The translations under genes and the position numbers were made by a program. Below are positions 1 through 64,000 of a stretch of DNA of 64,000 nt, piece after piece (the stretch's first letter is position 1; each line of letters begins with the position of its first letter). The stretch spans positions 124,001-188,000 of the forward strand of contig NZ_JAKXMK010000008.1 in the NCBI RefSeq assembly GCF_022524485.1, written 5' to 3'. A model generated the notes under the pieces. It made no database searches. It was not told the DNA's origin and worked only from the letters and a program-made list of their open reading frames with translations. The stretch is from Pseudonocardia alaniniphila. Its GTDB lineage: Bacteria; Actinomycetota; Actinomycetes; Mycobacteriales; Pseudonocardiaceae.

Positions 1-304
1 GCAGCTCGCCGTCCGTCGCCAGGTCGAGCAGCCGCGAACCCGGCCCGGGCGGGGTCGTCTTGATCATCATGTCGGCGGAGGGGATGAGCGGGTTGGTGCC
101 GCGCAGGTGGTCCTTGAGCCACACCAGGTCGGAGCCGAGCGCGCGCGGTGGCGGCCCGTCGTCACCGAGAGCCGCGCCCAGATGCTGGTTGATGTCGGCG
201 TCGATCGCGACGACCGGACGGCCGAGCTCGGCCAGGTAGCGGCTGAACACCGCCGCCGACGTCGTCTTCCCACTACCGCCCTTGCCGACGAACGCGATTC
301 GCAC
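1..304 (-). CDS. CooC/ParA-like P-loop ATPase, partial (C-terminus beyond left edge)
   Basis: Only the first 101 residues lie in the window. Read from a GTG at 304 the protein opens VRIAFVGKGGSGKTT: a deviant Walker A box (GKGGSGKT, residues 7-14) with the extra lysine typical of the ParA/MinD/CooC (SIMIBI) class, followed by the A' motif DAD at 35-37. Such ATPases act as dimeric switches in metal insertion (CooC for nickel), partitioning or anion transport. Immediately after DAD the sequence is INQHLG, closer to CooC-type maturation ATPases than to plasmid ParA, but the partner-binding part is missing. A metalloregulator-like palindrome lies 37 bp upstream of the start, which fits a metal-related role. 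Class is well supported; specific function is inference. Confidence 0.8.
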   Translation of the reverse strand, partial: MRIAFVGKGGSGKTTSAAVFSRYLAELGRPVVAIDADINQHLGAALGDDGPPPRALGSDLVWLKDHLRGTNPLIPSADMMIKTTPPGPGSRLLDLATDGEL

Positions 305-340
305 CCTGCCTCCCAAGATCGACTTTACGATACTCGGGAA

Positions 341-355
341 TGATAAGCATTATCA
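341..355. promoter_or_regulatory. Fur/Zur-like palindrome upstream of the ATPase gene
   Basis: TGATAAGCATTATCA is a perfect 6-3-6 inverted repeat and one of the few AT-rich patches in the region. It resembles the 7-1-7 boxes bound by Fur-family metalloregulators. It sits 37-51 bp upstream of the GTG of the CooC-like ATPase, the right place for an operator, and beyond the 3' end of the MFS gene. The regulator is not in the window. Confidence 0.45.
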
Positions 356-405
356 CTATCGGGTGACGGGCTCGGGTCCGGCGTGTGAGGCGCGTGTCGG
401 GACGG

Positions 406-1704
406 TCAGCGGGCGCGGCGCCGCGCGGCCAACAGCTCACGCAGCGGAGGCACCACAACACCGTCGACCGCCAGCTTGCGGCGAGCGCGACGGCGGGCCC
501 CCAGCACACCGACGAGCGCGAGGCCCCAGATCACGTACTGCACCATCCAGGCGCCCCGGAACGCGTCGGGGCTGTACCCACCGTCCGGACCGATCTGCCC
601 GAGCACCACACCCACCGCGAGCGACACGACCAGCGACGCGAAGAACCCGCCGACGTTCACGATGCCGACCGCCGCGCCCTGGCGGTGCCCGGGATTGAAG
701 GTGCGGGCGTAGTCGAAGCCCACCATCGACGCCGGGCCGCCCAGCGCCAGCACGCACACGAGCAGCACCAGCAGCCATCGCGGAGCCGGCGGCGGCACCG
801 CCAGCACGACCGTCCACATCACCGCGGTCGTCCCGATCACCGCGAGCACCAGCCACGACCGGCGCAGCGGGTGCCGGGCGGTGAACTCGCCGAACAGCGG
901 CCCCGCGACGATGCCGACGCCGACCAGCAGCGCGAGCATCGCGCTCGCCGCGGCGGACGAGAGCCCCTGGCCCACCACCAGGTACGGCACGCCCCAGAGC
1001 AGCGCGAACACCGTGCCCGAGAACTGCGTGCCCATATGGGTCCACAACCCGAGCCGGGTGCCCGGCTCCCGCCACGACGAGACGAGCCCGTCGACCACCT
1101 CACGGAGAGAGGCCGCCGGTGGCGGCGCGGGAGCACCCGGCGGCCGGTTGCGCACCACCGCCAGCGCCGCGAGCGCGACGGCCACCCCCAGCCCGGCGGC
1201 CGACGCGAACGCCGCGGTCCAGCCGGAGCCGTGCAGCAGCAGGGCGAGCGGCACGGCGCTCAGCACCTGTCCGAGCTGGCCGATCAAGCCGGTGAGCTGC
1301 GTCATCAGCGGCACTCGCCGGGCGGGGAACCAGGCCGTGACCACGGAGAGCACGCTGATGAACGTCAGCGCGTCGCCCGCGCCCACCAGCACGCGCGCGA
1401 GGATCGCCAGCGGCAGGTCGGTGGCGAGCGCGAGCATCAGTTGACCGGCGGCCATCGTGAACGCCCCGGCCACGACGAGCCGCCGGGCGCCGAACCGGTC
1501 GAGCAGCACACCGACGGGTATCTGGAGGCTGGCGTAGACGAGCAACTGCAGCACCACGAACCCGGACAGCGCCTCCGGACCTGCGGTGAAGCGGGCAGCC
1601 GCGTCGAGTCCGGCCACGCCGAAGGAGGTGCGATGCATGACGCCGACGAGATACGCGGCCAGACCGACAGCCCAGACCACCCAGACGCGATGATGCAGTT
1701 TCAT
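406..1704 (-). CDS. MFS transporter
   Basis: A 432-residue integral membrane protein with the hydrophobic pattern of about 12 transmembrane helices. The loop after helix 2 carries the MFS motif A (GVLLDRFGARRL, around residues 65-77), and the second half repeats the same layout. Substrate cannot be read from sequence; the fold and the N-terminal MHRTSFGVAG stretch resemble small-molecule exporters or nitrate/nitrite-type carriers annotated only as MFS in actinomycetes. The ATG at 1704 is preceded by a GGAGG only two bases away, which is tight but there is no better start. It is divergent from the PAC2 gene across a 152-bp spacer. Confidence 0.85.
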   Translation of the reverse strand: MKLHHRVWVVWAVGLAAYLVGVMHRTSFGVAGLDAAARFTAGPEALSGFVVLQLLVYASLQIPVGVLLDRFGARRLVVAGAFTMAAGQLMLALATDLPLAILARVLVGAGDALTFISVLSVVTAWFPARRVPLMTQLTGLIGQLGQVLSAVPLALLLHGSGWTAAFASAAGLGVAVALAALAVVRNRPPGAPAPPPAASLREVVDGLVSSWREPGTRLGLWTHMGTQFSGTVFALLWGVPYLVVGQGLSSAAASAMLALLVGVGIVAGPLFGEFTARHPLRRSWLVLAVIGTTAVMWTVVLAVPPPAPRWLLVLLVCVLALGGPASMVGFDYARTFNPGHRQGAAVGIVNVGGFFASLVVSLAVGVVLGQIGPDGGYSPDAFRGAWMVQYVIWGLALVGVLGARRRARRKLAVDGVVVPPLRELLAARRRAR

Positions 1705-1785
1705 TTCCTCCTCATGGTGCGGGCACGGATGCCCGAACGGGATGCTGTGCGGGGAAGTTCACGTTGCACGGGGGAGACTTGCTCG

Positions 1786-1799
1786 CCGGGGATCCCCGG
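1786..1799. promoter_or_regulatory. 14-bp perfect palindrome between divergent genes
   Basis: CCGGGGATCCCCGG is self-complementary over its full length and lies midway between the divergent MFS and PAC2 starts. Shorter arms GTTGCACGG (1763-1771) and CCGTGCGAC (1801-1809) flank it, matching at eight of nine positions. It could be an operator or simply a GC-rich accident. Confidence 0.25.
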
Positions 1800-1856
1800 A
1801 CCGTGCGACGTTGCAACGGGCGGGGTGGGACCCCGTCGAGGAACCGGAGGTGTGCG

Positions 1857-2819
1857 GTGCTGGACCCGGCTGAGCTCTACGAGGTGGCGGCTGACGCGCC
1901 GGAGGTCGACGAGCCCGTGCTACTCGTGGCGCTCGAAGGTTTCGTCGACGCGGGGAACGCGGCACAGCTGGCCGTCGACGCGATCCTGGCGGACCGTGAG
2001 GCACGGACGGTGGCGCGTTTCGACATCGACCAGCTCGTGGACTACCGATCGAGGCGGCCTCCTCTGCGCTTCGAGTCCGACCACTGGGCCGCCTACGAAC
2101 GGCCGCAGCTCGACGTCGTCGCACTGAAGGACACGGGCGACACCGACTACCTGCTGCTCACGGGGCCCGAGCCGGATGTGCAGTGGGAACGGTTCTGCGT
2201 CGCCGTCGAGCAGATCGTGCGCCGGTTCGGCGTGCGCCTGGTGATCAACCTCACCGCGATCCCGATGGCCGTGCCGCACACCCGTCCGATCGGCGTCACC
2301 GTCCACGGCACGCGGCCCGAGCTCACCGAGGGGCACGAGGCGTGGTTCGCCACGGCGCAGGTCCCCGGCAGCGCGGTGGGGCTGATGGAGTTCCGCCTCG
2401 GTGAGGCCGGGCTCGACGCGATGGGTTTCGCCGTCCACGTTCCGCACTACCTGGCGCGCGCGGAGTACCCGCAGGCCGCCCGGGTGCTGCTGGACCACAT
2501 CGGGATCGCCGCTGGGCTCTATCTGCCCACAGAAGGGCTGTCCAAGGCCGCTGAGCTCGCCGAGGCCGAGATCGCCGAGCAGGTGGCGGGCTCCGACGAG
2601 GTGCGCCAGGTCGTCCAGGCTCTGGAGCGGCAGTACGACACGGTGTCCACCGGCCGCGGCGACCGATCGAGTCTCGGCCTCTCGGGCGAGCTGCCCAGCG
2701 CCGACGAGCTCGCCGCCGAGGTGGAGCGGTTCCTGGCCGGCCACGACGACAAGGACAGCGACAGGGGCGGCGACAACGGGGAGGGCGACGAGGGACGGGG
2801 AGGCGCCCAGTCCAGCTGA
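1857..2819 (+). CDS. PAC2 family protein
   Basis: A 320-residue protein of the PAC2 (proteasome assembly chaperone 2) family, common in actinobacteria as Rv2125-like proteins of about 290-330 residues. The N-terminus (VLLVALEGFVDAGNAAQLA, roughly residues 20-38) is the family signature, and the central AIPMAVPHTRP and HVPHYLARAEYPQAA stretches are characteristic. The C-terminal 50 residues are charged and low in complexity (KDSDRGGDNGEGDEGRG). The frame is open further upstream, but the GTG at 1857 has a GGAGG six bases before it and begins where the family begins, so I chose it. Actinobacterial PAC2 proteins have no settled role; a link to proteasome biology is by homology only. Confidence 0.85.
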   Translation: MLDPAELYEVAADAPEVDEPVLLVALEGFVDAGNAAQLAVDAILADREARTVARFDIDQLVDYRSRRPPLRFESDHWAAYERPQLDVVALKDTGDTDYLLLTGPEPDVQWERFCVAVEQIVRRFGVRLVINLTAIPMAVPHTRPIGVTVHGTRPELTEGHEAWFATAQVPGSAVGLMEFRLGEAGLDAMGFAVHVPHYLARAEYPQAARVLLDHIGIAAGLYLPTEGLSKAAELAEAEIAEQVAGSDEVRQVVQALERQYDTVSTGRGDRSSLGLSGELPSADELAAEVERFLAGHDDKDSDRGGDNGEGDEGRGGAQSS

Positions 2820-2924
2820 ACCGCCCTGTGGACAACTCCTCGGCAGCGCGCCGCGCAGGCCCGTCGCCGTCGGTGGCGACGGTCACGGTTGCCCGGTCGG
2901 AGTCGACCGACCGAGGAGGAACCG

Positions 2925-3392
2925 ATGTGCTGGAAGTGCGACGACCCCGCCCTCACCCCCGAGGAGTACCTGGCGCGCATGGCCCGGCTGGTCCGGAAGC
3001 ACTGCTGGGTGGTGCAGGGCGTGCGCGGCGAGCGCGGCAGGCCCCCGTGGTCGTACACCGTGGGGCTCACGTCCCACCAGCGCCCGGAGCTCGTCACCAC
3101 CGGGCTGCCTGCGGCCCGGGCCGCAGCGCTGCTCGACGGCGTCGCGGCGCACCTGGTGCACGCCACCGCGCCGCCGCCGGGTGATCAGGTTCGGCTCGTC
3201 AGCGGGCCGCTCGTCGAGTTCGTCGAGGTCGACCATCCCGAGATCCACCTGGCCATGGCCCAGGCCCTCTACGGCGCCGCAGTGCGCGCGCTGCAAGTGG
3301 TGTGGGCCGACGACCACGACCACTGGCCGTGGGACGAGGGCTTCCGTGCACGCCAAGGCGGCCAGCCCGTGCTGGGCCGGCGGGCGAGATGA
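2925..3392 (+). CDS. DUF4262 domain protein
   Basis: A 155-residue protein beginning MCWKCDDPALTPEEYLARM, with the N-terminal CxxC, the central WSYTVGLT motif and the C-terminal WPWDEGF stretch of the DUF4262 family. Function of the family is unknown. The ATG at 2925 has an ideal GAGGAGG ribosome binding site; the longer in-frame reading from 2889 lacks one. The gene follows the PAC2 gene by 105 bp on the same strand and ends 20 bp from the convergent PDH-like gene. Confidence 0.8.
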   Translation: MCWKCDDPALTPEEYLARMARLVRKHCWVVQGVRGERGRPPWSYTVGLTSHQRPELVTTGLPAARAAALLDGVAAHLVHATAPPPGDQVRLVSGPLVEFVEVDHPEIHLAMAQALYGAAVRALQVVWADDHDHWPWDEGFRARQGGQPVLGRRAR

Positions 3393-3412
3393 GGCTCGCG
3401 TACCGGGACGGC

Positions 3413-5761
3413 TCAGGCGGTCAGGTCGAGCCCCGCACTCACGATGGTGCCCGCGTCCAGGCCGTGGTGGCGGTAGACGTCGTCGAGATCGCCGGACTGC
3501 CCGAACCGCGACACCCCCAGGTGGGCGGCCCGCACCTGGTTGATCCCCGCCAGGAAGGCCAGCGTGTGGGGGTGCCCGTCCAGCACGGTCACCAGCGGCG
3601 TCGCGCGGTGGGCCGGGAATGCGGCGTCGAGAATCCAGGTCTCCGCGTCCCCGCGTCCGCCGCGTGCCTGCTGCGCGTCGAACAGCAGCCCGGCGCTGGT
3701 CACGCAGACCACGTCGGTGGGTGTGCCCAGCCCCTCCAGCCGCTCGGCCGCGGCCAGTGCCTCCGGCACCACCGCACCCATCGCGGCGATGGTCAACGCG
3801 GGAGCCACGGCCCGCCCGTCCTGCGTGGCCCGGCGCAGCGGGTACGCACCGGCCACCACCTGGCGCCGGCGGCGCTCCCTGGCGGCGGGGTCGGTGGGCA
3901 CCGCGGCGAGCGTCTGGTCCACCGGACGGGTGGAGAGGCGCAGGTAGGCCGAGGTCCCGTCGGGGCGGCCGAGCCGGGCCAGCGACGCCAGCAGCGTCCA
4001 CTCCACGTCGATGGCGAAGGCGGGGTCGTAGCTGATGCAGCCGGGCTGCTCCAGCCCCACCGACGGCGTGCTGATCGACTGGTGCGCCCCGCCCTCCGGC
4101 GCGAGCGACACCCCCGACGGCGTACCGACGAGGATCGACTGGCCGCCCGCGTAGATCCCGAACGACCACGGTTCGAGCGCGCGCTCCACGAACGGGTCGT
4201 AGAGCACGCCGATCGGCAGCAGCGGCTCACCCCAGCGGCTCCAGGTGGCGCCCAGCTCCCCCAGCAACCCCACGAGGTTCGTCTCGGCGATACCCAGCTC
4301 GAGGTGCTGACCGGTCGGCCGCTCGCGCCAGTGCAGGATCGTCTCGGGATCGTCGGCGAACCAGTCCACCCGCTCGCGCGCCGACCACACCCCCACCTTG
4401 TTCACCCAGCCGCCGAGGTTCGTCGACGAGCTGACGTCCGGGCAGAGGGTCACCACCCGCCGGGCGGCCTCCGGTGCGGAGCGGGTGAGGTCGAGCAGCG
4501 CGCGGCCCAGCGCCGCCTGCGTCGTGGCGGTGCCCGAGGGCGTGCGGCCGATGTCGGCCGGGATCCCGGTCACGGCGCCCCGCACCACCGGTTCCCTGCG
4601 CAGCCGGGCACCCACCGAGGAGCAGAGCCGGGCCGCGGCGCTCCCCGCCGGGAACCGCGCCCACGGATCGTCCACGGAGGCTCCGACGACCGCGCCCAGC
4701 TGCTCCATCTGCTCGGTCGTGAGCAACGAGGAATGGTTCTGGGGGTGCCCCTCGCTCGCGAGCCCGTAGCCCTTCACCGTGTAGGCGAAGATCACCGTGG
4801 GGCGGGAGTCGTCGATCTCCGCGAAGGCGTCCCCGAGTGCGGCGAGGTCGTGGCCGCCGAGGTTGCGGATGGCGGCGTGCAGTGTCGCGTCGTCGAGTTC
4901 GGCCACGAGCCCGGCCAGCTCCGCGTCGTCGCCGGGCAGTCGCTCGCGCAGCTGGGCGGGGGTGCAGCGCAGCAGACGCTGGTACTCCGGGTTCGGCATC
5001 TCGTCGATCCGGCGCCGCAGGGCAGGGCCGCCGGGCCGGGTGAAGAGCTTCTCGAGCAGCCGCCCGTACTTCACGGTGAGCACCTGCCAGCCGGCGGCGT
5101 CGAACATGCCCTGCAGCCGGGGGGTCCCGATGTTGGGCACCACGCGGTCGAGCGACTGCCGGTTGAGGTCGACGATCCACACCACCTCGCCCAGCTCGGC
5201 CACCATGGGGTCGAGGATCGCCTCCCAGCAGGCGCCCTCGTCGAGCTCGGCGTCCCCCACCAGGGAGTACTGGCGACCCGTCCCCGGGTCGGCTCCGAGG
5301 GAGGTGACGTACCGGCGGGCGAGGGCCCCCCAGATCGGGGCGGTCGCGCCGATGCCGACCGAACCGGTGGAGTAGTCCACGGGGTCGGGGTCCTTGGAGC
5401 GGCTCGGGTAGCTCTGCAGTCCGCCGTACTCGCGCAGGGTGGTCAGGTAGCGCTCGTCGAGCTCCCCGAGCAGGTAGTTGATCGCGTGCAGCACCGGCGA
5501 GGCGTGCGGCTTCACCGACACCCGGTCGCCGCTGCGCAGGTGCTCGAACCAGAGCGCCGTCATGATCGTCACCATCGACGCACTCGACGCCTGGTGTCCG
5601 CCCACCTTCAGCCCACTCGGATTCGGGCGCACGCGGTTGGCGTGGTGCACGATCGCGGTGGCGAGCCAGAGCACGCGCTGCTCGATCTCGCGCAGCACCT
5701 CCGACGGATCGGCTCCGGACGCACCCCCGGCGACGCCCGTCCGGTCCTCAATGCTCGTCAT
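3413..5761 (-). CDS. Transketolase-fold / pyruvate dehydrogenase E1-like enzyme
   Basis: A 782-residue thiamine diphosphate enzyme resembling homodimeric PDH E1 (AceE, usually about 900 residues), with PP, Pyr and transketolase C-terminal domains. Visible signatures are GGHQASSASMVTIMTALWF near the N-terminus, the ThDP/Mg motif GDAELDEG followed about 30 residues later by NRQSLDRV, and ELGIAETNLVGLLGELG in the Pyr domain. No E2 or E3 gene is near, so whether it oxidises pyruvate or another 2-oxo acid is open; 'transketolase' would be the safe label. I chose ATG 5761 because AGGAGGG precedes it; the frame stays open further upstream into the Lrp gene. It is divergent from an Lrp regulator with a perfect palindrome between them, suggesting control by an amino or keto acid signal. 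Confidence 0.8.
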   Translation of the reverse strand: MTSIEDRTGVAGGASGADPSEVLREIEQRVLWLATAIVHHANRVRPNPSGLKVGGHQASSASMVTIMTALWFEHLRSGDRVSVKPHASPVLHAINYLLGELDERYLTTLREYGGLQSYPSRSKDPDPVDYSTGSVGIGATAPIWGALARRYVTSLGADPGTGRQYSLVGDAELDEGACWEAILDPMVAELGEVVWIVDLNRQSLDRVVPNIGTPRLQGMFDAAGWQVLTVKYGRLLEKLFTRPGGPALRRRIDEMPNPEYQRLLRCTPAQLRERLPGDDAELAGLVAELDDATLHAAIRNLGGHDLAALGDAFAEIDDSRPTVIFAYTVKGYGLASEGHPQNHSSLLTTEQMEQLGAVVGASVDDPWARFPAGSAAARLCSSVGARLRREPVVRGAVTGIPADIGRTPSGTATTQAALGRALLDLTRSAPEAARRVVTLCPDVSSSTNLGGWVNKVGVWSARERVDWFADDPETILHWRERPTGQHLELGIAETNLVGLLGELGATWSRWGEPLLPIGVLYDPFVERALEPWSFGIYAGGQSILVGTPSGVSLAPEGGAHQSISTPSVGLEQPGCISYDPAFAIDVEWTLLASLARLGRPDGTSAYLRLSTRPVDQTLAAVPTDPAARERRRRQVVAGAYPLRRATQDGRAVAPALTIAAMGAVVPEALAAAERLEGLGTPTDVVCVTSAGLLFDAQQARGGRGDAETWILDAAFPAHRATPLVTVLDGHPHTLAFLAGINQVRAAHLGVSRFGQSGDLDDVYRHHGLDAGTIVSAGLDLTA

Positions 5762-5834
5762 CACGCCCTCCTGACCAAAGTTGCCGCTCAACTGCACCAT
5801 CACCACGATGACTGCACAACTGATGGCGGCATGA

Positions 5835-5851
5835 TTGAGCAGACTGCTCAA
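5835..5851. promoter_or_regulatory. 17-bp perfect palindrome, likely Lrp-family operator
   Basis: TTGAGCAGACTGCTCAA is an 8-1-8 perfect inverted repeat in the 125-bp spacer between the divergent PDH-like and Lrp genes. It lies 74 bp from one start and 36 bp from the other. Lrp/AsnC proteins bind palindromes of about 13-17 bp in exactly this arrangement, so it is the best candidate for the autoregulatory and target operator. Confidence 0.6.
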
Positions 5852-5886
5852 GAACAAACGATCAGCGTGGGAAAGGAGCGGGCAGA

Positions 5887-6393
5887 ATGCGCAACGCGGA
5901 GGGTGTCGACGCCACCGACGCGCGATTGCTGCTCGCGCTCGACGAGAGCCCACGGGCGTCGGTGCTCGCGCTGGCGGAGCGGCTCGGGCTATCCCGCAAC
6001 ACGGTGCAGGCCCGGCTGTCGGGGCTCGAGGCGCGGGGCGCGGTCAGGTCGTTCGAGCGCCGGATCGACCCAGCCGCGCTCGGCTACCCGCTCACCGCCT
6101 TCGTCACGGTGCAGGTCGTGCAGCGCCGGCTCGACGAGGTGGCAGCAGCGCTCTCCGAGGTGCCGGAGGTGGTGGAGGTGCTCGGGCTGTCCGGACCGGC
6201 CGACCTGCTGGTCCAGGTCGTCGCCCGCGACGCCGACGACCTGTACCGCATCGCCGGCCAGTTGCTCGCCACGGAGGGGGTCGAGCGCACCAACACCTCC
6301 CTCGTGATGCGCACGCTCGTGGAACACCGCCTCTCCCCGCTGCTGCAGCGTGTCGCCGAGCAGCAGCGCTCCGGGCAATCGGGGCCGCAGTGA
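5887..6393 (+). CDS. Lrp/AsnC family transcriptional regulator
   Basis: A 168-residue regulator. The N-terminal winged HTH covers about residues 8-55 (DATDARLLLALDESPRAS, then LAERLGLSRNTVQARLSGLE as recognition unit), and the RAM/AsnC ligand domain covers about 70-150 (GYPLTAFVTVQV, GPADLLVQVVARD). Start ATG 5887 is preceded by AAAGGAG. Divergent placement next to the PDH-like gene, with a palindrome between, makes that gene the probable target; the effector is unknown. Confidence 0.92.
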   Translation: MRNAEGVDATDARLLLALDESPRASVLALAERLGLSRNTVQARLSGLEARGAVRSFERRIDPAALGYPLTAFVTVQVVQRRLDEVAAALSEVPEVVEVLGLSGPADLLVQVVARDADDLYRIAGQLLATEGVERTNTSLVMRTLVEHRLSPLLQRVAEQQRSGQSGPQ

Positions 6394-6467
6394 GGTAGTT
6401 CCGCGGCGAGCCACAACCCGCTCGACCTGGCACTGCGCACGCGGCGGTGATGGGTGACGATCACGCC

Positions 6468-6872
6468 ATGAGCAAACCGAAACGCGAGCTGGCACCCGAG
6501 ATCGTCGAGATGCTGCACCGGGCCAACCCTGCGGTGATCGGCACCGTGCGCAGCGACGGGGCACCGGTCACCGTGGCCACCTGGTACCTCTTCCGCGACG
6601 GAGAGCTCCTGGTGAACATGGACGCGCAGCGCCGTCGCCTCGACCACATCCGCCGCGACCCCCGCGTGTCGATCACGGTGCTCGACGGCGACGACTGGGG
6701 CAGCCACGTCAGCCTGCAGGGCAGGCTGACCCTGCACGACGATCCCGATCTGCGCGACATCGACGAGATCGCCCAGCACTACATCGGCAAGCCGTACCCG
6801 CAACGGGACCGGCCCCGCGTCACCGGCGTGCTCGAGATCGAGACCTGGCACGGGTGGGGCCGTTTCGCCTGA
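6468..6872 (+). CDS. PPOX-class F420/FMN-dependent flavin-binding protein
   Basis: A 134-residue split-beta-barrel protein of the pyridoxamine-5'-phosphate-oxidase-like superfamily. The order is typical: ANPAVIGTVRSDGAPVTVATWYLF (strands 1-3), then RRRLDHIRRDPRVSITVLD and the closing VTGVLEIETWHGWGRF. Actinobacterial members mostly use F420 or FMN, and annotation as 'PPOX class F420-dependent oxidoreductase' is usual. Start is uncertain: ATG 6468 matches the family N-terminus, while ATG 6450 would add six residues; neither has a strong ribosome binding site. Monocistronic on present evidence. Confidence 0.8.
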   Translation: MSKPKRELAPEIVEMLHRANPAVIGTVRSDGAPVTVATWYLFRDGELLVNMDAQRRRLDHIRRDPRVSITVLDGDDWGSHVSLQGRLTLHDDPDLRDIDEIAQHYIGKPYPQRDRPRVTGVLEIETWHGWGRFA

Positions 6873-6934
6873 CCGGCAGGTTTCACGTTCCCGCCTTCCA
6901 GGCAACGAGAAGGTTGCGGTAGTCCGCACTCAAG

Positions 6935-6963
6935 TTGACGGCGCCACGTCGGGGACGCAATGT
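6935..6963 (+). promoter_or_regulatory. Candidate sigma-70-type promoter of the BCCT gene
   Basis: TTGACG at 6935-6940 and CAATGT at 6958-6963 are 17 bp apart, 80 bp before the transporter start. The -35 is good, the -10 poor. Confidence 0.3.
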
Positions 6964-7042
6964 GGCCCATCCGCGAACGTCGCCCGTTCATCCGCTTCAT
7001 CCGCACGTGAGGGGGATGCCCCGCCCAGCGGGGCCGCAGACC

Positions 7043-8812
7043 ATGACCGTTTCGGAGACACCCAGGAGTAGCGAGACACCCAGGGGTAGTGATCCCACCC
7101 CGCCGGCTACGGCCTCGCCCGGAGGTTCGGCCGAGCAGCGCCAGCCGGTGGACTGGTGGGTCTTCGGCGTGGCTGCGGCGCTCGTCGTCGCATTCATCGC
7201 CTGGGGCACCCTGTCCACCCACACGCTGAGCGCGGTCGCCGCCGCGGTGCTCGCCGGCGTCATGAACGCGGGCGGATGGGCGTTCGTACTGGCCGCGAGC
7301 GGCTTCGTGGTGTTCGCGCTGTGGCTGGCGGTCAGCCGGTACGGGAAGATCCCGCTGGGCCGCGACGGCGAGAAGCCCGAGTTCCGCACCGTCTCGTGGG
7401 TCGCGATGATGTTCAGCGCCGGAATGGGCATCGGCCTCATGTTCTACGGCGTCAGCGAGCCGCTCGCCCACTTCACGAGCCCGCCGCCGGGCACCGTGCC
7501 CGCGGACTCGGCCGAGGCGCTGGACGTGGCGATGGCCACCACGCTCTTCCACTGGACGCTGCACCCGTGGGCGATCTACGCGGTGGTCGGGCTCGCGATC
7601 GCGTACAGCACGTTCCGCAAGGGTCGCCGCCAGCTGATCAGCTCGGCCTTCGCGCCTCTCCTGGGCGAGCGGCGCAGCGAGGGCACGTTCGGCAGGGCGA
7701 TCGACATCCTCGCGATCTTCGCCACGCTCTTCGGCTCCGCGGCGTCACTCGGGCTCGGCACGCTGCAACTCGGTGGTGGCCTGCAGGCCTACGGGCTGCC
7801 GCCGCTGGGCGACCTGCTGCTGGTGGCGATCATCGCGGTGCTCACCATCGCGTTCATCTGCTCGGCCGTCACCGGGGTCGCCAAGGGCATCCAGTGGCTC
7901 TCGAACATCAACATGGTGCTCGCCGCGGTGCTGGCGATCGTCGTGTTCGTCGCCGGGCCGACCATCCTGATCCTCAACCTGATCCCGACTGCCATCGGCG
8001 ACTACCTCGGCAACCTCTCGCAGATGGCTGCCCGCACCGCCGCCACGGGGGGCGACGCCACTGCCGAATGGCTGGCCGGCTGGACGGTCTTCTACTGGGC
8101 CTGGTGGATCTCCTGGACCCCCTTCGTCGGCATGTTCATCGCCCGGATCAGCCGCGGTCGCACGATCAAGCAGTTCATCACGGGCGTCATCCTCATCCCG
8201 AGCCTCGTGAGCCTGCTCTGGTTCGCGATCTTCGGCGGCGCGGCGATCAACCTGCAGCGCAGCGGCACCGACCTCGCCTCCCAGCCCACCGAGGCCCAAC
8301 TGTTCGGGCTGCTCGACACGCTGCCGCTCGGCAACGTGCTCAGCATCATCGCGATGGTGCTGATCGCGATCTTCTTCGTGTCCGGTGCCGACGCCGCAGC
8401 TGTGGTGATGGGCACCCTCTCGCAGCGCGGCTCGATCGCCCCCGCCCGCTGGGTTGTGGTGTTCTGGGGCGTCGTGATGGGTGCGATCGCGATCATCATG
8501 CTGCTCGTGGGCGACGAGGGCGAGGCGCTCACCGGCATCCAGAACATCACGATCATCATGGCCGCGCCGTTCGCCGTGGTGATGGTGGTGCTGTGCGTGG
8601 CGCTGGCGAAGGACCTGCGCCACGATGCGCTCATGCTGCGCGACCGGCGCTCCGTGGCCGTCGTCGAGCAGGCGGTCGACTACGGCACGAAGCACTACCG
8701 CGACGGGTTCGTGGTCTCGGTGAAACCGCACCCGGAAATGCACGGGTCGGTCGAGGACGCGGGCGGCAGCAACGGGGCCACCGGCGGCGCCACCCCACCC
8801 GAGCGCACCTGA
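7043..8812 (+). CDS. BCCT family betaine/choline/carnitine transporter
   Basis: A 589-residue, 12-helix secondary transporter for quaternary-amine osmolytes, presumably Na+-coupled. Family marks are the TM1' glycine motif in FSAGMGIGLMFYGVSEP (around residues 130-147) and the conserved tryptophan segment WWISWTPFVGMFIARIS in the middle of the protein. The N-terminal 35 residues are hydrophilic and the C-terminal tail is charged and glycine-rich, as in osmosensing members such as BetP. The reading frame is open upstream, with GTG 7007 and ATG 7016 as alternatives; I prefer ATG 7043, though none has a good Shine-Dalgarno. Substrate specificity is not readable. Confidence 0.92.
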   Translation: MTVSETPRSSETPRGSDPTPPATASPGGSAEQRQPVDWWVFGVAAALVVAFIAWGTLSTHTLSAVAAAVLAGVMNAGGWAFVLAASGFVVFALWLAVSRYGKIPLGRDGEKPEFRTVSWVAMMFSAGMGIGLMFYGVSEPLAHFTSPPPGTVPADSAEALDVAMATTLFHWTLHPWAIYAVVGLAIAYSTFRKGRRQLISSAFAPLLGERRSEGTFGRAIDILAIFATLFGSAASLGLGTLQLGGGLQAYGLPPLGDLLLVAIIAVLTIAFICSAVTGVAKGIQWLSNINMVLAAVLAIVVFVAGPTILILNLIPTAIGDYLGNLSQMAARTAATGGDATAEWLAGWTVFYWAWWISWTPFVGMFIARISRGRTIKQFITGVILIPSLVSLLWFAIFGGAAINLQRSGTDLASQPTEAQLFGLLDTLPLGNVLSIIAMVLIAIFFVSGADAAAVVMGTLSQRGSIAPARWVVVFWGVVMGAIAIIMLLVGDEGEALTGIQNITIIMAAPFAVVMVVLCVALAKDLRHDALMLRDRRSVAVVEQAVDYGTKHYRDGFVVSVKPHPEMHGSVEDAGGSNGATGGATPPERT

Positions 8813-8857
8813 CCGGTGGAGCGGCCGCGGGCCGGAGGTGGTCTCGCGGCCGCGCAC

Positions 8858-9826
8858 TCAGGACGTCTCGAGCACGACCTTGCCGGTGACCTTGCGCTCG
8901 TCGATCCGGGCCAGGGCATCCGCCGCTTGCACCAACGGGAAGGTCTCGGAGATCACGGGATCGAGGGCACCCGATCGCAGGTGCGGCTCCAGTTCGGCCC
9001 ACTGCTCGGCGAGGTAACCGGGCCGGGCGAGCGCGTAGGCACCCCAGCCGACGCCGACGACGTCGATGTTGTTGAGCAGCAGCCGGTTCACGCGCACCGT
9101 CGGGATCTCGCCCGCGGTGAAGCCGATGACGAGCAGCCTGCCCGCCGGCGCGAGGCAACGCAGCGAGTCGGTGAAGCGGTCGCCACCGACCGGGTCGACC
9201 ACGAGGTCGACGCCCGCACCCGCGGTGAGGCTCTTCACGGCGTCGCGGAACCCGTCGGCGAGCACCGTCTCGTGGGCGCCTGCGGCGCGGGCCACCTCGG
9301 CCTTCTCGGTGGTGGAGACCACCGCCACCACCCGGGCGCCCAGTGCCGCCGCGAGCTGGATGCACGCCGTGCCGACCCCACCGGCCGCCCCGTGCACGAG
9401 CACCGTCTGGCCCGCTTGCAGGTGGCCGCGCACGAGCAGCGCGAAGTGTGCGGTCAGGTAGTTCATCGGCAGGCACGCGCCCGCGGCGAAGGACACCTCG
9501 TCGGGCAGGGGCAGGACGTGGTCGGCGTTCACCGCCACGACCTCGGCGAAGGCGCCGGTGCCGGCGAAGGCGACGACCCGCTGTCCCGGCTGCAGCGGCG
9601 AGCCGTCGGGCGCCTCCCGCACGACGCCTGCCACCTCGGAACCGAGGACGAACGGGAGATCGGGCCTGTACTGGTAGAGGCCCTTGCTCTGCAGCACGTC
9701 CGGAAAGTTCACGCCGGCGGCACGCACCTCGATCAGCACCTCGTCGGCCCGTCGCTGAGGCTCCGGGACGTCCCGCACCTCGACCGCCGCCGGGCCGTCC
9801 AACCGCACCACCTGCACCGAACGCAC
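8858..9826 (-). CDS. NADPH:quinone oxidoreductase (zinc-free MDR family)
   Basis: A 322-residue medium-chain reductase. An N-terminal GroES-like domain (GVNFPDVLQSKGLYQYRP, then PFVLGSEVAGVV at about 60-71) precedes a Rossmann domain with VLVHGAAGGVGTACIQLA at about 145-162. The catalytic and structural zinc cysteines of alcohol dehydrogenases are absent, as in quinone reductase/zeta-crystallin members. It lies 37 bp downstream of an MBL hydrolase gene on the same strand; the GCAGGTGA hairpin at the end of that gene lies between them. Physiological substrate is unknown. Confidence 0.9.
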   Translation of the reverse strand: MRSVQVVRLDGPAAVEVRDVPEPQRRADEVLIEVRAAGVNFPDVLQSKGLYQYRPDLPFVLGSEVAGVVREAPDGSPLQPGQRVVAFAGTGAFAEVVAVNADHVLPLPDEVSFAAGACLPMNYLTAHFALLVRGHLQAGQTVLVHGAAGGVGTACIQLAAALGARVVAVVSTTEKAEVARAAGAHETVLADGFRDAVKSLTAGAGVDLVVDPVGGDRFTDSLRCLAPAGRLLVIGFTAGEIPTVRVNRLLLNNIDVVGVGWGAYALARPGYLAEQWAELEPHLRSGALDPVISETFPLVQAADALARIDERKVTGKVVLETS

Positions 9827-9863
9827 GTCGCTACCTCTCCGTAGGGGTCACCTGCCCCCATCC

Positions 9864-10535
9864 TCACCCATGCAGGTGACGCAGCCGCTCACCTGCCCCG
9901 CCGACCAGCGCGTCACCGTGCCCGAAGCACGCGATATCGACGTCCAGGGCGGCCAGCCTGCGCATCGACGCTGCGGCACGGTCGCGGTCGAGGTTGAACG
10001 GGCCGAGCATCAGCTCTCCGCCGTGCTCCGCGATCACGTCGCCGGTGAACAGCACCCGGTCGGCGAGGTGCAGGGCGATGCTGCCGTCGGTGTGGCCGGG
10101 CACGTGCAGCATCCGGGCGCCCGCACCGATGTCGAGGTCCTCCCCGCCGTGCAGCTCGACGTCGACGCGGGCAGGCGGGGCGGGTGGCAGGCCGTGCGCG
10201 ACACGGGCGTGCAGCTCGCGCTCGGCCTCGCTGAAGTCGGGGGGCGGCCCTGGCCGTTCCCCGCGGATGATCGGCGCGTCGGCACCGTGGGCGAGCACGG
10301 TGACGCCGGGCCATGATCCGATCTCGGCAGCGGAGCCGGTGTGGTCGTCGTGGAAGTGGGTGAGCACCACCCGCCGCAGCGTGCCGAGCCCCTGGACCGC
10401 GGCGGCGATGGCCGGTGCGGAACCGGCAGGTCCTGTGTCGATCAACGTCAGGTCGTCGCCGTCCTGCCACAGGTAGGCCTGGCCCACCGAGAAGCGCAGC
10501 AGGTGTAGTCGGGGTGCCAGCTCGAGGAGGTCCAT
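9864..10535 (-). CDS. MBL-fold metallo-hydrolase
   Basis: A 223-residue metallo-beta-lactamase-fold hydrolase. The metal-binding motif THFHDDHTG is at about residues 59-67, a second ligand in VPGHTDGS, FTGDV further on, and the last ligand in ACFGHGDALVGG near the C-terminus, so all expected metal ligands of a glyoxalase-II-like site are there. Substrate is unknown. Start ATG 10535. It may be co-transcribed with the quinone reductase 37 bp downstream. Confidence 0.9.
   Translation of the reverse strand: MDLLELAPRLHLLRFSVGQAYLWQDGDDLTLIDTGPAGSAPAIAAAVQGLGTLRRVVLTHFHDDHTGSAAEIGSWPGVTVLAHGADAPIIRGERPGPPPDFSEAERELHARVAHGLPPAPPARVDVELHGGEDLDIGAGARMLHVPGHTDGSIALHLADRVLFTGDVIAEHGGELMLGPFNLDRDRAAASMRRLAALDVDIACFGHGDALVGGAGERLRHLHG
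9872..9896. terminator. Inverted repeat at the 3' end of the MBL gene
   Basis: GCAGGTGA (9872-9879) and TCACCTGC (9889-9896) form a perfect 8-bp stem with a 9-nt loop inside the last codons of the MBL gene. No U-tract follows. It could be a partial terminator before the quinone reductase gene, or an operator, since the same AGGTGA/TCACCT half-sites recur at 10935-10952. Confidence 0.35.
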
Positions 10536-10610
10536 CGGGCGACCGTAGGACCGCTGACGGCGCCGTCCTGCCCGGTTTCGCCCTCGGAGGATCAGCTCAG
10601 GGAGTAACCG

Positions 10611-10922
10611 TCAGGCCGGCACGCCGTCGTCGTAGCGCACGACGCGCGGCGTATGGGTCAGCTCGTCCACGAGCACGCCGAGCCACCCGTCCACCCGCTC
10701 CTGGACACGATCGAGGGTGTCGAGCTCGCAGGCCAGGTCGAGCGCACGGTCCACGCCGCAGTCGCCGCCGTCGAGGGCCTGGCTCAGCTCGTGGCGTACC
10801 CGGGCCGCGCGGGCACGGCAGCCGTCCGAGGTCTGCACGTGGGCGAGCAGACGGGCGCGCTGCTCCGAAGTGATGTTGTCCGGAACGGATGCGACGAGCT
10901 GCTGCAGTCGGTGCGGATGCAC
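10611..10922 (-). CDS. Hypothetical protein, 103 residues
   Basis: A small soluble protein with no recognised domain. It is mostly helical in appearance, with an N-terminal MHPHRLQQLVASVPDNITSEQ, three cysteines in the middle third (DGCRA, GDCGV, LACEL) and a hydrophobic WLGVLVDEL near the end. ATG 10922 follows a GAGGGGG. It is divergent from the methyltransferase gene; a perfect 6-6-6 inverted repeat sits 13 bp upstream. Codon use matches its neighbours, so I take it as real. Confidence 0.65.
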   Translation of the reverse strand: MHPHRLQQLVASVPDNITSEQRARLLAHVQTSDGCRARAARVRHELSQALDGGDCGVDRALDLACELDTLDRVQERVDGWLGVLVDELTHTPRVVRYDDGVPA

Positions 10923-10934
10923 GAGTACCCCCTC

Positions 10935-10952
10935 AGGTGACAGCCATCACCT
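10935..10952. promoter_or_regulatory. 6-6-6 inverted repeat in divergent spacer
   Basis: AGGTGA at 10935-10940 and TCACCT at 10947-10952 are perfect arms with a 6-bp spacer, between the divergent hypothetical (start 10922) and methyltransferase (start 11004) genes. The placement suits an operator; the left arm also supplies part of a ribosome-binding-like sequence on the other strand. Confidence 0.4.
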
Positions 10953-11003
10953 CGACGGTACCGGCGCGCGGCTCCGAGGCGGTACCCCGCTACGGTGCTG
11001 ATC

Positions 11004-11621
11004 ATGTCGCGGTCGCCGTGGGCAGACACCGGCCTGTTCCTGCGCGAGTTCGTCCGTCACCCCCTCAACACCGCGGCTGTCGCCCCCAGTTCGGCGGCGC
11101 TCGCCGCCGGGATGACGGCGCCTCTGGCCACCACCGGCGACCCCGTGGTCGTCGAGCTCGGCCCGGGCACCGGCGCGTTCACCCGCGCCATCCAGGAACG
11201 CACCGGCGGTCGGGTCCGGCACATCGCCGTGGAGCTCAACCCGGGTTGGGCGCAGCTGCTCAGGGAGCGCCACCCCGAGGTCGACGTGGTGCTCGGCGAC
11301 GCCCGTGAGCTGCCCGCACTGCTCGCCGACCGGGGGATCACGGCCGTCGACGGGGTGGTGAGCGGGCTGCCGTGGGTGGCCTACTCCCCCGGCCCGGACG
11401 GGCGCGGCCTGCACGCCGTGATCACCGACGCGCTCGCACCCGGCGGCGTCTTCACCCAGTTCGCCTACACCTGGACGCGCTGGGCACCTCCCGCCCGGCG
11501 GCAGCTCGCCGACCTGCGCGCGCACTTCGGCGAGGTGACGATCACTCCGGCGGTGTGGAGGAACCTGCCGCCCGCCGTGGTCTACGTGGCGCGGAAACCG
11601 CTGCGTCGCAGCGGTGACTGA
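11004..11621 (+). CDS. SAM-dependent methyltransferase (phospholipid N-methyltransferase-like)
   Basis: A 205-residue class I methyltransferase. FLREFVRHPLNTAAVAPSS at the N-terminus is typical of the COG3963 group (PmtA-like phospholipid methyltransferases and relatives of rRNA adenine dimethylases), and SAM motif I is VVELGPGTGAF at about residues 48-58. Motif II-like DVVLGDARELP and a post-motif LPWVAYSP follow. A lipid amine acceptor is possible, but the family is poorly tested in actinomycetes. Starts at ATG 11004 or three codons earlier; the ribosome binding site is weak. Confidence 0.8.
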   Translation: MSRSPWADTGLFLREFVRHPLNTAAVAPSSAALAAGMTAPLATTGDPVVVELGPGTGAFTRAIQERTGGRVRHIAVELNPGWAQLLRERHPEVDVVLGDARELPALLADRGITAVDGVVSGLPWVAYSPGPDGRGLHAVITDALAPGGVFTQFAYTWTRWAPPARRQLADLRAHFGEVTITPAVWRNLPPAVVYVARKPLRRSGD

Positions 11622-11642
11622 GTCTCCAGCAGACACACCGGC

Positions 11643-12539
11643 TCAGAGGTAGGGCTCCACCAGTTCGACGTAGCGGCGCGCGAGGGTGGCGAGCACCTGG
11701 TCCCCCGGCGCGGCCCAGACGTCGGCGTGGAAGATCTCCACCTCGACGTCGCCCGTGTAGCCCGATGCCGCAACCGCCTTCGTGAAGGCGGGGAAGTCGA
11801 CGTGGCCGTCACCCATCATCCCGCGCGCGAGCAGCGTGTCGGCCGGGAGCGGGGTGATCCAGTCGCAGATCTGGTAGCTCAGGATCCGTTCACCCGCCGC
11901 GGCGATCCGGGCGTGCACCCCCGGCTCCCACCAGAGGTGGAAGGTGTCGGCGATCACGCCGACCTCGTGCGGAGCGAACGACTCGGCGATCTCCAGTGCC
12001 TGCGCCAGGGTGGAGACGACCCCGCGGTCGGCCGCGTAGATCGGGTTCATCGGCTCGATGCCGAGCGTGACTCCCCGCTCGACGGCGTGCGGCACCAGCG
12101 CCGCGATCGCCTCGGCCGCCCGCGCTCTGGCCCCGGTGAGGTCCTTGTCGCCCGCCGGCAGGCCACCGGGGACGAGCACCAGCGCCCGGGTGCCGAGCGC
12201 CGCGGCCTCGTCGATCGCGCGCAGGTTGTCCTCGTGGGCGGTGGCGCGGGCCGCCGGGTCGGACGCGGTGAAGAACCCACCGCGGCACAGCGACGAGACG
12301 CGCAGGCCCGCGTCGTCCACCCAGCGGCGGGCGGTGTCGACCCCGACCTCGGCCACCGGCTCCCGCCAGAGCCCGATCGCAGGTAGGCCTGCTGCCACTG
12401 CGCCGTCGACCGCCTCGCGCAGGCTCCAGTGTGCGGTGGTGCGCTGGTTGAGCGACAGCCGTGCGAGGCGTGGGTCCCCCGGCTCGGGCGTGCCGATACG
12501 CGCGGGCGCGCCGCTGGGAACGTCGAGGACGGCCGTCAC
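11643..12539 (-). CDS. Sugar phosphate isomerase/epimerase (TIM barrel)
   Basis: A 298-residue xylose-isomerase-like TIM-barrel (AP-endonuclease-2 family). LSLNQRTTAHWSLREAVDGA opens the barrel, and metal-ligand segments are seen in TLGIEPMNPIYAAD, GVIADTFHLWWEP and DVEVEIFH. It is the third gene of a coupled operon: its GTG start overlaps the stop of the DUF993 gene by four bases (GTGA). It probably isomerises or epimerises a keto-sugar or keto-inositol made by the Gfo/Idh dehydrogenase two genes upstream. The exact substrate cannot be named. Confidence 0.88.
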   Translation of the reverse strand: MTAVLDVPSGAPARIGTPEPGDPRLARLSLNQRTTAHWSLREAVDGAVAAGLPAIGLWREPVAEVGVDTARRWVDDAGLRVSSLCRGGFFTASDPAARATAHEDNLRAIDEAAALGTRALVLVPGGLPAGDKDLTGARARAAEAIAALVPHAVERGVTLGIEPMNPIYAADRGVVSTLAQALEIAESFAPHEVGVIADTFHLWWEPGVHARIAAAGERILSYQICDWITPLPADTLLARGMMGDGHVDFPAFTKAVAASGYTGDVEVEIFHADVWAAPGDQVLATLARRYVELVEPYL

Positions 12540-13717
12540 CGCGTCGCCCCGGCCACTGCGAGCAGCCCGCGGAACTTCTCGGCGGCGCGTTCCGGGTCCG
12601 GGACCAACCGCGCGTCGTTGGCCAGCGCAAACGCCTCCGCGAGATGCACGATCGACCGCGCCGACTGCAGACCGCCGACCATCGTGAACCCGGGCTGGTG
12701 GCCGCAGAGCCAGGCCAGGAAGGCGATGCCTGTTTTGTAGTAGAAGGTCGGCGCTGCGAACACGTGCCGCGACAGCGCGAGAGTGGGGGCCAGCTCCGCG
12801 TCGTAGCGGTGGACGTCGCCGTCGTCGAGTGCCGCCAGTGCGGCCGACGCCGCCGGGGCGATGGCGGAGAACGCGCCCAGCAGCGCATCCGAATGGTGGG
12901 TGCCGTCGCCGCGGATCAGCTCCGGGTAGTTGAAGTCGTCGCCGGTGTAGAGGCGCACACCCGCCGGGAGCGCGGCGCGCAAGCCGATCTCGTGCTCTGC
13001 CGAGAGCAGCGACACCTTCACGCCGTCGACCTTCGCCGCATGCGATTCGACGAGCTGCAGGAACGTCGCCGTCGCCGCCGGGATGTCGGTGGAGCCCCAG
13101 TAGCCGCGCAGCTGCGGGTCGAAGGCCTCGCCGAGCCAGTGCAGGATCACCGGTTCCCTGACCTGACGCAGCAGCTCGTCGTAGACGCGCAGGTAGTCGT
13201 CCGGGCCGGACGCGAGCGCAGCCAGCTGGCGCGAGGCCATCAGGATCACCTGGGCGCCGGTTCCCTCCACGAACTCGACCTGCTCGCTGTACGCGGCGAT
13301 GACGCCGTCGATCGAGGTGAGGTCGGTGCGGTGGTCGGTGCCTGCTCCCGCCGCGATCCGGGCGCCGTCGGTCCTCGCCTGCTCGGCGCTGCGGCGCACC
13401 AACTCCTGGACGGCCACCCAGTCGAGGCCCATGTTGCGCTGCGCGGTGTCCATCGCCTCGGCGACGCCGAGGCCGTAGGAGAAGAGGTGGCGGCGGAACG
13501 CGAGCGTGGCGTCCCAGTCGACCGCGGCGGGAGCACCGGGGACGTTCTCGCCCCACGGGTCGGCGGCGACGTGAGCGGCGGCGAAGGCCACCCGGCTGCG
13601 GTAGGGCCCGGGGTGCTCGGCCCACTGCCGGGGTTCGGCGAGCTCGACGGTGCGCCAGCCGCCCCCGGCGACCGGTAGGTCGATCCGCCGGCCGATGCGC
13701 GGGGCGACCTGCGTCAT
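12536..13717 (-). CDS. DUF993 / dihydrodipicolinate-synthase-like protein
   Basis: A 393-residue member of DUF993, a family related to class I aldolases of the DHDPS type and found in actinobacterial sugar operons. Visible elements are HLFSYGLGVAEAMDTAQRN, EPVILHWLGEAFDPQ, the lysine-containing KVDGVKVSLLSAEHE (position expected for a Schiff-base lysine, by inference) and LYTGDDFNYPELI. Its ATG overlaps the stop of the Gfo/Idh gene (ATGA) and its stop overlaps the next gene's GTG. Inferred role: aldol cleavage or dehydration step of the pathway encoded by the operon. No member's reaction is known to me. Confidence 0.85.
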   Translation of the reverse strand: MTQVAPRIGRRIDLPVAGGGWRTVELAEPRQWAEHPGPYRSRVAFAAAHVAADPWGENVPGAPAAVDWDATLAFRRHLFSYGLGVAEAMDTAQRNMGLDWVAVQELVRRSAEQARTDGARIAAGAGTDHRTDLTSIDGVIAAYSEQVEFVEGTGAQVILMASRQLAALASGPDDYLRVYDELLRQVREPVILHWLGEAFDPQLRGYWGSTDIPAATATFLQLVESHAAKVDGVKVSLLSAEHEIGLRAALPAGVRLYTGDDFNYPELIRGDGTHHSDALLGAFSAIAPAASAALAALDDGDVHRYDAELAPTLALSRHVFAAPTFYYKTGIAFLAWLCGHQPGFTMVGGLQSARSIVHLAEAFALANDARLVPDPERAAEKFRGLLAVAGATR

Positions 13718-14865
13718 GCCGACGCTCCCGGCAGCTCGACGCGCACGCCCTCGGCCGAGGACTTCAGCGCCGCGGCCACCAGTCGCAGACCGCGCACTCC
13801 GCTCATGAAGTCGTAGGGATGGGGCCGTCCCGCGTCGGCGTCGAGGAGGAAGCGCTCCCACTGGGCGCGGAAGCCGTTGGTGAACTCCTGGTTGTCGGGC
13901 ACCTCCTCCCACTGGGCGCGGAAGTCCTGGTCGGTCGGCACATCGGGGTTCCACACCGGCTTGGGCGTGCGCACCCGGTGCTGGATGCGGCACCCGAACA
14001 GACCCGCCACCGCCGAGCCGTGGGTGCCGTCCACCTGGAACTCGACGAGCTCCTTGCGGTCCACCCGCACCGCCCACGACGAGTTGATCTGGGCGATGAC
14101 GCCGCCAGCCAGCTCGAAGATTCCGTAGGCGGCGTCGTCGGCGGTGGCCTCGTAACGGTTGCCCTGCTCGTCGAAGCGGTGCGGGATGTGCGTGACGGAC
14201 CTGGTCATCACGGCCTCGACGCCGCCGAACAGATGCTCGAGCACGTAGCTCCAGTGGCAGTACATGTCGAGCGTGATGCCGCCGCCGTCCTCGGCGCGGT
14301 AGTTCCAGCTCGGCCGCTGTGCGGGCAACATGTCGCCCTCGAACACCCAGTAGCCGAACTCCCCGCGCACCGACAGGATCCGGCCGAAGAACCCGGCGTC
14401 GATCAGCCGCTTCAGTTTGATCAGGCCGGGCAGATAGATCTTGTCGTGCACCACTCCGTCGACGATCCCGGCGGCGCGGGCCGCCTCGACGAGCTCCATG
14501 CCCTCGTCCACCGACTCGGCGAGCGGCTTCTCCGTGAAGACGTGCTTGCCCGCGGCGATCGCCCGCAGGATCGCCTTCTTGTGCTCGCTCGTGACCTGGG
14601 CGTCGAAGTAGATCGACGCTCCGTCCTCGGCGAGAGCGGCGTCGAGATCGGTGTGGAACAGGTCGATGTCGTGGCGGCGGGCGATGTCGGCCAGCTTGTC
14701 GCGGCTGCGACCCACGAGCACCGGCTCGACCTGGAGGCGGGTGCCGTCGGGACGCAGCACCCCGCCCTCGTCACGGATCGCGAGCACGGACCGGACGAGG
14801 TGCTGGCGGTAGCCCATCCGCCCGGTCACGCCGTTCATGACGATGCGGACGGTGGGTCCTGACAT
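13714..14865 (-). CDS. Gfo/Idh/MocA family oxidoreductase
   Basis: A 383-residue NAD(P)-dependent dehydrogenase. The Rossmann start is VRIVMNGVTGRMGYRQHLV, and the family's EKP motif appears as HVFTEKPLAESVDEG at about residues 111-125. The C-terminal two-domain fold is complete (YCHWSYVLEHLFGG, INSSWAVRVDRKELVE). It is the first gene of the three-gene operon with DUF993 and a TIM-barrel isomerase. The frame is open upstream to 15000, but ATG 14865 matches the family start, and a LacI-type operator lies 59-76 bp before it. Likely oxidises a sugar, inositol or sugar-acid hydroxyl. Confidence 0.88.
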   Translation of the reverse strand: MSGPTVRIVMNGVTGRMGYRQHLVRSVLAIRDEGGVLRPDGTRLQVEPVLVGRSRDKLADIARRHDIDLFHTDLDAALAEDGASIYFDAQVTSEHKKAILRAIAAGKHVFTEKPLAESVDEGMELVEAARAAGIVDGVVHDKIYLPGLIKLKRLIDAGFFGRILSVRGEFGYWVFEGDMLPAQRPSWNYRAEDGGGITLDMYCHWSYVLEHLFGGVEAVMTRSVTHIPHRFDEQGNRYEATADDAAYGIFELAGGVIAQINSSWAVRVDRKELVEFQVDGTHGSAVAGLFGCRIQHRVRTPKPVWNPDVPTDQDFRAQWEEVPDNQEFTNGFRAQWERFLLDADAGRPHPYDFMSGVRGLRLVAAALKSSAEGVRVELPGASA

Positions 14866-14923
14866 GGGCTCTACCTGCTCTCTCCGGGCTTCGGCGGTGA
14901 ACGGCCCGGTGTCGGTCGACGCG

Positions 14924-14941
14924 CGTGTAAGCGCTTTCCGA
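14924..14941. promoter_or_regulatory. LacI/GalR-family operator
   Basis: TGTAAGCGCTTTCC within this stretch is centred on the self-complementary AAGCGCTT, the canonical core of LacI-family sites. It is 59 bp upstream of the Gfo/Idh start, so it should repress the three-gene operon until its sugar ligand appears. No LacI gene adjoins; one is encoded 44 kb away at 58803-59792. Confidence 0.65.
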
Positions 14942-15046
14942 GGATAGGGTGAACGGCGACGAAGCGGCAAGACCGGCGGGGCTAGCACCCCGCGCAACAA
15001 CGTTGGCGGCGCCCCGGGTGTAGTCCGTTCGGAGGCTGCTGACAGG

Positions 15047-16735
15047 GTGGGCGGAGTGCGTCTCGTCTTCCGCTCCGACGATCATGAGGAGTACTCGGCC
15101 GTCCGCGACCGCCTGCGCCTGCACATCGTCGCCTGGGCTCGCCGACGCGGCATCGAGGTGGAACCGTCACTCGTGGCCGCGGCGCTCGACCACAAGCACA
15201 GCGTCGACGGCCGCCTCGGCCACTGGACGCGCGAGCACGTCGCCGATGCGCTGGCCGTGTGGTTCCCGCGCACGGTCGCGCTGCTCGAGGACGATCGCGA
15301 CGCCGTCCCCACCGCGCTGCACGCCCTGATCGGCTTCCTCGCCGACCACGACTGGCTCGACTCCCGCTCCGACGCGCCCGCCGAGCTGCACGCGCAGGTC
15401 TCCGACTCGACGCCGGCCCTGCACGACGCCCTCGACGACGAGCGCAACCACGACCTCGGCACGTTCTGGGCGGTGCAGATGCTGCGCCACGGCGTCGCGA
15501 CGGCCGACCCCGCCGCCGTCGCCCGGTTCCTGTCGCAGGTGCACGCCGGGGAGCTGGAGATCAACCGGGATGCGCTCGACGAGATCCGGCGCCGCCAGGA
15601 GAACGAGACCACCGAACCCACGCGGCCCGAGCTGGCGCCCGTGCTCCTGCCCAGCGCCGCGCAGATGCTGGCGGCCGCCGACTCCAGCGTCGCGGTCTCC
15701 CGGCTGCGCGCGTTCACGCGGTGGGTGCGGGCCGGACGCGCGGTCACGCGGGAGGGCAGGCTCCTGCTCTCCGACGCCCGCGCGGTGGCCGACGCCCTCG
15801 ACCTCGACCACTTCAGCCGCGACCACGCCCGTACCAGCGACGACCTCCCGGAGATCAGCCTCCTGCTGCACTGGGCCAGGCAGGCGCGGCTCGTGCGTGT
15901 GGTGCGCGGACGGCTGCTGCAGGTCAAGAGCGCGGCTCCGATCCTCAGCCGGCCGATCGAGCTGTGGCGGCGGGCGTTCGAGGCCGTGGGAGGCATCGGC
16001 GAGCACTTCGGCGGCAGCAACGTGTTCGGCGCGCCGTCGCTCTTCGGGATGAGCCTCGGGGAGGCCTTCCCGATCCTGCTGTTCCAGCTCTACTCCGCCG
16101 GCGGGGACCCCATCCCGGTGGAGCTGTTCCACCGCGTCGTGCGCGACACCGTCAACGAGCGGATGGGATGCGTCGTCGACGACCTGGCAGGCGACGTCGA
16201 GCACCGGCTGTGGCGCCGCGACGTCACGGCCCTGCTCGACGCGCTGGAGCTGCTCGGCGCCGTGCACCTGTCCGAGAGCCTCGACGGTGAGAACCAGGAC
16301 GAGCTGATCGAGCTCGCGGGCCGTGACGACCCGGACCCCACGCTGGTCTCGCTGACCCCGATCGGCCTCTGGGCCGTGCAGGAAATGCTCACCGACCAGG
16401 GAGTGCACGCACCGCTCGCCGGCGAGATGGCCGACGAGGACATCGAGTACGTCTGCGTGCGCTGCACGGGCCTGCGCCCCGAGGTCGTCGACGCCGAGCT
16501 GACGGCCTGGGTACGCGCCCGCAGCGGACGGGCCGCGGCGCAGGAGATCATGCGCTACCTCCAGCGGGTGGAGGAGCCGGCACACCGGGAGCTCGCCCTG
16601 TTCGCGCTCTCCCGTGCCGGTGTGCCCGGCCGCGAGGCGGTGCGGTGGCGCGGACGTCCGGCGGCTGCGCTGCGCGCGCCCGCCACCGGGGCCCAGCCGC
16701 GTGTCGAGTGCGACGCGCGAGCACGTCGCCCCTGA
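15047..16735 (+). CDS. Large conserved hypothetical protein, 562 residues
   Basis: A soluble, leucine- and arginine-rich protein with no catalytic motif I recognise. It looks mostly helical throughout. The segment PILSRPIELWRRAFEAVGG followed by SLGEAFPILLFQLYSAGG and the winged-helix-like LLDALELLGAVHLSESLDG are the best-defined parts. The last 30 residues (RWRGRPAAALRAPATGAQ onward) are low-complexity, suggesting a decayed or lineage-specific C-terminus. GTG 15047 has a GGAGG 11 bases upstream; GTG 15056 is an alternative. Codon use is typical and the frame is long, so it is a real gene without an assigned role. Confidence 0.7.
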   Translation: MGGVRLVFRSDDHEEYSAVRDRLRLHIVAWARRRGIEVEPSLVAAALDHKHSVDGRLGHWTREHVADALAVWFPRTVALLEDDRDAVPTALHALIGFLADHDWLDSRSDAPAELHAQVSDSTPALHDALDDERNHDLGTFWAVQMLRHGVATADPAAVARFLSQVHAGELEINRDALDEIRRRQENETTEPTRPELAPVLLPSAAQMLAAADSSVAVSRLRAFTRWVRAGRAVTREGRLLLSDARAVADALDLDHFSRDHARTSDDLPEISLLLHWARQARLVRVVRGRLLQVKSAAPILSRPIELWRRAFEAVGGIGEHFGGSNVFGAPSLFGMSLGEAFPILLFQLYSAGGDPIPVELFHRVVRDTVNERMGCVVDDLAGDVEHRLWRRDVTALLDALELLGAVHLSESLDGENQDELIELAGRDDPDPTLVSLTPIGLWAVQEMLTDQGVHAPLAGEMADEDIEYVCVRCTGLRPEVVDAELTAWVRARSGRAAAQEIMRYLQRVEEPAHRELALFALSRAGVPGREAVRWRGRPAAALRAPATGAQPRVECDARARRP

Positions 16736-16803
16736 CCGATCAGCCGTTCGGGTGGCCGCGAAACCTCCACGTCACATCGGTCTCGCGCGGTGCGAGTAGG
16801 AAT

Positions 16804-16823
16804 CGGGCGGCTGTCGCCGCCCG
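16804..16823. terminator. Strong GC hairpin
   Basis: CGGGCGGC and GCCGCCCG form a perfect 8-bp stem with a 4-nt loop (TGTC). It lies 69 bp after the large hypothetical gene and 24 bp before the next start, so it is either that gene's terminator or a 5'-UTR hairpin of the small gene. No U-tract. Confidence 0.45.
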
Positions 16824-16847
16824 TCCGCGCGGAGGAGAACAGCGGCG

Positions 16848-17081
16848 ATGTGCGACCCCTACTCGAGCTGGTCCGGAGCACCCAAGCACTGGATCGTCGT
16901 CCCGGAACAGCGGCAGGAGCCGCCGGAGCTCGCCTCGGACGCCCGCCCTGAAGCGCCGCAGCAATCCGGGCGACGGGGGGAGCTCGCGACATTCGCGATG
17001 GCCGCCGTCCTGCTCGCCCTCGGCGCCCCGCACAGCTCGGCCACCGACCTCAGCGCGCCGACCCCGGCACCGGCTCCCTGA
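16848..17081 (+). CDS. Small hypothetical protein with one hydrophobic segment
   Basis: A 77-residue protein. The ATG at 16848 has an excellent GGAGGAG ribosome binding site. Residues about 46-60 (ELATFAMAAVLLALG) could be one weak transmembrane segment, and the tail is proline/alanine rich. No family recognised. It ends 22 bp from the convergent phosphoglucomutase gene. I rate it as probably real on start quality and position rather than on homology. Confidence 0.45.
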   Translation: MCDPYSSWSGAPKHWIVVPEQRQEPPELASDARPEAPQQSGRRGELATFAMAAVLLALGAPHSSATDLSAPTPAPAP

Positions 17082-17103
17082 GGCCTGCCCTCGGGGCCCG
17101 CGA

Positions 17104-18732
17104 TCACGCCTTCAGCGCGGTCTGCACCACCTGCCGGGCCTCGTCCTGGATCCGGGCGAGGTGCTCGGTCCCGCGGAAGCTCTCGGCGTAGACCTTGTAG
17201 ACGTCCTCCGTGCCCGACGGCCGCGCCGCGAACCATCCGCCCTCGGTGACGACCTTGAGCCCGCCCAGCGGGGCGCCGTTGCCGGGCGCGGAGGTGAGCC
17301 GCTCGGTGATCGGGTCGCCGGCCAGCTCCGTGGCGGTCACGTCCTGCGTCGACAGCTTGCCCAGCTTGGCCTTCGACTCCGGATCGGTCGCCACGTCGAT
17401 TCGGGCGTAGGCGGGCTCGCCGAACTTCTCCGTCAGCGCGCGGTAGCGCTCGCTCGGCGTCTCCCCGGTGACGGCGGCGATCTCCGACGCGAGCAGCGCG
17501 AGGATGATCCCGTCCTTGTCGGTGGTCCAGACGGATCCGTCGGTGCGCAGGAACGACGCACCGGCGCTCTCCTCGCCCCCGAAGCCGATGGTGCCGTCGA
17601 TCAGCCCCGGCACGAACCACTTGAACCCGACCGGCGTCTCCACGAGCTTGCGGCCGAGGTCGGCTGCCACCCGGTCGATCATGGACGAGCTCACGGCGGT
17701 CTTGCCGACGCCGGCGGCGGGCGACCAGCCGGGACGGTGGCCGTAGAGGTAGCCGATGGCGACGGCCAGGAAGTGGTTGGGGTTCATGAGCCCGTCGGCG
17801 GTGACGATGCCGTGGCGGTCGGCGTCGGCGTCGTTGCCGGTGGCGATCCGGAAGTCGCCGCGGCGCTCCACGAGGGAGGCCATCGCGTAGGGCGACGAGC
17901 AGTCCATCCGGATCTTGCCGTCCCAGTCGAGCGTCATGAAGCCGAACTGCGGGTCCACGGCCGGGTTGACGACGGTGAGATCCAGCCGGTACCGCTCCGC
18001 GATCGCGCCCCAGTAGGCCACGCTCGCGCCGCCGAGCGGGTCGGCGCCGATCCGCACACCCGCGTCGCGGACGGCGTCGAGGTTCAGCACCGAGGGCAGG
18101 TCCGAGACGTACTCGCCGAGGAAGTCGTAGCGCCCGAGCTCCTGGCGATCGATCCGGCTGCGCCGCACGCCGGCCAGCTTCCCGGCGAGCAGCTCGTTGG
18201 CCCGCGCGGCGATCCAGCTCGTGGCATCGGTGTCTGCCGGGCCGCCGTCGGGCGGGTTGTACTTGAAGCCACCGTCGGCGGGCGGGTTGTGCGACGGCGT
18301 GACGACGACCCCGTCGGCCACCCCGCTCACCCGCGCCCGGTTGTGGGTGAGGATCGCGTGGGAGACGGCGGGCGTCGGTGTGAAGGCGTCGTCCCCGTCG
18401 GCGAGCACGTGCACGTCGTTGGCCTGGAACACCTCGATGGCGGTGATCCACGCCGGCTCCGAGAGTGCGTGTGTGTCCCGGCCGATGAACAGCGGGCCCG
18501 TCGTGCCGTGGGCCGCCCGGTACTCGCAGATCGCCTGGCTGGTGGCGGCGATGTGATCGTCGTTGAACGTGGTGCGCAGCGAGGAACCGCGGTGCCCGGA
18601 CGTCCCGAACGACACCCGCTCACCCGGGTCGGACGGGTCGGGGTGACGGTCGTGGTACGCGGCCAGTAATGCGTCGACGTCGACGAGATCGCCTGCCTGG
18701 GCGGGGGTTCCGGCGCGGGGATCGATCGACAT
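17104..18732 (-). CDS. pgm: Phosphoglucomutase (alpha-D-glucose phosphate-specific)
   Basis: A 542-residue alpha-D-phosphohexomutase, interconverting glucose 1-phosphate and glucose 6-phosphate for glycogen, trehalose and cell-envelope sugar supply. Domain 1 carries [13 protein letters not shown] (about residues 41-53) and the phosphoserine loop [13 protein letters not shown] (about 140-152; the serine before HNP is the catalytic one). The metal loop appears as [10 protein letters not shown], the sugar-binding loop as [10 protein letters not shown], and the phosphate-binding domain 4 as [17 protein letters not shown]. Length matches bacterial Pgm (about 545). Start ATG 18732. Confidence 0.95.
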
Positions 18733-18962
18733 GAATGCTCCTGCGGTGCTGTGTCGGGGGTCGGAATCACCTTGCCATCGCGATCGAGCCGATGCAGGTC
18801 AGGCGAGAGCGATCACAGACTGCAACCGGTCATCCGATCCGGGCGTCCTGTCCTGAAGGCCCGTATCCGCCTCTGGCGGCCTGCGTTGGGCGTGACAGCG
18901 GGTACAGCGACCGTCACGTTCAGTGCTGGCGGCGTCCGCTCGAACATTTGAGGGAAGGCATC

Positions 18963-19457
18963 ATGCGCGTTCGCACGACCGCGGCGGCAGTCATCCTCGC
19001 CGCCGCTTCCTCCATCTCCATGGCCGGCCTCGCGTATGCCCAGGACGAGGGTGGCTGCGCGAGCTTCACCTCGCAGGAGCAGGCCCAGAGCGCGCTCGAG
19101 TCCGCTGACAGCAGCGACGAGAACATCACCTCCCTCGACGCGGACTCGGACGGGCAGGCGTGCGAGGACTTCGCCTACACCGGTGACGACAACGGTGATG
19201 ACAACGGCGACAACGGCAATGGCGACGACAACGGCAATGGCGACGACAACAACGACAACAACGACGGCGGTGGCGGCGGCGGCGGCGGTGGCGGCGCTCC
19301 GCAGGTCCCCACTCCCCCGGTTGGCGGCGTGGAGACGGGCGACGGATCCAGCTCCGACGAGCTGCTCCCCGGCCTGCTGGTGCTCGGTGGCCTGACCACG
19401 CTGGGTGCGGGCGCGGGTGCCATCGCCCTTCGCCGTACCGCCCGCAAGTCGAACTGA
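18963..19457 (+). CDS. Secreted Excalibur-like calcium-binding protein with C-terminal membrane anchor
   Basis: A 164-residue exported protein. Residues 1-26 form a Sec signal peptide ending LAYA. An Excalibur-like region follows (GGCASFTSQEQAQSALE ... SLDADSDGQACEDF), with the DxDxDGxxCE calcium-binding signature and two cysteines. Next come an acidic Gly-Asp-Asn repeat (GDDNGDDNGDNGNG and variants, about 28 residues) and a run of ten glycines, then PPVGGVETGDGSS, a hydrophobic helix and an RRTARKSN tail. The tail layout, with an ETG just before the helix, resembles actinobacterial cell-wall sorting signals; no classical LPXTG is present. ATG 18963 has GGGAAGG upstream. Probably a surface protein. 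Confidence 0.8.
   Translation: MRVRTTAAAVILAAASSISMAGLAYAQDEGGCASFTSQEQAQSALESADSSDENITSLDADSDGQACEDFAYTGDDNGDDNGDNGNGDDNGNGDDNNDNNDGGGGGGGGGGAPQVPTPPVGGVETGDGSSSDELLPGLLVLGGLTTLGAGAGAIALRRTARKSN
19186..19291 (+). repeat. Low-complexity GAC/AAC/GGC repeat inside the secreted protein gene
   Basis: Imperfect tandem copies of GGCGACGACAACGGC-type units encode the Gly-Asp-Asn spacer, then consecutive GGC/GGT codons encode ten glycines. Slippage-prone and likely length-variable between strains. Confidence 0.75.
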
Positions 19458-19584
19458 ATCAACGCTGGTCGTCGGGTCACCGCCCGGCGACCGCGGCAGG
19501 GCGTCCTCAGGCCGGATCAGTCCGGTAGCCGCTGAGCCCGCTCCGGCCGGAGCACCATCGGGGAGGGCTCCGGGCGGAGGCGGC

Positions 19585-19968
19585 TCAGGCGGACAGGGGC
19601 GGACGCTGCTGAGGAATGCGCAGGTGCAGAGGGGTCTGGCCGGCGCGGAACCCGGTGTCGGTGGTGAGGTGGTAGTGCCCGCCTCGCGACCGGCCGCATC
19701 GGTATGAGCGGAGCAGCCGTGAGCCGAGCGACTCGAGCTCACGAGCGGCGGCCTCCGCTGCCTCCCGGGTGGGGTAGATGACCTTGCCGTCGGTGCCGCG
19801 ACTCTGGCGGGGCAGCATGTGCCCTTCGATCTCGGCGCGGCTGGGTGTGCAGAAGATCGGCCGGCCACTCTTGGTCAGGCGGGCGTGGCGGTGCAGAACC
19901 TCACCACGGGCGTGATCACGGACGCCGCGCTGCTCCGGCACTCCCGGTCCGGGGATCGCGTCGCTCAT
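19585..19968 (-). CDS. Hypothetical protein, 127 residues
   Basis: A small basic soluble protein. The central KVIYPTREAAEAAARELE and the later LLRSYRCGRSRGGHYHLTT recall short actinobacterial proteins ending in a Cys...His-Xaa-His-Leu-Thr stretch, where a single cysteine and histidines follow a helix, but I cannot assign a family. The first 25 residues are less regular. It is divergent from the recCBD operon across a 193-bp spacer containing two palindromes. Codon use is normal. Confidence 0.6.
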   Translation of the reverse strand: MSDAIPGPGVPEQRGVRDHARGEVLHRHARLTKSGRPIFCTPSRAEIEGHMLPRQSRGTDGKVIYPTREAAEAAARELESLGSRLLRSYRCGRSRGGHYHLTTDTGFRAGQTPLHLRIPQQRPPLSA

Positions 19969-20075
19969 GTCCGGGCTCCTCCTGCACTTCGCACCATCAG
20001 AAGATCGCGAGGCACAGCTTCCCGTTTACGCGGCAGTAGCGGGATACCACCATCGTGTCCTTTTCTCCGAAGAGC

Positions 20076-20088
20076 TCACTGTCAGTGA
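20076..20088. promoter_or_regulatory. 13-bp perfect palindrome upstream of recC
   Basis: TCACTGTCAGTGA is a 6-1-6 inverted repeat 74-86 bp before the recC start, in the spacer shared with the divergent 127-residue gene. Operator-like; no match to the actinobacterial LexA box. Confidence 0.4.
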
Positions 20089-20133
20089 CAAAGCCGCCCG
20101 CGTACGGAACTGTCCGACCCGCCACCTACCTTG

Positions 20134-20147
20134 TCCCTCACGAGGGA
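20134..20147. promoter_or_regulatory. Palindrome overlapping the recC ribosome binding site
   Basis: TCCCTCACGAGGGA is a 6-2-6 inverted repeat ending in the GGAGGGGGG Shine-Dalgarno run that serves GTG 20162. It could sequester the ribosome binding site or bind a repressor. Confidence 0.35.
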
Positions 20148-20161
20148 GGGGGGTGATCCGA

Positions 20162-23100
20162 GTGGGGCTGCACGTGCACAGGTCCGAGCGGGCCGACGCA
20201 CTGGCCGATGCGCTTGGTGACCTCCTCGCCCATCCGCTCGACGATCCGTTCGCCGACGAGGTCGTCGCGGTTCCGGCGAAGGGCATCGAGCGCTGGCTGG
20301 CGCAGCGGTTGTCGCACCGGCTGGGCGCGGCGGCGGGGCGGGGCGACGGTGTGTGCGCGGGGGTCGCGTTCCCGTCGCCGGCAGCAGTGGTCGCGGTGGC
20401 CATCGGGGGCGCCGTCGGCATCGACCCACGGGAGGACCCGTGGCGTCCGGAGCGGGCGGTGTGGCCACTGCTGGAGGTCATCGACGAGAGCGCGGGCGAG
20501 CCGTGGTGCGCGCCGCTGGGGGTCCACCTCCGCGACGGCGGATCCCAGCGCGGCCGTAGGCACGCCACGGCTCGCCACCTCGCCGATCTGTTCGCGTCCT
20601 ACGCGGCGGCCCGGCCCGACATGCTGGCCCGCTGGCAGGCGGGCGAGGGCGTCCCGGGCGAGCGGGCCGCCGATCTTGCGTGGCAGCCGGAGCTGTGGCG
20701 GCGGCTGCGGGAGCGGATCGGCGTCCCCGGCCCCGCCGAACGCGTCGGCGCCGCGTGCACGGCCCTGCGTGCGGATCCCGCGGCGGCGCCGCTGCCGCCA
20801 CGGCTGTCGCTGTTCGGCCCCACCCGGTTGCCGGCCGAGCACCTCGCCGTGATCGCCGCTCTCGCCGAGCACCGTGAGGTGCACCTCTGGCTCGCCCACC
20901 CCTCCCCCGCGCTCTGGAGCGCCGTCGCCCCCGTAGGCCACGTTCCGCTCCGGCGCGCCGACCCCACCGCGGCTCTGCCGCGGCATCCGCTGTTGTCGTC
21001 GCTCGGGCGCGACGTCCGTGAGCTCCAGGTCCGGCTTTCGGGGTCGGCCCCTGATCTCGTCGACCACCACCACCCGCTGCCCGACCCTCCCCCCACCCTG
21101 CTCGGCAGGCTGCAGCGCGACCTGAGGGACGACCAGCCACCCAGCGGTGATGCCCCGCTGCACCCGGCGGACCGCAGCATCCAGGTCCACTCCTGCCACG
21201 GCCCGGACCGGCAGGTGGAGGTGCTGCGCGAGATCGTCCTCGGGCTGCTCCACGACGACCCCACGCTCGAACCGCGCGATGTGCTCGTCATGTGCCCCGA
21301 CATCGAGACGTTCGCGCCGTTGATCTCCGCTGCCTTCGGGCTCGCCGAACCGGACGCCGCGGGCGCGCACACCCATCCCGGCCACCAGCTGCAGGTCCGG
21401 CTGGCCGACCGCGCGTTGCGGCAGGTCAACCCCCTGCTCGACACGGTTTCCCAGCTCCTCGAGCTCGCCGACGCCCGGCTCACCGCGTCCCAGGTGCTCG
21501 ACCTGCTGGGCTCCATCCCGGTGCGCCGCCGCTTCCGCCTCGACGACACCGACCTCGACCGGTTGCGCGAGCTCGTCGTCCGCTCCGGGGTGCGCTGGGG
21601 GCTCGACGGGCCCCACCGCGCTCCCTTCCATCTCGACGGGTTCGCGCAGAACACCTGGTCCGCCGGGCTCGACCGGCTGCTGCTGGGCGTCACGATGGCG
21701 GGCGGCTCCGGGGAGCAGGGGTGGCTCGGCACCGCGCTGCCGCTGGAGGAGGTCGACTCCGGCGACGTCGAGCGCATCGGGCGCCTGGCCGAGTTCGTCG
21801 ACCGGCTGGCCGCCACCCTGGCCCGGCTGGCGGGCGATCACACGCTCGACGAGTGGGTCACGGCGCTGGTCGCCGGGCTCGACGCACTCACCGACACCAC
21901 TACCACCGACGCCTGGCAGGCGGCTCAGGCCTGCGGCGAGCTGGCCGACGCCGCCCGTGCCGCCGGACCCCACGCCGCCACCGTCCCACTCGGGCTTGCC
22001 GACATCCGGGGGCTTCTCACGGAGCGGCTGCGCGGCCGGCCGACGCGCGCCAACTTCCGCACCGGCACGCTCACGGTCGCCACGCTCGTGCCGATGCGGT
22101 CGGTCCCGCACCGGGTGGTCTGCCTGCTCGGGCTCGACGACGGGGTGTTCCCCCGCGTCGGCGTCCCCGACGGCGACGACGTCCTCGCACGCGATCCCCT
22201 GGTGGGCGAGCGCGATCCCCGCAGCGAGGACCGCCAGCTGATGCTCGACGCGATCTGCGCGGCCACCGAGCATCTCGTCGTCGTGCACTCGGGGGCCGAC
22301 GAGCGCACAGGAGCCCGGCGCCCACCCGCGGTGCCGCTCGGGGAGCTGCTCGACACGATCGAGGCCACCGCCGGTCCCGCCGGTCGTCAGCACGTCATGG
22401 TGCGCCATCCGCTGCAGCCGTTCGACGCCCGCAACTTCACCCCGGGAGCGCTGACCACGCCCGGCCCGTTCAGCTTCGACCGCACCGAGCTGGCCGGAGC
22501 GCGGGCGGCAGCCGGCACGAAGGCGCCGCCCGCACCCTTCGTGCGGGGGCCGCTCCCGCCCGTCGAGCGGGAGGTCGTGGCGTTGGACGATCTCGTCGCG
22601 TTCCTGGAGCACCCGGTCAAGGAGTTCCTCCGGCAGCGGGTCGGGCTGTCGCTCTTCGCCGGGGAGGACGACCCGTCCGACGCGCTACCGGTGGATCTCG
22701 ACGGGCTGGCCACGTGGGCGATCGGCGACCGGCTGCTGCGTGACCGGCTCGCCGGCCACGATCTCGACCACTGCCGGCAGGCGGAGTGGCGGCGCGGGGA
22801 GCTGCCCCCGGGTGCGCTGGGCGACGCCGTGCTCCGCCGGGTGCTCGACGACGTCGAGCCGCTCGTGGCCGCCGCGGCGCCGCTCCTGGTGGGTGAGGCA
22901 GCGGATCGCGACGTGGACGTCGCGCTGCCCGGCGGCGTCCGCGTGGTGGGCACGCTCGGCGGACTCCACGGCACGGCGCTGGTGCGCGTCGAGTTCTCCC
23001 GGCTGGCGCCGAAGCAGCGCATGCGGGCGTGGGTCCGGCTCCTGGCGCTCACCGCGTCCAGCCGGGAGCCGTGGTGCGCGATCACGATCGGCCGGGGCAC

Positions 23101-23482
23101 GCGGTTCGGGCTGAGCAGGGCGAGCGCGGGCCCGCTCGATCCCGATCAGGCCACCGAGCTGCTCGCCGAACTGGTGGAGCTCCACCGTGCGGGCCTGCGG
23201 GAGCCGCTCCCGCTGCCCACCGTCGCGGGCCACACCTACGCCTCGGTCCGGCGCGGCGGTGCCGACGCCGAGGCGGCCCTCGACGAGGCGCTGCGGAAGT
23301 GGACCAACGGCGCGGGTGCCGAGCAGGCCGACGATGCGCACGTACGGGTCTGGGGGCGGGCGCCGGGGCCGGACGTGCTCGTCGGGCCGGGCGATCCCGG
23401 GAGCGAGCCCACCCGGTTCGGGGCGCTCGCCATGCGCCTGTGGGCACCCTTGCTGACGGCAGAGGACGTGGTACGGCTGTGA
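20162..23482 (+). CDS. recC: Exodeoxyribonuclease V subunit gamma (RecC)
   Basis: A 1106-residue RecC, the scaffold and Chi-recognition subunit of the RecBCD helicase-nuclease that processes double-strand ends. It has the family opening HVHRSERADALADALGDLL and PAKGIERWLAQRLSHRLG, and later HSCHGPDRQVEVLREIVL, VMCPDIETFAPLISAAFG and VLGL-type segments such as VVCLLGLDDGVFPR. As expected, the C-terminal half holds an inactivated nuclease-like fold. GTG 20162 is chosen for its GGAGGGGGG at good spacing; GTG 20153 would overlap that site. Its stop overlaps the recB GTG by four bases, so recC-recB-recD are translated as a coupled operon. Confidence 0.93.
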   Translation: MGLHVHRSERADALADALGDLLAHPLDDPFADEVVAVPAKGIERWLAQRLSHRLGAAAGRGDGVCAGVAFPSPAAVVAVAIGGAVGIDPREDPWRPERAVWPLLEVIDESAGEPWCAPLGVHLRDGGSQRGRRHATARHLADLFASYAAARPDMLARWQAGEGVPGERAADLAWQPELWRRLRERIGVPGPAERVGAACTALRADPAAAPLPPRLSLFGPTRLPAEHLAVIAALAEHREVHLWLAHPSPALWSAVAPVGHVPLRRADPTAALPRHPLLSSLGRDVRELQVRLSGSAPDLVDHHHPLPDPPPTLLGRLQRDLRDDQPPSGDAPLHPADRSIQVHSCHGPDRQVEVLREIVLGLLHDDPTLEPRDVLVMCPDIETFAPLISAAFGLAEPDAAGAHTHPGHQLQVRLADRALRQVNPLLDTVSQLLELADARLTASQVLDLLGSIPVRRRFRLDDTDLDRLRELVVRSGVRWGLDGPHRAPFHLDGFAQNTWSAGLDRLLLGVTMAGGSGEQGWLGTALPLEEVDSGDVERIGRLAEFVDRLAATLARLAGDHTLDEWVTALVAGLDALTDTTTTDAWQAAQACGELADAARAAGPHAATVPLGLADIRGLLTERLRGRPTRANFRTGTLTVATLVPMRSVPHRVVCLLGLDDGVFPRVGVPDGDDVLARDPLVGERDPRSEDRQLMLDAICAATEHLVVVHSGADERTGARRPPAVPLGELLDTIEATAGPAGRQHVMVRHPLQPFDARNFTPGALTTPGPFSFDRTELAGARAAAGTKAPPAPFVRGPLPPVEREVVALDDLVAFLEHPVKEFLRQRVGLSLFAGEDDPSDALPVDLDGLATWAIGDRLLRDRLAGHDLDHCRQAEWRRGELPPGALGDAVLRRVLDDVEPLVAAAAPLLVGEAADRDVDVALPGGVRVVGTLGGLHGTALVRVEFSRLAPKQRMRAWVRLLALTASSREPWCAITIGRGTRFGLSRASAGPLDPDQATELLAELVELHRAGLREPLPLPTVAGHTYASVRRGGADAEAALDEALRKWTNGAGAEQADDAHVRVWGRAPGPDVLVGPGDPGSEPTRFGALAMRLWAPLLTAEDVVRL

Positions 23483-26400
23483 CGACAACCATCGGTCGCA
23501 CCCCCGTACTCGCCCCGGCCTCGTTCGACGTCTGCGGTCCCCTGCCCACCGGCACCACGGTCCTCGAGGCGAGCGCCGGCACCGGCAAGACGTTCACGAT
23601 CGCCGCGCTCGCCGCCCGCTACGTCGCGGAGGGCCACGCCACGCTGCCCGAGCTGATGCTGGTCACGTTCGGCCGGGAGGCCAGCCAGGAGCTGCGCGAA
23701 CGGGTCCGTGAGCGGCTCGTGTCGGCCGAGCGGGCCTTGGCCGACCCGTCCGCGGCGCGCAGTGGTGACGACGAGGTGGTCCGGCTGCTGGCCGACGCCG
23801 CCGACCACGAGGTCGCGGCCCGCAGAGCCCGGCTCGCCCGCGCTCTGGCCCAGTTCGACGCCGCCACGATCGCCACCACCCACCAGTTCTGCCAGCAGAT
23901 GCTCGCCGGGCTGGGGGTCGCGGGCGACGGCGATCCGGACGCCGTGTTCGTCGACTCGATCGACGACCTGCTCACCGAGGTGGTCGACGACTTCTACGTG
24001 CGCAAGTACGGCGCGCACGCCGCAGGCACGCCCGCCTTCAGCCGGTCAGAGGCGCTCGTGCTGGCCCGCCACGCCGTGTACGACGGGCAGGCGCGGCTCG
24101 AGCCCCTCGACGCCACCCCGGGGAGCACAGCGCACGTCCGCCACCGCTTCGCCGTCGCGGTGCGGGGTGAGGTGGCCCGCCGCAAGCGGGCGCAGCGGAT
24201 CTACACCTACGACGACATGCTCACCCGGCTCGCCGACGCGCTGGCCGACCCTGCGCGGGGTGCGCCGCAGCGGCTGCGCGACCGGTACCGCGTCGTGCTC
24301 GTCGACGAGTTCCAGGACACCGACCCGGTGCAGTGGGACATCCTGCGCCGCGCCTTCCACGAGCACACCACGCTGGTGTTGATCGGCGACCCGAAACAGG
24401 CGATCTACGCCTTCCGTGGCGCCGACGTCGTCAGCTACCTCGACGCCACCGAGAGCGCACGTCAACACGCCACACTCGCCCGCAACTGGCGCAGCGACGC
24501 CTCGCTGCTCACCGCGCTCGACGTCGTGTTCGCGGGCGCGGCGCTGGGCGACCGGCGCATCACCGTGCATCCCGTCGAGGCCGCGCATCACGACCGGCAG
24601 CTGGCCGGAGCACCGGTCGACGCGCCGTTGCGGATCCGAGTGGTGTCCCGCGTCGGGCTGCCCCGGGCGCCCAAGCGCGACCTCGCCGTCGTCGGCCCGG
24701 CGCGCGACCTCGTCGCACGCGACGCCGCGGCCGACATCGCCGCGCTGCTGGCGAGCCCGGCCCGCGTCGCGGGCGAAGCGGTGGTGCCGGGCGACGTGGC
24801 CGTTCTGGTACGCACCAACGAGCAGGGTTCGCGGATTCGCGACGCCCTGGCCGCGGCGGGTGTCCCGGCCGTGCTCTCGGGCACGGCGAGCGTCTTCGGC
24901 ACCCCGATCGCCCGCGAGTGGCTCACCTTGCTCGAGGCGCTGGAGCAGCCGAGGGCGTTCCGCGCCCGCGCGGCTGCTCTCACCTGCTTCCTGGGCCACA
25001 CGGTCGAGGAGCTGTGCGGTCCAGGGGCCGACGATCTGCTCGACGCCCTCGGCGGCACGCTGCGCGCGTGGGCCGCCGTGCTCCACGACCGCGGCGTCGC
25101 GGCCCTGCTGGAGGCGGTCACCACCGCCACGGCGCTGCCCCGTCGCCTGCTCGCCACATCCGACGGCGAGCGTCGGCTCACCGACCTGCGCCACGTTGCG
25201 CAGGCTCTGCACGCGGCGGCCGTGGCCGAGCACCTCGGCCCGGCTGCGCTCACCGACTGGCTGCGCCACCGCATCTCCGACGCCGCGGAGGACGTCGGCG
25301 CGGAGCGCAGCAGGCGCCTGGAGTCCGACGCCGCCGCGGTGCAGATCATCACCATCCACCGCAGCAAGGGCTTGGAGTTCCCGATCGTCTACGTGCCGTT
25401 CGGGTGGGACCGCAACGTCCGCGACCCCGAGGTGCCGTTGCTGCACGACGAGTCGGGCGCCCGCGTGCTCGACGTCGGCGGCGAGACCGGCGAGGGGTGG
25501 AAGGAACGGTGCGCGCGGCATCGGCTCGAGGAGGCCGGGGAGGACCTGCGCCTGTTCTATGTGGCGCTCACGCGTGCGCGCTCCCAGGTGGTCACGTGGT
25601 GGGTGCCGGCCACCACCACCGCGACGTCGCCGGTGCACCGGCTGCTCATCGGGCGACCGGCCGAAGGCACCGACCCCGCTGAGGCCTACCGGGTGCCGCC
25701 CGACGCTGCGGCCCTGGCCGCGCTGCGCGAGCTGGCCCGCGCGGAGATCGCGGTCGAGGAGGTCGGGCTGCGGCCCGCCGCCGATTTCACCGCGGCCGGG
25801 TCCGAGCCGGGTGACCTGCGGGCGGCCGAGTTCGCGCGCCGGCTCGAGGGCGACTGGCGCCGCACCTCCTACAGCGCGCTCACGGCCACCGCGGGCCACG
25901 GTCCCGGGGTCGGCAGCGAGCCCGAAGAGCCCGGCACCGACGACGAGGGGAGCCCGGAGAGCGAGGAGGCGGACGGCGGCGGAACGGTCGGCGTGATCGG
26001 GGAGACAGACCAGCCCGCCGACGGCGAGGGCCTGGCGTCGCCGATGGGCGAGCTGCCGGTCGGTGCCGGGTTCGGCACCCTCGTGCATGCGATCTTCGAG
26101 GCGGCCGATCTCACGGCGGCCGACCTGCCGACCGAGCTCAGTGCCCACGCCCACGAGCAGCTCGCGTTGCACCCCACCCCCGGCGTCGATGCCGATGTGC
26201 TCGCCGCCGCGTTGCTGCCTGCGGCGCTCACGCCGATGGGGCCGCTCGCCGGTGGCCTCCGGCTCGCCGACATCGCCCCGCGCCACCGGCTCGCCGAGCT
26301 CGACTTCGAGCTCCCCCTCGCAGGCGGCGACGGGCCCGGCGCCGCCGTGCCGCTCGGTGCGGTCGCGCCGTTGCTGCGCCGCCACCTGGCGGCCGACGAC

Positions 26401-26862
26401 CCTCTGGTGGGCTACCCGGATGTCCTCGCCGGGCTTCCCGAACAGCAGTTGCGTGGCTACCTCACCGGGAGCATCGACGCCGTGCTCCGGCTGCCGGACG
26501 AGCGGTTCGCGGTGGTCGACTACAAGACCAACTGGCTGGGCCCGCTCGGGCCTGACGGCCGGGCGCCACTCACCTCCGCCCACTACACGCCAGCGCGTCT
26601 CGCCGACGCGATGATCGCGGCGCAGTACCCGCTGCAGGCGCTGCTGTACTCGGTCGCGCTGCACCGGTTCCTGCGCTGGCGACAGCCCGGTTACGAACCG
26701 GGGCGCCACCTGGGCGGCGTGCTCTACCTGTTCGTCCGCGGTATGTGCGGCGCCGACACCCCCGTGGTCGACGGTGTTCCGTGCGGGGTGTTCAGCTGGA
26801 ATCCGCCCGCGGCGCTGGTGGTGGAGCTCTCCGCGCTGCTCGACGGCGAGGTCTCGCGATGA
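23479..26862 (+). CDS. recB: Exodeoxyribonuclease V subunit beta (RecB)
   Basis: A 1127-residue SF1A helicase-nuclease, the 3'-5' motor and only nuclease of RecBCD. Walker A is EASAGTGKTFT (Lys at 37), Walker B LVDEFQDTDPVQW (about 275), motif III-IV GDPKQAIYAFRGAD, helicase motif V around IHRSKGLEFPIVYVP, motif VI VALTRARSQVV. The C-terminal nuclease domain keeps the catalytic pair in GSIDAVLRL and VVDYKTNW (about 1010-1018). An acidic, low-complexity linker (about 810-850) separates the helicase and nuclease parts. Start GTG 23479 overlaps recC; stop overlaps the recD ATG. Confidence 0.95.
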   Translation: MTTTIGRTPVLAPASFDVCGPLPTGTTVLEASAGTGKTFTIAALAARYVAEGHATLPELMLVTFGREASQELRERVRERLVSAERALADPSAARSGDDEVVRLLADAADHEVAARRARLARALAQFDAATIATTHQFCQQMLAGLGVAGDGDPDAVFVDSIDDLLTEVVDDFYVRKYGAHAAGTPAFSRSEALVLARHAVYDGQARLEPLDATPGSTAHVRHRFAVAVRGEVARRKRAQRIYTYDDMLTRLADALADPARGAPQRLRDRYRVVLVDEFQDTDPVQWDILRRAFHEHTTLVLIGDPKQAIYAFRGADVVSYLDATESARQHATLARNWRSDASLLTALDVVFAGAALGDRRITVHPVEAAHHDRQLAGAPVDAPLRIRVVSRVGLPRAPKRDLAVVGPARDLVARDAAADIAALLASPARVAGEAVVPGDVAVLVRTNEQGSRIRDALAAAGVPAVLSGTASVFGTPIAREWLTLLEALEQPRAFRARAAALTCFLGHTVEELCGPGADDLLDALGGTLRAWAAVLHDRGVAALLEAVTTATALPRRLLATSDGERRLTDLRHVAQALHAAAVAEHLGPAALTDWLRHRISDAAEDVGAERSRRLESDAAAVQIITIHRSKGLEFPIVYVPFGWDRNVRDPEVPLLHDESGARVLDVGGETGEGWKERCARHRLEEAGEDLRLFYVALTRARSQVVTWWVPATTTATSPVHRLLIGRPAEGTDPAEAYRVPPDAAALAALRELARAEIAVEEVGLRPAADFTAAGSEPGDLRAAEFARRLEGDWRRTSYSALTATAGHGPGVGSEPEEPGTDDEGSPESEEADGGGTVGVIGETDQPADGEGLASPMGELPVGAGFGTLVHAIFEAADLTAADLPTELSAHAHEQLALHPTPGVDADVLAAALLPAALTPMGPLAGGLRLADIAPRHRLAELDFELPLAGGDGPGAAVPLGAVAPLLRRHLAADDPLVGYPDVLAGLPEQQLRGYLTGSIDAVLRLPDERFAVVDYKTNWLGPLGPDGRAPLTSAHYTPARLADAMIAAQYPLQALLYSVALHRFLRWRQPGYEPGRHLGGVLYLFVRGMCGADTPVVDGVPCGVFSWNPPAALVVELSALLDGEVSR

Positions 26863-28763
26863 CCGGAGTGGCCGAGGCCCTCGCCGGGCCGACGTCCGCC
26901 GCGGCCGGACCCACGCGCGATGGTGCCGCCGCAGCCGCCGCACCGGTCGATCCGGGGGACATGCGCCTCGCCCACTCGGCCACCGGCCTGCTGGCCGCGT
27001 TCAACGCCGCGGGGGTGCTGGAGCCCTCCGACGTCCACGTCGCCACGAGGGTGGGGCGGCTCGGCGGTGAAGCGCGCGAGGAGGTGCTGCTCGCGGTGGC
27101 GCTGGCCGTGCGGGCGGTGCGGCAGGGCTCGGTGTGCGTCGACCTCGCCGACGTCAGCCGCACCGTGCTGGGCGAGGGCGACGAGCTCGTCGACGTGTCC
27201 GCCCTGCCCTGGCCGGAGCCCGCGGGCTGGCTCGCGATGTGCACGGCCGGACCGCTCGTCGCCGACGGGGCGGATGCGCCGCCCGGCCGGCCGCTGCGGG
27301 CGGTCGACGGGCTGCTCTACCTCGACCGCTACTGGCGCGAGGAGGAGCAGGTGCGGTGCTCGCTTGCTGAGCGGGCGGCAGCCGCCCCGCCGCAGGTCGA
27401 CCTGCCGAGGCTCGCCACCGGGCTCCACCGGCTCTTCCCGGCCGCCGGATCGGAGAAGCAGCGGCTCGCGTCGGCGGTGAGTGCGCTGCGCCGGGTCACC
27501 GTGCTGGCCGGTGGTCCCGGCACCGGCAAGACCACCACCGTGGCGCGGCTGCTGGCGCTGCTGCACGACCAGCCCGGGCCGCCACCCCGCGTCGCACTGG
27601 CCGCCCCCACCGGCAAAGCCGCGGCACGCCTGCAGGAGGCGGTGGCGGCGGAGCTTCCGGCGCAGCTGCGAGGGCGTGTGCCCGAGGCGGCCACTCTGCA
27701 CCGGCTGCTCGGGTGGCGGCCCGGCACCCGACGCTTCCGCTACGACCGCACCCAGCGGCTGCCGTTCGACGTGGTGGTCGTGGACGAGACGTCCATGGTG
27801 TCGCTCACGATGATGGCCCGGCTGCTCGAGGCCGTCCGGCCGCAGGCTCGGCTGGTGCTGGTCGGCGACCCCGATCAGCTCGCGTCCGTCGAGGCCGGAG
27901 CCGTGCTGGGCGATCTCGCCCGCGCTCCCGGCCGTCCCGAGACCGCCCTCGATGCGGCGCTGGCCGAACTCGGCCTGCCCGGCGGGGTGGTGAACGGTGT
28001 CGTCACGCTCGACCACGTCTGGCGTTTCGGCGGCGCGATCGCCGAGTTCGCCAGGGCGGTGCAGGCAGGCGACGCCGATGCCGCGGTCGCCCTGCTGCGC
28101 AGTGGCCGCCCGGATCTCGCCTTCGCGGCGGCACCCGAGGCGGTGCGCGACGACGTCGTGCAGGCAGGGCGTGAGCTGGCCAGGGCGGCGGCCGCGGGTG
28201 AGGTCGAGACCGCCCTCGCCGCGCTCGAACAGCACCGGGTGCTGTGTGCCCACCGGCAGGGCCCCTACGGGGTGGCGCGGTGGACCATGGAGATCGAGCG
28301 CTGGCTGGGCAGCCCCCACGCCGCACGCGCAGGCGCCCCGCGCGGGAGCGCTCCGGCCGGCCCCTGGTACCCCGGCCGCCCGGTGCTGGTCACCGCCAAC
28401 GACTACGACACCGGCCTCTTCAACGGCGACACGGGCGTGGTCGTGCAACAGCCCGAAGGGCTGCGGGTCGCCTTCGCGCGGGGCGGGCCGCCCACGCTGC
28501 ACGCGCCGGCGCGGCTGTCGGAGGTGGCCACGGTGCACGCCATGACGGTCCACCGCGGGCAGGGCAGCCAGTTCCGCCGGGTCACCGTGGTGCTGCCCCC
28601 GGCCGAGTCACCCCTGCTCACCCGGGAGCTGCTCTACACCGCCGTCACCAGGGCGCGGGAGTTCGTTCGGGTGGTCGGCACGGAGGAAGCCGTCCGCGCA
28701 GCGGTGCAGCGCCCGGTCGGGCGTGCGAGCGGGCTGCGACGCCGGCTCGGCCTGGAGAGCTGA
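26859..28763 (+). CDS. recD: Exodeoxyribonuclease V subunit alpha (RecD)
   Basis: A 634-residue SF1B 5'-3' helicase, the fast motor of RecBCD. Walker A is AGGPGTGKTTTVAR (about residues 217-230), Walker B VVDETSMVSL, followed by LVGDPDQLASVEAGAVLGDL and the C-terminal motif VI region LLYTAVTRAREFVRVVG. The N-terminal 200 residues are the RecD interaction domain, and the C-terminal UvrD-like 2B segment VHAMTVHRGQGSQFRRV is intact. Its ATG overlaps the recB stop (ATGA). Completes a full-length, apparently functional RecBCD. Confidence 0.95.
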   Translation: MTGVAEALAGPTSAAAGPTRDGAAAAAAPVDPGDMRLAHSATGLLAAFNAAGVLEPSDVHVATRVGRLGGEAREEVLLAVALAVRAVRQGSVCVDLADVSRTVLGEGDELVDVSALPWPEPAGWLAMCTAGPLVADGADAPPGRPLRAVDGLLYLDRYWREEEQVRCSLAERAAAAPPQVDLPRLATGLHRLFPAAGSEKQRLASAVSALRRVTVLAGGPGTGKTTTVARLLALLHDQPGPPPRVALAAPTGKAAARLQEAVAAELPAQLRGRVPEAATLHRLLGWRPGTRRFRYDRTQRLPFDVVVVDETSMVSLTMMARLLEAVRPQARLVLVGDPDQLASVEAGAVLGDLARAPGRPETALDAALAELGLPGGVVNGVVTLDHVWRFGGAIAEFARAVQAGDADAAVALLRSGRPDLAFAAAPEAVRDDVVQAGRELARAAAAGEVETALAALEQHRVLCAHRQGPYGVARWTMEIERWLGSPHAARAGAPRGSAPAGPWYPGRPVLVTANDYDTGLFNGDTGVVVQQPEGLRVAFARGGPPTLHAPARLSEVATVHAMTVHRGQGSQFRRVTVVLPPAESPLLTRELLYTAVTRAREFVRVVGTEEAVRAAVQRPVGRASGLRRRLGLES

Positions 28764-28913
28764 ACAAGCCTGCGGTGACGGGGCGAGGTGATCTCGTCCA
28801 CACTCGGTGGCCCCGGCGCCGCCGGTGCAGTCGGCTTGAGAGGCAAGGGATTCGTAGCCCTCCGAACGACCGTCCGGACGCCGTATCTGCCTGCACGCCT
28901 TGGAGTGCCGCTC

Positions 28914-30122
28914 ATGCACGCACCACACCTTGCGCCGACCCTGAACGACTCGACCGACAGCACTCGCGCCGCGCTTCTCGATGCCGTGCGGGCGATCGCA
29001 CCGGTGCTGCGGGACAACGCGGATCGGGCCGAGTGCGAGAGCCGGCTGACCGCCGAAGCCGCCGAGGCGCTCCGCGCGGCGGGCCTCTTCCGTCTCGGTG
29101 TGCCTCGCGCCGTCGGCGGATCGGAGGCCGGCCTGGCAACCTGCATCGCCGTCGTGTCCGAGGTGGCCGTCGCGTGCCCGTCGAGCGCTTGGGTCGTGGC
29201 CCTCTCCTACGGCATTCAGCACATCGGGGCGTCGTTCGGTGACACCGTCCGCCGCGAGGTGTGGGGTGATGGCCCCGATGTGGCCATGTGCGGTTCGTTC
29301 ACCGGGCTCGGCCTCACCGCCACTCGCACCGAGGGCGGCCAGATCGTTTCCGGTCGCTGGCCCTCCAGCTCCGGCTGCTATCAGGCGGGCTGGTCTGCGA
29401 TCGGCATGCCGATCCTGGACGAGAACGATGTGCCGATCGACCAGGCCCTTGCCATCGTGCCTCGCGACTCCCTCTCCATCGAGGACACCTGGGACATGGT
29501 CGGGATGCGCGGAACCGGCAGCCACACACTCGTAGGCGAGCGTGTCTTCGTACCGGACCATCGGATCCGCCGTTTCGCCGACATCGCGGAGGGGGCCTCC
29601 CGGGCCGGCGAGCCGGTGTACCGGATCCCCACGGGTTCCTTGAGCCTCGCGCTCGTCGCGCCACTGCACGGAATCGCCCGAGCAGTCTTCGCGCAGACGA
29701 TGGAACTGGTCGATGGCGGCAAGCCCCTCGCCATGTCGATCTACACGCGGCTTGCCGACTCACCGAGCGTGCAGGCCACGCTTGCCGACGCCATGAACCT
29801 GATCGACTCGGCCTGGTTGCACATGAGCCGATCCGCGGATTTCGTCGGCGCAGCTGCTGCGGCAGGACAGCAGCCGGACATGGTCGAGCGCACACGCGTA
29901 CGGATGGATTCCAGCTACGCGTGCCGATGCCTGAGCGAGGCGGTGCAGCTTCTCCTGACGGTGAGCGGTGCGAGTTCGCTCTCGCGGGCGAAGGTCATCC
30001 AGCGCTACTGGCGGGATCTCGAGACCGCGGCTCGCCACCCCGCCCTCAACGGTGGCCTCAGCCGGGAGATGTACGGCCGGGCGCTCGTCGGCTCCCAGGA
30101 TCAGGTCAGCCCGCTGATCTGA
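28914..30122 (+). CDS. Class D flavin monooxygenase / acyl-CoA dehydrogenase-fold oxidoreductase
   Basis: A 402-residue acyl-CoA-dehydrogenase-fold enzyme of the two-component hydroxylase type (HsaA/HpaB-like). ADRAECESRLTAEAAEALRAAG, FRLGVPRAVGGSEAG and SSAWVVALSYGIQHIGASF are typical of the N-terminal helical domain, SGRWPSSSGCYQAGW of the beta domain, and WDMVGMRGTGSHTLV of the substrate/flavin loop. The catalytic base of true dehydrogenases is not evident, so hydroxylation using FMNH2 or FADH2 from a separate reductase is more likely. No reductase gene adjoins. ATG 28914 follows TGGAG. A second member of the same family is at 56378-57538. Confidence 0.82.
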   Translation: MHAPHLAPTLNDSTDSTRAALLDAVRAIAPVLRDNADRAECESRLTAEAAEALRAAGLFRLGVPRAVGGSEAGLATCIAVVSEVAVACPSSAWVVALSYGIQHIGASFGDTVRREVWGDGPDVAMCGSFTGLGLTATRTEGGQIVSGRWPSSSGCYQAGWSAIGMPILDENDVPIDQALAIVPRDSLSIEDTWDMVGMRGTGSHTLVGERVFVPDHRIRRFADIAEGASRAGEPVYRIPTGSLSLALVAPLHGIARAVFAQTMELVDGGKPLAMSIYTRLADSPSVQATLADAMNLIDSAWLHMSRSADFVGAAAAAGQQPDMVERTRVRMDSSYACRCLSEAVQLLLTVSGASSLSRAKVIQRYWRDLETAARHPALNGGLSREMYGRALVGSQDQVSPLI

Positions 30123-30191
30123 ACTCCGGCCGATTCGATCACGTTCGCGCGGCGGGACGGCGCGGCGGAGATCGGCAGCACTCCCCAGCCC

Positions 30192-30401
30192 TGATCATGT
30201 TCCGGTGACGGACAAGCACGAGACTCCGGCCCGAGCGGACCTCGGTGCGCAGCAGCACCCGAGCACCCACGGTGATCGGCCGCGCAGTCCGGTCCCTGAT
30301 CCCGCTCAGGTGACGGACAAGCACGAGACGCCGACCCGAGCGGACGCCGTGGCAACGCCGCGGCATCCGGCCGCTCCCGGTGATCGGGCGCGTGCCGCTG
30401 C
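30192..30401 (+). repeat. 105-bp imperfect tandem duplication spanning the start of the next gene
   Basis: Two adjacent units, 30192-30296 and 30297-30401, share the start-like GGTGACGGACAAGCACGAGAC and a CCGAGCGGAC block, with a second conserved GGTGATCGG near the end of each. The period is 105 bp, a multiple of three, so the reading frame is kept and the protein shows the repeat TDKHETP-RAD at residues 2 and 37. Confidence 0.75.
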
Positions 30402-31182
30402 CGCCGCTGACGTCCGCAACGTTCCCGTCCGGGGAGACAGCGCCGCGTCTCGGCGGCCGAAGGTGTCATCCCAGGTCCTCGTGCGGTTCGGGATCGCCGC
30501 GGTGGGTGTTCTCGCTCTGATCGCCGGTGGCGTGGGCTCGTTCGTGCTGGGTAGCGATGCGGCAGCCGTGGCCGTGCTCGCCGCCGGAACGGCGCTACTG
30601 ATCGTCTCCGTGGTGCTGCCCCGGCTCACCGAGCTCGACGTGCGGACGGACGGCGTGAGCCTGAAGCTCACGCAGGAGGCCGCCGCCACGGGAGCACCCA
30701 TCGCCGCGGCCGTGATGGAGAACTCCGGGCTGTCCCGCTTCGCGATCGCCTACGAGATCGTCCACGCCGAGCTCCGGGGCACCCCCGAACTCGATCACGC
30801 GCGGGTGCACCTCCAGGACGTCCTGGTGGAGCGGGCCCGGGCCATGGCGTTCGGATCCAAGATCCCCGCCGCTGAGGTCCGCGCCATCTTTCTCGAAGGA
30901 TCACCGGTGCTGCGCACCCTCGCTATCGGGTTCATGAAGGGCGACCCGTCGACCGCCGACGTGGCGCTCCTGGCGTCGGCGGTGACCGCCCCGGCGTCGG
31001 CGAACGAGCAGCTCCAGGCCCTCGCCGCGATCGAGCAGCTGTGGTCAAGGTGGAGCCGCGACGAGCGGCAGTTCCTCCAGAGCCGCATTCGCTCCACGGA
31101 CTTCCCGCCCGGCACGGGGAGGTCGGCCCGGGCGGCAGGCATCCTCGATCTGCCCGTGGAGCCGCGCCTGCCGCGGACCTGA
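30205..31182 (+). CDS. Hypothetical membrane-anchored protein, 325 residues
   Basis: A disordered, charged N-terminus of about 90 residues precedes two hydrophobic helices (VLVRFGIAAVGVLALIAG and AVAVLAAGTALLIVSVVL, about 92-137), then a soluble helical domain of 180 residues (LTELDVRTDGVSLKL onward) with no known motif. The LTELDVRTDGVSLKL segment after the helices resembles proteins whose cytosolic domain packs on the membrane. GTG 30205 and GTG 30310 are both plausible starts because the start region is duplicated; starting at 30310 gives 290 residues and no internal repeat. Function unknown. Confidence 0.6.
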   Translation: MTDKHETPARADLGAQQHPSTHGDRPRSPVPDPAQVTDKHETPTRADAVATPRHPAAPGDRARAAAAADVRNVPVRGDSAASRRPKVSSQVLVRFGIAAVGVLALIAGGVGSFVLGSDAAAVAVLAAGTALLIVSVVLPRLTELDVRTDGVSLKLTQEAAATGAPIAAAVMENSGLSRFAIAYEIVHAELRGTPELDHARVHLQDVLVERARAMAFGSKIPAAEVRAIFLEGSPVLRTLAIGFMKGDPSTADVALLASAVTAPASANEQLQALAAIEQLWSRWSRDERQFLQSRIRSTDFPPGTGRSARAAGILDLPVEPRLPRT

Positions 31183-31205
31183 GCTTCTGGTGCGGCGCCG
31201 GGCCG

Positions 31206-32210
31206 TCAGGCCACCGCCACCGGTTGTGCCTCACGCTCGCGCACCGCAGCCCGGCGCAGCGCCCGGTACAGCAGGTTGGGATCCCCCAGCCGCCTGCGCA
31301 GCTCCCGCTCGAGGCCGGCGATCGGATAGAGGTTCTGCGGCGCGCGCGAGTCCTTGTACTCCGCGGAGGCGAACCGCCCCAACGTCACCTGGCTCCGCGA
31401 CGCGAGCGTGACGACGTCGGCGGCGGGAAGTTCCGCGCTGCACTCCACCCGCACCACCCCGGCCCAGGGGGCACCCGGACGGCAGGGCAGCCGCAGGTAC
31501 CAGGTGTGGCGCCGCCACGGGGCCTCGATCCGGAACGCCGGGGTGCGCTGGCCCGGGCCGAGCGTGGCGATCACGGCCGCGAGCTGCGGCGGGAGGTAGT
31601 TGCTGTGGTGGGTCTTGACGTAACCGATCGTGCGCGGCAGGTGCTGGCGGCCCCGCAGGGAACCGTCGAGCACGAGCAGGTCGTCGAGATCGCCGTCGGC
31701 GCCGGGATGTTCCGGGGCCAGGTGGCCGCCACGGGCGGCGGTGGCGGCGGCGAACTCCGTGTCGGCGAGGGCCCTCTGCAGCGCGGAGCTGAGCACCTGG
31801 CCGGGAGCTACGCCGCTGCGCTCGTCGGTGCGCTGCGCCTGGTATGTGCCGGCGCCGGTGGCGATGTCGTCGGCCTCCGGGGCCGTGCTGAACAGGCCGC
31901 GGCGGACCTCGGGCGGCAGCAGATGGGCGCCATCGCGGCAGCAGCACACGGCCCCGGCCGCGTAGGAGGCGCACAGCGCGGGGGATGCCTGCCCTTCCTG
32001 CTCCTCCACCCACACCTGCGCGTCGACCCGTCGCACACCGTCGACGAACAACACCGCGGCGGGTGGCCGGACCGATGGGTCGGGATCGATCGGGTGCCAC
32101 GCCTGCACCGGCCGCTCGACGTCGAGGACGACCTCGGCGGCCGACTCGTTGAGCTCGGACTCGACGCTCGCGCCGTAGGACGGGTCCCAGGCCTCGACGG
32201 CGAACCTCAC
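31206..32210 (-). CDS. NurA-like nuclease domain protein
   Basis: A 334-residue protein sharing NurA-family layout: a first acidic motif in VLFVDGVRRVDAQVW (about 52-66), a second in LLVLDGSLRGR followed by GYVKTHHSNYLPP (about 170-205), and the C-terminal APQNLYPIAGLERELRRRLGD, where NurA proteins have their closing YPL...AH-type helix. NurA is the Mn-dependent 5'-3' nuclease that works with the HerA motor on DNA ends after Mre11-Rad50. Its ATG overlaps the sbcC stop by four bases (ATGA), making it the third gene of an sbcD-sbcC-nurA operon. The nuclease call rests on motif order and context, and is inference until tested. Confidence 0.62.
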   Translation of the reverse strand: MRFAVEAWDPSYGASVESELNESAAEVVLDVERPVQAWHPIDPDPSVRPPAAVLFVDGVRRVDAQVWVEEQEGQASPALCASYAAGAVCCCRDGAHLLPPEVRRGLFSTAPEADDIATGAGTYQAQRTDERSGVAPGQVLSSALQRALADTEFAAATAARGGHLAPEHPGADGDLDDLLVLDGSLRGRQHLPRTIGYVKTHHSNYLPPQLAAVIATLGPGQRTPAFRIEAPWRRHTWYLRLPCRPGAPWAGVVRVECSAELPAADVVTLASRSQVTLGRFASAEYKDSRAPQNLYPIAGLERELRRRLGDPNLLYRALRRAAVREREAQPVAVA

Positions 32211-35200
32211 AGGCCCTCCCGCGTGACGGACGAGGTGCGCTGGTCTCGGCGCACGGCGAACCGTACCGGCACCCGTTCGGCCAGCGCCGCCACGTGTGTG
32301 ATGACGCCGACCATGCGATCACCCCGCGTGGAGAGGTTCTCCAGCGTGCCCGCGACGACCTCGAGGTTGGTCTCGTCGAGCGTGCCGAACCCCTCGTCGA
32401 GGAAGATCGACTCCAGGCGGGCCGCACCCTTCGCGGCGAGCCCGGACATCTGTGCCGAGAGCGCCAGGGCCAGCGCGAGGCTCGCCTGGAACGTCTCGCC
32501 GCCCGACAGCGTCTTCACCGGCCGCCGTGCGTCGGCGTCGGCGTGGTCGATCACCAGGAACTCGCCGCCCTCATGGGTGAGCTCGAACTGACCGGCAGAC
32601 AGCTCGGCGAGGCTCCTGGAGGCATCGGCCACGAGCGTGTCGAGGGCGGAGGCCACCAGCCAGCGTGGGAACCCGTCGGAGCGCAGCAGGTTGCCGAGCA
32701 GCTTCGCGACCTGCTGAGCGGACTCCGCCTCGTCACGATCGGCGCGGATCTTCTCGGCCGCCTCCCGCCGCTCCGCGATGCGCTCCTGCGCCGACCGCGA
32801 GCGCGCGAGCACCGCCGCGACGGCGGCAGGCGCGCTGGTGCCCAGGGGCGGAGCTGCGGTGACCTGGTGGGCGAGCAGGTCCTCCCCGATCCGTCGTTCG
32901 ACGGCATCGCGGGCCTCCCGGACCGACTGCGCGGCCCGCTCCGCCTCGGCGAGCCGCTCGGTTCGCACCGCCGCCTCGCGCTGGGCCCAGCCGGTGAGCG
33001 CCTGCCATCCCGCCAGCAGTTCGTCGCCGCTCACGGCGGGCGCGCCGAGCGGGACGAGCGGGTCGCGGGCCTGCCGCAGCCCCTCCCAGGCCGCCCGGAC
33101 CTCACGCCCGACGTCGTCGGCGGTGCGCTCCGCGGACCGCAGCGCCGCCCGGGCGCCCCGCAGCTGCGCGTCGGCTTCCCGGCAGGCGACGTCGAGGGCG
33201 TCGAGCCGTGTGAGCTCCTCGGCGGCCTCGGCGTCCGACGGCGCGTCCGCGAGGGCGGCCTCGAGCTGCGCGGTGCGCCGCTCGATCGTCTCGACCGCAC
33301 CCCGGGCGTCCTGTTCCGCACGGGCGGCGGAGGTCTCGTCACGACGGCGCTCGGCCGCGGCCCGGTCGGCCGCGGCCAGTGACTCCTCGGCGGTGTGCCG
33401 GTGGCGTTCGGCCGCCGCCACGGCCTCCTGCGCGGACGGGAGGCCGGCCGCACGCTCCTCGGCGGCCTGGCGCGCCCACGCGACCAGTGCCGTCCAGCCG
33501 CCGACGACATCGCCGTCGGCGACGGCGGGGACGCCCAGTGGCACCAGCGGGTCGCGCGCGGCGCGCAGGCCTGCGGTGGCCGCGGCGACCTCGGCGCGCA
33601 GCTCCTCCACCCCGGCTGCGGCCTCGTCGCGGCTGCGCCGGGCGCCACGCACCGCGGTGGCCGCCTCGTCCGAGGCCGCGGCGAGCCGGTCGAGCCGAGC
33701 GAGAGCCGCATCGATCTCCGCCCCCGGCACCGCGCCGGCCCGGCCCGGCAGCACGCCCTGCAGCGCGGAGGTGAGACGCACAACCGTGGCATCGAGCCGC
33801 TCCGACTCGGCGGCGATCCGCCCGCGTGCCGCAGCTGCGGCCGCCTCCCGGCGCCGGGCCTCGTCGAGGGCCCGCTCGGCTGCGGCCACGGCCCGCCGCG
33901 GAGCGTCGGGGTCGGCATCGGAGCTGCTCGGCAGCGGCGCGGGCAGCGTTGCGACCACCTGCGCGCACACGGGACACGCATCGCCCGCGACGAGCGTGGG
34001 CCGCAGCGAGGCAGCGAGGTCGGCGCGCTGGGCGAGCGCCTGCTGCTCCTGGGCGTGGTCGAGGCGGTGGCGGGTCTCGGCGACCGATCCCGCGGCGGCT
34101 GCGATCTCCTGCTCGGCAGCGGCGGCACGCTCCGCGAGGGCGTGCCGCTCCACCTCGGCGCCGTCGAGATCGTGGCGGTCGCGCCTGGCCTGCTCCAACG
34201 GTCCCCGTGCCGGCGCCGCGGCGACGGCCGTGCGCGCCTCGGCGTCGGCGCCCTCGGCCTCGACGAGCACGGCGACGGCACGGTCGAGAGCGGTGGCGGC
34301 CGCGGACCGGCGCCGATCGAGCGCGTCCAGCCCTGCCGGCACGGCCACCGACCGCAGGGTGTCGCGTTCGGCCGTGAGCCGGCGCAGGGCCTCCTGGGCT
34401 TCGGTGAGCGCGGCGACGGAAGCATCGCGGCGCGACCGCGCCTCGTCGACGCCTGCCCGGGCGTCGGCGGCGTCGCTCACAGCGGTGGCGTAGGCCGCGC
34501 TCGTCTTCTCGTGGCGCTCCCGCGCGCCCGGCAGCTCGCCGGACAGGCTCGCGAGCTCGGCGTGGTGGCGCCGCGCCTGTTCGAGCGGCCCCCGGGCCGG
34601 GGCTGCGGCGAGTCGTTCCCTGGCTGCGGTGTCGGCGGACTCGGCAACGGCGGCGCGCTCGGCCGCCGCAGCTCTTTCCTGGGCGACGGCGCGCTGCCGC
34701 GCGTCGAGCTCGGCGAGGCCGCCAGGCACGGTGAGCGCGCCGAGTTGCTCGCGCTCGCGGCGCAGCCTGGTGACCTGCTCCTGCGCGGTGTCGAGCGCAG
34801 CCGCCGCGGCGGCGAGTTCAGGAACCGCCACGCCGACGCGCTCCGCGAGCGCCTCCAGCTCACTCACCCGCGTGGAGGCCTCCTCCTCGGCCTCCGGCGT
34901 GGCGTCGGCGTACGCGGCGAGCTGCTCGGCCAGCACCTCCGACCGCTGCCGCGCCGCCGCTGCCTCGCTGTTGGCCTCCCGTGCGATCACGTCATAGACG
35001 CCGAGTCCGAGGATCCGCACCAGCTTCTCCTGGCGCTTACGCGGCTCGGTGTGCAGGAACTCCGCGAAGTCGCCCTGCGGCAGCACCACGCAGGTGCAGA
35101 AATCGCCGAAAGGCAGCCCCAGAAGATCCTCGACCGCCTTGGTGACGGCACCGGCGCCGTCGGCGAGCGGCTCGATCTCCTCGTCGGGGCCGCCGGTGCC

Positions 35201-35542
35201 TGCGGCGTCACGCAGCCGCTCCAGCCGGGCGCTACGCACCGACACGCTCCCGGTGGCCGCCCGCCGCAGCTCGCGCGCTGCGACGTACCGCGCACCGCCC
35301 ACGTCGAACACGAGCCGGACCGTGCCGCGGTTGACGGTGGGCGCGAGCGCCAGCGCGACCGTGCGGCTGTTGTCCCAGCGCGGCACGGAGCCGTAGAGCG
35401 CGAACGTCATCGCGTCGATCACGGTGGACTTGCCGGCGCCCGTGGGGCCGACCAGCGCGAAGTACTCGGCGCCGGTGAAGTCGAGGGTGGTGGGCTCGCG
35501 GAAGGACCCGAACCCGGCGATCTCCAGCAGGACCGGTCGCAT
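32207..35542 (-). CDS. sbcC: SbcC/Rad50-like ATPase
   Basis: A 1111-residue SMC-like ATPase, partner of the SbcD nuclease in opening and trimming blocked or hairpin DNA ends. Walker A is VGPTGAGKST (Lys 38), the zinc hook ACPVC at residues 522-526 sits in the middle of two very long Ala/Glu/Arg-rich coiled coils, and the ABC signature LSGGETFQASLALAL (about 1010) and Walker B LESIFLDEGFGTLD close the head domain. Start ATG 35542 overlaps the sbcD stop by one base, and the stop overlaps the NurA-like gene. Complete and apparently functional. Confidence 0.95.
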   Translation of the reverse strand: MRPVLLEIAGFGSFREPTTLDFTGAEYFALVGPTGAGKSTVIDAMTFALYGSVPRWDNSRTVALALAPTVNRGTVRLVFDVGGARYVAARELRRAATGSVSVRSARLERLRDAAGTGGPDEEIEPLADGAGAVTKAVEDLLGLPFGDFCTCVVLPQGDFAEFLHTEPRKRQEKLVRILGLGVYDVIAREANSEAAAARQRSEVLAEQLAAYADATPEAEEEASTRVSELEALAERVGVAVPELAAAAAALDTAQEQVTRLRREREQLGALTVPGGLAELDARQRAVAQERAAAAERAAVAESADTAARERLAAAPARGPLEQARRHHAELASLSGELPGARERHEKTSAAYATAVSDAADARAGVDEARSRRDASVAALTEAQEALRRLTAERDTLRSVAVPAGLDALDRRRSAAATALDRAVAVLVEAEGADAEARTAVAAAPARGPLEQARRDRHDLDGAEVERHALAERAAAAEQEIAAAAGSVAETRHRLDHAQEQQALAQRADLAASLRPTLVAGDACPVCAQVVATLPAPLPSSSDADPDAPRRAVAAAERALDEARRREAAAAAARGRIAAESERLDATVVRLTSALQGVLPGRAGAVPGAEIDAALARLDRLAAASDEAATAVRGARRSRDEAAAGVEELRAEVAAATAGLRAARDPLVPLGVPAVADGDVVGGWTALVAWARQAAEERAAGLPSAQEAVAAAERHRHTAEESLAAADRAAAERRRDETSAARAEQDARGAVETIERRTAQLEAALADAPSDAEAAEELTRLDALDVACREADAQLRGARAALRSAERTADDVGREVRAAWEGLRQARDPLVPLGAPAVSGDELLAGWQALTGWAQREAAVRTERLAEAERAAQSVREARDAVERRIGEDLLAHQVTAAPPLGTSAPAAVAAVLARSRSAQERIAERREAAEKIRADRDEAESAQQVAKLLGNLLRSDGFPRWLVASALDTLVADASRSLAELSAGQFELTHEGGEFLVIDHADADARRPVKTLSGGETFQASLALALALSAQMSGLAAKGAARLESIFLDEGFGTLDETNLEVVAGTLENLSTRGDRMVGVITHVAALAERVPVRFAVRRDQRTSSVTREGL

Positions 35543-36729
35543 CAGCGGGCTCCGGTATCGATGTTCGGGCCCGCAAGCGACCCATCGGTGACGCGGTCGT
35601 GCAGCCGCGCGAACAACTGCTCGACGCGGGGATCGGCCACGTTCCTCGTGCCGAGGTACTCGCGGAACAGCTCGGAAGGAGCGCGTTCCGCCCCGGACGC
35701 GGGCCGCGACGATGCCACGGGCGCGGCGAACTCGGGGTCGATCCGCACCTCCAGTGCTCCCGGCAGAATCGCCATCACCTCTTCTCGCAGCCCGGCACGG
35801 GCGGGCTCGCGCACCCAGACCCGCAGGAAGTCCTCGCCCACGGTGCCCGCGAGCACCGACAGTTCGGCGACCGTGCCGCGCAGCGTCCGCAGCCGCCGCC
35901 CGGCCGTGATCGGGATGTCGGTGACCTTCGCCGGCGTGCCCGGCGCTGCCTCGACCAGGCAGACGACCGGGGTGTTGTCCTGCTCGCCGAAGTCGATGGC
36001 GAGCGGCGCGCCGCAGTAGTGCACGGGGCAGGGCGCGTCGACGCGCTGGCGGCGGTGCAGGTGCCCCAGCGCCACGTAGTGCGCCTCGACGGGGAAGATC
36101 GTGGCGGGCACGGCGTACTCGAAGATCGACTGCGCCGCCCGCTCGCCGCCCCCGAAGGTGGCGTTGAGGATCGTGAGATGGGCCATCACCAGGTTCACCG
36201 CGTCGTCGCGGAAGCCGGCGGTGAGACTCGCGAGGATGTCGCGCAGCTGCTGGTCGTAGGCGCCGGTGTTCTCGGCGGGCGTGTTCGTGACCAGCTCGGC
36301 GGCACGCACCGCGTAGCGCTGGGACAGGAACGGCAGCACCGCGACGGTGGCCCGCTCGCCCGTGGACCGGGCCGTGAACTCGACGACCCCGCCCCGCTCC
36401 GCCGTGCGCACCGAGCCGACCAGTGTGATTCCCGCGACGCCCGCGAGCGGCCGGTAGGCGTCGATGGTGGGGGCGTGGTCGTGGTTGCCCGCGATCGCGA
36501 TGACCTCCGCGTTGCGGGCGAGGCCCATGAGCGTGCGGATCACGAGCTGCTGGGCCTGCGCCGACGGCGCCGCGGTGTCGTAGAGGTCGCCCGCGACGAG
36601 CACCGCGTCGACCTCGTGCTCACGCGCGATCCCGACGATCTCGCGGAGCACCTGCTCCTGCTCGTCGAGGCGCGAATGGCCCTTGAGCGTCTTGCCGACG
36701 TGCCAGTCGGACGTGTGCAACAGCCGCAT
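35542..36729 (-). CDS. sbcD: SbcD/Mre11-like exonuclease subunit
   Basis: A 395-residue calcineurin-fold nuclease. All phosphoesterase motifs are visible: HTSDWHVGKT (residues 5-14), VLVAGDLYDTAAPS (about 46), AIAGNHDHAPT (about 75), NLVMAHLTI and ALGHLHRRQ (about 200-235). The C-terminal 100 residues form the SbcC-contact region. ATG 36729 is chosen because the frame, though open to 37308, reads antisense to the MOSC gene beyond it. First gene of the sbcD-sbcC-NurA operon, divergent from the MOSC gene. Confidence 0.95.
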   Translation of the reverse strand: MRLLHTSDWHVGKTLKGHSRLDEQEQVLREIVGIAREHEVDAVLVAGDLYDTAAPSAQAQQLVIRTLMGLARNAEVIAIAGNHDHAPTIDAYRPLAGVAGITLVGSVRTAERGGVVEFTARSTGERATVAVLPFLSQRYAVRAAELVTNTPAENTGAYDQQLRDILASLTAGFRDDAVNLVMAHLTILNATFGGGERAAQSIFEYAVPATIFPVEAHYVALGHLHRRQRVDAPCPVHYCGAPLAIDFGEQDNTPVVCLVEAAPGTPAKVTDIPITAGRRLRTLRGTVAELSVLAGTVGEDFLRVWVREPARAGLREEVMAILPGALEVRIDPEFAAPVASSRPASGAERAPSELFREYLGTRNVADPRVEQLFARLHDRVTDGSLAGPNIDTGAR

Positions 36730-36838
36730 GAGGTGGTCATCGTAGGCGCGCGCTCCGTCAGGATCGGGGACGCACGCCGCAAGCGATCCCAGAGCCGCTC
36801 GTCCGACGGGTCGACTCCCCCGATGCGAGCATGGGCAC

Positions 36839-37390
36839 GTGAAGAAGGACGCCGGCACGGTCGTCGCGGTCAGTCGCAGCTCGGTGCACGAGTTCAGCAA
36901 GCCGGTCGAGGACAGCATCGAGCTGCTGGCCGGCCTCGGCGTCCGTGACGACGCGCACGCAGGCGTCACCGTGCAGCACCGCTCGCGCGTTGCGGTGGAC
37001 CCGACCCAGCCGAACCTGCGGCAGGTCCACCTCATCCACGCCGAGCTGCACGACGAGCTGCGGAGCAGGGGCTTCGACGTTTCCCCTGGCCAGTTGGGCG
37101 AGAACATCACCGTTCGCGGTCTCGATCTCCTCGGGCTCCCCCGCGGCACCCGGCTGCACATCGGCGCGGAGGCGATCGTGGAGGTCACCGGCCTGCGCAA
37201 CCCCTGTGCCCAGATCAACGGCCTGCAGGACGGGCTGATGAAGGCCGTGCTGGACCGCGACGCGCAGGGCCGGCTGGTCCGCAAGGCGGGGGTCATGGGC
37301 GTCGTCATCGCCGGTGGTCACGTCCGTCCCGGCGAAGACATCCAGGTGGAACTCCCGACGGGACGACCGGTAGCCCTGTCCCGCGTCTGA
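36839..37390 (+). CDS. MOSC domain protein
   Basis: A 183-residue stand-alone MOSC (molybdenum cofactor sulfurase C-terminal) domain. Visible family elements are the GVRDDAHAG segment, GQLGENITVRGLDLLGLP and the conserved cysteine in VEVTGLRNPCAQINGL (about residue 122). Related proteins move sulfur or reduce N-hydroxylated substrates using bound Moco (YiiM class). Start GTG 36839. The Mo hydroxylase operon at 49953-53772 is 12 kb away, and any link is speculative. Confidence 0.88.
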   Translation: MKKDAGTVVAVSRSSVHEFSKPVEDSIELLAGLGVRDDAHAGVTVQHRSRVAVDPTQPNLRQVHLIHAELHDELRSRGFDVSPGQLGENITVRGLDLLGLPRGTRLHIGAEAIVEVTGLRNPCAQINGLQDGLMKAVLDRDAQGRLVRKAGVMGVVIAGGHVRPGEDIQVELPTGRPVALSRV

Positions 37391-37426
37391 CCCCACCGCT
37401 CGGACGAGCGCCCAACCGCACCGGTG

Positions 37427-38419
37427 TCAGCGGCGCCGGAACCGGTGGGACAGCTCCGGGTCGTCCTCCCACCACAGGCGCGGCCGCTCCGCTTCCTGCG
37501 GGCCGTCCGGCTCGGCCGTCGCGGCGGCCCTCTCGGCGTCGCGTGCGTCGAGTTCGGCGTCGATCACCACGGCCTTCTGATGGTCCTCGCGCGTCATCCG
37601 CGCGAACACCACGCCGATGAAGGGCAGCCCCACCACGTCGCCGCCGATCCACAGCGCCCCGGCCCCGAGCCACTGGTCGACCTGAATGCTCGGCCCCCAG
37701 TCGCGCGCGAGCGCGGTGTAGTACCCGGCCGCGACCAGCGGGCCCAGCCAGAGCACCACGCCGAGCACGGCGTCACCGATCATCTCCACCACGGTGATCG
37801 CGAGCGTCACGCCGTAGGGGTCCGTGCGGGGGGCCGGGTCGATGCGAAAGCGCGTCCAGAAGTAGACGAACCCGGTGGTGGCCAGCACCAGCCCTGCCAC
37901 CGCGCTCGCCACGGCGCTGCGCAGGGTCATCTCGTAGAGCGGGCTGAGGTACAGCACCAACAGGGGCAGGGTGAGTACGACCGTCACGACCAGGGGAAAC
38001 GTCAGCAGCCGGGCCGCTTTGCCGTGCAGCAGCCGCGACAACCGGGCGCGCGCCGGAACTGGCAGTTGGTCACGCAGCAGCGTGAACGGCGCTCCCATCG
38101 CCAGCAACATCGGCACCACCATCAGCAGCACGATGTTCTGCACGGCACGCACCCAGAACAGCGTGTCGTCATACACACCGAGGAACGACATCCCGACGAG
38201 CGCGATGATCACCACTCCGGCGGCGAAGCTCAGGGTCCGCCCGCGCGGCCACGCTCCCGCCGACGCGGGCCGACGGCGCAACCCCAGTCCGTAGCCGCCG
38301 CCGAGAACGGCCACCGCTGCGGCGACGCCGGGCGTGAAGCGCCAGGACGTGAACGTCCGTACCAGCGTCAACGGCGGCGGACCGGCATACGCCAGCGCCG
38401 CGACCACTCCGGAAGCCAC
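37427..38419 (-). CDS. CtaG/Caa3-type cytochrome c oxidase assembly protein
   Basis: A 330-residue membrane protein with about nine predicted helices, in the CtaG_Caa3 family that helps assemble the CuA/CuB centres of aa3 or caa3 oxidases. Typical segments are SWRFTPGVAAAVAVLGG at the start, FWVRAVQNIVLLMVVPMLLAMGAP, YLSPLYEMTLRS, and the C-terminal GDVVGLPFIGVVFARMTR. The last 50 residues are charged and cytoplasmic. Actinomycete copies often occur away from oxidase genes, as here. Confidence 0.85.
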   Translation of the reverse strand: MASGVVAALAYAGPPPLTLVRTFTSWRFTPGVAAAVAVLGGGYGLGLRRRPASAGAWPRGRTLSFAAGVVIIALVGMSFLGVYDDTLFWVRAVQNIVLLMVVPMLLAMGAPFTLLRDQLPVPARARLSRLLHGKAARLLTFPLVVTVVLTLPLLVLYLSPLYEMTLRSAVASAVAGLVLATTGFVYFWTRFRIDPAPRTDPYGVTLAITVVEMIGDAVLGVVLWLGPLVAAGYYTALARDWGPSIQVDQWLGAGALWIGGDVVGLPFIGVVFARMTREDHQKAVVIDAELDARDAERAAATAEPDGPQEAERPRLWWEDDPELSHRFRRR

Positions 38420-38499
38420 GCCCCGACGCTACGCCGGGGTGCGGAGGCACCAGCGCCGCCGAAGCCGGACGAACGGCCCGCCCGTCGCGTCGGTGACAA

Positions 38500-38973
38500 C
38501 TAGGCGATGCCGGCCGCGTGATGTGAGGTCGGAGTCTCCGGCTCGGCGGGCACGGGGGCGTCGGCGCGGCGTGCGGCGATCACCGCGATGACGAACAGCC
38601 CGATCGCCACGACGCCGTGCAGTACCCCCAGCCCGGCGGCCGCGCTGCCGAAGATGCCCAGCAGCACCTGGACGACGACCGTGACCACGGTGATCGCGGC
38701 CCACAGCACGCCGCCCGGCACCTTTGCGAAGAAGGAGGCGACCAGCAGCAGCACCGCGATCACCGGCACGATCATCTGCCCGTTGACCCCGTGCACCGTG
38801 ATTCCCTCGGCCCCGGTGTAGGTCGCCGTGTGGTTCCGGATGGCGGCCGCATCCAGCACGCCACCGTCGGCGATCCACTTCCTCAACCCGAAGAAGGCGA
38901 ACGCGATCAACGCGGTCTGGATGACGACCTCGAGCGCCACCAGGTAGGCGAGAACGCGATAGACGGACCTCAT
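38500..38973 (-). CDS. Small four-helix membrane protein (paralogue A)
   Basis: A 157-residue integral membrane protein with four predicted helices, of unknown function. The N-terminus MRSVYRVLAYLVALEVVIQ and the loop GLRKWIADGGVLD are shared with the protein at 41046-41540, at 29 identities in the first 41 residues. After helix 1 there is an extracellular-looking loop with NHTATYTG, then MIVPVIAVLLLVASFFAKVP and two more helices. ATG 38973 has AAGGAG upstream. The pair flanks an acyl-CoA synthetase gene. Confidence 0.75.
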   Translation of the reverse strand: MRSVYRVLAYLVALEVVIQTALIAFAFFGLRKWIADGGVLDAAAIRNHTATYTGAEGITVHGVNGQMIVPVIAVLLLVASFFAKVPGGVLWAAITVVTVVVQVLLGIFGSAAAGLGVLHGVVAIGLFVIAVIAARRADAPVPAEPETPTSHHAAGIA

Positions 38974-39498
38974 GCACAACTCCTTGCCGCTGAGCGGATT
39001 GTGATCGACGGCGACGCCGGCGCCATTGCCCAGAATGGGCGTATCCCCCCCGATGTGCACAATTCTCGGCGGTTGTACCGGAATCTGCACTGCCCGCGCA
39101 CTTCAGACGCGGAACCGCACCAGCGCGGCCTTCGCGGCGCCACACTACCGCCATCGACGCGGTTAGTTCGCCGGCCTTGCGCCGACGCCTCATCCGGACG
39201 AACTCGGCCCATCTCCCGAGGTCGGAGCCACCCCAGCGGCGATCTTCGAATTCGGACGTTCTGCACACCCGGCCCGATGCGTCGATCATTTCCGACGGTG
39301 AAGTGATCGCCGACACTTCCGACTGCACCACCGGCCGATCCGCTGCTACATTTTTGACCGTCATAACTGACTGTGAAACAGTCGTCGGGCGATCTCGAAA
39401 TGTTCCGCACCGGTGCGGATGAATCCGAAAGCACAAGAGTCGATCGGCACCGCGCCGAGAGCGGCGGCGGCCGGCTTTCGACCGCGATGGAGGAGCAC
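38974..39498. other. 525-bp intergenic region between divergent genes
   Basis: Between paralogue A (minus) and the acyl-CoA synthetase (plus). It is less GC-rich near 39300-39420 and contains the 15-bp palindrome listed separately. I see no gene with normal codon use in it. Confidence 0.6.
39369..39383. promoter_or_regulatory. TetR-like palindrome upstream of acyl-CoA synthetase
   Basis: GACTGTGAAACAGTC is a perfect 6-3-6 inverted repeat in an AT-richer patch 116 bp before the synthetase start. Size and symmetry fit a TetR or GntR-class operator such as those controlling fatty-acid activation genes. Confidence 0.45.
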
Positions 39499-41034
39499 GT
39501 GCCCAGTGCCGACAGCCCCACGAGCGTGACCCGACTGCTGCAGCACTGGGCGGTCACGCAGCCCGTCACGGTCGCACTGCGCTTCGAGGACCGGAGCTGG
39601 ACCTGGGCCGAGCTGCTCGACCGGGTCCGTCACCTGGCCGGTGCGCTCAGGGAAGCGGGGATCGGCCCCGGCGACAGGATCGCGTTCCTGGGAAGGAACC
39701 ACCCGGCGGCCTTCGAGCTCGTGCTGGCCGGGGCCCGGATCGGGGCGACGACGATCGTCGTCAACTACCGGCTCGCACCGGCCGAGATCGACTACGTCGT
39801 GCGGGACGCCGAAGCGGCGATCGTCGTGGTCCGCCCGGAGTTCGCTCCCGTGCTCGCGGATCTCGGATACCACCGCCGGGTCGTGGCGGTCGGCCCGGAG
39901 TACGAGGAGTGGCTCGCGTCGGCGGTACCGCCCGGTGATCCGCGGGACGCCGACGCCGACGAGCCGTTCCTCCAGCTCTACACGTCAGGCACGACCGGCG
40001 TCCCCAAGGGCGCCATGCTGACCCACCGCAACCTCGCGGCCCACAGCGAGGCCGTCTCCACGCACATCGGCCTGACACGCACGAGCGTGAACCTCGTTCC
40101 GATGCCGATGTACCACATCGGCGGGCTGGCCTGGGCACTTCTGGCGCTGCACCGTGGGGCGACGCTGATCCTCGTCCCCGATGTCGTGCCCGCCCAGTTG
40201 GTCGACATGATCGAGACCTTCCGTGTCACACACGCCTTCGTGGTGCCGACCGTTCTCGCCGCACTGGTGGAGCTCCCCGATCTCGCCGAGCGGGATCTCT
40301 CCTCGCTGCGAGGCCTCGCCTACGGCGGCTCACCGATACCGCTCCCGGTGCTTCGCCGCCTGCTGGCCACGACCGATGCCGGCCTCTACCAGGTCTACGG
40401 AGCCACCGAGGTCTCCGGCGTCGCCACCGTGCTGGACTCCACCGACCATCGCGCACCGATCGACGACCGGCACCTGAGCTCCGCAGGCCGGCCCCTGGCG
40501 GGCATCGAGGTGGCGATCACAGCGGGCGCCACCGGTGAGGCGGTCCCGGCCGGGGAGATCGGTGAGATCCTCCTGCGGGGCGAGCAGGTGATGGCCGGCT
40601 ACTGGAAACAACCGGCCGCCACGACGGACGCCCGGCTTCCCGGCGGCTGGCTCCGTACCGGCGACGTCGGCTACCTCGACGACGACGGCTATCTGTTCAT
40701 CGTCGACCGGATCAAGGACATGATCATCAGCGGTGGGGAGAACATCTACGCCGCCGAGGTGGAGCGCGTGCTGGGAGAACATCCCGCAGTGAGCGAGGTT
40801 GCGGTGATCGGCGTGCCCGACGAGAAGTGGGGCGAGGTCCCGAAGGCAGTGGTCGTTCCTGTCGGACCGCGCCACCCGGACGCCACCGAGCTGCTCCGGT
40901 TCTGTCGTGGGCAGCTCGCCGGATACAAATGCCCGAAATCCCTGGACTTCGCGTCCACCCTGCCGCGCAACGGGACGGGGAAGATCCTCAAGCGAGAGCT
41001 GCGCGAGCAGTACCGGCGCGGTGCCACGAACTGA
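39499..41034 (+). CDS. AMP-dependent acyl-CoA synthetase
   Basis: A 511-residue ANL-superfamily ligase that adenylates a carboxylic acid and transfers it to CoA. The ATP loop LYTSGTTGVPKGAM (about 157-170), substrate motif YGATEVSG, hinge motif GWLRTGDVGYLDDDGY and IKDMIISGGENIYAAEVE, and the catalytic lysine in LPRNGTGKILKREL at the C-terminus are all intact. GTG 39499 has GGAGG five bases upstream inside the alternative start ATG 39487. Acyl substrate unknown: medium- or long-chain fatty acid or aryl acid. It lies between two paralogous membrane-protein genes on the other strand. Confidence 0.9.
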   Translation: MPSADSPTSVTRLLQHWAVTQPVTVALRFEDRSWTWAELLDRVRHLAGALREAGIGPGDRIAFLGRNHPAAFELVLAGARIGATTIVVNYRLAPAEIDYVVRDAEAAIVVVRPEFAPVLADLGYHRRVVAVGPEYEEWLASAVPPGDPRDADADEPFLQLYTSGTTGVPKGAMLTHRNLAAHSEAVSTHIGLTRTSVNLVPMPMYHIGGLAWALLALHRGATLILVPDVVPAQLVDMIETFRVTHAFVVPTVLAALVELPDLAERDLSSLRGLAYGGSPIPLPVLRRLLATTDAGLYQVYGATEVSGVATVLDSTDHRAPIDDRHLSSAGRPLAGIEVAITAGATGEAVPAGEIGEILLRGEQVMAGYWKQPAATTDARLPGGWLRTGDVGYLDDDGYLFIVDRIKDMIISGGENIYAAEVERVLGEHPAVSEVAVIGVPDEKWGEVPKAVVVPVGPRHPDATELLRFCRGQLAGYKCPKSLDFASTLPRNGTGKILKRELREQYRRGATN

Positions 41035-41045
41035 ACGCCGCCTGC

Positions 41046-41540
41046 CTAGCGCGTGGATCTGATCACCCCGGATCGGCCCAGGTCGGCGGCGTCACGAGAC
41101 GCCCGTAACGGCCCGGCACCGGACACATCCGCACTGCGTGCCGCGACCAGCGCGAAGGCGAACAGCAGGATCCCGTTGATCCCGTGCAGGATCCCCAGGG
41201 CGGGCGCATCGAGCGCGAACAGGCCCAACAGCACCTGGACGACGACCGAGAGCAGGACGATCACGGCCCACATCACGGCCTTCGGCACCTTCGCGCAGAA
41301 CGCGGAGATCAGGAGCAGTACGGCGATGGCCGGGACGATCACCTGCTCGTTCGTGGCGTGGAGCCGGAATCCGACGACCTCGCCGAACCCCTCCGCATGG
41401 TTCTGGACGATGGTCTCGTCCAGGACGCCGCCCTCGTCGATCCAGTGCCTCAACCCGAATACGGCGAAGGTGATCATCGCGCCCTGGACCAGGACCTCGA
41501 GCGCGATCACGTAGGCCAGGACTCGATAGACAGTTCTCAT
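41046..41540 (-). CDS. Small four-helix membrane protein (paralogue B)
   Basis: A 164-residue membrane protein starting MRTVYRVLAYVIALEVLVQ, clearly the paralogue of the gene at 38500-38973. GLRHWIDEGGVLDETIVQNHAEG, then VIVPAIAVLLLISAFCAKVP and VVQVLLGLFALDAPALGILHG match the sister protein helix by helix; the polar tails differ. It ends 11 bp from the convergent acyl-CoA synthetase. Function unknown. Confidence 0.75.
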   Translation of the reverse strand: MRTVYRVLAYVIALEVLVQGAMITFAVFGLRHWIDEGGVLDETIVQNHAEGFGEVVGFRLHATNEQVIVPAIAVLLLISAFCAKVPKAVMWAVIVLLSVVVQVLLGLFALDAPALGILHGINGILLFAFALVAARSADVSGAGPLRASRDAADLGRSGVIRSTR

Positions 41541-41850
41541 GCGCAGACCCCGATGCCGAACCGGTTGATGATCGGATGTCGAGCCCGCGCCGCTGCGCCG
41601 TCGTCCGGAAGACCGACAATTCCGCCGGTCCGCGTTATTCGGCAGGCCCCCGACACCACCGCCGGCCACGAGGCTCGCTCCAGGAGCCGCGCCACTGCAG
41701 TTCCCCCCGCAGCCTAGTCGCCACCGACCCGACCGAGGGACCGCGGAACCGGTTTGCCTGCTTTTCGATATTCCTTCAGAACGAACCATGCGCCCTGATC
41801 GAGCGGCCCGCAACAGAGATTCCGGACACTGTCGACGAAATCGCTCGGGA
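41541..41850. other. 310-bp intergenic region
   Basis: Between paralogue B and the peptidase E gene, both on the minus strand. It should hold paralogue B's promoter. I find no gene, strong hairpin or repeat. Confidence 0.5.
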
Positions 41851-42582
41851 TCAGAGCAACCGCGGAGGAATCCGCGTCTCATTCACCGTTCCGTCGGACG
41901 CCCGCTCCACGCGGTAGGCGTACACGCCGGGTCGATCCGCCACCGCCTCGACGAACTCGGTGCCTCGATAGTGGATGCCGACGCCGTTGTCCGTGGCGTA
42001 CCCGGCGCCGAGAGTGCCGTTCCCGATCAGATCGTGAAAGAGCGGCCGGCGCCGTTTCTCGACGTCGTAGTGCACCCCGTTCGAATACGGGAGAAAGCCC
42101 AGGGCATCGGTAAGGGGCTCGAGCTGCGGCCCGTACGAATCGGTGGGGCCGCCCTCGTGCCAGCAGATCGAACCGGCCGAGACCCCGCCCAGCACCACCC
42201 CGGCCTCCCAGCATTCCCGCAGGATCCGGTCCAGCCCGTGCAGCCGCCAGACCGCGAGCAGGTTGGCGGTGCTTCCGCCGCCGACCCAGATGACGTCCTG
42301 GGAGAGCAGGTGCGCCCGCACGTCCTCGACGTTCGGCATCGCGAACAGGGCCAGGTGGGACGTCTGCACGTCGTGATCGGCGAAGGCGGCGTAGAAGGTG
42401 GCGAGATAGGTGACGGAGTCGCCGGTGGCGGTGCCGATGAAGCACAGCTTCGGACGCTCGGACGCCCGCGCCAACTCGAAGGCGAAGGGGAAGATCGGAC
42501 CGGGTTCGTAGTCGATCTCGTTCCGGTCGCGGAAGGCGAAGCCCATCGAGGTCGCGAGGATCGTGGGAGCGTCAGCGGTCAT
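41851..42582 (-). CDS. Peptidase E (S51 family)
   Basis: A 243-residue serine peptidase of the PepE/cyanophycinase class that cleaves Asp-Xaa dipeptides or related isoaspartyl bonds. The family motifs are VIWVGGGSTANLLAVW (about 98-113) and the nucleophile elbow GGVSAGSICWHEGG (about 131-144, catalytic Ser in SAGS), then YSNGVHYDVEKRRRPLF with the histidine of the triad. Length matches E. coli PepE (229) plus a short tail. It lies 21 bp downstream of the HerA-like gene on the same strand and may be co-transcribed. Confidence 0.88.
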   Translation of the reverse strand: MTADAPTILATSMGFAFRDRNEIDYEPGPIFPFAFELARASERPKLCFIGTATGDSVTYLATFYAAFADHDVQTSHLALFAMPNVEDVRAHLLSQDVIWVGGGSTANLLAVWRLHGLDRILRECWEAGVVLGGVSAGSICWHEGGPTDSYGPQLEPLTDALGFLPYSNGVHYDVEKRRRPLFHDLIGNGTLGAGYATDNGVGIHYRGTEFVEAVADRPGVYAYRVERASDGTVNETRIPPRLL

Positions 42583-42603
42583 GCGCTGATCGAATCATCT
42601 CTC

Positions 42604-44340
42604 TCAGAACGGTGCGTCGTCTTCGTCGTCCGGCGCCACCGGGAGCCGTGCGAAGGGGTCGCGCCGCACCGCGCCGTTGGTGGTGGCGCCGGCGCGTTCC
42701 GGGTCGCCCGCCGACTCCGAGAGCCGGGTGGCCCATGCCGGGAACGGGAACTCGACGGCCAGCGGCACCGGGATCTCCGGCTGCGAGACGAACATCGTGC
42801 CGGGCTTCGCGATCGTGGCGCGCTGGCGCTGCGACGCCGGCAGGAAGCCGTACTCGGGCCGCCCGGCCTCGGCGGGGTCGAGCCTGCCGACCACCTTCAC
42901 CGAGGAGTTCGAGACGATCCGCCGCTCCACCTCGCTCGCCGTCTGCTGGGCACCGATCAGGATGATCCCCAGCGACCGGCCGCGCTCGGCGATGTCGAGC
43001 AGCACCTCCTTGATCGGGCTCGATCCCTCACGCGGCGCGTACTTGTTCAGCTCGTCGATCATCGTGAAGAGCAGCCCGCCCGGTCCGGCGGCCTCCTTGC
43101 GGGCTGTCTCGGACGCGAGCACCACGCCGACGACGAACCGCTGCGCGCGCTCGGGGAGGTTGTGCAGGTCGACCACCGTGACCTGGTGCGCGTCGGTGCT
43201 CACGCGGCGGCCGGGTGTGTCGGTGAGGTCGCCGCGGACGATCGTGCGCAGCGGCTTGAGGCTCGAGCGCAGCCGGCGCAGGAACGCGTTGACCGTGCCG
43301 GTGCCGGTGACGGGGCCTGCCCAGTCGCGGCGGTCGTCCTCGTCGGTGAGCCGGTCAGAGACGAACTCGACGAGGTCGTCGTAGGTGCGCAGCACCTTGC
43401 CGCCCACCGCGACGGCGCCGTCGCCGACGGCTTCCGCCTCGCGCCGCAGCCGCGCGGCGACCTGGTGGATGACCATCGTGTACTGGTTGCGCTCGTCCTC
43501 CGCGTCGGCGAAGACGTAGGGCAGCAACTCCTCGGCGCAGAACTCGGCGAGCGTCCACCAGAAGGCGGTGACGCCGCTGGTGCGGCCGGTGACGTGCGGG
43601 CGTCCGGAGAGGTCGTCGGGGGTGGGCGGGGCGAAGAAGCCCGCGGACGCGAACGGCGCCGCGAGCAGGCCGAGCTTGGCGTAGGCCGCGCGCAGGTCGT
43701 CGTCGAGACGCCGGTTGGCCTGGTCGAGGAACAGCAGGTCCTCGCCCTTCACGCTGAACACCAGCGCCTTGGCGTTGACCGAGCGCCGCCCCAGCACTCC
43801 GCTGCGGAAGATCGAGTACAGCAGGAAGAGGGCGAAGCTCGTCTTCGTCGCGACGCCGGAGATGCCGCTGATGGAGACGTGGCCGCCGCGGGTGCCGTCG
43901 AGGAACTCCAGGTTGACGTAGATCGGCTCGCCGTCACGTCCGAGACCGACGGGCACCTTGAGGCTCATCTGGTCGAAGTACAGCGCCCGCGCGCGCTCCT
44001 CGCCGGTGGCGCGCTGGGCGAGCGATCCGGGAGTGGGCGGGACATAGCACTCCGGCTCCACCCGCGTGGTGGTGACCTCCGCGACCTCCTGCACGTGAGC
44101 GGGCAGCACACCGTCGGCGATGAGGAAGACGTCGGAGCCGAAGGTGGCTCCCTCGTGGCGGGCGCGGACCTCGGTGACCACCCCGGACGTCAGCACCGGA
44201 CCGATCCCCGGCACGGGACGGACGGTGACCACGACGTCGTCGAGCTGCAGGTACTGCTCGGGTGCGAGCGCCACGCTGAACTGGAGCGGGGTGGAGTCCT
44301 CGGTGCCGACGACGCGGCCGACAGGCGCTTCCTCGGACAC
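42604..44340 (-). CDS. HerA-like hexameric ATPase
   Basis: A 578-residue FtsK/HerA-superfamily motor. An N-terminal beta-barrel HAS-like domain (about 8-100) precedes the RecA-like domain. The P-loop reads SGISGVATKTSFA (residues 158-170): the usual Gly-Lys is Thr-Lys (TKTS). Walker B is LLFTMIDELNKYAP (about 423-436), followed by a sensor/arginine-finger segment SLGIILIGAQQTASEVERRI typical of HerA. HerA translocates on duplex DNA and drives NurA in end resection; a NurA-like gene lies 10 kb away next to sbcCD. GTG 44340 has GAGGAGG upstream. The alternative is a VirB4/DUF87 ATPase of other function. Confidence 0.8.
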   Translation of the reverse strand: MSEEAPVGRVVGTEDSTPLQFSVALAPEQYLQLDDVVVTVRPVPGIGPVLTSGVVTEVRARHEGATFGSDVFLIADGVLPAHVQEVAEVTTTRVEPECYVPPTPGSLAQRATGEERARALYFDQMSLKVPVGLGRDGEPIYVNLEFLDGTRGGHVSISGISGVATKTSFALFLLYSIFRSGVLGRRSVNAKALVFSVKGEDLLFLDQANRRLDDDLRAAYAKLGLLAAPFASAGFFAPPTPDDLSGRPHVTGRTSGVTAFWWTLAEFCAEELLPYVFADAEDERNQYTMVIHQVAARLRREAEAVGDGAVAVGGKVLRTYDDLVEFVSDRLTDEDDRRDWAGPVTGTGTVNAFLRRLRSSLKPLRTIVRGDLTDTPGRRVSTDAHQVTVVDLHNLPERAQRFVVGVVLASETARKEAAGPGGLLFTMIDELNKYAPREGSSPIKEVLLDIAERGRSLGIILIGAQQTASEVERRIVSNSSVKVVGRLDPAEAGRPEYGFLPASQRQRATIAKPGTMFVSQPEIPVPLAVEFPFPAWATRLSESAGDPERAGATTNGAVRRDPFARLPVAPDDEDDAPF

Positions 44341-44507
44341 GGGTGCCTCCTCATCACTGCTGGTGGGACCCTAACCGGCCACCACGGCTCCACGACCGGG
44401 GGGCCGTGACCGTGAGCAGCCGATCGGATGACGCATTGTGTCGGGGACCGGTGGTTGGCTGTGCGCCGTCCCACTGTCCTCGCGTTCCGCTCCACTGGAG
44501 GCGCGCC

Positions 44508-45290
44508 ATGCCGACGCGTGATGATCCGTGGCCCCCCGGCACCCCGTGCTGGGCCGACCTCGCGGTCCCCGACGTCCGGGCGGCCACGGAGTTCTACGGC
44601 CCGGTCTTCGGGTGGTCGTTCGTCGACTCAGGAGCGCAGTTCGGCCATTACCACATCGCCCGCCCGCGCGACCGGGCTGCGGCCGCGATCGGGTCGCTCC
44701 AGCAGGAGGGCCAGCCGTCGTCCTGGACGGTCTATCTGGCCAGCGACAACGTCGACGCCACCGCAAAGCTCGTGGGCGCGGCCGGCGGCAGCGTGCTCAT
44801 CGACCCGTTCGACGTCCCGGGCAACGGCCGCATGCTCGTCGGGCTCGACCCGTGCGGCGCCTCGTTCGGCGTCTGGCAGGCCGCGGGGCAGATCGGCATC
44901 GAGATCTACGACGAGCCGGGATCGCTGGTCTGGGCCGAAGCCCGGCTCACCGACCTCGCGGCAGGCAGATGCTTCTACACGGCGGTCTTCGGGCACACGT
45001 TCCAGCCGAGCCCCGGCATGCCGGGCGACTACGAGACGTTCCAGGTGGGCGGTCGGACGGCCGGCGGCATGGGTGGGAAGGCCGGTCCGGCCGGGATGCC
45101 CGACCATTGGCTGCCCTATTTCTCCGTCGCCGACGTCGACGCGGCAGTGAGCACCACCGAGCACGGCGGCGGCGCGGTGGTCACCGGGCCACGGGACATG
45201 CCGTTCGGTCGGATGGCGGTGCTCATCGATCCGTTCGGTGCCGCGTTCGCCGTGCACGGCGGGCCCGCGCACGAGCAGCAGGGCACCTGA
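44508..45290 (+). CDS. VOC family protein with two glyoxalase domains
   Basis: A 260-residue protein with two vicinal-oxygen-chelate modules: CWADLAVPDVRAATEFYGPVFGW at the start of the first and SLVWAEARLTDLAAGRCFYTAVFGH at the start of the second. Each ends with a DPFG-type strand (VGLDPCGASFGVWQ, LIDPFGAAFAVHG). Similar tandem VOC proteins are annotated as glyoxalase/bleomycin-resistance or hydroxylase-like; substrate is unknown. ATG 44508 follows TGGAGG. The frame is open upstream, but that start is the clear one. Confidence 0.88.
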   Translation: MPTRDDPWPPGTPCWADLAVPDVRAATEFYGPVFGWSFVDSGAQFGHYHIARPRDRAAAAIGSLQQEGQPSSWTVYLASDNVDATAKLVGAAGGSVLIDPFDVPGNGRMLVGLDPCGASFGVWQAAGQIGIEIYDEPGSLVWAEARLTDLAAGRCFYTAVFGHTFQPSPGMPGDYETFQVGGRTAGGMGGKAGPAGMPDHWLPYFSVADVDAAVSTTEHGGGAVVTGPRDMPFGRMAVLIDPFGAAFAVHGGPAHEQQGT

Positions 45291-45307
45291 TCCCGGGCGG
45301 GCCGCGC

Positions 45308-45781
45308 TCACCCGTCGGAGCGGGTCTGCCTGGTCAGCTGCGTGATGCGAGCGTGGGCGTCCGGGTACCGGGCGAGGAGATCGGCACGCTCGCCGAGCCG
45401 GAAGCCCGTCCAGTCGAACGGAGGCGCGGTCGTCGTACCCACCAGCGACCACTCCCCCTGCGGGCCGGAGCCCTGCCAGGTACCCGCGGGCACCACCACC
45501 TGCGGCCGTTGCCCGGCCGCGAGGTCGGGTCCGAGCACCGGTTCGTCGACCTCGCCGTCGGGATGCAGCAGGAGCAGCCGCAGGGGTGCCCCGGCGTACC
45601 AGTGGTAGGTCTCGGTGGAGTCGAGCCGGTGCAACGCGGAGAAGTCGGGGGCCAGCAGCAGGTAGTAGATCGCCGAGGAATGGGCGTCGAGGTGGGTGCG
45701 CCGGAACAGGCCGCCCTCGCCGGGCAGCGGCTCCAGGCCGAGCAGCGCGGCCACCCGCTCGCCCTCGGCGCGGGTCACCAT
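45308..45781 (-). CDS. DUF985 cupin protein
   Basis: A 157-residue single-domain cupin of the DUF985 (RmlC-like) family. LGLEPLPGEGGLFRRTHLD, SAIYYLLLAPDFSALHRLDSTETYHWYAG and VVPAGTWQGSG are the classical segments; the HRLDSTETYHWY stretch carries the potential metal or substrate ligands. Function unknown. Its ATG lies seven bases inside the SDR gene's end, so the two are probably co-translated. Confidence 0.87.
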   Translation of the reverse strand: MVTRAEGERVAALLGLEPLPGEGGLFRRTHLDAHSSAIYYLLLAPDFSALHRLDSTETYHWYAGAPLRLLLLHPDGEVDEPVLGPDLAAGQRPQVVVPAGTWQGSGPQGEWSLVGTTTAPPFDWTGFRLGERADLLARYPDAHARITQLTRQTRSDG

Positions 45782-46554
45782 GCCGGCACCGCCGACATCC
45801 CGCCGTCCACCACGAGGTCGTGCCCGGTGATCCAGCGGGCCATGGGCGAGGCCAGGAAGACGCACGCGTCACCCACGTCGCGGCTCTCGCCCAGCGTGCC
45901 CAGCGGCGCGGCCCGCTCCCAGCTCTGCACCCCGTCGGGCCAGTCCTGCGTCAGGCCGGGCCGGTCGATCAGCCCGGGCGATACCGTGTTGACCCTGATC
46001 CCGGCGCCGCCGTACTCGAGCGCCGCGCTGCGGGCGAGCATGATCGTCGCCGCCTTGGACGCGCAGTAGTGCGCGTGCCCGCCGGCCGGGCGGGTGCCCT
46101 CGACCGACGCGATGAGCGTGATCGACCCGCCGTGTCCCGTCATCACGGTGGCCGCCGCCTGCACGGTGGCGAAGGCGCCCGTGGCGTTGGTGTCGAGCAC
46201 CTCGCGCCACGCCTCGACGCTCATGCCGGGAAGCGCTGCCACGGGCTGCACGCCCGCGGCTGCGACCACGGCGTCGAGCCGTCCGTATCGCTCCACGGCC
46301 ACCGCCATCAGTGCCGCGCACTCCTCGGGCCGGGTGAGGTCGGCCGTGGCGGTCACGGCCTGCCCGCCCCGGTCCGCGATCGCGGCCGCCAGCGCCGCCG
46401 CTCGGTCCGCTCCCCGGTGGTGGTGCACGATCACGGCGGCTCCCGCGGCCGCCAGACGCGCAGCGACGCCGGAACCGATGCCACCACTCGCTCCGGTGAC
46501 GAGCCCGACGGTGCCGGAGAGGTCAGGGAGACCACAATCCTGGCGTGGAGGCAC
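45775..46554 (-). CDS. SDR family oxidoreductase
   Basis: A 259-residue short-chain dehydrogenase. The cofactor motif is VTGASGGIGSG (about 13-23), followed by a HHHRG segment that suggests NADP preference weakly; catalytic residues are the serine in LIASVEG and the tyrosine and lysine in HYCASKA; NTVSPGLIDRP and WITGHDLVVDGGM end the fold. Start uncertain: GTG 46554 gives a normal length but has no clear ribosome binding site. Coupled to the downstream DUF985 cupin gene by a 7-bp overlap. Substrate unknown. Confidence 0.9.
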   Translation of the reverse strand: MPPRQDCGLPDLSGTVGLVTGASGGIGSGVAARLAAAGAAVIVHHHRGADRAAALAAAIADRGGQAVTATADLTRPEECAALMAVAVERYGRLDAVVAAAGVQPVAALPGMSVEAWREVLDTNATGAFATVQAAATVMTGHGGSITLIASVEGTRPAGGHAHYCASKAATIMLARSAALEYGGAGIRVNTVSPGLIDRPGLTQDWPDGVQSWERAAPLGTLGESRDVGDACVFLASPMARWITGHDLVVDGGMSAVPAW

Positions 46555-46863
46555 GACCGGAGTGTGCCGGACGGGGCCGGAGGGCAACGGTCGGCCCGTG
46601 TTCGGTGTGTTGCGCGATCGTGACACGAGTTGATCACAGCAAGTAGTCATTATCGTTGCGAACTGCACGTTTGGACGAACTGCGGGGTGTCGTGACCGCC
46701 CCTTCAGCCGAATACGTCAACCACTACTAGTCTTATTGCGTTGGATACGTCACTCGCGATTGACAGGACTCTGCGCCCGGCGACAACTCGTTCGCCGATG
46801 AGCGCACATGCGCCTGCACGTGCGAGTACTATTCGTAACACTCACACGGTAGGGGGTAGGGGA
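46555..46863. other. 309-bp intergenic region with AT-rich patch
   Basis: Between the divergent SDR and AhpD-like genes. Bases 46620-46750 are clearly lower in GC than the neighbourhood. A TTGACA lies at 46760-46765, but no convincing -10 follows at 16-18 bp. GGGGGTAGGGG just before 46864 serves as ribosome binding site. Confidence 0.5.
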
Positions 46864-47481
46864 ATGGCTGCTGGCGAGCTCGATCGGCTCGCAACAGGCC
46901 TCCTCGAAGGGCTGGGCAAGGAGTACTGGGGGTTCGTTCCTCGGCTCGCGGGCGCCACCGTCGAGCAGCTCGGAGCCACCCGGGCGGTGGGTTGGAGCCT
47001 GGGAAGCATTCACCGTTACGACCGCACCCTGCGCGCTCTGGGGCCGCTGCGCACCCAACTGATCTGCATGAGCATCTCGCTGCACAACGGATGCCGGTAC
47101 AACGCCTACGGCCACGCATACGCGGCCGAGCTCATCTATTTCCGCAAGCGTGGACGGCTGCTTCCGACCGACCCGAAGGCTCTGTCCGAGTGGGTCGACC
47201 TGCATCCGGGCGAGCTGCGCGACCGGCTGTGCGACATGCTGCAGCACGCCGACCTGCACGTCGAGGTCATCTGGATCGACCGCACGCTCGCCCTCGCCAC
47301 CGGCGAACAGGAAGCGGTCGACCAGGACGAGGCGCGCATCGCCCATCTCGTCCGCATGTTCAGCGTTCTCGACGCCGTGGCGATCGCCGGCAAGATCGAG
47401 CCGGACGAGGCCCACGACCCCATCAACAAGGACACCGCGCTCAAGGCCCGGCATGCGGCCATGCGCAGCACGATGGCGTGA
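46864..47481 (+). CDS. AhpD/CMD-fold protein with degenerate redox motif
   Basis: A 205-residue, all-helical protein that I place in the AhpD/carboxymuconolactone-decarboxylase fold from the segment LICMSISLHNGCRYNAYGHAYAAE (about 74-97; written here only as a region). The family motif E-X11-C-X2-C-X3-H appears as Q-X11-C-X2-N-X3-H: first cysteine and histidine kept, second (peroxidatic) cysteine replaced by Asn. A thiol peroxidase of the AhpD type would not work. ATG 46864 follows GGGGGTAGGGGA. The gene is preceded by an AT-rich region and followed 14 bp later by a membrane-protein gene, possibly one operon. Function unknown. Confidence 0.6.
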   Translation: MAAGELDRLATGLLEGLGKEYWGFVPRLAGATVEQLGATRAVGWSLGSIHRYDRTLRALGPLRTQLICMSISLHNGCRYNAYGHAYAAELIYFRKRGRLLPTDPKALSEWVDLHPGELRDRLCDMLQHADLHVEVIWIDRTLALATGEQEAVDQDEARIAHLVRMFSVLDAVAIAGKIEPDEAHDPINKDTALKARHAAMRSTMA

Positions 47482-47495
47482 GCTAGAACTGGGCG

Positions 47496-49274
47496 GTGCT
47501 CGCGCCCACCCGCCTCCGCACGGAGGCCCCCCACCGCGAGATCACCCGACTTCCGACGCACCCGGTCGTCGCGCTCGCGCTGACGGCCACCGCCTATCTT
47601 GCCGTGTCGCTCGCGCTGCACCATCGCGTGCTGGGCGACCTGGCCGGCTCCACCACCGGCTGGACCTCCGACGCCCACCTGTTCGTCTGGTGGTTGAACT
47701 GGTTCCCCTGGGCTGCGGGCCACGGCCAGGACCCGCTGTTCACCACGTACCAGCACTACCCGACCGGCGTGAACGCGATGTGGAACACCTCGGTCCCCCT
47801 CCTCGCGTTCCTGCTGGCCCCGATCACCCTGACCGCCGGGGCGGTCGCTGCCTTCAACATCGGAATGATTCTCGGTCCGGTGGTTTCGGGGCTGGCTCTC
47901 GTACTGGCACTGCGGCCGTACATCAATCGATGGCTGCCGCGCTCTATCGGCGGGCTACTGTATGCATTCTCGCCATTTGTCGTGGCGCACAGTTCGGTCG
48001 GCCACATCAACCTCGTCTGGGCCATCCTGCCGCCCATCCTCTTGTGGGCGGTGCACGCCATCTTCGTCACGCCGGGTGCCCGCCCGGCCCGCGCGGGCAT
48101 GCTGCTCGGTGGCGGATTCGCCGTACAGACCGGGATCTACTCGCAGACCGCGGCGCTCGGCGGCGTCGCACTCGTGGTCACTGCGGCGTGCCTGGCCATC
48201 CGCAGGCCGCAGCTCGCCGCCGAGCGGATCCCGAGCGTCGCCAGGGCGGCAGCGGCGTGCGTCGCCACGTACGTGGCCCTGGTCCCCTACCCCCTCTACC
48301 TGCTCCTCGCCGGGCCGGCGCGTCCCCGTGGGCAGATCCGGGACCCGGCCACCAGCGGAGCCGACGTCGCCAACGTCGTCGTGCCGAGCCCTCTGTCCTC
48401 GTTCCGGTTCGGCACCGGGCGGCTCGGGGAGCACCTGCACTCGCATCCGGGCGAGCAGGGCGGCTACCTCGGCGTGGCGCTGCTGATCATCCTGGTCGTG
48501 GCGGTGGTTGCGCTCCGGAGCGCGCTGGTGCGGGTCACCGCGGCCGTCGGGCTGGTGCTGCTCGTGCTGTCCTTCGGGATCAACGCGGTTGTGCTCGACC
48601 ACGACACCGGGATCCCGCTGCCCTGGCATCTCGTCGAGCGGGTGCCTCTGCTGGCCGAGATCGAGCCCGTCCGGTTCCAGGTCTTCGTCGCGCTCTGCGC
48701 GGCCGTGATCGTCGCGGCCTGGCTCGACCACCTGGCCGACCGGCCACCCGGTCCCGGTCGCACCGCCGCCGTGGCCGCGACGCTGCTCGCGGCCGCCACC
48801 TGGCTCCCGTCGAACTCCCAGGCATCCGTGCCGGCCACGGTCCCGGCGTTCTTCACCCGCTCCGCGCAGCAGCACCTCGACGACCGCGACGTCGTCGAGA
48901 CCCTCCCGAGGATCACCGGTGAATGGGTGGGCGGAGCCGATCCGCTGCTCTGGCAGGCCGCCTCCGGAATGGCGTACCGCACGACCGGCGGCTACTTCAT
49001 CGGCTCCGACCCCCGCCACGACCTGCTGCTCGAGGCGCCGTCGAACCTCTACCAGGACGTCGCCCAGCAGATCTCCGCCGGGCGGCCCACCTCGATGGCG
49101 GGCGCCGGCGCCGCTGCGCGCCAGCTCCGCGCGGCGGGGGTCACGGTCGTGCTCGTCGTCGACCGACCGGGGATCGACTCCGCTCCGCTGATCGAGTGGA
49201 CACGGACCGTCACCGGCTCACCCGGGCAGCTCATCGACGACGCCTGGCTCTTCCCCCTGCGCCGGTGGGCCTGA
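47496..49274 (+). CDS. Polytopic membrane protein, GT-C glycosyltransferase-like
   Basis: A 592-residue membrane protein with about 11 helices in the first 430 residues and a soluble C-terminal domain. A periplasmic loop after helix 1 holds SDAHLFVWWLNWFPW, where GT-C enzymes carry an acidic residue for the polyprenyl-phosphate sugar donor; QDPLFTTYQHYPTGVNAMWN and INRWLPRSIGGLLYAFSPF fit the same group. This suggests transfer of a sugar from a lipid donor to a wall or surface glycan; it is inference from layout. GTG 47496 follows the AhpD-like gene by 14 bp. Its last 57 bp overlap the end of the convergent TetR gene. Confidence 0.65.
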   Translation: MLAPTRLRTEAPHREITRLPTHPVVALALTATAYLAVSLALHHRVLGDLAGSTTGWTSDAHLFVWWLNWFPWAAGHGQDPLFTTYQHYPTGVNAMWNTSVPLLAFLLAPITLTAGAVAAFNIGMILGPVVSGLALVLALRPYINRWLPRSIGGLLYAFSPFVVAHSSVGHINLVWAILPPILLWAVHAIFVTPGARPARAGMLLGGGFAVQTGIYSQTAALGGVALVVTAACLAIRRPQLAAERIPSVARAAAACVATYVALVPYPLYLLLAGPARPRGQIRDPATSGADVANVVVPSPLSSFRFGTGRLGEHLHSHPGEQGGYLGVALLIILVVAVVALRSALVRVTAAVGLVLLVLSFGINAVVLDHDTGIPLPWHLVERVPLLAEIEPVRFQVFVALCAAVIVAAWLDHLADRPPGPGRTAAVAATLLAAATWLPSNSQASVPATVPAFFTRSAQQHLDDRDVVETLPRITGEWVGGADPLLWQAASGMAYRTTGGYFIGSDPRHDLLLEAPSNLYQDVAQQISAGRPTSMAGAGAAARQLRAAGVTVVLVVDRPGIDSAPLIEWTRTVTGSPGQLIDDAWLFPLRRWA

Positions 49275-49946
49275 CGGGCCGGACAGGCGTGAGAGGAGAC
49301 CTCTCAACGTCACCTCGACGACCCGTTGCAGCGACGGGGTGAACTCCACCTGCCCGTGCGCGAGCTGTGGATCCTCGGCGTAGAGGGCGACCAGTGCCGG
49401 CGGCGGGTGGGCGGCCTGCCACAGGGCCGCGGCCACCCCCGTGACGACGACCATGAGATCCACGACGTCGGCCTCGGTGAGGCCCGGCAGGACCCGGCAC
49501 AGCAGCGCCGTGCCCTCCGCGAGCGACGCGAGGGTGGCGAGCTTGTACGCGCGCACGGACTCGATCGACACGTTCCGCTCCAGCGTGAGCGGGGTGTGCA
49601 TCATCAGGTCGCAGAGCAGCGGCCGGTCGGCGAGCGTACGGGCGATCACGCCCGCCACCTCGTCCACCGAGCCCACCGGCAGCTGCTCGAGCTCGCCGCG
49701 CATGCCCTCGACCCACTCCTGCCAGCCCTCGGCCATGAGGTGGAGGTAGATCTCCTCCCGGGTCTCGAAGTAGCGCAGCAGCGCCGACTTGTGCACGCCC
49801 ACCTCGGACGCGATGTCCGCCAGGCTGACGTTGCGCACCCCTTTCCGCAGGCCCTGAGAGCGAGCGGCGGCGAGGATGGCGTCGTGACGCTGCTGCTTGT
49901 GCTCGGGACGACGGGCACGCCGGAACGTCACCCGGTCACTTGCCAT
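49218..49946 (-). CDS. TetR family regulator, last gene of the Mo-enzyme operon
   Basis: A 242-residue regulator. The HTH lies at about residues 24-65 (AILAAARSQGLRKG, then VSLADIASEVGVHKSALLRYF). Its ATG is six bases after the stop of the molybdenum subunit gene, so it is the fourth gene of that operon and presumably controls it; a 25-bp palindrome at the operon's promoter is its likely operator. The last 57 bp overlap the convergent membrane-protein gene. Confidence 0.9.
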   Translation of the reverse strand: MASDRVTFRRARRPEHKQQRHDAILAAARSQGLRKGVRNVSLADIASEVGVHKSALLRYFETREEIYLHLMAEGWQEWVEGMRGELEQLPVGSVDEVAGVIARTLADRPLLCDLMMHTPLTLERNVSIESVRAYKLATLASLAEGTALLCRVLPGLTEADVVDLMVVVTGVAAALWQAAHPPPALVALYAEDPQLAHGQVEFTPSLQRVVEVTLRGLLSRLSGPSGPPAQGEEPGVVDELPG

Positions 49947-49952
49947 GAGCCA

Positions 49953-52250
49953 TCACAACAGCTTGTCCAGGGTGATCGGCAGGTCCCGGACCCGCTTGCC
50001 GGTGGCGTGGTGCACGGCGTTGGCGATCGCCGCCGCGACCCCGGTGATGCTCACCTCGCCGATCCCGATCAGGCCCAGCGGCATCGTGGGGTCGGGATCG
50101 CCCAGGTAGAACACGTCGATCGGCGGGATGTCGGCGTGCACCGGGACGTGGTACTCGGCGAGGTTGGCGTTCATGATGCGGCCGGTGCGCCGGTCGACGA
50201 GGCTCGCCTCCTGCAACGCCATCCCGATGCCCATCACGATTCCTCCGCGTAGCTGGCTGCTCGCGGTCTTGGCGTTGATCACCGTGCCGACGTCGAACAC
50301 GCCGAGCCAGCGCGACACCCGCACCTCACCGGTGTCCGGGTCGACGCGCACCTCGCAGAACTGCGCCCCCGCGGCGGCCTTCGTGAAGCGGCGGTTCTCG
50401 AGAAGGAACTTGGTCAGGAACTTTGCCTGGCCGACGATGCTGCCCAGCCGGGTGTCGGAACCCACGGCGGCGTCGACGGACACCTGGGCGGCTCGCCCGA
50501 GGATCGCCGCGTAGGACTCGCCGCGGGCGTCGTCGGCGCGGTAGAGCCCGGCGTCCCTTGCCCGGACGTCGGACAGGCGCTGCCCCCGCAGCGGGGACTC
50601 CGCCGAGCGCGCCGCCAGGGCCAGCACCGACCGCTTCAGCTTGTCGCACGCCTCCAGGAGGCTCGCGGCCACGCTCGCGGTCTGGCCCGAGCCGCCCGCG
50701 CCCGGTCCGGTGGGGAGCGCGCTGTCCCCGTACTCCACGGTGACGGCCTCGAACGGCACGCCGAGCGCGTCGGCGGCGATCTGCGCCTGAGCGGTGGCCC
50801 CGCCCATGCCCATCTCGTGGAACCCGCACCGCACGAGGACGCTGCCGTCGGCCGAGAGCCGGACCGTGACGTTGGCCGGGAGCTGCCACGCAGGGTGGTA
50901 CGCCGACGCCACGCCCATGCCGACCAGCCACCTCCCGTCGCGCATCGAGCCGGGCTGGGGCGTGCGGGCGGACCAGCCGAACAGCTCCGCCCCGCGAGCG
51001 TAGGCCTCGCGCAGCGCTCGATGGGCGAACCGCTTGCCGTCGATCGGGTTCCGCTCCGGCTCGTTCCGCATCCGCAGCTCGATCGGGTCGATCCCCAGCT
51101 CGTAGGCGAGCTCGTCGACCGCGGCCTCCAGCGCGAAGGTGCCGATGGACTCGCCCGGGGCGCGCATGAAGGTGTTGGGCAACGTGTCGAGTGTGACCTG
51201 GCGCTGCTGCACCAGGATGTTCTTCGCGTCGTAGAGGTGGCGCGACTGGGACGTCACCTGCTCCGGCCCTCCGCCCGCTCGGCCCACCTGCGTCACGCTG
51301 GTGTGGATCAGGGCGGTCATGCTGCCGTCGGTATCCGCGCCGATCGCCACCCGCTGCGTCGACGGGGTGCGTCCGCCGACGGTGCGGTAGACGCCCTCGC
51401 GGGTGAGCATCATGCGGACCGGCCGGCCGGTGACCCGCGCTGCCAGCACAGTGAGGACAGTGCCGGCCCAGATCGTGGTCTTGCCGCCGAAGGCGCCGCC
51501 GACGTACGGGGAGATCACGCGCACCCCGGCCGCGGGCACGTCGAACCTCCATGCGAGCTGGTCACGCACCCACGCGACGTTCTGCGTCCCCTCGTGGACG
51601 ACGAGCCGGTCGCCGTCCCATGCCGCCGTGGTGGCGTGCGGTTCGAGGGCGTTGTGATTGTGTCCCGGGGTGGTGAAGCGCAGGTCCACCGACACCGGCG
51701 CCGCAGCGAGCGCGGCCTCGGCGTCGCCTTTCTTCGCGCTGCCCGAGCTCATGGGGGTGCTCTTCTCGGGGGTGGCGTTGCCCTCCTCCGCGGCGAAGTC
51801 CACCGCAGCGGGCAGCTCCTCGTAGGACACGGAGACCAGCCGGGCGGCCTCGTGGGCCGCGTCGAGCGTCTCGGCGACGACGACGGCCACCGGCTGCCCG
51901 TTCCAGTGCACCTCGTCGGTGTTGAGGTAGTTCACCGACGTCCCCGAGGCGAGCGTGCTCAGGTTCATGTAGTTCACCGGGCGGGGCGGCTTCATCGGCG
52001 GCGCGTTGAGGTGCGTGATCACCGAGAGCACCCCCTCGACCGCGGATGCGGCCGCGGTGTCGATTCCGGTGATCCGGGCACGGCTGACGGTCGCGAACAC
52101 GAGCGCGGCGTGTGCAAGGTCGGCGTGGGGGTACTCGGCGGCGAAGTGGGCCGCGCCGGTGGTCTTTGCCGTGCCGTCGACACGGTCGATGGGCCTGCCG
52201 ACGACGGGACCGAACGTCGTCGTCAGCGGCCGGTTCTCCACCTGGGTCAT
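49953..52250 (-). CDS. Molybdenum-binding subunit of a xanthine oxidase-family aldehyde oxidoreductase (PaoC-like)
   Basis: A 765-residue Moco-binding catalytic subunit. It has [21 protein letters not shown] at the N-terminus, the Moco loops [10 protein letters not shown] and [31 protein letters not shown], and the catalytic Glu in [17 protein letters not shown] near the C-terminus. With its two upstream partners it forms the small-medium-large set of PaoABC (YagTSR) type, which oxidise aldehydes or N-heterocycles. Its ATG overlaps the FAD gene's stop (ATGA). Substrate unknown. Confidence 0.9.
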
Positions 52251-53242
52251 GCCGCACTCCCCTCGGTGAGCAGCTGCCGCAGCGTGGCGACGATCGTCCG
52301 CTCGGCCAGCTCGATCTTGAACGCGTTCTCGCTCTGCGCGACGGCAGGAGCGAGCTCGGCCGCCGCGGCCCGCCGGAACGACTCCTCGGTGGCCGGGGCG
52401 CCGACCAGCGCCTCCTCAGCCAGGCGGGCCCGCCAGGGCTTGGGTGCGACGCCTCCGAGCGCCAGGCGGGCCGCGCTCACGGTGCCGTCGCGGACCTCCA
52501 TCGCGGCAGCGACGGACACGAGCGCGAAAGCGTAGGACGCCCGGTCCCGCACCTTGCGGTAGCGCGACGTCGCGGCCAGCGGCAGGGGCGGCAGCTCGAC
52601 GGCCGTGATCAGCTCGTCGGGGGCGATCTCGGTCTCCACGTGCGGAGTGGCGTCCGGCAGCCGGTGGAACTCGACGAGCGGGATACGCCGGTTGCCCCGG
52701 ATGCTCTCCACCTCGACCACCGCGTCGAGCGCGGCCAGCGCCACGCACATGTCCGAGGGGTGCGTGGCGATGCAGCTCTCGCTGGTGCCGAGCACGGCGT
52801 GCCCCCGGGTGAAGCCACCCATCGCGTCGCATCCGCTGGCCGGCTCCCGCTTGTTGCAGGCTGCGGAGCGGTCGTAGAAGTACGGGCAGCGGCTGCGCTG
52901 CAGCAGGTTGCCGCCGACCGTCGCCATGTTCCGCAGCTGACCCGACGCCCCGGTCAGGACAGCCTGGGACAGCACCGGGTAGCGCGTGCGGATGACCTGG
53001 TGGGCGGCCAGACGGCTGTTGCGGACGAGTGCGCCGATCCGCACCCCGCCCCCCGGCAGCTCCGTGACCTCCGTGAGGGGGAGCCCCGTGATGTCGACGA
53101 CCGTGTCGGGTTGCTCGATGTCCTCGCGCATGAGGTCGACGAGGTTGGTGCCGCCGCCGATGAACTTCGCCCGGGGCTCCGACGCGATGGCGCGCACAGC
53201 GGTGGCGACGTCCGGCGCACTGACGTAGGCGAACGGCCTCAT
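52247..53242 (-). CDS. FAD-binding subunit with extra Fe-S cysteines (PaoB-like)
   Basis: A 331-residue CO-dehydrogenase-type flavoprotein. FAD motifs are [13 protein letters not shown] (about 27-39) and [10 protein letters not shown] (about 111-120). Just after follows [20 protein letters not shown], and another Cys after 18 residues (SESCIATHP): C-X9-C-X8-C-X18-C, the pattern that in E. coli PaoB binds an additional [4Fe-4S] cluster. This ties the operon to the PaoABC group rather than to xanthine dehydrogenase proper. ATG 53242 overlaps the [2Fe-2S] gene's stop. Confidence 0.9.
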
Positions 53243-53772
53243 CGCGCGCCCTCCAGCAGATCGAGGTCGCCCGAGGCGACCTCCTTGATCGACTCGACGA
53301 TCCCGTTGTAGGCGCCGCACCGGCACAGGTTGCCGCTCATGCGCTCCCGGATCTCCTGGCCCGAGAGCTCGGCGGGCCCGGCAGCGATGTGTTCGGTGAC
53401 GGCGCTCGGAACACCGGCACGGTGCTCGGCGAGCATCCCGATCGCCGAACAGATCTGCCCGGACGTGCAGTAGCCGCACTGGAACCCGTCGTTGCGGATG
53501 AAGGCCGCCTGCAGGGGATGCGGCCTGCCGTCGGCGGCGACACCCTCGATCGTGGTGATCTCGCGGCCCGCGTACTGCACGGCGAGGGTGAGGCAGGAGT
53601 TGATCCGCTCACCGTCGACGAGCACGGTGCACGCACCGCATGCTCCCTGGTTGCAGCCCTTCTTGGTGCCGGTGAGCCCGAGTTGCTCACGCAGCAGGTC
53701 GAGCAGGCTGACCCGCGGTTCCACCTCGATGGACCGGACGGTCCCGTTGATCCGCATCTGGACCTCGACCAC
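53239..53772 (-). CDS. [2Fe-2S] subunit of the Mo hydroxylase (PaoA-like)
   Basis: A 177-residue electron-transfer subunit with two clusters: plant-type [12 protein letters not shown] plus a later Cys in INSCLTLA (about 39-62), and the C-terminal pair [11 protein letters not shown] and [11 protein letters not shown]. Unlike E. coli PaoA there is no Tat signal in front of [14 protein letters not shown], so the enzyme should be cytoplasmic. GTG 53772 follows GGAG. First gene of the four-gene operon. Confidence 0.92.
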
Positions 53773-53804
53773 GTGGCTCCTCCGTCTCGTCGGTGCGGCG
53801 AAAA

Positions 53805-53829
53805 GTTAACACTACGGCGTATCGCTAAC
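53805..53829. promoter_or_regulatory. 25-bp imperfect palindrome at the Mo-enzyme operon promoter
   Basis: Arms GTTAACACTACG and CGTATCGCTAAC flank a central G at 53817; nine of twelve positions pair, including all four outer bases and the four next to the centre. It is 33 bp upstream of the GTG of the [2Fe-2S] gene, in an AT-rich patch, and on the leftward strand overlaps TAGTGT, a possible -10. Best candidate operator for the operon's own TetR. Confidence 0.6.
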
Positions 53830-53956
53830 AAGTGAACGGTGGTGACTTAACTGAGAGCATCTCAGGCGTGAGCGGCCAGGGCGGACGGAGGGGCCTGCGG
53901 GGACGTCCCCCGGTGGGTCGTAGCGGGTCGGCACACCAGCTGGGAGAGTCGCGGGC

Positions 53957-54787
53957 ATGTGCCGCTGGCTGGGCTACCTCGGCAATCCGATTCGCCCCGA
54001 GGAGCTGCTCTACCAGCCTGCGCGGTCGCTGATCGAGCAGAGCAAGAGCCACGGATCGGGCGTCTCCGCCGCCAACGCCGACGGCCACGGCCTCGGCTGG
54101 TACGGCACGGCGGACGCGCCAGGCTTGTTCCGCAGCGCGTCACCGGCATGGGGCGACCGCAACCTCCGGGAGGTCAGCGCACAGATCAGCTCGCCGCTGT
54201 TCCTCGCCCACGTCCGCGCCTCGACCGGCACTCCCGTGCAGCAGACCAACTGTCACCCGTTCCGGCACGGCCAGTGGATGTTCGTCCACAACGGGTTCAT
54301 CGACGGCTACGACCGCCTGCGCCGTGACCTGCTCCTGCGCGTCGATCCGAAACTCTTCCCCGGGATCGAGGGCACCACCGACTCCGAGCTGATGTTCTAC
54401 CTCGCGCTGACCTTCGGCCTGGTCGACGACCCGGTCGGCGGCCTCGAACGGATGGCCGGGTTCATCGAGGCCGAGGGCCGGCGCGCAGGCTCCGCGCACC
54501 CGCTGCAGATGACCGTCGGGATCAGCGACGGGGTGCGCCTCTACGCCGCCCGGTACGCGAGCGGCGTCGAGGCGAACACGCTCTACGTCAGCTCGTCCGT
54601 CCGCGACCTCCGCCTGCTCTACCCCGCTGACGAGCGTCTTCAGCACTTCTCCGACGAGTCTCGGGTGATCGTCTCCGAGCCACTGGTCGACCTGCCGGGA
54701 CTGTGGCGGGAAGTACCGCCGGGTACCGCGCTGGTGGTGCAGGAGGGCGATGATCGGGAAGTGCCCTTCCGTCCGTACGAGCCCTAG
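53957..54787 (+). CDS. Class II glutamine amidotransferase
   Basis: A 276-residue Ntn-type glutaminase domain protein of the YafJ/EgtC-like group. The nucleophile is Cys2 after Met removal (MCRWLGYLG), with HGSGVSAANADGHGLGWYG, FLAHVRASTGTPVQQTNCHPF (arginine and asparagine positions of the oxyanion site) and GEGTTDSE-type GIEGTTDSELMFYLAL completing the fold. It has no acceptor domain, so it either hydrolyses a gamma-glutamyl compound or serves a partner. Divergent from the Mo-enzyme operon. EgtC is possible but lacks its usual neighbours. Confidence 0.88.
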   Translation: MCRWLGYLGNPIRPEELLYQPARSLIEQSKSHGSGVSAANADGHGLGWYGTADAPGLFRSASPAWGDRNLREVSAQISSPLFLAHVRASTGTPVQQTNCHPFRHGQWMFVHNGFIDGYDRLRRDLLLRVDPKLFPGIEGTTDSELMFYLALTFGLVDDPVGGLERMAGFIEAEGRRAGSAHPLQMTVGISDGVRLYAARYASGVEANTLYVSSSVRDLRLLYPADERLQHFSDESRVIVSEPLVDLPGLWREVPPGTALVVQEGDDREVPFRPYEP

Positions 54788-54852
54788 CGCCGTTTCCTCG
54801 GCACCGGCCCGCGAGGCGCTGCGCTCGGTCGGCGACATCAGCCTCTACCGTC

Positions 54853-55455
54853 GTGAACGTGAACACGGGCAACGCGACCGGTGAGGCGGCGCCCCGGCGA
54901 CGTAACGCCGCGTCGACCAGGGAGGCGATCCTGCGGTCAGCGAAGATCGCCTTCACCCGGCACGGCTACGACGGGATCGGTGTACGCGAGATCGCGCAGG
55001 GCGCCGGCGTGACGGCGATGCTGGTCAACCGCTACTTCGGTTCGAAGGAACTGCTCTTCGCGGAGACCGTGGAGGCGGTCTTCGCCGAGCCGACCCTGCT
55101 CACGGACGACGCCGCCACGCTCAGCCGGTTCGCGGCAGTGGCGCTGGTCGGGGACGAATCCCACGACGGTGATCACGTCGACGGGTTCCTGCTGATGCTG
55201 CGCTCGGTCTCGAACCCGCGCGCCGCCGACATCCTGCGCGACAGCATCGAACGGCATTTCGAGCAGCATCTGGCGGCCCTGCTACCCGGAACGGACACCC
55301 ACGAGCGTGTCGCGCTGTTCCTGTCCCTCATCGCAGGCTTCCAGCTGATGCACAACGTCCTGGGCAGTACGGCAACCACCAGGGCGGACCCTGCCGCGCT
55401 GGCGCGGCGACTGGAAGCCCTGTTCGAGCAGCTGGTGGAACAGGCTCCCGCCTGA
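54853..55455 (+). CDS. TetR family regulator
   Basis: A 200-residue regulator with HTH at about residues 22-66 (REAILRSAKIAFTRHGYDG, VREIAQGAGVTAMLVNRYF). The ligand domain (SVSNPRAADILRDSIERHF) is of the common TetR_C type. GTG 54853, weak ribosome binding site. It lies 65 bp behind the amidotransferase; target unknown. Confidence 0.87.
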   Translation: MNVNTGNATGEAAPRRRNAASTREAILRSAKIAFTRHGYDGIGVREIAQGAGVTAMLVNRYFGSKELLFAETVEAVFAEPTLLTDDAATLSRFAAVALVGDESHDGDHVDGFLLMLRSVSNPRAADILRDSIERHFEQHLAALLPGTDTHERVALFLSLIAGFQLMHNVLGSTATTRADPAALARRLEALFEQLVEQAPA

Positions 55456-55488
55456 CGAACCGCCCGGACGCGGGACGGATCGGCGGGC

Positions 55489-56001
55489 TCAGTCGGCCGA
55501 GCAGATCCACTCGGTCGCCAGGTCGAGTGCGCGGCGGTGCAACGCGTCGAGATGGTGCACGGCGGCCACGGGGACCCGGGCCTCGTGCAGACGGGTGCGG
55601 CACAACGAGGCGTGCCGGCGAGCCACCTGCGTGGAACGCAGCTGCTCGAGGAGCTGGTCGGTGAGTTCGTCGAGCCGTTCACGGATCGACTGCAGGTCGG
55701 GCGGGGTGGACGGAGCTTCCTCAGGATGAGCCTGCCATCGTGCGAGCATCCCGCGCTGCACGACCTTGCTCGCGTCGATCTGGCTGCGGAAGAAGCGGAT
55801 CGCGAACTCCCGGTCCAGCCCCATCTGCGCCGCCCTGCGGCCGGCCTCGGCGAGCACCTGCCGCTCCCTGAGCAGATCCTCCACGGGTGCGCCCGACCGG
55901 TACTTCGTCGCGGCCACGTCGTCACTCACGAGAATGCGCTGAACAGCGAGATCGACCAACGAACCGAAGTCATCGAGTTCGACGGGGGAGTCGACAGGCA
56001 T
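55489..56001 (-). CDS. Chorismate mutase, AroQ-gamma-like, without signal peptide
   Basis: A 170-residue all-helical protein matching the AroQ class. LVDLAVQRILVSDDVAATKYRSG (about 14-36, stated as region), PVEDLLRERQVL and FAIRFFRSQIDASKVVQRGML hold the expected Lys, Arg, Glu and Gln active-site residues, in the order of the secreted gamma subclass (Rv1885c-like). Converts chorismate to prephenate. The reading from ATG 56001 and its upstream extension both lack a hydrophobic signal, so this copy should be cytosolic. Ribosome binding site AAGGGAA. Confidence 0.78.
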   Translation of the reverse strand: MPVDSPVELDDFGSLVDLAVQRILVSDDVAATKYRSGAPVEDLLRERQVLAEAGRRAAQMGLDREFAIRFFRSQIDASKVVQRGMLARWQAHPEEAPSTPPDLQSIRERLDELTDQLLEQLRSTQVARRHASLCRTRLHEARVPVAAVHHLDALHRRALDLATEWICSAD

Positions 56002-56377
56002 GCCAGTTCCCTTACCCAATCTTGAGGGTTTCTTTGGATTCGACCGACTTCCCCGCCGGGGCGAGCGCACCACACTGGACGCGAATCAGTCACTCTCGCA
56101 TGCTAGCGCCGGGCCTACCCACGAGAATCAGAGCCGATCGTGATCCCCGCCATTCGGCGAGGCCGGCCGCCGGAAAGGCGCCGTACGGGTCCTTTCATTT
56201 CTCAGCGGATCCCCAGCTTCCGACGCCCCGACGTGTGCGGCACCTCCGCCATCCGACCCGACTCTGCCACCCCGATCGCCCGGCTCGGTGGCCGATGTCC
56301 ACCGGTCCATCGTGAAAGGCCCACAGCCCACTCACGCTCCGGCCCGACCGTGCCGGATTCCTGCACGTACGGATTCC
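56002..56377. other. 376-bp intergenic region
   Basis: Upstream of the chorismate mutase gene and downstream of the flavin oxidoreductase gene, both on the minus strand. It should contain the mutase promoter; on the leftward strand TAGCAT near 56099 is a possible -10. No gene with normal codon use seen. Confidence 0.5.
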
Positions 56378-57538
56378 TCAGAACAGCGGCAACCCGGGGT
56401 CGAGACCGAGCCGGACCCGTCCGGCGACCTCGAAGAACACGGCCGAATGGTTGGCGTGCTGAACAGCCACCATCCCGTCGCGGAACAGCCTTTCCAGCAC
56501 GGTGCCGCGGTAGATCGCGGACGAGCTCGCCAGCTCGTACACGGCCTCGATGACCTCTCGGCCGACGCGCGCGGCATGACTCATGGCCGCTCGGAACTCC
56601 GCCCGCTTCTCGACCGTCACCGGTGTGCGCTTCTCGGCGGCAGCATCCAGGTCCCGCGCGACGGACAGGAGCAACTGACGCGCGGCCGCGACGGCCGCCT
56701 CGGACCTGGCGAGCGTCGACTGCGTCCGAGCCTGTTCGGCCAGGAGCGGCCCGAACGGAGTGCGCTTACCCGGCGCGAGGCGGACGAGCTCGTCGACCGC
56801 GGCCTGCGCGACCCCGAGCACGATGGCGCTGCATCCCGGGAACACCAGCGCCGGGATGAAGCCGCTGTAGGGGAACTCGTCGATCCGGGGCCGCGCGTCC
56901 AGCCGCGCCGCGAGTTCCGACGGCACGAACGCGTCCTCCACGGTGACGTCGTTGCTACCGGTCCCCCGCAGACCGCTGCTGTCCCAGGTGTCCTGGATGA
57001 CGAACTGCGCACGGGTCAGTGCGAACAGCCGCATGTCCGGCGCCCCCGCCTCGCCGGGCGAGTCCTCCGCTCGGGTCACCACGGCGAGCGCGATGAACCA
57101 GTCGGCGGTGGCGATCCCGCTGACGAGCTTCCAATGACCGGAGACCCGGTAGCCCCCGTCCACGGGCACGGCCGTGCCGGGTATGCCCGCGTTGGCCAGC
57201 AGGGGCTCCTGCCCGCAGCCCCAGATCCGGGAGACCCCCGCCTCGTCCAGCAGTGCCGCGATGAACCCCAAGTTGGCGTTCCAGACGACCCAGGCCGTGG
57301 ACGCATCGAGTCGGGCGAGGTTCTCATAAACGGCAAGCACGGTGACCAGCGACGCCTGCTGACCGCCCACCACGCGCGGGGTCAGCAGGCGGAACGCGCC
57401 GCAGTCACGGAGCTCGTCATACAGCTCGTCCGGCAGCCGGCGCTGGGCGTCGGCCTTCTCGACGGAGGCCTCGATCGTGTGCCTGAGCAGTTTGGGAATG
57501 CGACCCGGGTCGAGTACCGACGGGCGGTGCATGGGCAC
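56378..57538 (-). CDS. Class D flavin monooxygenase / acyl-CoA dehydrogenase-fold protein
   Basis: A 386-residue relative of the enzyme at 28914-30122. RRLPDELYDELRDCGAFRLLTPRVVGG, STAWVVWNANLGFIAALL, GYRVSGHWKLVSG and WDSSGLRGTGSNDVTVEDAFV are the corresponding blocks. Two-component hydroxylase or nitroalkane-type oxidation is more likely than beta-oxidation. GTG 57538 has GGGAG at good spacing; ATG 57532 is the alternative. Monocistronic, with a 235-bp spacer upstream. Confidence 0.82.
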   Translation of the reverse strand: MPMHRPSVLDPGRIPKLLRHTIEASVEKADAQRRLPDELYDELRDCGAFRLLTPRVVGGQQASLVTVLAVYENLARLDASTAWVVWNANLGFIAALLDEAGVSRIWGCGQEPLLANAGIPGTAVPVDGGYRVSGHWKLVSGIATADWFIALAVVTRAEDSPGEAGAPDMRLFALTRAQFVIQDTWDSSGLRGTGSNDVTVEDAFVPSELAARLDARPRIDEFPYSGFIPALVFPGCSAIVLGVAQAAVDELVRLAPGKRTPFGPLLAEQARTQSTLARSEAAVAAARQLLLSVARDLDAAAEKRTPVTVEKRAEFRAAMSHAARVGREVIEAVYELASSSAIYRGTVLERLFRDGMVAVQHANHSAVFFEVAGRVRLGLDPGLPLF

Positions 57539-57773
57539 GCTGGTCTCCCTCAGACAGGTACGGGGGTTCTACGCTACAGATTCCGCGAACCGGCGGAACG
57601 AGTGACACGGGGACCGTCCGGAATCGCGGTCGTCGACCAGGACAAGCAAACCCGACGACCGGAACATTTCTTGGAGATACAATTCACGATGTTCATCCGA
57701 ATCGTCGAACAGCCGCCCGAGTGCCGTGTTCGAGCGGTACCCGACAGGCCGACGCGAAGGTTACCGCCGGGTA

Positions 57774-58751
57774 TCACGTGCGGGCGAACAGAAAGATTCC
57801 GTACTGCCATACGGCGTCGATCCACTGCGCGTCGAGCGCGAAGCCGAGGCTGGAGACGTCGGCGACGAACCGGGGACGGTGGAACTTCGCCGAGTACCCG
57901 ACGTTGATCGAGTCGCCCCGCCCCATGTGCAGGGTGACGCCGAGGCTCTTCAGCAAGACCGTGTGCTCCTCGGTCGCGTACAGGTGTCCCTCCACCGTTG
58001 ACGTGGCGTCGTCGTAGTGCGCACGGGGGTAGAAGCGGTGGAGCACGAAGTCGCTGTCGAAGCGGTGGTTCAGGTGGGCGAGGTGGTTCTGTCGGAACCG
58101 CACGAACGCCGAGCGGCCGGCCGGGTCGTTGTAGCAGGCCTCCAGCACCTCACGTGGTTTGTCGAGGTCGGCCGACACGAGGAACCGGTCGCCGGGCCGC
58201 AGCGTCGCCGCGATCTCCCTCAGCAGGGCCGTCCGCTCCGCAGGCGTGGTGTTGCCGATGTTGCTGCCGAGGAAGACCACCGCGACCGGAGCCTCGTCAC
58301 GCTCCCGCAGGCTCGCGAGCCCTGCCTCGTACCGGCCCCAGAGCGCACGCACCCTGAGGTGCGTGAACTCGGCGGTGAGGCTCTCGGCACTGGCGACGAG
58401 CATCTCCCGGCTGACGTCGATCGGGAGGTACGTGGTGGGGCGACGGTCGGTGCACGCCGCGAGCAGCAGCCTGGTCTTCTTCGCGCTCCCGCTGCCGAGC
58501 TCGGCGACCGACCCGCAGCCCAGCCGTTCGGCGATCTCCCCGGCGTGCTGACGCAGGAGGTCGTGCTCGACGCGGGTCAGGTAGTAGCTGGGAAGCTCCG
58601 TGATCTCCTCGAACAGCTCAGATCCGAGCTCGTCGTAGCCGAACCACGGGGGAATGCGGGGCGGAGACTCCTGCAGGCCGGCGAGCAGCGCGTCCTGGTC
58701 CTCCCAGAAGGCGTCGTCGACGGGCACGATCTCGACCCTGCTCTGTGTCAC
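57774..58751 (-). CDS. egtD: L-histidine N-alpha-methyltransferase (EgtD-like)
   Basis: A 325-residue SAM-dependent trimethyltransferase, nearly the length of mycobacterial EgtD (321). It makes hercynine, the first step to ergothioneine. Recognised segments: IPPWFGYDELGSELFEEIT, LPSYYLTRVEHDLL, SAM motif VAELGSGSAKKT (about 83-94), YLPIDVSREML, FLGSNIGNTTP, FLVSADLDKP and the histidine-pocket region near the C-terminus (GYSAKFHRPRFV). No egtA, egtB or egtE beside it; the nearest candidate partner is the amidotransferase at 53957. Confidence 0.88.
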   Translation of the reverse strand: MTQSRVEIVPVDDAFWEDQDALLAGLQESPPRIPPWFGYDELGSELFEEITELPSYYLTRVEHDLLRQHAGEIAERLGCGSVAELGSGSAKKTRLLLAACTDRRPTTYLPIDVSREMLVASAESLTAEFTHLRVRALWGRYEAGLASLRERDEAPVAVVFLGSNIGNTTPAERTALLREIAATLRPGDRFLVSADLDKPREVLEACYNDPAGRSAFVRFRQNHLAHLNHRFDSDFVLHRFYPRAHYDDATSTVEGHLYATEEHTVLLKSLGVTLHMGRGDSINVGYSAKFHRPRFVADVSSLGFALDAQWIDAVWQYGIFLFART

Positions 58752-58802
58752 GTGCGCTCCACCGGCCGTCCGTAGGGATCACGACGGCTACACGCTTGCG
58801 CA

Positions 58803-59792
58803 TCACGCGCTCTCCCGCAGGACGAGCTCGGAGGGGTACCACGTGGCCGGGGGAACGCGAGCCTCCTCGAGCACGGCCGTGGCAGCTCCGGCTGCGATAC
58901 GGCTCACCGGATGGGTCGCGGTGGTGAGCGCGGGGCCTGCCCACGCGGCCGCTGGGACGTCGTCGAATCCGGCGACGGCCACGTCGTCCGGCACGTCCAC
59001 GCCGAGCCCGCGCAGCGCGACCATCGCGCCGAAGGCAACGGTGTCGCAGATCGCGTAAATCGCGTCGGTGTCGGGCCAGCGGCGCAGCGCCTCCAGTGCA
59101 CCCGTCCGGCCGTCCTCGAAGCCGAAGTCACCGGGCAGGATGCGCGCGGGGAGCCCCGCGGCCTCCACCGTGCGGCGGTACGCCTCGACCGACCGGTACG
59201 AGCACGGCAGCCAGCTCGGTCCCGTGAGCATCGCGATGTGCCGCCTGCCCGAGGAATACAGATGACGGACGACCGCTGCGGCACCGGAGGCGTTGTCGAC
59301 GTCGAAGGACGGGACGGCGACCGAGCCGATCCCGATGGAGGCCACGCGCCCGCGCAGAACGTCCGGCACCGCGGCGAGCAGCGGCTCCGTGGTGTTGCAC
59401 AGCACCACTCCGCGGACGCTGCGGTCGGCGCCCAGCCTGGCGAGCGACCCGGGAGCGTCGAGCGGTAACCACTGCAGGGAGACGCCGACTCCTGCGCCGT
59501 CGCACACTGCTGCCGTGGCCCCGAGCACGCGCCACATGTAGGGGTCCTCCAGCACGTCCGGCCGGGGCCCGGCAACGGCGACGACGACACGGGTGCCGGA
59601 ACCGCCGGCAAGCGCCCTGGCCAGTGGGTTGGGGGCGTAGCCCATCCGCTCGGCCACGGCTCGCACGCGTTGTCGGGCCGGGGTGGACGTGGTGTCGGAT
59701 CCGGTCAGCGCTCGCGACGCCGTTGCCCGCGACACGCCGGCGGCGCGCGCGACGTCCTCCAGGGTCAGCGGGTCGCGGATCTCCTCACCCAT
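58803..59792 (-). CDS. LacI family transcriptional regulator
   Basis: A 329-residue repressor. The HTH is LTLEDVARAAGVSRATASRALTG (about 9-31, stated as region), the hinge helix PLARALAGG, and the periplasmic-binding-protein-like domain starts at VVVAVAGPRPD. FDVDNASGAAAVVRHL and VAGFDDVPAA are conserved LacI segments. Recognition-helix residues are of the type that bind AAGCGCTT-centred sites, like the one at 14924-14941, but linkage is only possible. Nearest genes are EgtD and a VOC protein on the same strand. Confidence 0.93.
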   Translation of the reverse strand: MGEEIRDPLTLEDVARAAGVSRATASRALTGSDTTSTPARQRVRAVAERMGYAPNPLARALAGGSGTRVVVAVAGPRPDVLEDPYMWRVLGATAAVCDGAGVGVSLQWLPLDAPGSLARLGADRSVRGVVLCNTTEPLLAAVPDVLRGRVASIGIGSVAVPSFDVDNASGAAAVVRHLYSSGRRHIAMLTGPSWLPCSYRSVEAYRRTVEAAGLPARILPGDFGFEDGRTGALEALRRWPDTDAIYAICDTVAFGAMVALRGLGVDVPDDVAVAGFDDVPAAAWAGPALTTATHPVSRIAAGAATAVLEEARVPPATWYPSELVLRESA

Positions 59793-59847
59793 GGCTCCCC
59801 CACTCGACGGACTCCGAACCCCTGCCCCAGCACGGTGCTGCCGGCCG

Positions 59848-60246
59848 TCAGTACATCATCCGCGGGTCGTCGTAGTACTTGAATTCGAGCAGGTTGTTCG
59901 ACGGGTCGGCGAGCACGAACGACTCGTGTTCCTCGGCACGGCCCGCGAAGCGGTGGAACGGCTCGGCGAAGAACGACAGGCCCCGGGTTCGCGCGAGGCG
60001 CAGGAGCCGTTCCCAGTCCTCGCGACGGCGAAACGTCACGCCGAAGTGCCGGGGATACAGCTCGGGCGCCTCGTCGACGCGGTCCGACAGGTGACAGACG
60101 ACCTGGTCGCCGAAGAAGTCCAGGGTGATCCGGTCGGCGTAGCGGCGGGCGAGCTTGCAGCCGAGCCCCGTGACGTAGAAGTCCTGAGCCGCGTCCAGGT
60201 CCGCCGCCGGGATGGCCAGGTGGAACACGTCGTCGTGGTCGCGCAT
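59848..60246 (-). CDS. VOC family (glyoxalase-like) protein
   Basis: A 132-residue single VOC protein: VFHLAIPAADLDAAQDFYV opens, LDFFGDQVVCHL and FVLADPSNNLLEFKYY close. The histidine near the start and the glutamate in LLEFKYY are the usual metal ligands. Its ATG overlaps the acyltransferase stop by one base, so it is the third gene of the ligase-acyltransferase operon. Substrate unknown. Confidence 0.88.
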   Translation of the reverse strand: MRDHDDVFHLAIPAADLDAAQDFYVTGLGCKLARRYADRITLDFFGDQVVCHLSDRVDEAPELYPRHFGVTFRRREDWERLLRLARTRGLSFFAEPFHRFAGRAEEHESFVLADPSNNLLEFKYYDDPRMMY

Positions 60247-61472
60247 CAGGCGTCCATGCTCCGCAGGGCCGGCTGCCCTGCCTCGATCGCGTCGCTTCCT
60301 CCGGTGTCAGCACTCGCAGCGGCCCGAGTCCGACGGGGCAGGCCCCACCCGCGGCCCGCGGTGCGGGACTTCCCGGTCAAGGGCAGGCTGATCGCCGTCC
60401 GCTGCAGCACCTCGACGACGAGCAGTGCCCCGACCACCGCCACCCCGTACACGGCAAAGCTGGACCAGGGGGCCGACAGCTGCGCGGCAGGCGAGGCGGC
60501 GCCTGCCACGGTGAGCGCCCACAGGATCGTCGGGTGCAGCAGGAACACCCCGAAGGACCGGTCGGAGGCGCGCTCGACGAAGCGCGACGCCCGCCCGCCC
60601 GCGCGTCTGTCGGCCCATGCGGCCCCGATCGCATAGAAGGCCGCGGTCACCGCCACCGACCACGGCAGCATCACCGGCTGGAAGACGTCGGTGGCGAACT
60701 CGGCGCCGACGCCGTGCGCGATCGACCACTGGTAACGGCCCTCGGCGAGGGCGCCGCCCAGCAGCACCGCGGCGACGATGAGGCCGGTGTGGCCCCGGAT
60801 CCAGGAGTCGACGCGCGAGGCGTGCACAGCGGCGACCCCGCCGAGCACGAGGAAGAACTGGTAGCTCAGCAGGACCGACCCGAGGTAGGGCAGCAGCTCC
60901 GCCTTCGCGCCGGTGGGCACCGGGTCGTGCAGCCACAGGTCGATCAGCACCTGCAGGAACGCGCTCGCGGCCAGCAGCATCCCGTGCCGGCCGCGGGTGA
61001 CCAGCAGCAGCCGCCGGAACAGCGGGAACACCAGGTAGAACTGCAGCGACACCAGCAGGAAGTACAGGTGGAACCACGCCGTGCCGGTCGCCACGTTGCG
61101 CAGCAGCACGAGCAGCGCCGGACCGATCGGAAGCGGTGCGGTGACCAGCCCGAGCCCGGTGTAGACCACCGACCACACCACGTACGGCACGCCGACCAGC
61201 AGGAGCCTGCGGCGCCAGAACGGCAAAGGGTGCACACCGCCGTCCCGGTAGCGATGGGTGAGCACGAACGCGGTGAGGACGAAGAAGGCCTCGCGGGTGA
61301 AGTGCAGCAGCATCACCACGGCACCGCCGGGCACGCTGTCGAGCGGGTTCACCGTCGAGACCGTGTGCACGCCGATCACGCAGGCGAAGGTCAGCACCCG
61401 GACCATGTCGGCCGGGTAGACGTGCACGGTGCGGCCCATGGGGCGCCGGAGCTCGAAGGCGCCCGCCGTCAT
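60246..61472 (-). CDS. Membrane acyltransferase (acyltransferase 3 family)
   Basis: A 408-residue protein with about ten predicted helices. The N-terminal FACVIGVHTVSTVNP holds the conserved His of the family, and FLVLGGVAAVHASRV and RSFGVFLLHPTILWAL are later conserved helices. These enzymes O-acylate glycans or lipids from acyl-CoA across the membrane. ATG 61472 overlaps the ligase stop (ATGA), so the ligase may supply the acyl-CoA it uses. Tail after the last helix is basic. Confidence 0.85.
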   Translation of the reverse strand: MTAGAFELRRPMGRTVHVYPADMVRVLTFACVIGVHTVSTVNPLDSVPGGAVVMLLHFTREAFFVLTAFVLTHRYRDGGVHPLPFWRRRLLLVGVPYVVWSVVYTGLGLVTAPLPIGPALLVLLRNVATGTAWFHLYFLLVSLQFYLVFPLFRRLLLVTRGRHGMLLAASAFLQVLIDLWLHDPVPTGAKAELLPYLGSVLLSYQFFLVLGGVAAVHASRVDSWIRGHTGLIVAAVLLGGALAEGRYQWSIAHGVGAEFATDVFQPVMLPWSVAVTAAFYAIGAAWADRRAGGRASRFVERASDRSFGVFLLHPTILWALTVAGAASPAAQLSAPWSSFAVYGVAVVGALLVVEVLQRTAISLPLTGKSRTAGRGWGLPRRTRAAASADTGGSDAIEAGQPALRSMDA

Positions 61473-63004
61473 CGGCCGCTCGCCGCGAGCTCGTCGGCGA
61501 GCTGGCGGCGCAGCTCGGTGCGGCGCACCTTCCCCGTCGGTGCCAGCGGGAAGCCTCCGACCAGCCGGAACTCGGCGGGTCGCTTGTAGCGGGCCAGGTG
61601 AACGGTGCAGAGCTTCACCAGCCGCCGGACGAGCTGCGCGCCCGCAGCGGCGTCCAGCTCGTCGGCGGGACGGATCAGGGCGATGGGCACGGCGCCCAGC
61701 ACGTCGTCGGGCCGGCCGATGACCACCGCGTCGGCCACAGCGGGCTCGTCGAGCAGGACCTCCTCGATCTCGCGCGGGTAGACCAGCTCGCCGCCGCGGT
61801 TCACCACGTCGTCGGCGCGCCCGACCAGGTACAGGTACCCGTCGTCGTCGAGCCTGCCCAGGTCGGCGGTGTCGAGCCAGTGCGCGTCGTCGATCCGGTC
61901 GGCGCCCCTCCCGTCGGCGTAGCCGCGGATCACCCCGGCTCCGCGGATCCGCACCCGGCCGACCGCACCCGGCGGGCACACGCCGCCATCGGGCCCGATC
62001 ACCTCGAGCTCCACGTCGACCGGCAGCCCGACCGACCCGGGCCGAGCCGGGGCGTCGAGCGGGGTCGCCGTGATCTGGCTCGCGGCCTCGGTCATCCCGT
62101 AGCTCTCGACGACCGGGACCCCGGTGGCCGCCGCGATGAGCCGTCCCACGTTCTCGGAGAGCGGCGCGGAGGCAGACCGCACGAACCGCAGCCGCTGCGG
62201 GAGCACCGGGATCTTCTCCCGGGACAGGATCGTCAGGACCGCAGGCACCGCGTTCAGCCACGTGATGTCGTGCGCGGCGAGCAGCGGCCAGAACCCCGTG
62301 CGGTGGAAGCGGCGGTCCAGCACCAGGGTCGCCCCCGACACCAGGGTCGCGAGCAGGCCCACCACCTGGCCGTTGATGTGGAACAGCGGTAGCGGGTTGA
62401 AGCCGCGGTCGGCGGCGGTGAGCCGGTGGTGGCGCGCCACGGCCCCGGCGACGTGCAGCAGCTGCTCCTCCGCCAGCACGACCGTCTTGGGGGCTCCGGT
62501 CGACCCGGAGGTCAGCAGGGCGGCGGAGCCGGGCGGGCCGTCGTCGGGCACCGGGGCGCCCGGATCCGCGACCGGGTCCACCGGCAACCCGGTGCCGACC
62601 TGGACGCGCAGCCCCGGACGCAGCGCGCGGTCGGTGATGACGAGAACGGGACGCAGGGCCATGCGGGCCCGGTGCGTCTCGGCCGGGGTGGCCTCCGGGT
62701 TGACCGGCGCCGAGCAACGCCCGGCGGCGATCACCGACAGGTGCACGACGGCGAACGAGAGGGGGTCGTCGATGTCGACCAGTACCCGCGCACCGTGCGG
62801 CACGTGGAGCGCGTCGAGCTCACGCGACCATGCGCGCGCAGCCGCGTCGATGCCGGCGTTGTCGATGACCCGGTGGGTGCGGGCGTCCTCCAGGAACGTC
62901 TTGTGCGGGTGGCCGGCAGAACGGGAGCGCAACAGACCGCGCAAGCGGATGGGCACGAGAGTCCACGCTGGACGAGCTTGCTGTGTGCGTGCTGTGTAAG
63001 GCAT
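61469..63004 (-). CDS. AMP-dependent acyl-CoA ligase
   Basis: A 511-residue ANL ligase. Adenylation loop SAALLTSGSTGAPKTVVL (about 155-172), YGMTEAASQI, HWLDTADLGRLDDDGYLYLV and the catalytic lysine in LAPTGKVRRTEL near the C-terminus are intact. Start uncertain: ATG 63004 lacks a ribosome binding site, and GTG 62956 (VPIRLRGLL) is an alternative closer to family N-termini. It is the first gene of a coupled operon with an acyltransferase and a VOC protein. Confidence 0.85.
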   Translation of the reverse strand: MPYTARTQQARPAWTLVPIRLRGLLRSRSAGHPHKTFLEDARTHRVIDNAGIDAAARAWSRELDALHVPHGARVLVDIDDPLSFAVVHLSVIAAGRCSAPVNPEATPAETHRARMALRPVLVITDRALRPGLRVQVGTGLPVDPVADPGAPVPDDGPPGSAALLTSGSTGAPKTVVLAEEQLLHVAGAVARHHRLTAADRGFNPLPLFHINGQVVGLLATLVSGATLVLDRRFHRTGFWPLLAAHDITWLNAVPAVLTILSREKIPVLPQRLRFVRSASAPLSENVGRLIAAATGVPVVESYGMTEAASQITATPLDAPARPGSVGLPVDVELEVIGPDGGVCPPGAVGRVRIRGAGVIRGYADGRGADRIDDAHWLDTADLGRLDDDGYLYLVGRADDVVNRGGELVYPREIEEVLLDEPAVADAVVIGRPDDVLGAVPIALIRPADELDAAAGAQLVRRLVKLCTVHLARYKRPAEFRLVGGFPLAPTGKVRRTELRRQLADELAASGR

Positions 63005-63111
63005 GTGAAGAGCCGGTCCGTCCGCACCGCGGTCGGTGCCGTGCGCCTGATGGCTGTGACGACCCTCAACTCACACCGGATGGTGCCGTCATCGCGTTGA
63101 CGGTCCCTCAC

Positions 63112-63144
63112 GTCCGTCGCGATGACGAGGTTCGTGTCCAGGAG
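63112..63144 (-). pseudogene. Remnant of a VapC-type PIN toxin
   Basis: Directly after the antitoxin stop the minus strand reads ALLDTNLVIATD, the unmistakable opening of a PIN-domain toxin with its first catalytic aspartate. The expected overlapping start is in another frame, and after about 12 codons the reading turns into unrelated sequence running into the ligase start. It is a truncated, frameshifted vapC. Confidence 0.6.
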
Positions 63145-63147
63145 AGC

Positions 63148-63396
63148 TCACGCCGGGGACCCCGGATCGTGGACGACGTCGTCGACGCGGTCCCGATCGG
63201 CGCTCCACTCCGGGTCGGCCGGGCCGCTGAACAGATCGGACACCTCGGTGTGCGTACGCCAGCTGTGGGGCGCGACAGGCACCAGGCGCGCGCTCGGCCT
63301 GCCGCCCACGGTGATGGTCACCTCCTCCCCCTGCTCGACGCGGCGTACCAGCTCGGAGGCCTGTTGCCGGAGCTCGTGCAGTCCCACGACGGTCAC
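63148..63396 (-). CDS. Type II toxin-antitoxin system antitoxin (Phd/YefM family)
   Basis: An 82-residue antitoxin. VTVVGLHELRQQASELVRRV is the Phd/YefM dimerisation and DNA-binding start, then EQGEEVTITVGGRPSARLVPV; the acidic tail SDLFSGPADPEWSADRDRVDDVVHD is the toxin-neutralising region, as in VapB partners of PIN toxins. GTG 63396 is chosen because a palindrome lies 13 bp upstream. Its toxin gene is only a scrap, so the protein is an orphan antitoxin. Confidence 0.82.
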   Translation of the reverse strand: MTVVGLHELRQQASELVRRVEQGEEVTITVGGRPSARLVPVAPHSWRTHTEVSDLFSGPADPEWSADRDRVDDVVHDPGSPA

Positions 63397-63408
63397 GCCG
63401 CATGGCGT

Positions 63409-63420
63409 AGCACAAGTGCT
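63409..63420. promoter_or_regulatory. Antitoxin operator-like palindrome
   Basis: AGCACAAGTGCT is a 5-2-5 perfect inverted repeat 13 bp upstream of the antitoxin GTG. Antitoxins of this family repress their own promoter at such sites. Confidence 0.4.
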
Positions 63421-63555
63421 CCCCATGCGCCTCATTCCGTCCGTGCACCCAGACGCCGGGGGATCACCTAACTCGAGGCATGAGCGTCTTGTTCATCGTC
63501 AAAGCACCGATTCGACCCACCGTGCTGTATCCGGGAGCCACCGCCGTGGCGAGCG

Positions 63556-63586
63556 GGGGCCGGGCCGCGTGCGCGGGCCCGGCCCC
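63556..63586 (-). terminator. Strong hairpin downstream of the AraC gene
   Basis: GGGGCCGGGCC (63556-63566) and GGCCCGGCCCC (63576-63586) form a perfect 11-bp stem with a 9-nt loop. It lies 160 bp after the AraC stop and before the antitoxin gene. No U-tract, as common in actinomycetes. Confidence 0.5.
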
Positions 63587-63746
63587 ACCCCTCGGGCCAG
63601 GGATCAAGCCTCGCGCGACTCGGGGGCTCCCCAGCCCCGTTCGCGTCTGACCGGCCCCCTCGTCGGCTGCGAACACAGTCGACCAGCCCGAGGCTTCAAC
63701 GTGAATGACGATTCCTCTTCGACACCATGCGTTTCCTCTAGCACGG

Positions 63747-64000
63747 TCACGGGAGCAGCCCGGCGAAGTGCTCACGCCGCCAGCCGGTCGGCGTCGTCCC
63801 GAACTCCCGCCGGAACGCCCGTACGAACGTACTGACGTCGCGGAACCCGACGGCAGCGGCGATGCTCGATATCGCGCGGTCGTACCTCGGGTCGGAGAGC
63901 ATCGCCTGTGCCGCGAGCAGCCGCTGCTCGCGGAGGTAGGCACCCGGCGTGGTCCCGATCCGCTCGAACAGGGTGTACAGGCGGGCAACCGACACGTGAT
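63747..64000 (-). CDS. AraC family regulator, partial (N-terminus beyond right edge)
   Basis: Only the C-terminal 83 residues are in the window, covering the double HTH. HVSVARLYTLFERIG and the recognition segment AVGFRDVSTFVRAFRREFG, followed by GTTPTGWRREHF, are the standard AraC/XylS signature. The ligand domain and start lie beyond 64000, so target and effector are unknown. Ends at 63747 ahead of a strong hairpin. Confidence 0.9.
   Translation of the reverse strand, partial: HVSVARLYTLFERIGTTPGAYLREQRLLAAQAMLSDPRYDRAISSIAAAVGFRDVSTFVRAFRREFGTTPTGWRREHFAGLLP

Follow-up and report, generated by a model that had tools for sequence, protein, structure and literature searches.

Can an actinobacterium that carries RecBCD also encode, close by, a second machine for processing DNA ends, built from the same four functions that archaea cluster together? 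The question is raised by a 64,000-nt stretch of Pseudonocardia alaniniphila contig NZ_JAKXMK010000008.1 (the window; counts given for "the genus" refer to Pseudonocardia). The archaeal operon, known best from heat-loving species, is ordered herA-mre11-rad50-nurA. A first-pass annotation had placed RecBCD, SbcCD, a NurA-like gene and a HerA-like gene in this region, and searches with Pfam, NCBIfam and family profiles recovered all of them at those positions. We think it probable that the region combines RecBCD with a bacterial-type HerA-SbcD-SbcC-NurA module, a counterpart of the archaeal operon that would process DNA ends in parallel. The observations behind the module are four protein identities, conserved catalytic residues, linkage and joint presence and absence across genomes, and from these we infer its function; the estimated contamination of this genome (7.29%) is a caveat on the four-protein module.

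Gene content and protein identities

RecC, RecB and RecD are encoded on the + strand, each with its own Pfam domains, and together constitute RecBCD. The recC gene (20162..23482; Exonuc_V_gamma, 4.6e-69; RecC_C, 1.9e-55) is given with the in-frame GTG start of the first-pass annotation, the longest ORF beginning at 19967. A GTG at 23479, overlapping the recC stop, is the proposed start of recB (23479..26862; UvrD-helicase, 3e-48; UvrD_C; PDDEXK_1, 4.1e-5), and recD (26745..28763; RecD_N, 8.3e-14; AAA_30, 7.3e-33; Walker A at residue 256) is delimited as the longest ORF, with a later true start possible.

The other genes of interest lie on the − strand. The Mre11-like sbcD (35542..36729) matches TIGR00619 (3.7e-55) with 187.4 bits against a cut-off of 77.65, which assigns it to the SbcD phosphoesterases by family model; because this match begins at residue 194 of an ORF reaching 37308, we place the gene at about 35542-36729. 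It is the sole SbcD found genome-wide at E≤0.001. The Rad50-like sbcC (32207..35542) has TIGR00618 as its best family (2.4e-68) and carries a Walker A motif, a CPVC hook at residue 523 and an LSGG signature, and its score of 231 bits, below the cut-off of 478.5, counts against the four-protein module. The sbcD stop overlaps the sbcC start by 1 base and the sbcC stop overlaps the nurA start by 4 bases, all on the − strand, which bears out the claim of an overlapping operon with a NurA-like third gene.

Neither Pfam nor NCBIfam sufficed to identify HerA or to establish NurA securely, and family profiles were needed for both. By Pfam alone, the product of nurA (31206..32210, − strand; 334 aa; the last gene of the cluster) is marginal, scoring 21.3 bits where the cut-off is 21, and just 13 of 34 members of its family have a Pfam match at E≤0.01. 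A Pfam NurA search of the whole genome returned nothing at E≤1, although hmmscan passes the same gene; we take this miss as a limit of sensitivity. The family profile matched Deinococcus NurA (drNurA) with E 2.5e-38 and the Thermotoga maritima protein 1zup with E 1.7e-4. An AlphaFold2 model of the protein (pLDDT 89.4, pTM 0.87) has the RNase H-like NurA fold on comparison, and solved NurA structures rank first among its Foldseek matches (7f6d_G, 1.2e-18; 1zup, 3.9e-14; 2ygk, 6.2e-6), with whole-chain overlap that is moderate given query TM scores of 0.64, 0.60 and 0.40, respectively. D57, K199 and R289, invariant in a 34-row alignment, align with drNurA D53, K201 and R309 (positions counted by hand), which are required for catalysis according to the available text of the Deinococcus work. 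By family profile and fold comparison, the protein is thus firmly predicted to be NurA.

The product of herA (42604..44340, − strand; 578 aa; the first gene of the cluster) had no Pfam match at E≤0.1 and chance-level NCBIfam matches only (best 0.013). Its family profile aligned positions 4-548 with positions 10-603 of D. radiodurans HerA (drHerA) at E 1.4e-191, N-terminal barrel included; other HerA-like PDB entries matched weakly (best 1.2e-4), one titled DNA helicase at 0.22. The nucleotide-binding loop GISGVATKTS (43837..43866, − strand; residues 159-168, including K166 and T167) differs from the textbook GxxxxGK[ST], and its form GxSGVATKT is shared by all 40 family members in the alignment, with the same loop in drHerA. 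The nucleotide-binding Lys/Thr, the Walker B Asp-Glu and the catalytic acid are all found in the alignment, in which drHerA K175, T176, D220, D487 and E488 correspond to the invariant K166, T167, D201, D429 and E430; in the part of the structural report available, drHerA K175 and T176 touch the nucleotide and Mg. The best PDB matches of NurA and HerA are both chains from a single solved complex, 7f6d. As judged by profile, the 578-aa protein is a full-length HerA, and of the checks that the first-pass annotation proposed for its two "-like" labels, profile comparison upholds both and fold comparison upholds NurA. An 873-aa ORF on the + strand overlies herA; it has no Pfam or NCBIfam match and appears to be a shadow ORF.

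Recent acquisition of the operon from archaea would accord with the match of all four functions to the archaeal set. We regard it as very improbable, disfavoured by the apparently bacterial type of the proteins: SbcC matches TIGR00618 far better than the best archaeal Rad50 model (1.1e-13), and HerA and NurA are closest to the Deinococcus proteins, at the E-values given above.

Linkage, co-occurrence and the place of RecBCD

The four genes of the window are linked on one strand and form a cluster, herA-sbcD-sbcC-nurA, whose first gene, herA, is displaced from the other three by 5.9 kb. The first-pass annotation had missed that HerA belongs with SbcD-SbcC-NurA. The intervening insertion (36730..42603, assigned to neither strand as a whole) lies outside the machine and holds, by Pfam, an AMP-binding ligase (+), a DUF6220-like gene and a peptidase S51 (both −), and others. 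In most relatives examined the gap is smaller, absent or otherwise filled, and many herA and sbcD genes abut; the distance is at most 200 bases in 37 of 52 Actinomycetota genomes measured. Because of the 5.9-kb separation and the opposite-strand gene between them, herA of the window is unlikely to share a transcript with sbcD-sbcC-nurA.

The gene order itself is highly consistent. HerA-SbcD-SbcC-NurA order was found in all 57 loci that hold all four genes (from 80 loci, 23 of them incomplete), SbcD and SbcC lie beside HerA/NurA in 19 of 19 genomes hand-chosen for a detailed look, and 52 of the 56 HerA-positive genomes of the phylum carry SbcD downstream of HerA, in the same orientation and no more than 20 kb away. 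The proposal of a bacterial Mre11-Rad50-HerA-NurA set is therefore well supported. In 49 of the 54 genomes with both, HerA and NurA lie no more than 20 kb apart on the same contig and strand, in two gene orders, and the linkage spans many families; the window has order A, with nurA last. In trees of the four proteins (32-33 loci), HerA splits cleanly by gene order (support 0.936), the split is unsupported for SbcD (0.344) and NurA (0.0), and SbcC deviates from it. Comparison of 18 Micromonospora loci shows sequence downstream of nurA to be common to them, aligning over at least 25% of 3 kb in 298 of 306 ordered pairs, which places the cluster at a fixed position in that genus; upstream DNA is less widely common (142 of 306).

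Co-occurrence of HerA and NurA, the other check that had been proposed, is nearly complete. Across 296 Actinomycetota genomes, strong HerA matches were found in 56, strong NurA matches in 54 and both in 54, leaving two genomes with HerA only, none with NurA only and 240 with neither. These counts omit weak HerA matches in G071, G086, G181 and G277 and weak NurA matches in G086 and G170, with which the numbers become 60, 56 and 55; two further genomes, G016 and G060, also have weak HerA matches. Within the genus, HerA was matched in 40 of 60 genomes, and its absence from the other 20 indicates that the set is dispensable. In 58 of the 60, HerA and strong, cluster-type SbcD are either both present or both absent. 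Fisher values for counts of this kind handle related genomes as if they were independent and serve as description only. As a candidate replacement SbcCD, 15 of 19 cluster-negative genomes have a gene remotely like SbcD (E 3.6e-12 to 2.6e-16); five such loci, from four cluster-negative genomes and one cluster-positive genome, showed no SbcC, HerA or NurA profile match at E≤1e-3.

This agreement bears on whether the two pairs act together at all. HerA-NurA and SbcCD might be neighbours through common damage-response regulation only, with SbcCD working on hairpins and HerA-NurA elsewhere. In Deinococcus, according to the available text of one review, herA-nurA lies apart from the Mre11-Rad50 homologues (PMC8708640), and the herA-sbcD spacing of 3 bases to 11 kb, seen in the 38 genus genomes with both on one contig, suggests that co-transcription of all four genes is unneeded. 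We nevertheless find separate action distinctly unlikely in view of the joint presence and absence within the genus, the recurrence of the linkage in two gene orders and many families, and the binding of Sulfolobus HerA to the Rad50-Mre11 complex reported in the accessible part of PMC2288612.

Proximity to RecBCD is a narrower matter. RecC was found in 53 of 60 genus genomes (34 of 40 with HerA, 19 of 20 without). Of the 32 that have both RecC and nurA, 17 carry them 8-13 kb apart; RecC positions were entered for 25 of these 32, the remaining seven having the two on separate contigs. Across the phylum, 19 of the 56 HerA-positive genomes have RecC and 37 lack it. Among those 19, RecC falls within 15 kb of the cluster in the window's own genome only, with eight carrying it on the same contig 25 kb to 2 Mb away and ten on another contig. 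The claim that the set sits next to RecBCD therefore stands for the window and about half of the genus genomes with both, and we reject such linkage as a general trait (1 of 19); proximity to RecBCD is mainly a trait of the genus.

A probable second route for preparing DNA ends, or defence

Because the four-gene set recurs in other actinobacteria, these bacteria may have a second route for break preparation. In the mechanism that we propose, SbcCD, of the Mre11-Rad50 type, would bind and trim or cut blocked or folded DNA ends; a HerA hexamer would next draw the duplex into a NurA dimer, which would degrade the 5' strand to leave a 3' tail for RecA. The same cell would have RecBCD as an independent route. 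More tentatively, and with slightly less than even confidence, we suggest that in a sizeable part of the actinobacteria SbcCD starts the process and passes ends to HerA-NurA, the whole being inherited or lost as one unit that parallels or replaces RecBCD, and that SbcCD would then have a role in recombinational resection beyond hairpin removal. Genetic data from other bacteria are mixed. In the accessible text of PMC5448004, loss of nurA or herA in D. radiodurans reduces intermolecular recombination tenfold, and hepA is important for UV survival in T. thermophilus; loss of HerA-NurA in these two species is elsewhere described, in the parts of the sources available, as mild or even protective under some kinds of DNA damage.

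The cluster could instead be mainly a DNA-destroying defence, in which SbcCD and HerA-NurA would degrade linear or unusual DNA that enters the cell, in the manner of HerA-SIR2, HerA-DUF4297 and TdpAB. The authors of a 2026 paper on the HerA-NurA pair of T. kodakarensis, as far as its available text goes, argue against a resection role and suggest antiviral DNA destruction, and the patchy presence of HerA across the genus (40 of 60) fits such a role. PADLOC matched HerA to mad8 (7.4e-10) and HerA (5.4e-5), SbcC to mad3 (1.2e-21), LmuB (6.8e-14) and weaker models, and SbcD to an effector model (1.8e-4) and PDC-S60 (9.4e-4). The SbcC and SbcD matches, however, are partial and fall on common ATPase or phosphoesterase folds, and NurA had no PADLOC match at E≤0.001. 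TdpAB (8wfd_G, E 1e-5) is listed fifth when the NurA model is searched by fold but is outscored by true NurA structures. No SIR2 or DUF4297 partner was found among 17 ORFs of the window searched with Pfam and nine searched with PADLOC, which counts against defence, as does the fixed genomic place in Micromonospora. Viral contigs, scanned once with the NurA of the window, yielded no relative, a single-protein query that reaches close relatives only. On balance we judge defence as the main function unlikely and retain parallel end processing as the preferred reading.

Comparison with known systems

The nearest functional likeness is the archaeal mre11 operon of Sulfolobus and Pyrococcus, in which herA, mre11, rad50 and nurA are clustered (available text of PMC4351679 and PMC8708640); in Sulfolobus islandicus all four genes are reported as essential. 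The cluster described here differs in being of bacterial type, in co-existing with RecBCD and in being missing from a third of Pseudonocardia genomes. HerA-type defence pairs and TdpAB likewise join a HerA-fold motor to a nuclease; to our knowledge they use other nuclease partners and have no SbcCD. The nearest solved relatives, D. radiodurans NurA-HerA (7f6d), share the nucleotide loop and catalytic residues, and differ in the separation from Mre11-Rad50 homologues mentioned above and in belonging to a phylum reported to be without RecBCD. A printed bacterial precedent, from one organism, is Oceanithermus profundus, in which sbcD and sbcC lie downstream of hepA (available text of PMC5448004). 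The same source places nurA upstream of hepA in Thermus, and if that arrangement applies, Oceanithermus would represent the second gene order (order B), unlike the order A of the window.

In the available text of two recent papers, bacterial NurA-HerA is limited to a few bacteria, named in one of them as bacteria without RecBCD; one review mentions HerA and NurA homologues in actinobacteria (PMC8708640, as far as available), and our search of open-text literature found no account of an actinobacterial HerA-SbcD-SbcC-NurA cluster. We find the pair together with SbcCD in about a fifth of the Actinomycetota genomes sampled (54 of 296), both alongside RecC and in its absence. Whether HerA-NurA cooperates with Mre11-Rad50 at DNA ends is disputed, judging from the doubts in the accessible part of the 2026 archaeal study and the unclustered Deinococcus genes. 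Variation in presence within the genus provides natural controls, and these non-hyperthermophilic hosts would allow the archaeal question to be tested by gene removal. The archaeal operon and the Oceanithermus cluster stand as precedents.

Gene layout and protein identities

In the window, sbcD, sbcC and nurA lie on the minus strand and face recC, recB and recD on the plus strand, all three of which carry their family domains. The sbcD stop has one base in common with the sbcC start, and a four-base overlap joins the end of sbcC to the start of nurA, so the three genes are very likely co-transcribed. Both the RecBCD genes and the overlapping operon of SbcCD with a NurA-like gene described in the first-pass annotation were recovered. 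Because the SbcD family match begins at residue 194 of a 588-aa ORF, the sbcD gene was placed at 35542-36729. Upstream of it is herA (42604-44340, minus strand, 578 aa), separated by 5.9 kb (36730-42603) of other genes, which include a plus-strand AMP-binding ligase alongside genes for a DUF6220-like protein and a peptidase S51. An 873-aa open frame opposite herA (41788-44409, plus strand) had no Pfam or NCBIfam match and is likely a shadow ORF of high-GC DNA. The genome assembly comprises 9.4 Mb in 115 contigs, with a contamination estimate of 7.29%; the nearest named records for the window HerA, among the matches listed, are 95% identical and from Pseudonocardia.

The 334-aa nurA product barely passes the Pfam NurA cut-off (21.3 vs. 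21 bits). In the PDB, a 34-row family profile retrieved Deinococcus radiodurans NurA (drNurA; E 2.5e-38) and, less strongly, 1zup from T. maritima (E 1.7e-4). For the AlphaFold2 model built from 33 of these rows (pLDDT 89.4, pTM 0.87), the best distinct fold matches were 7f6d_G, 1zup and S. solfataricus NurA 2ygk, with moderate TM-scores of 0.40-0.64 on the query; the predicted fold matches known NurA structures, as the first reading had anticipated. Residues D57, K199 and R289 (alignment numbering counted by hand) do not vary across the family alignment and correspond to D53, K201 and R309, which drNurA is reported to require (PMC9960219).

The 578-aa protein escapes the standard libraries (Pfam, NCBIfam). 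Positions 4-548 of a profile of 18 family members match D. radiodurans HerA (drHerA; E 1.4e-191), which bears out the proposed HerA-like identity. Its nucleotide loop, GxSGVATKT (43837-43866, minus strand), occurs in 40/40 family members and in drHerA, where the equivalent Lys and Thr are reported to touch nucleotide and Mg. The loop departs from the textbook pattern in its P-loop spacing; this may partly explain why general domain libraries overlook this HerA family. The window NurA and HerA both have their best relatives in the same solved structure, the helicase-nuclease complex 7f6d.

Linkage and joint presence of the four genes

The suggestion that HerA and NurA co-occur held across a draw of 296 Actinomycetota genomes: strong HerA matches were found in 56, strong NurA in 54 and both in 54, NurA never occurring alone and HerA lacking NurA in G125 and G244 (60, 56 and 55 with weak matches kept). 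Within the window's order, 12 of 61 genomes had NurA; HerA was strong in those same 12 and weak in two others among the 40 genomes searched, the 12 included. In 49 of the 54 phylum genomes herA and nurA shared a contig and strand within 20 kb (separate contigs in five), with nurA downstream, as in the window, in 22 and directly upstream of herA in 27. In 52/56 genomes SbcD lay within 20 kb downstream of HerA and shared its strand; it was on another contig in three of the remainder, and G186 had no listed SbcD match. All 19 hand-picked genomes had the complete cluster, 10 with one gene order and nine with the other.

The named loci are the best 80 of 571 candidates and are consequently biased toward near relatives; 57 contained all four genes, invariably ordered HerA-SbcD-SbcC-NurA, often with gaps of a few bases or overlaps. 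Of the 23 incomplete loci, 21 stop at the locus edge; the exceptions are L075, which lacks SbcD within 10 kb, and L083, whose last 1.1 kb contains no NurA. Contigs end inside sbcC in 17/80 loci, so draft-based surveys are expected to undercount the complete cluster.

Some genomes carry two sets, one per gene order (G334, contig C1 at 526-536 and 330-334 kb; G355, contigs C116 and C65, scored without SbcC), the second HerA being ∼43-49% identical to that of the window. A third, distant HerA (32-33% identity) adjoins a weak NurA match in two genomes (G196:C15:13773-16809 and G086:C39:55150-57393), with SbcD adjacent in G196.

Among 60 Pseudonocardia genomes, HerA was present in 40, strong SbcD in 40 (39 common to both) and NurA in 37. 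Presence or absence of HerA and SbcD agreed in 58/60, the mismatches (G405, HerA only; G351, SbcD only) being fragmented assemblies. The herA-sbcD distance in 38 genomes ranged from 3 bases to 11 kb, and the 5.9-kb insertion in the window is therefore probably secondary. Inserts at this spot (window; L067-L085) span 0 to 11 kb and differ in content, as if it tolerates cargo. A distant SbcD-like gene occurs in 15/19 cluster-negative genomes of the genus; five such loci (L190-L194, four cluster-negative) had no SbcC, HerA or NurA match nearby.

Relation to RecBCD

The layout in this genus explains why the first-pass annotation placed the cluster next to RecBCD: in 17 of 32 Pseudonocardia genomes with NurA and RecC, RecC lies 8-13 kb from nurA in convergent orientation (farther off on the same contig in six, on another contig in nine). 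This proximity does not extend to the phylum draw, where RecC was within 15 kb of the cluster in one of 19 HerA- and RecC-positive genomes, the window's own. RecC was found in 53/60 genus genomes, both HerA-positive (34/40) and HerA-negative (19/20), which argues that the four genes are gained and lost independently of RecBCD. In the phylum, RecC occurred in 19/56 HerA-positive and 39/240 HerA-negative genomes. The cluster is widespread in Actinomycetota and often coexists with RecBCD; with RecC in 34/40 and 19/56 HerA-positives, the published statement tying bacterial NurA-HerA to bacteria without RecBCD fails here.

Possible role and known systems

Mre11-Rad50 proteins are described as recognizing and clipping ends, the Sulfolobus Rad50-Mre11 complex is reported to be bound by HerA (PMC2288612), and in the D. 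radiodurans complex the 5′ strand is reportedly digested while HerA moves the duplex. By analogy, actinobacterial SbcCD would prepare DNA ends and HerA-NurA would then extend resection, a putative route beside RecBCD. Reported loss phenotypes are mixed: intermolecular recombination fell tenfold in Deinococcus (PMC5448004), with radioresistance hardly affected; Thermus was UV sensitive in one study and UV resistant in another. A 2026 study doubted a resection role of archaeal HerA-NurA. The main rival is a role in defence, favored by the patchy presence of the cluster (HerA in 40/60 genus genomes) and by partial PADLOC matches of SbcC (mad3, 1.2e-21; LmuB, 6.8e-14) and HerA (mad8, 7.4e-10; HerA, 5.4e-5). 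Speaking against it, NurA had no PADLOC match and the downstream neighborhood is fixed in Micromonospora (at least 25% of 3 kb common to 298/306 ordered pairs, vs. 142/306 upstream).

As to earlier accounts, a review mentions NurA and HerA homologues in actinobacteria (PMC8708640), and sbcD-sbcC beside hepA had been noted in Oceanithermus (PMC5448004). Searches of open full text turned up no description of the cluster in actinobacteria, although older papers could mention it. The archaeal four-gene operon is textbook knowledge; the actinobacterial cluster has an archaeal-like arrangement made up of bacterial-type proteins.
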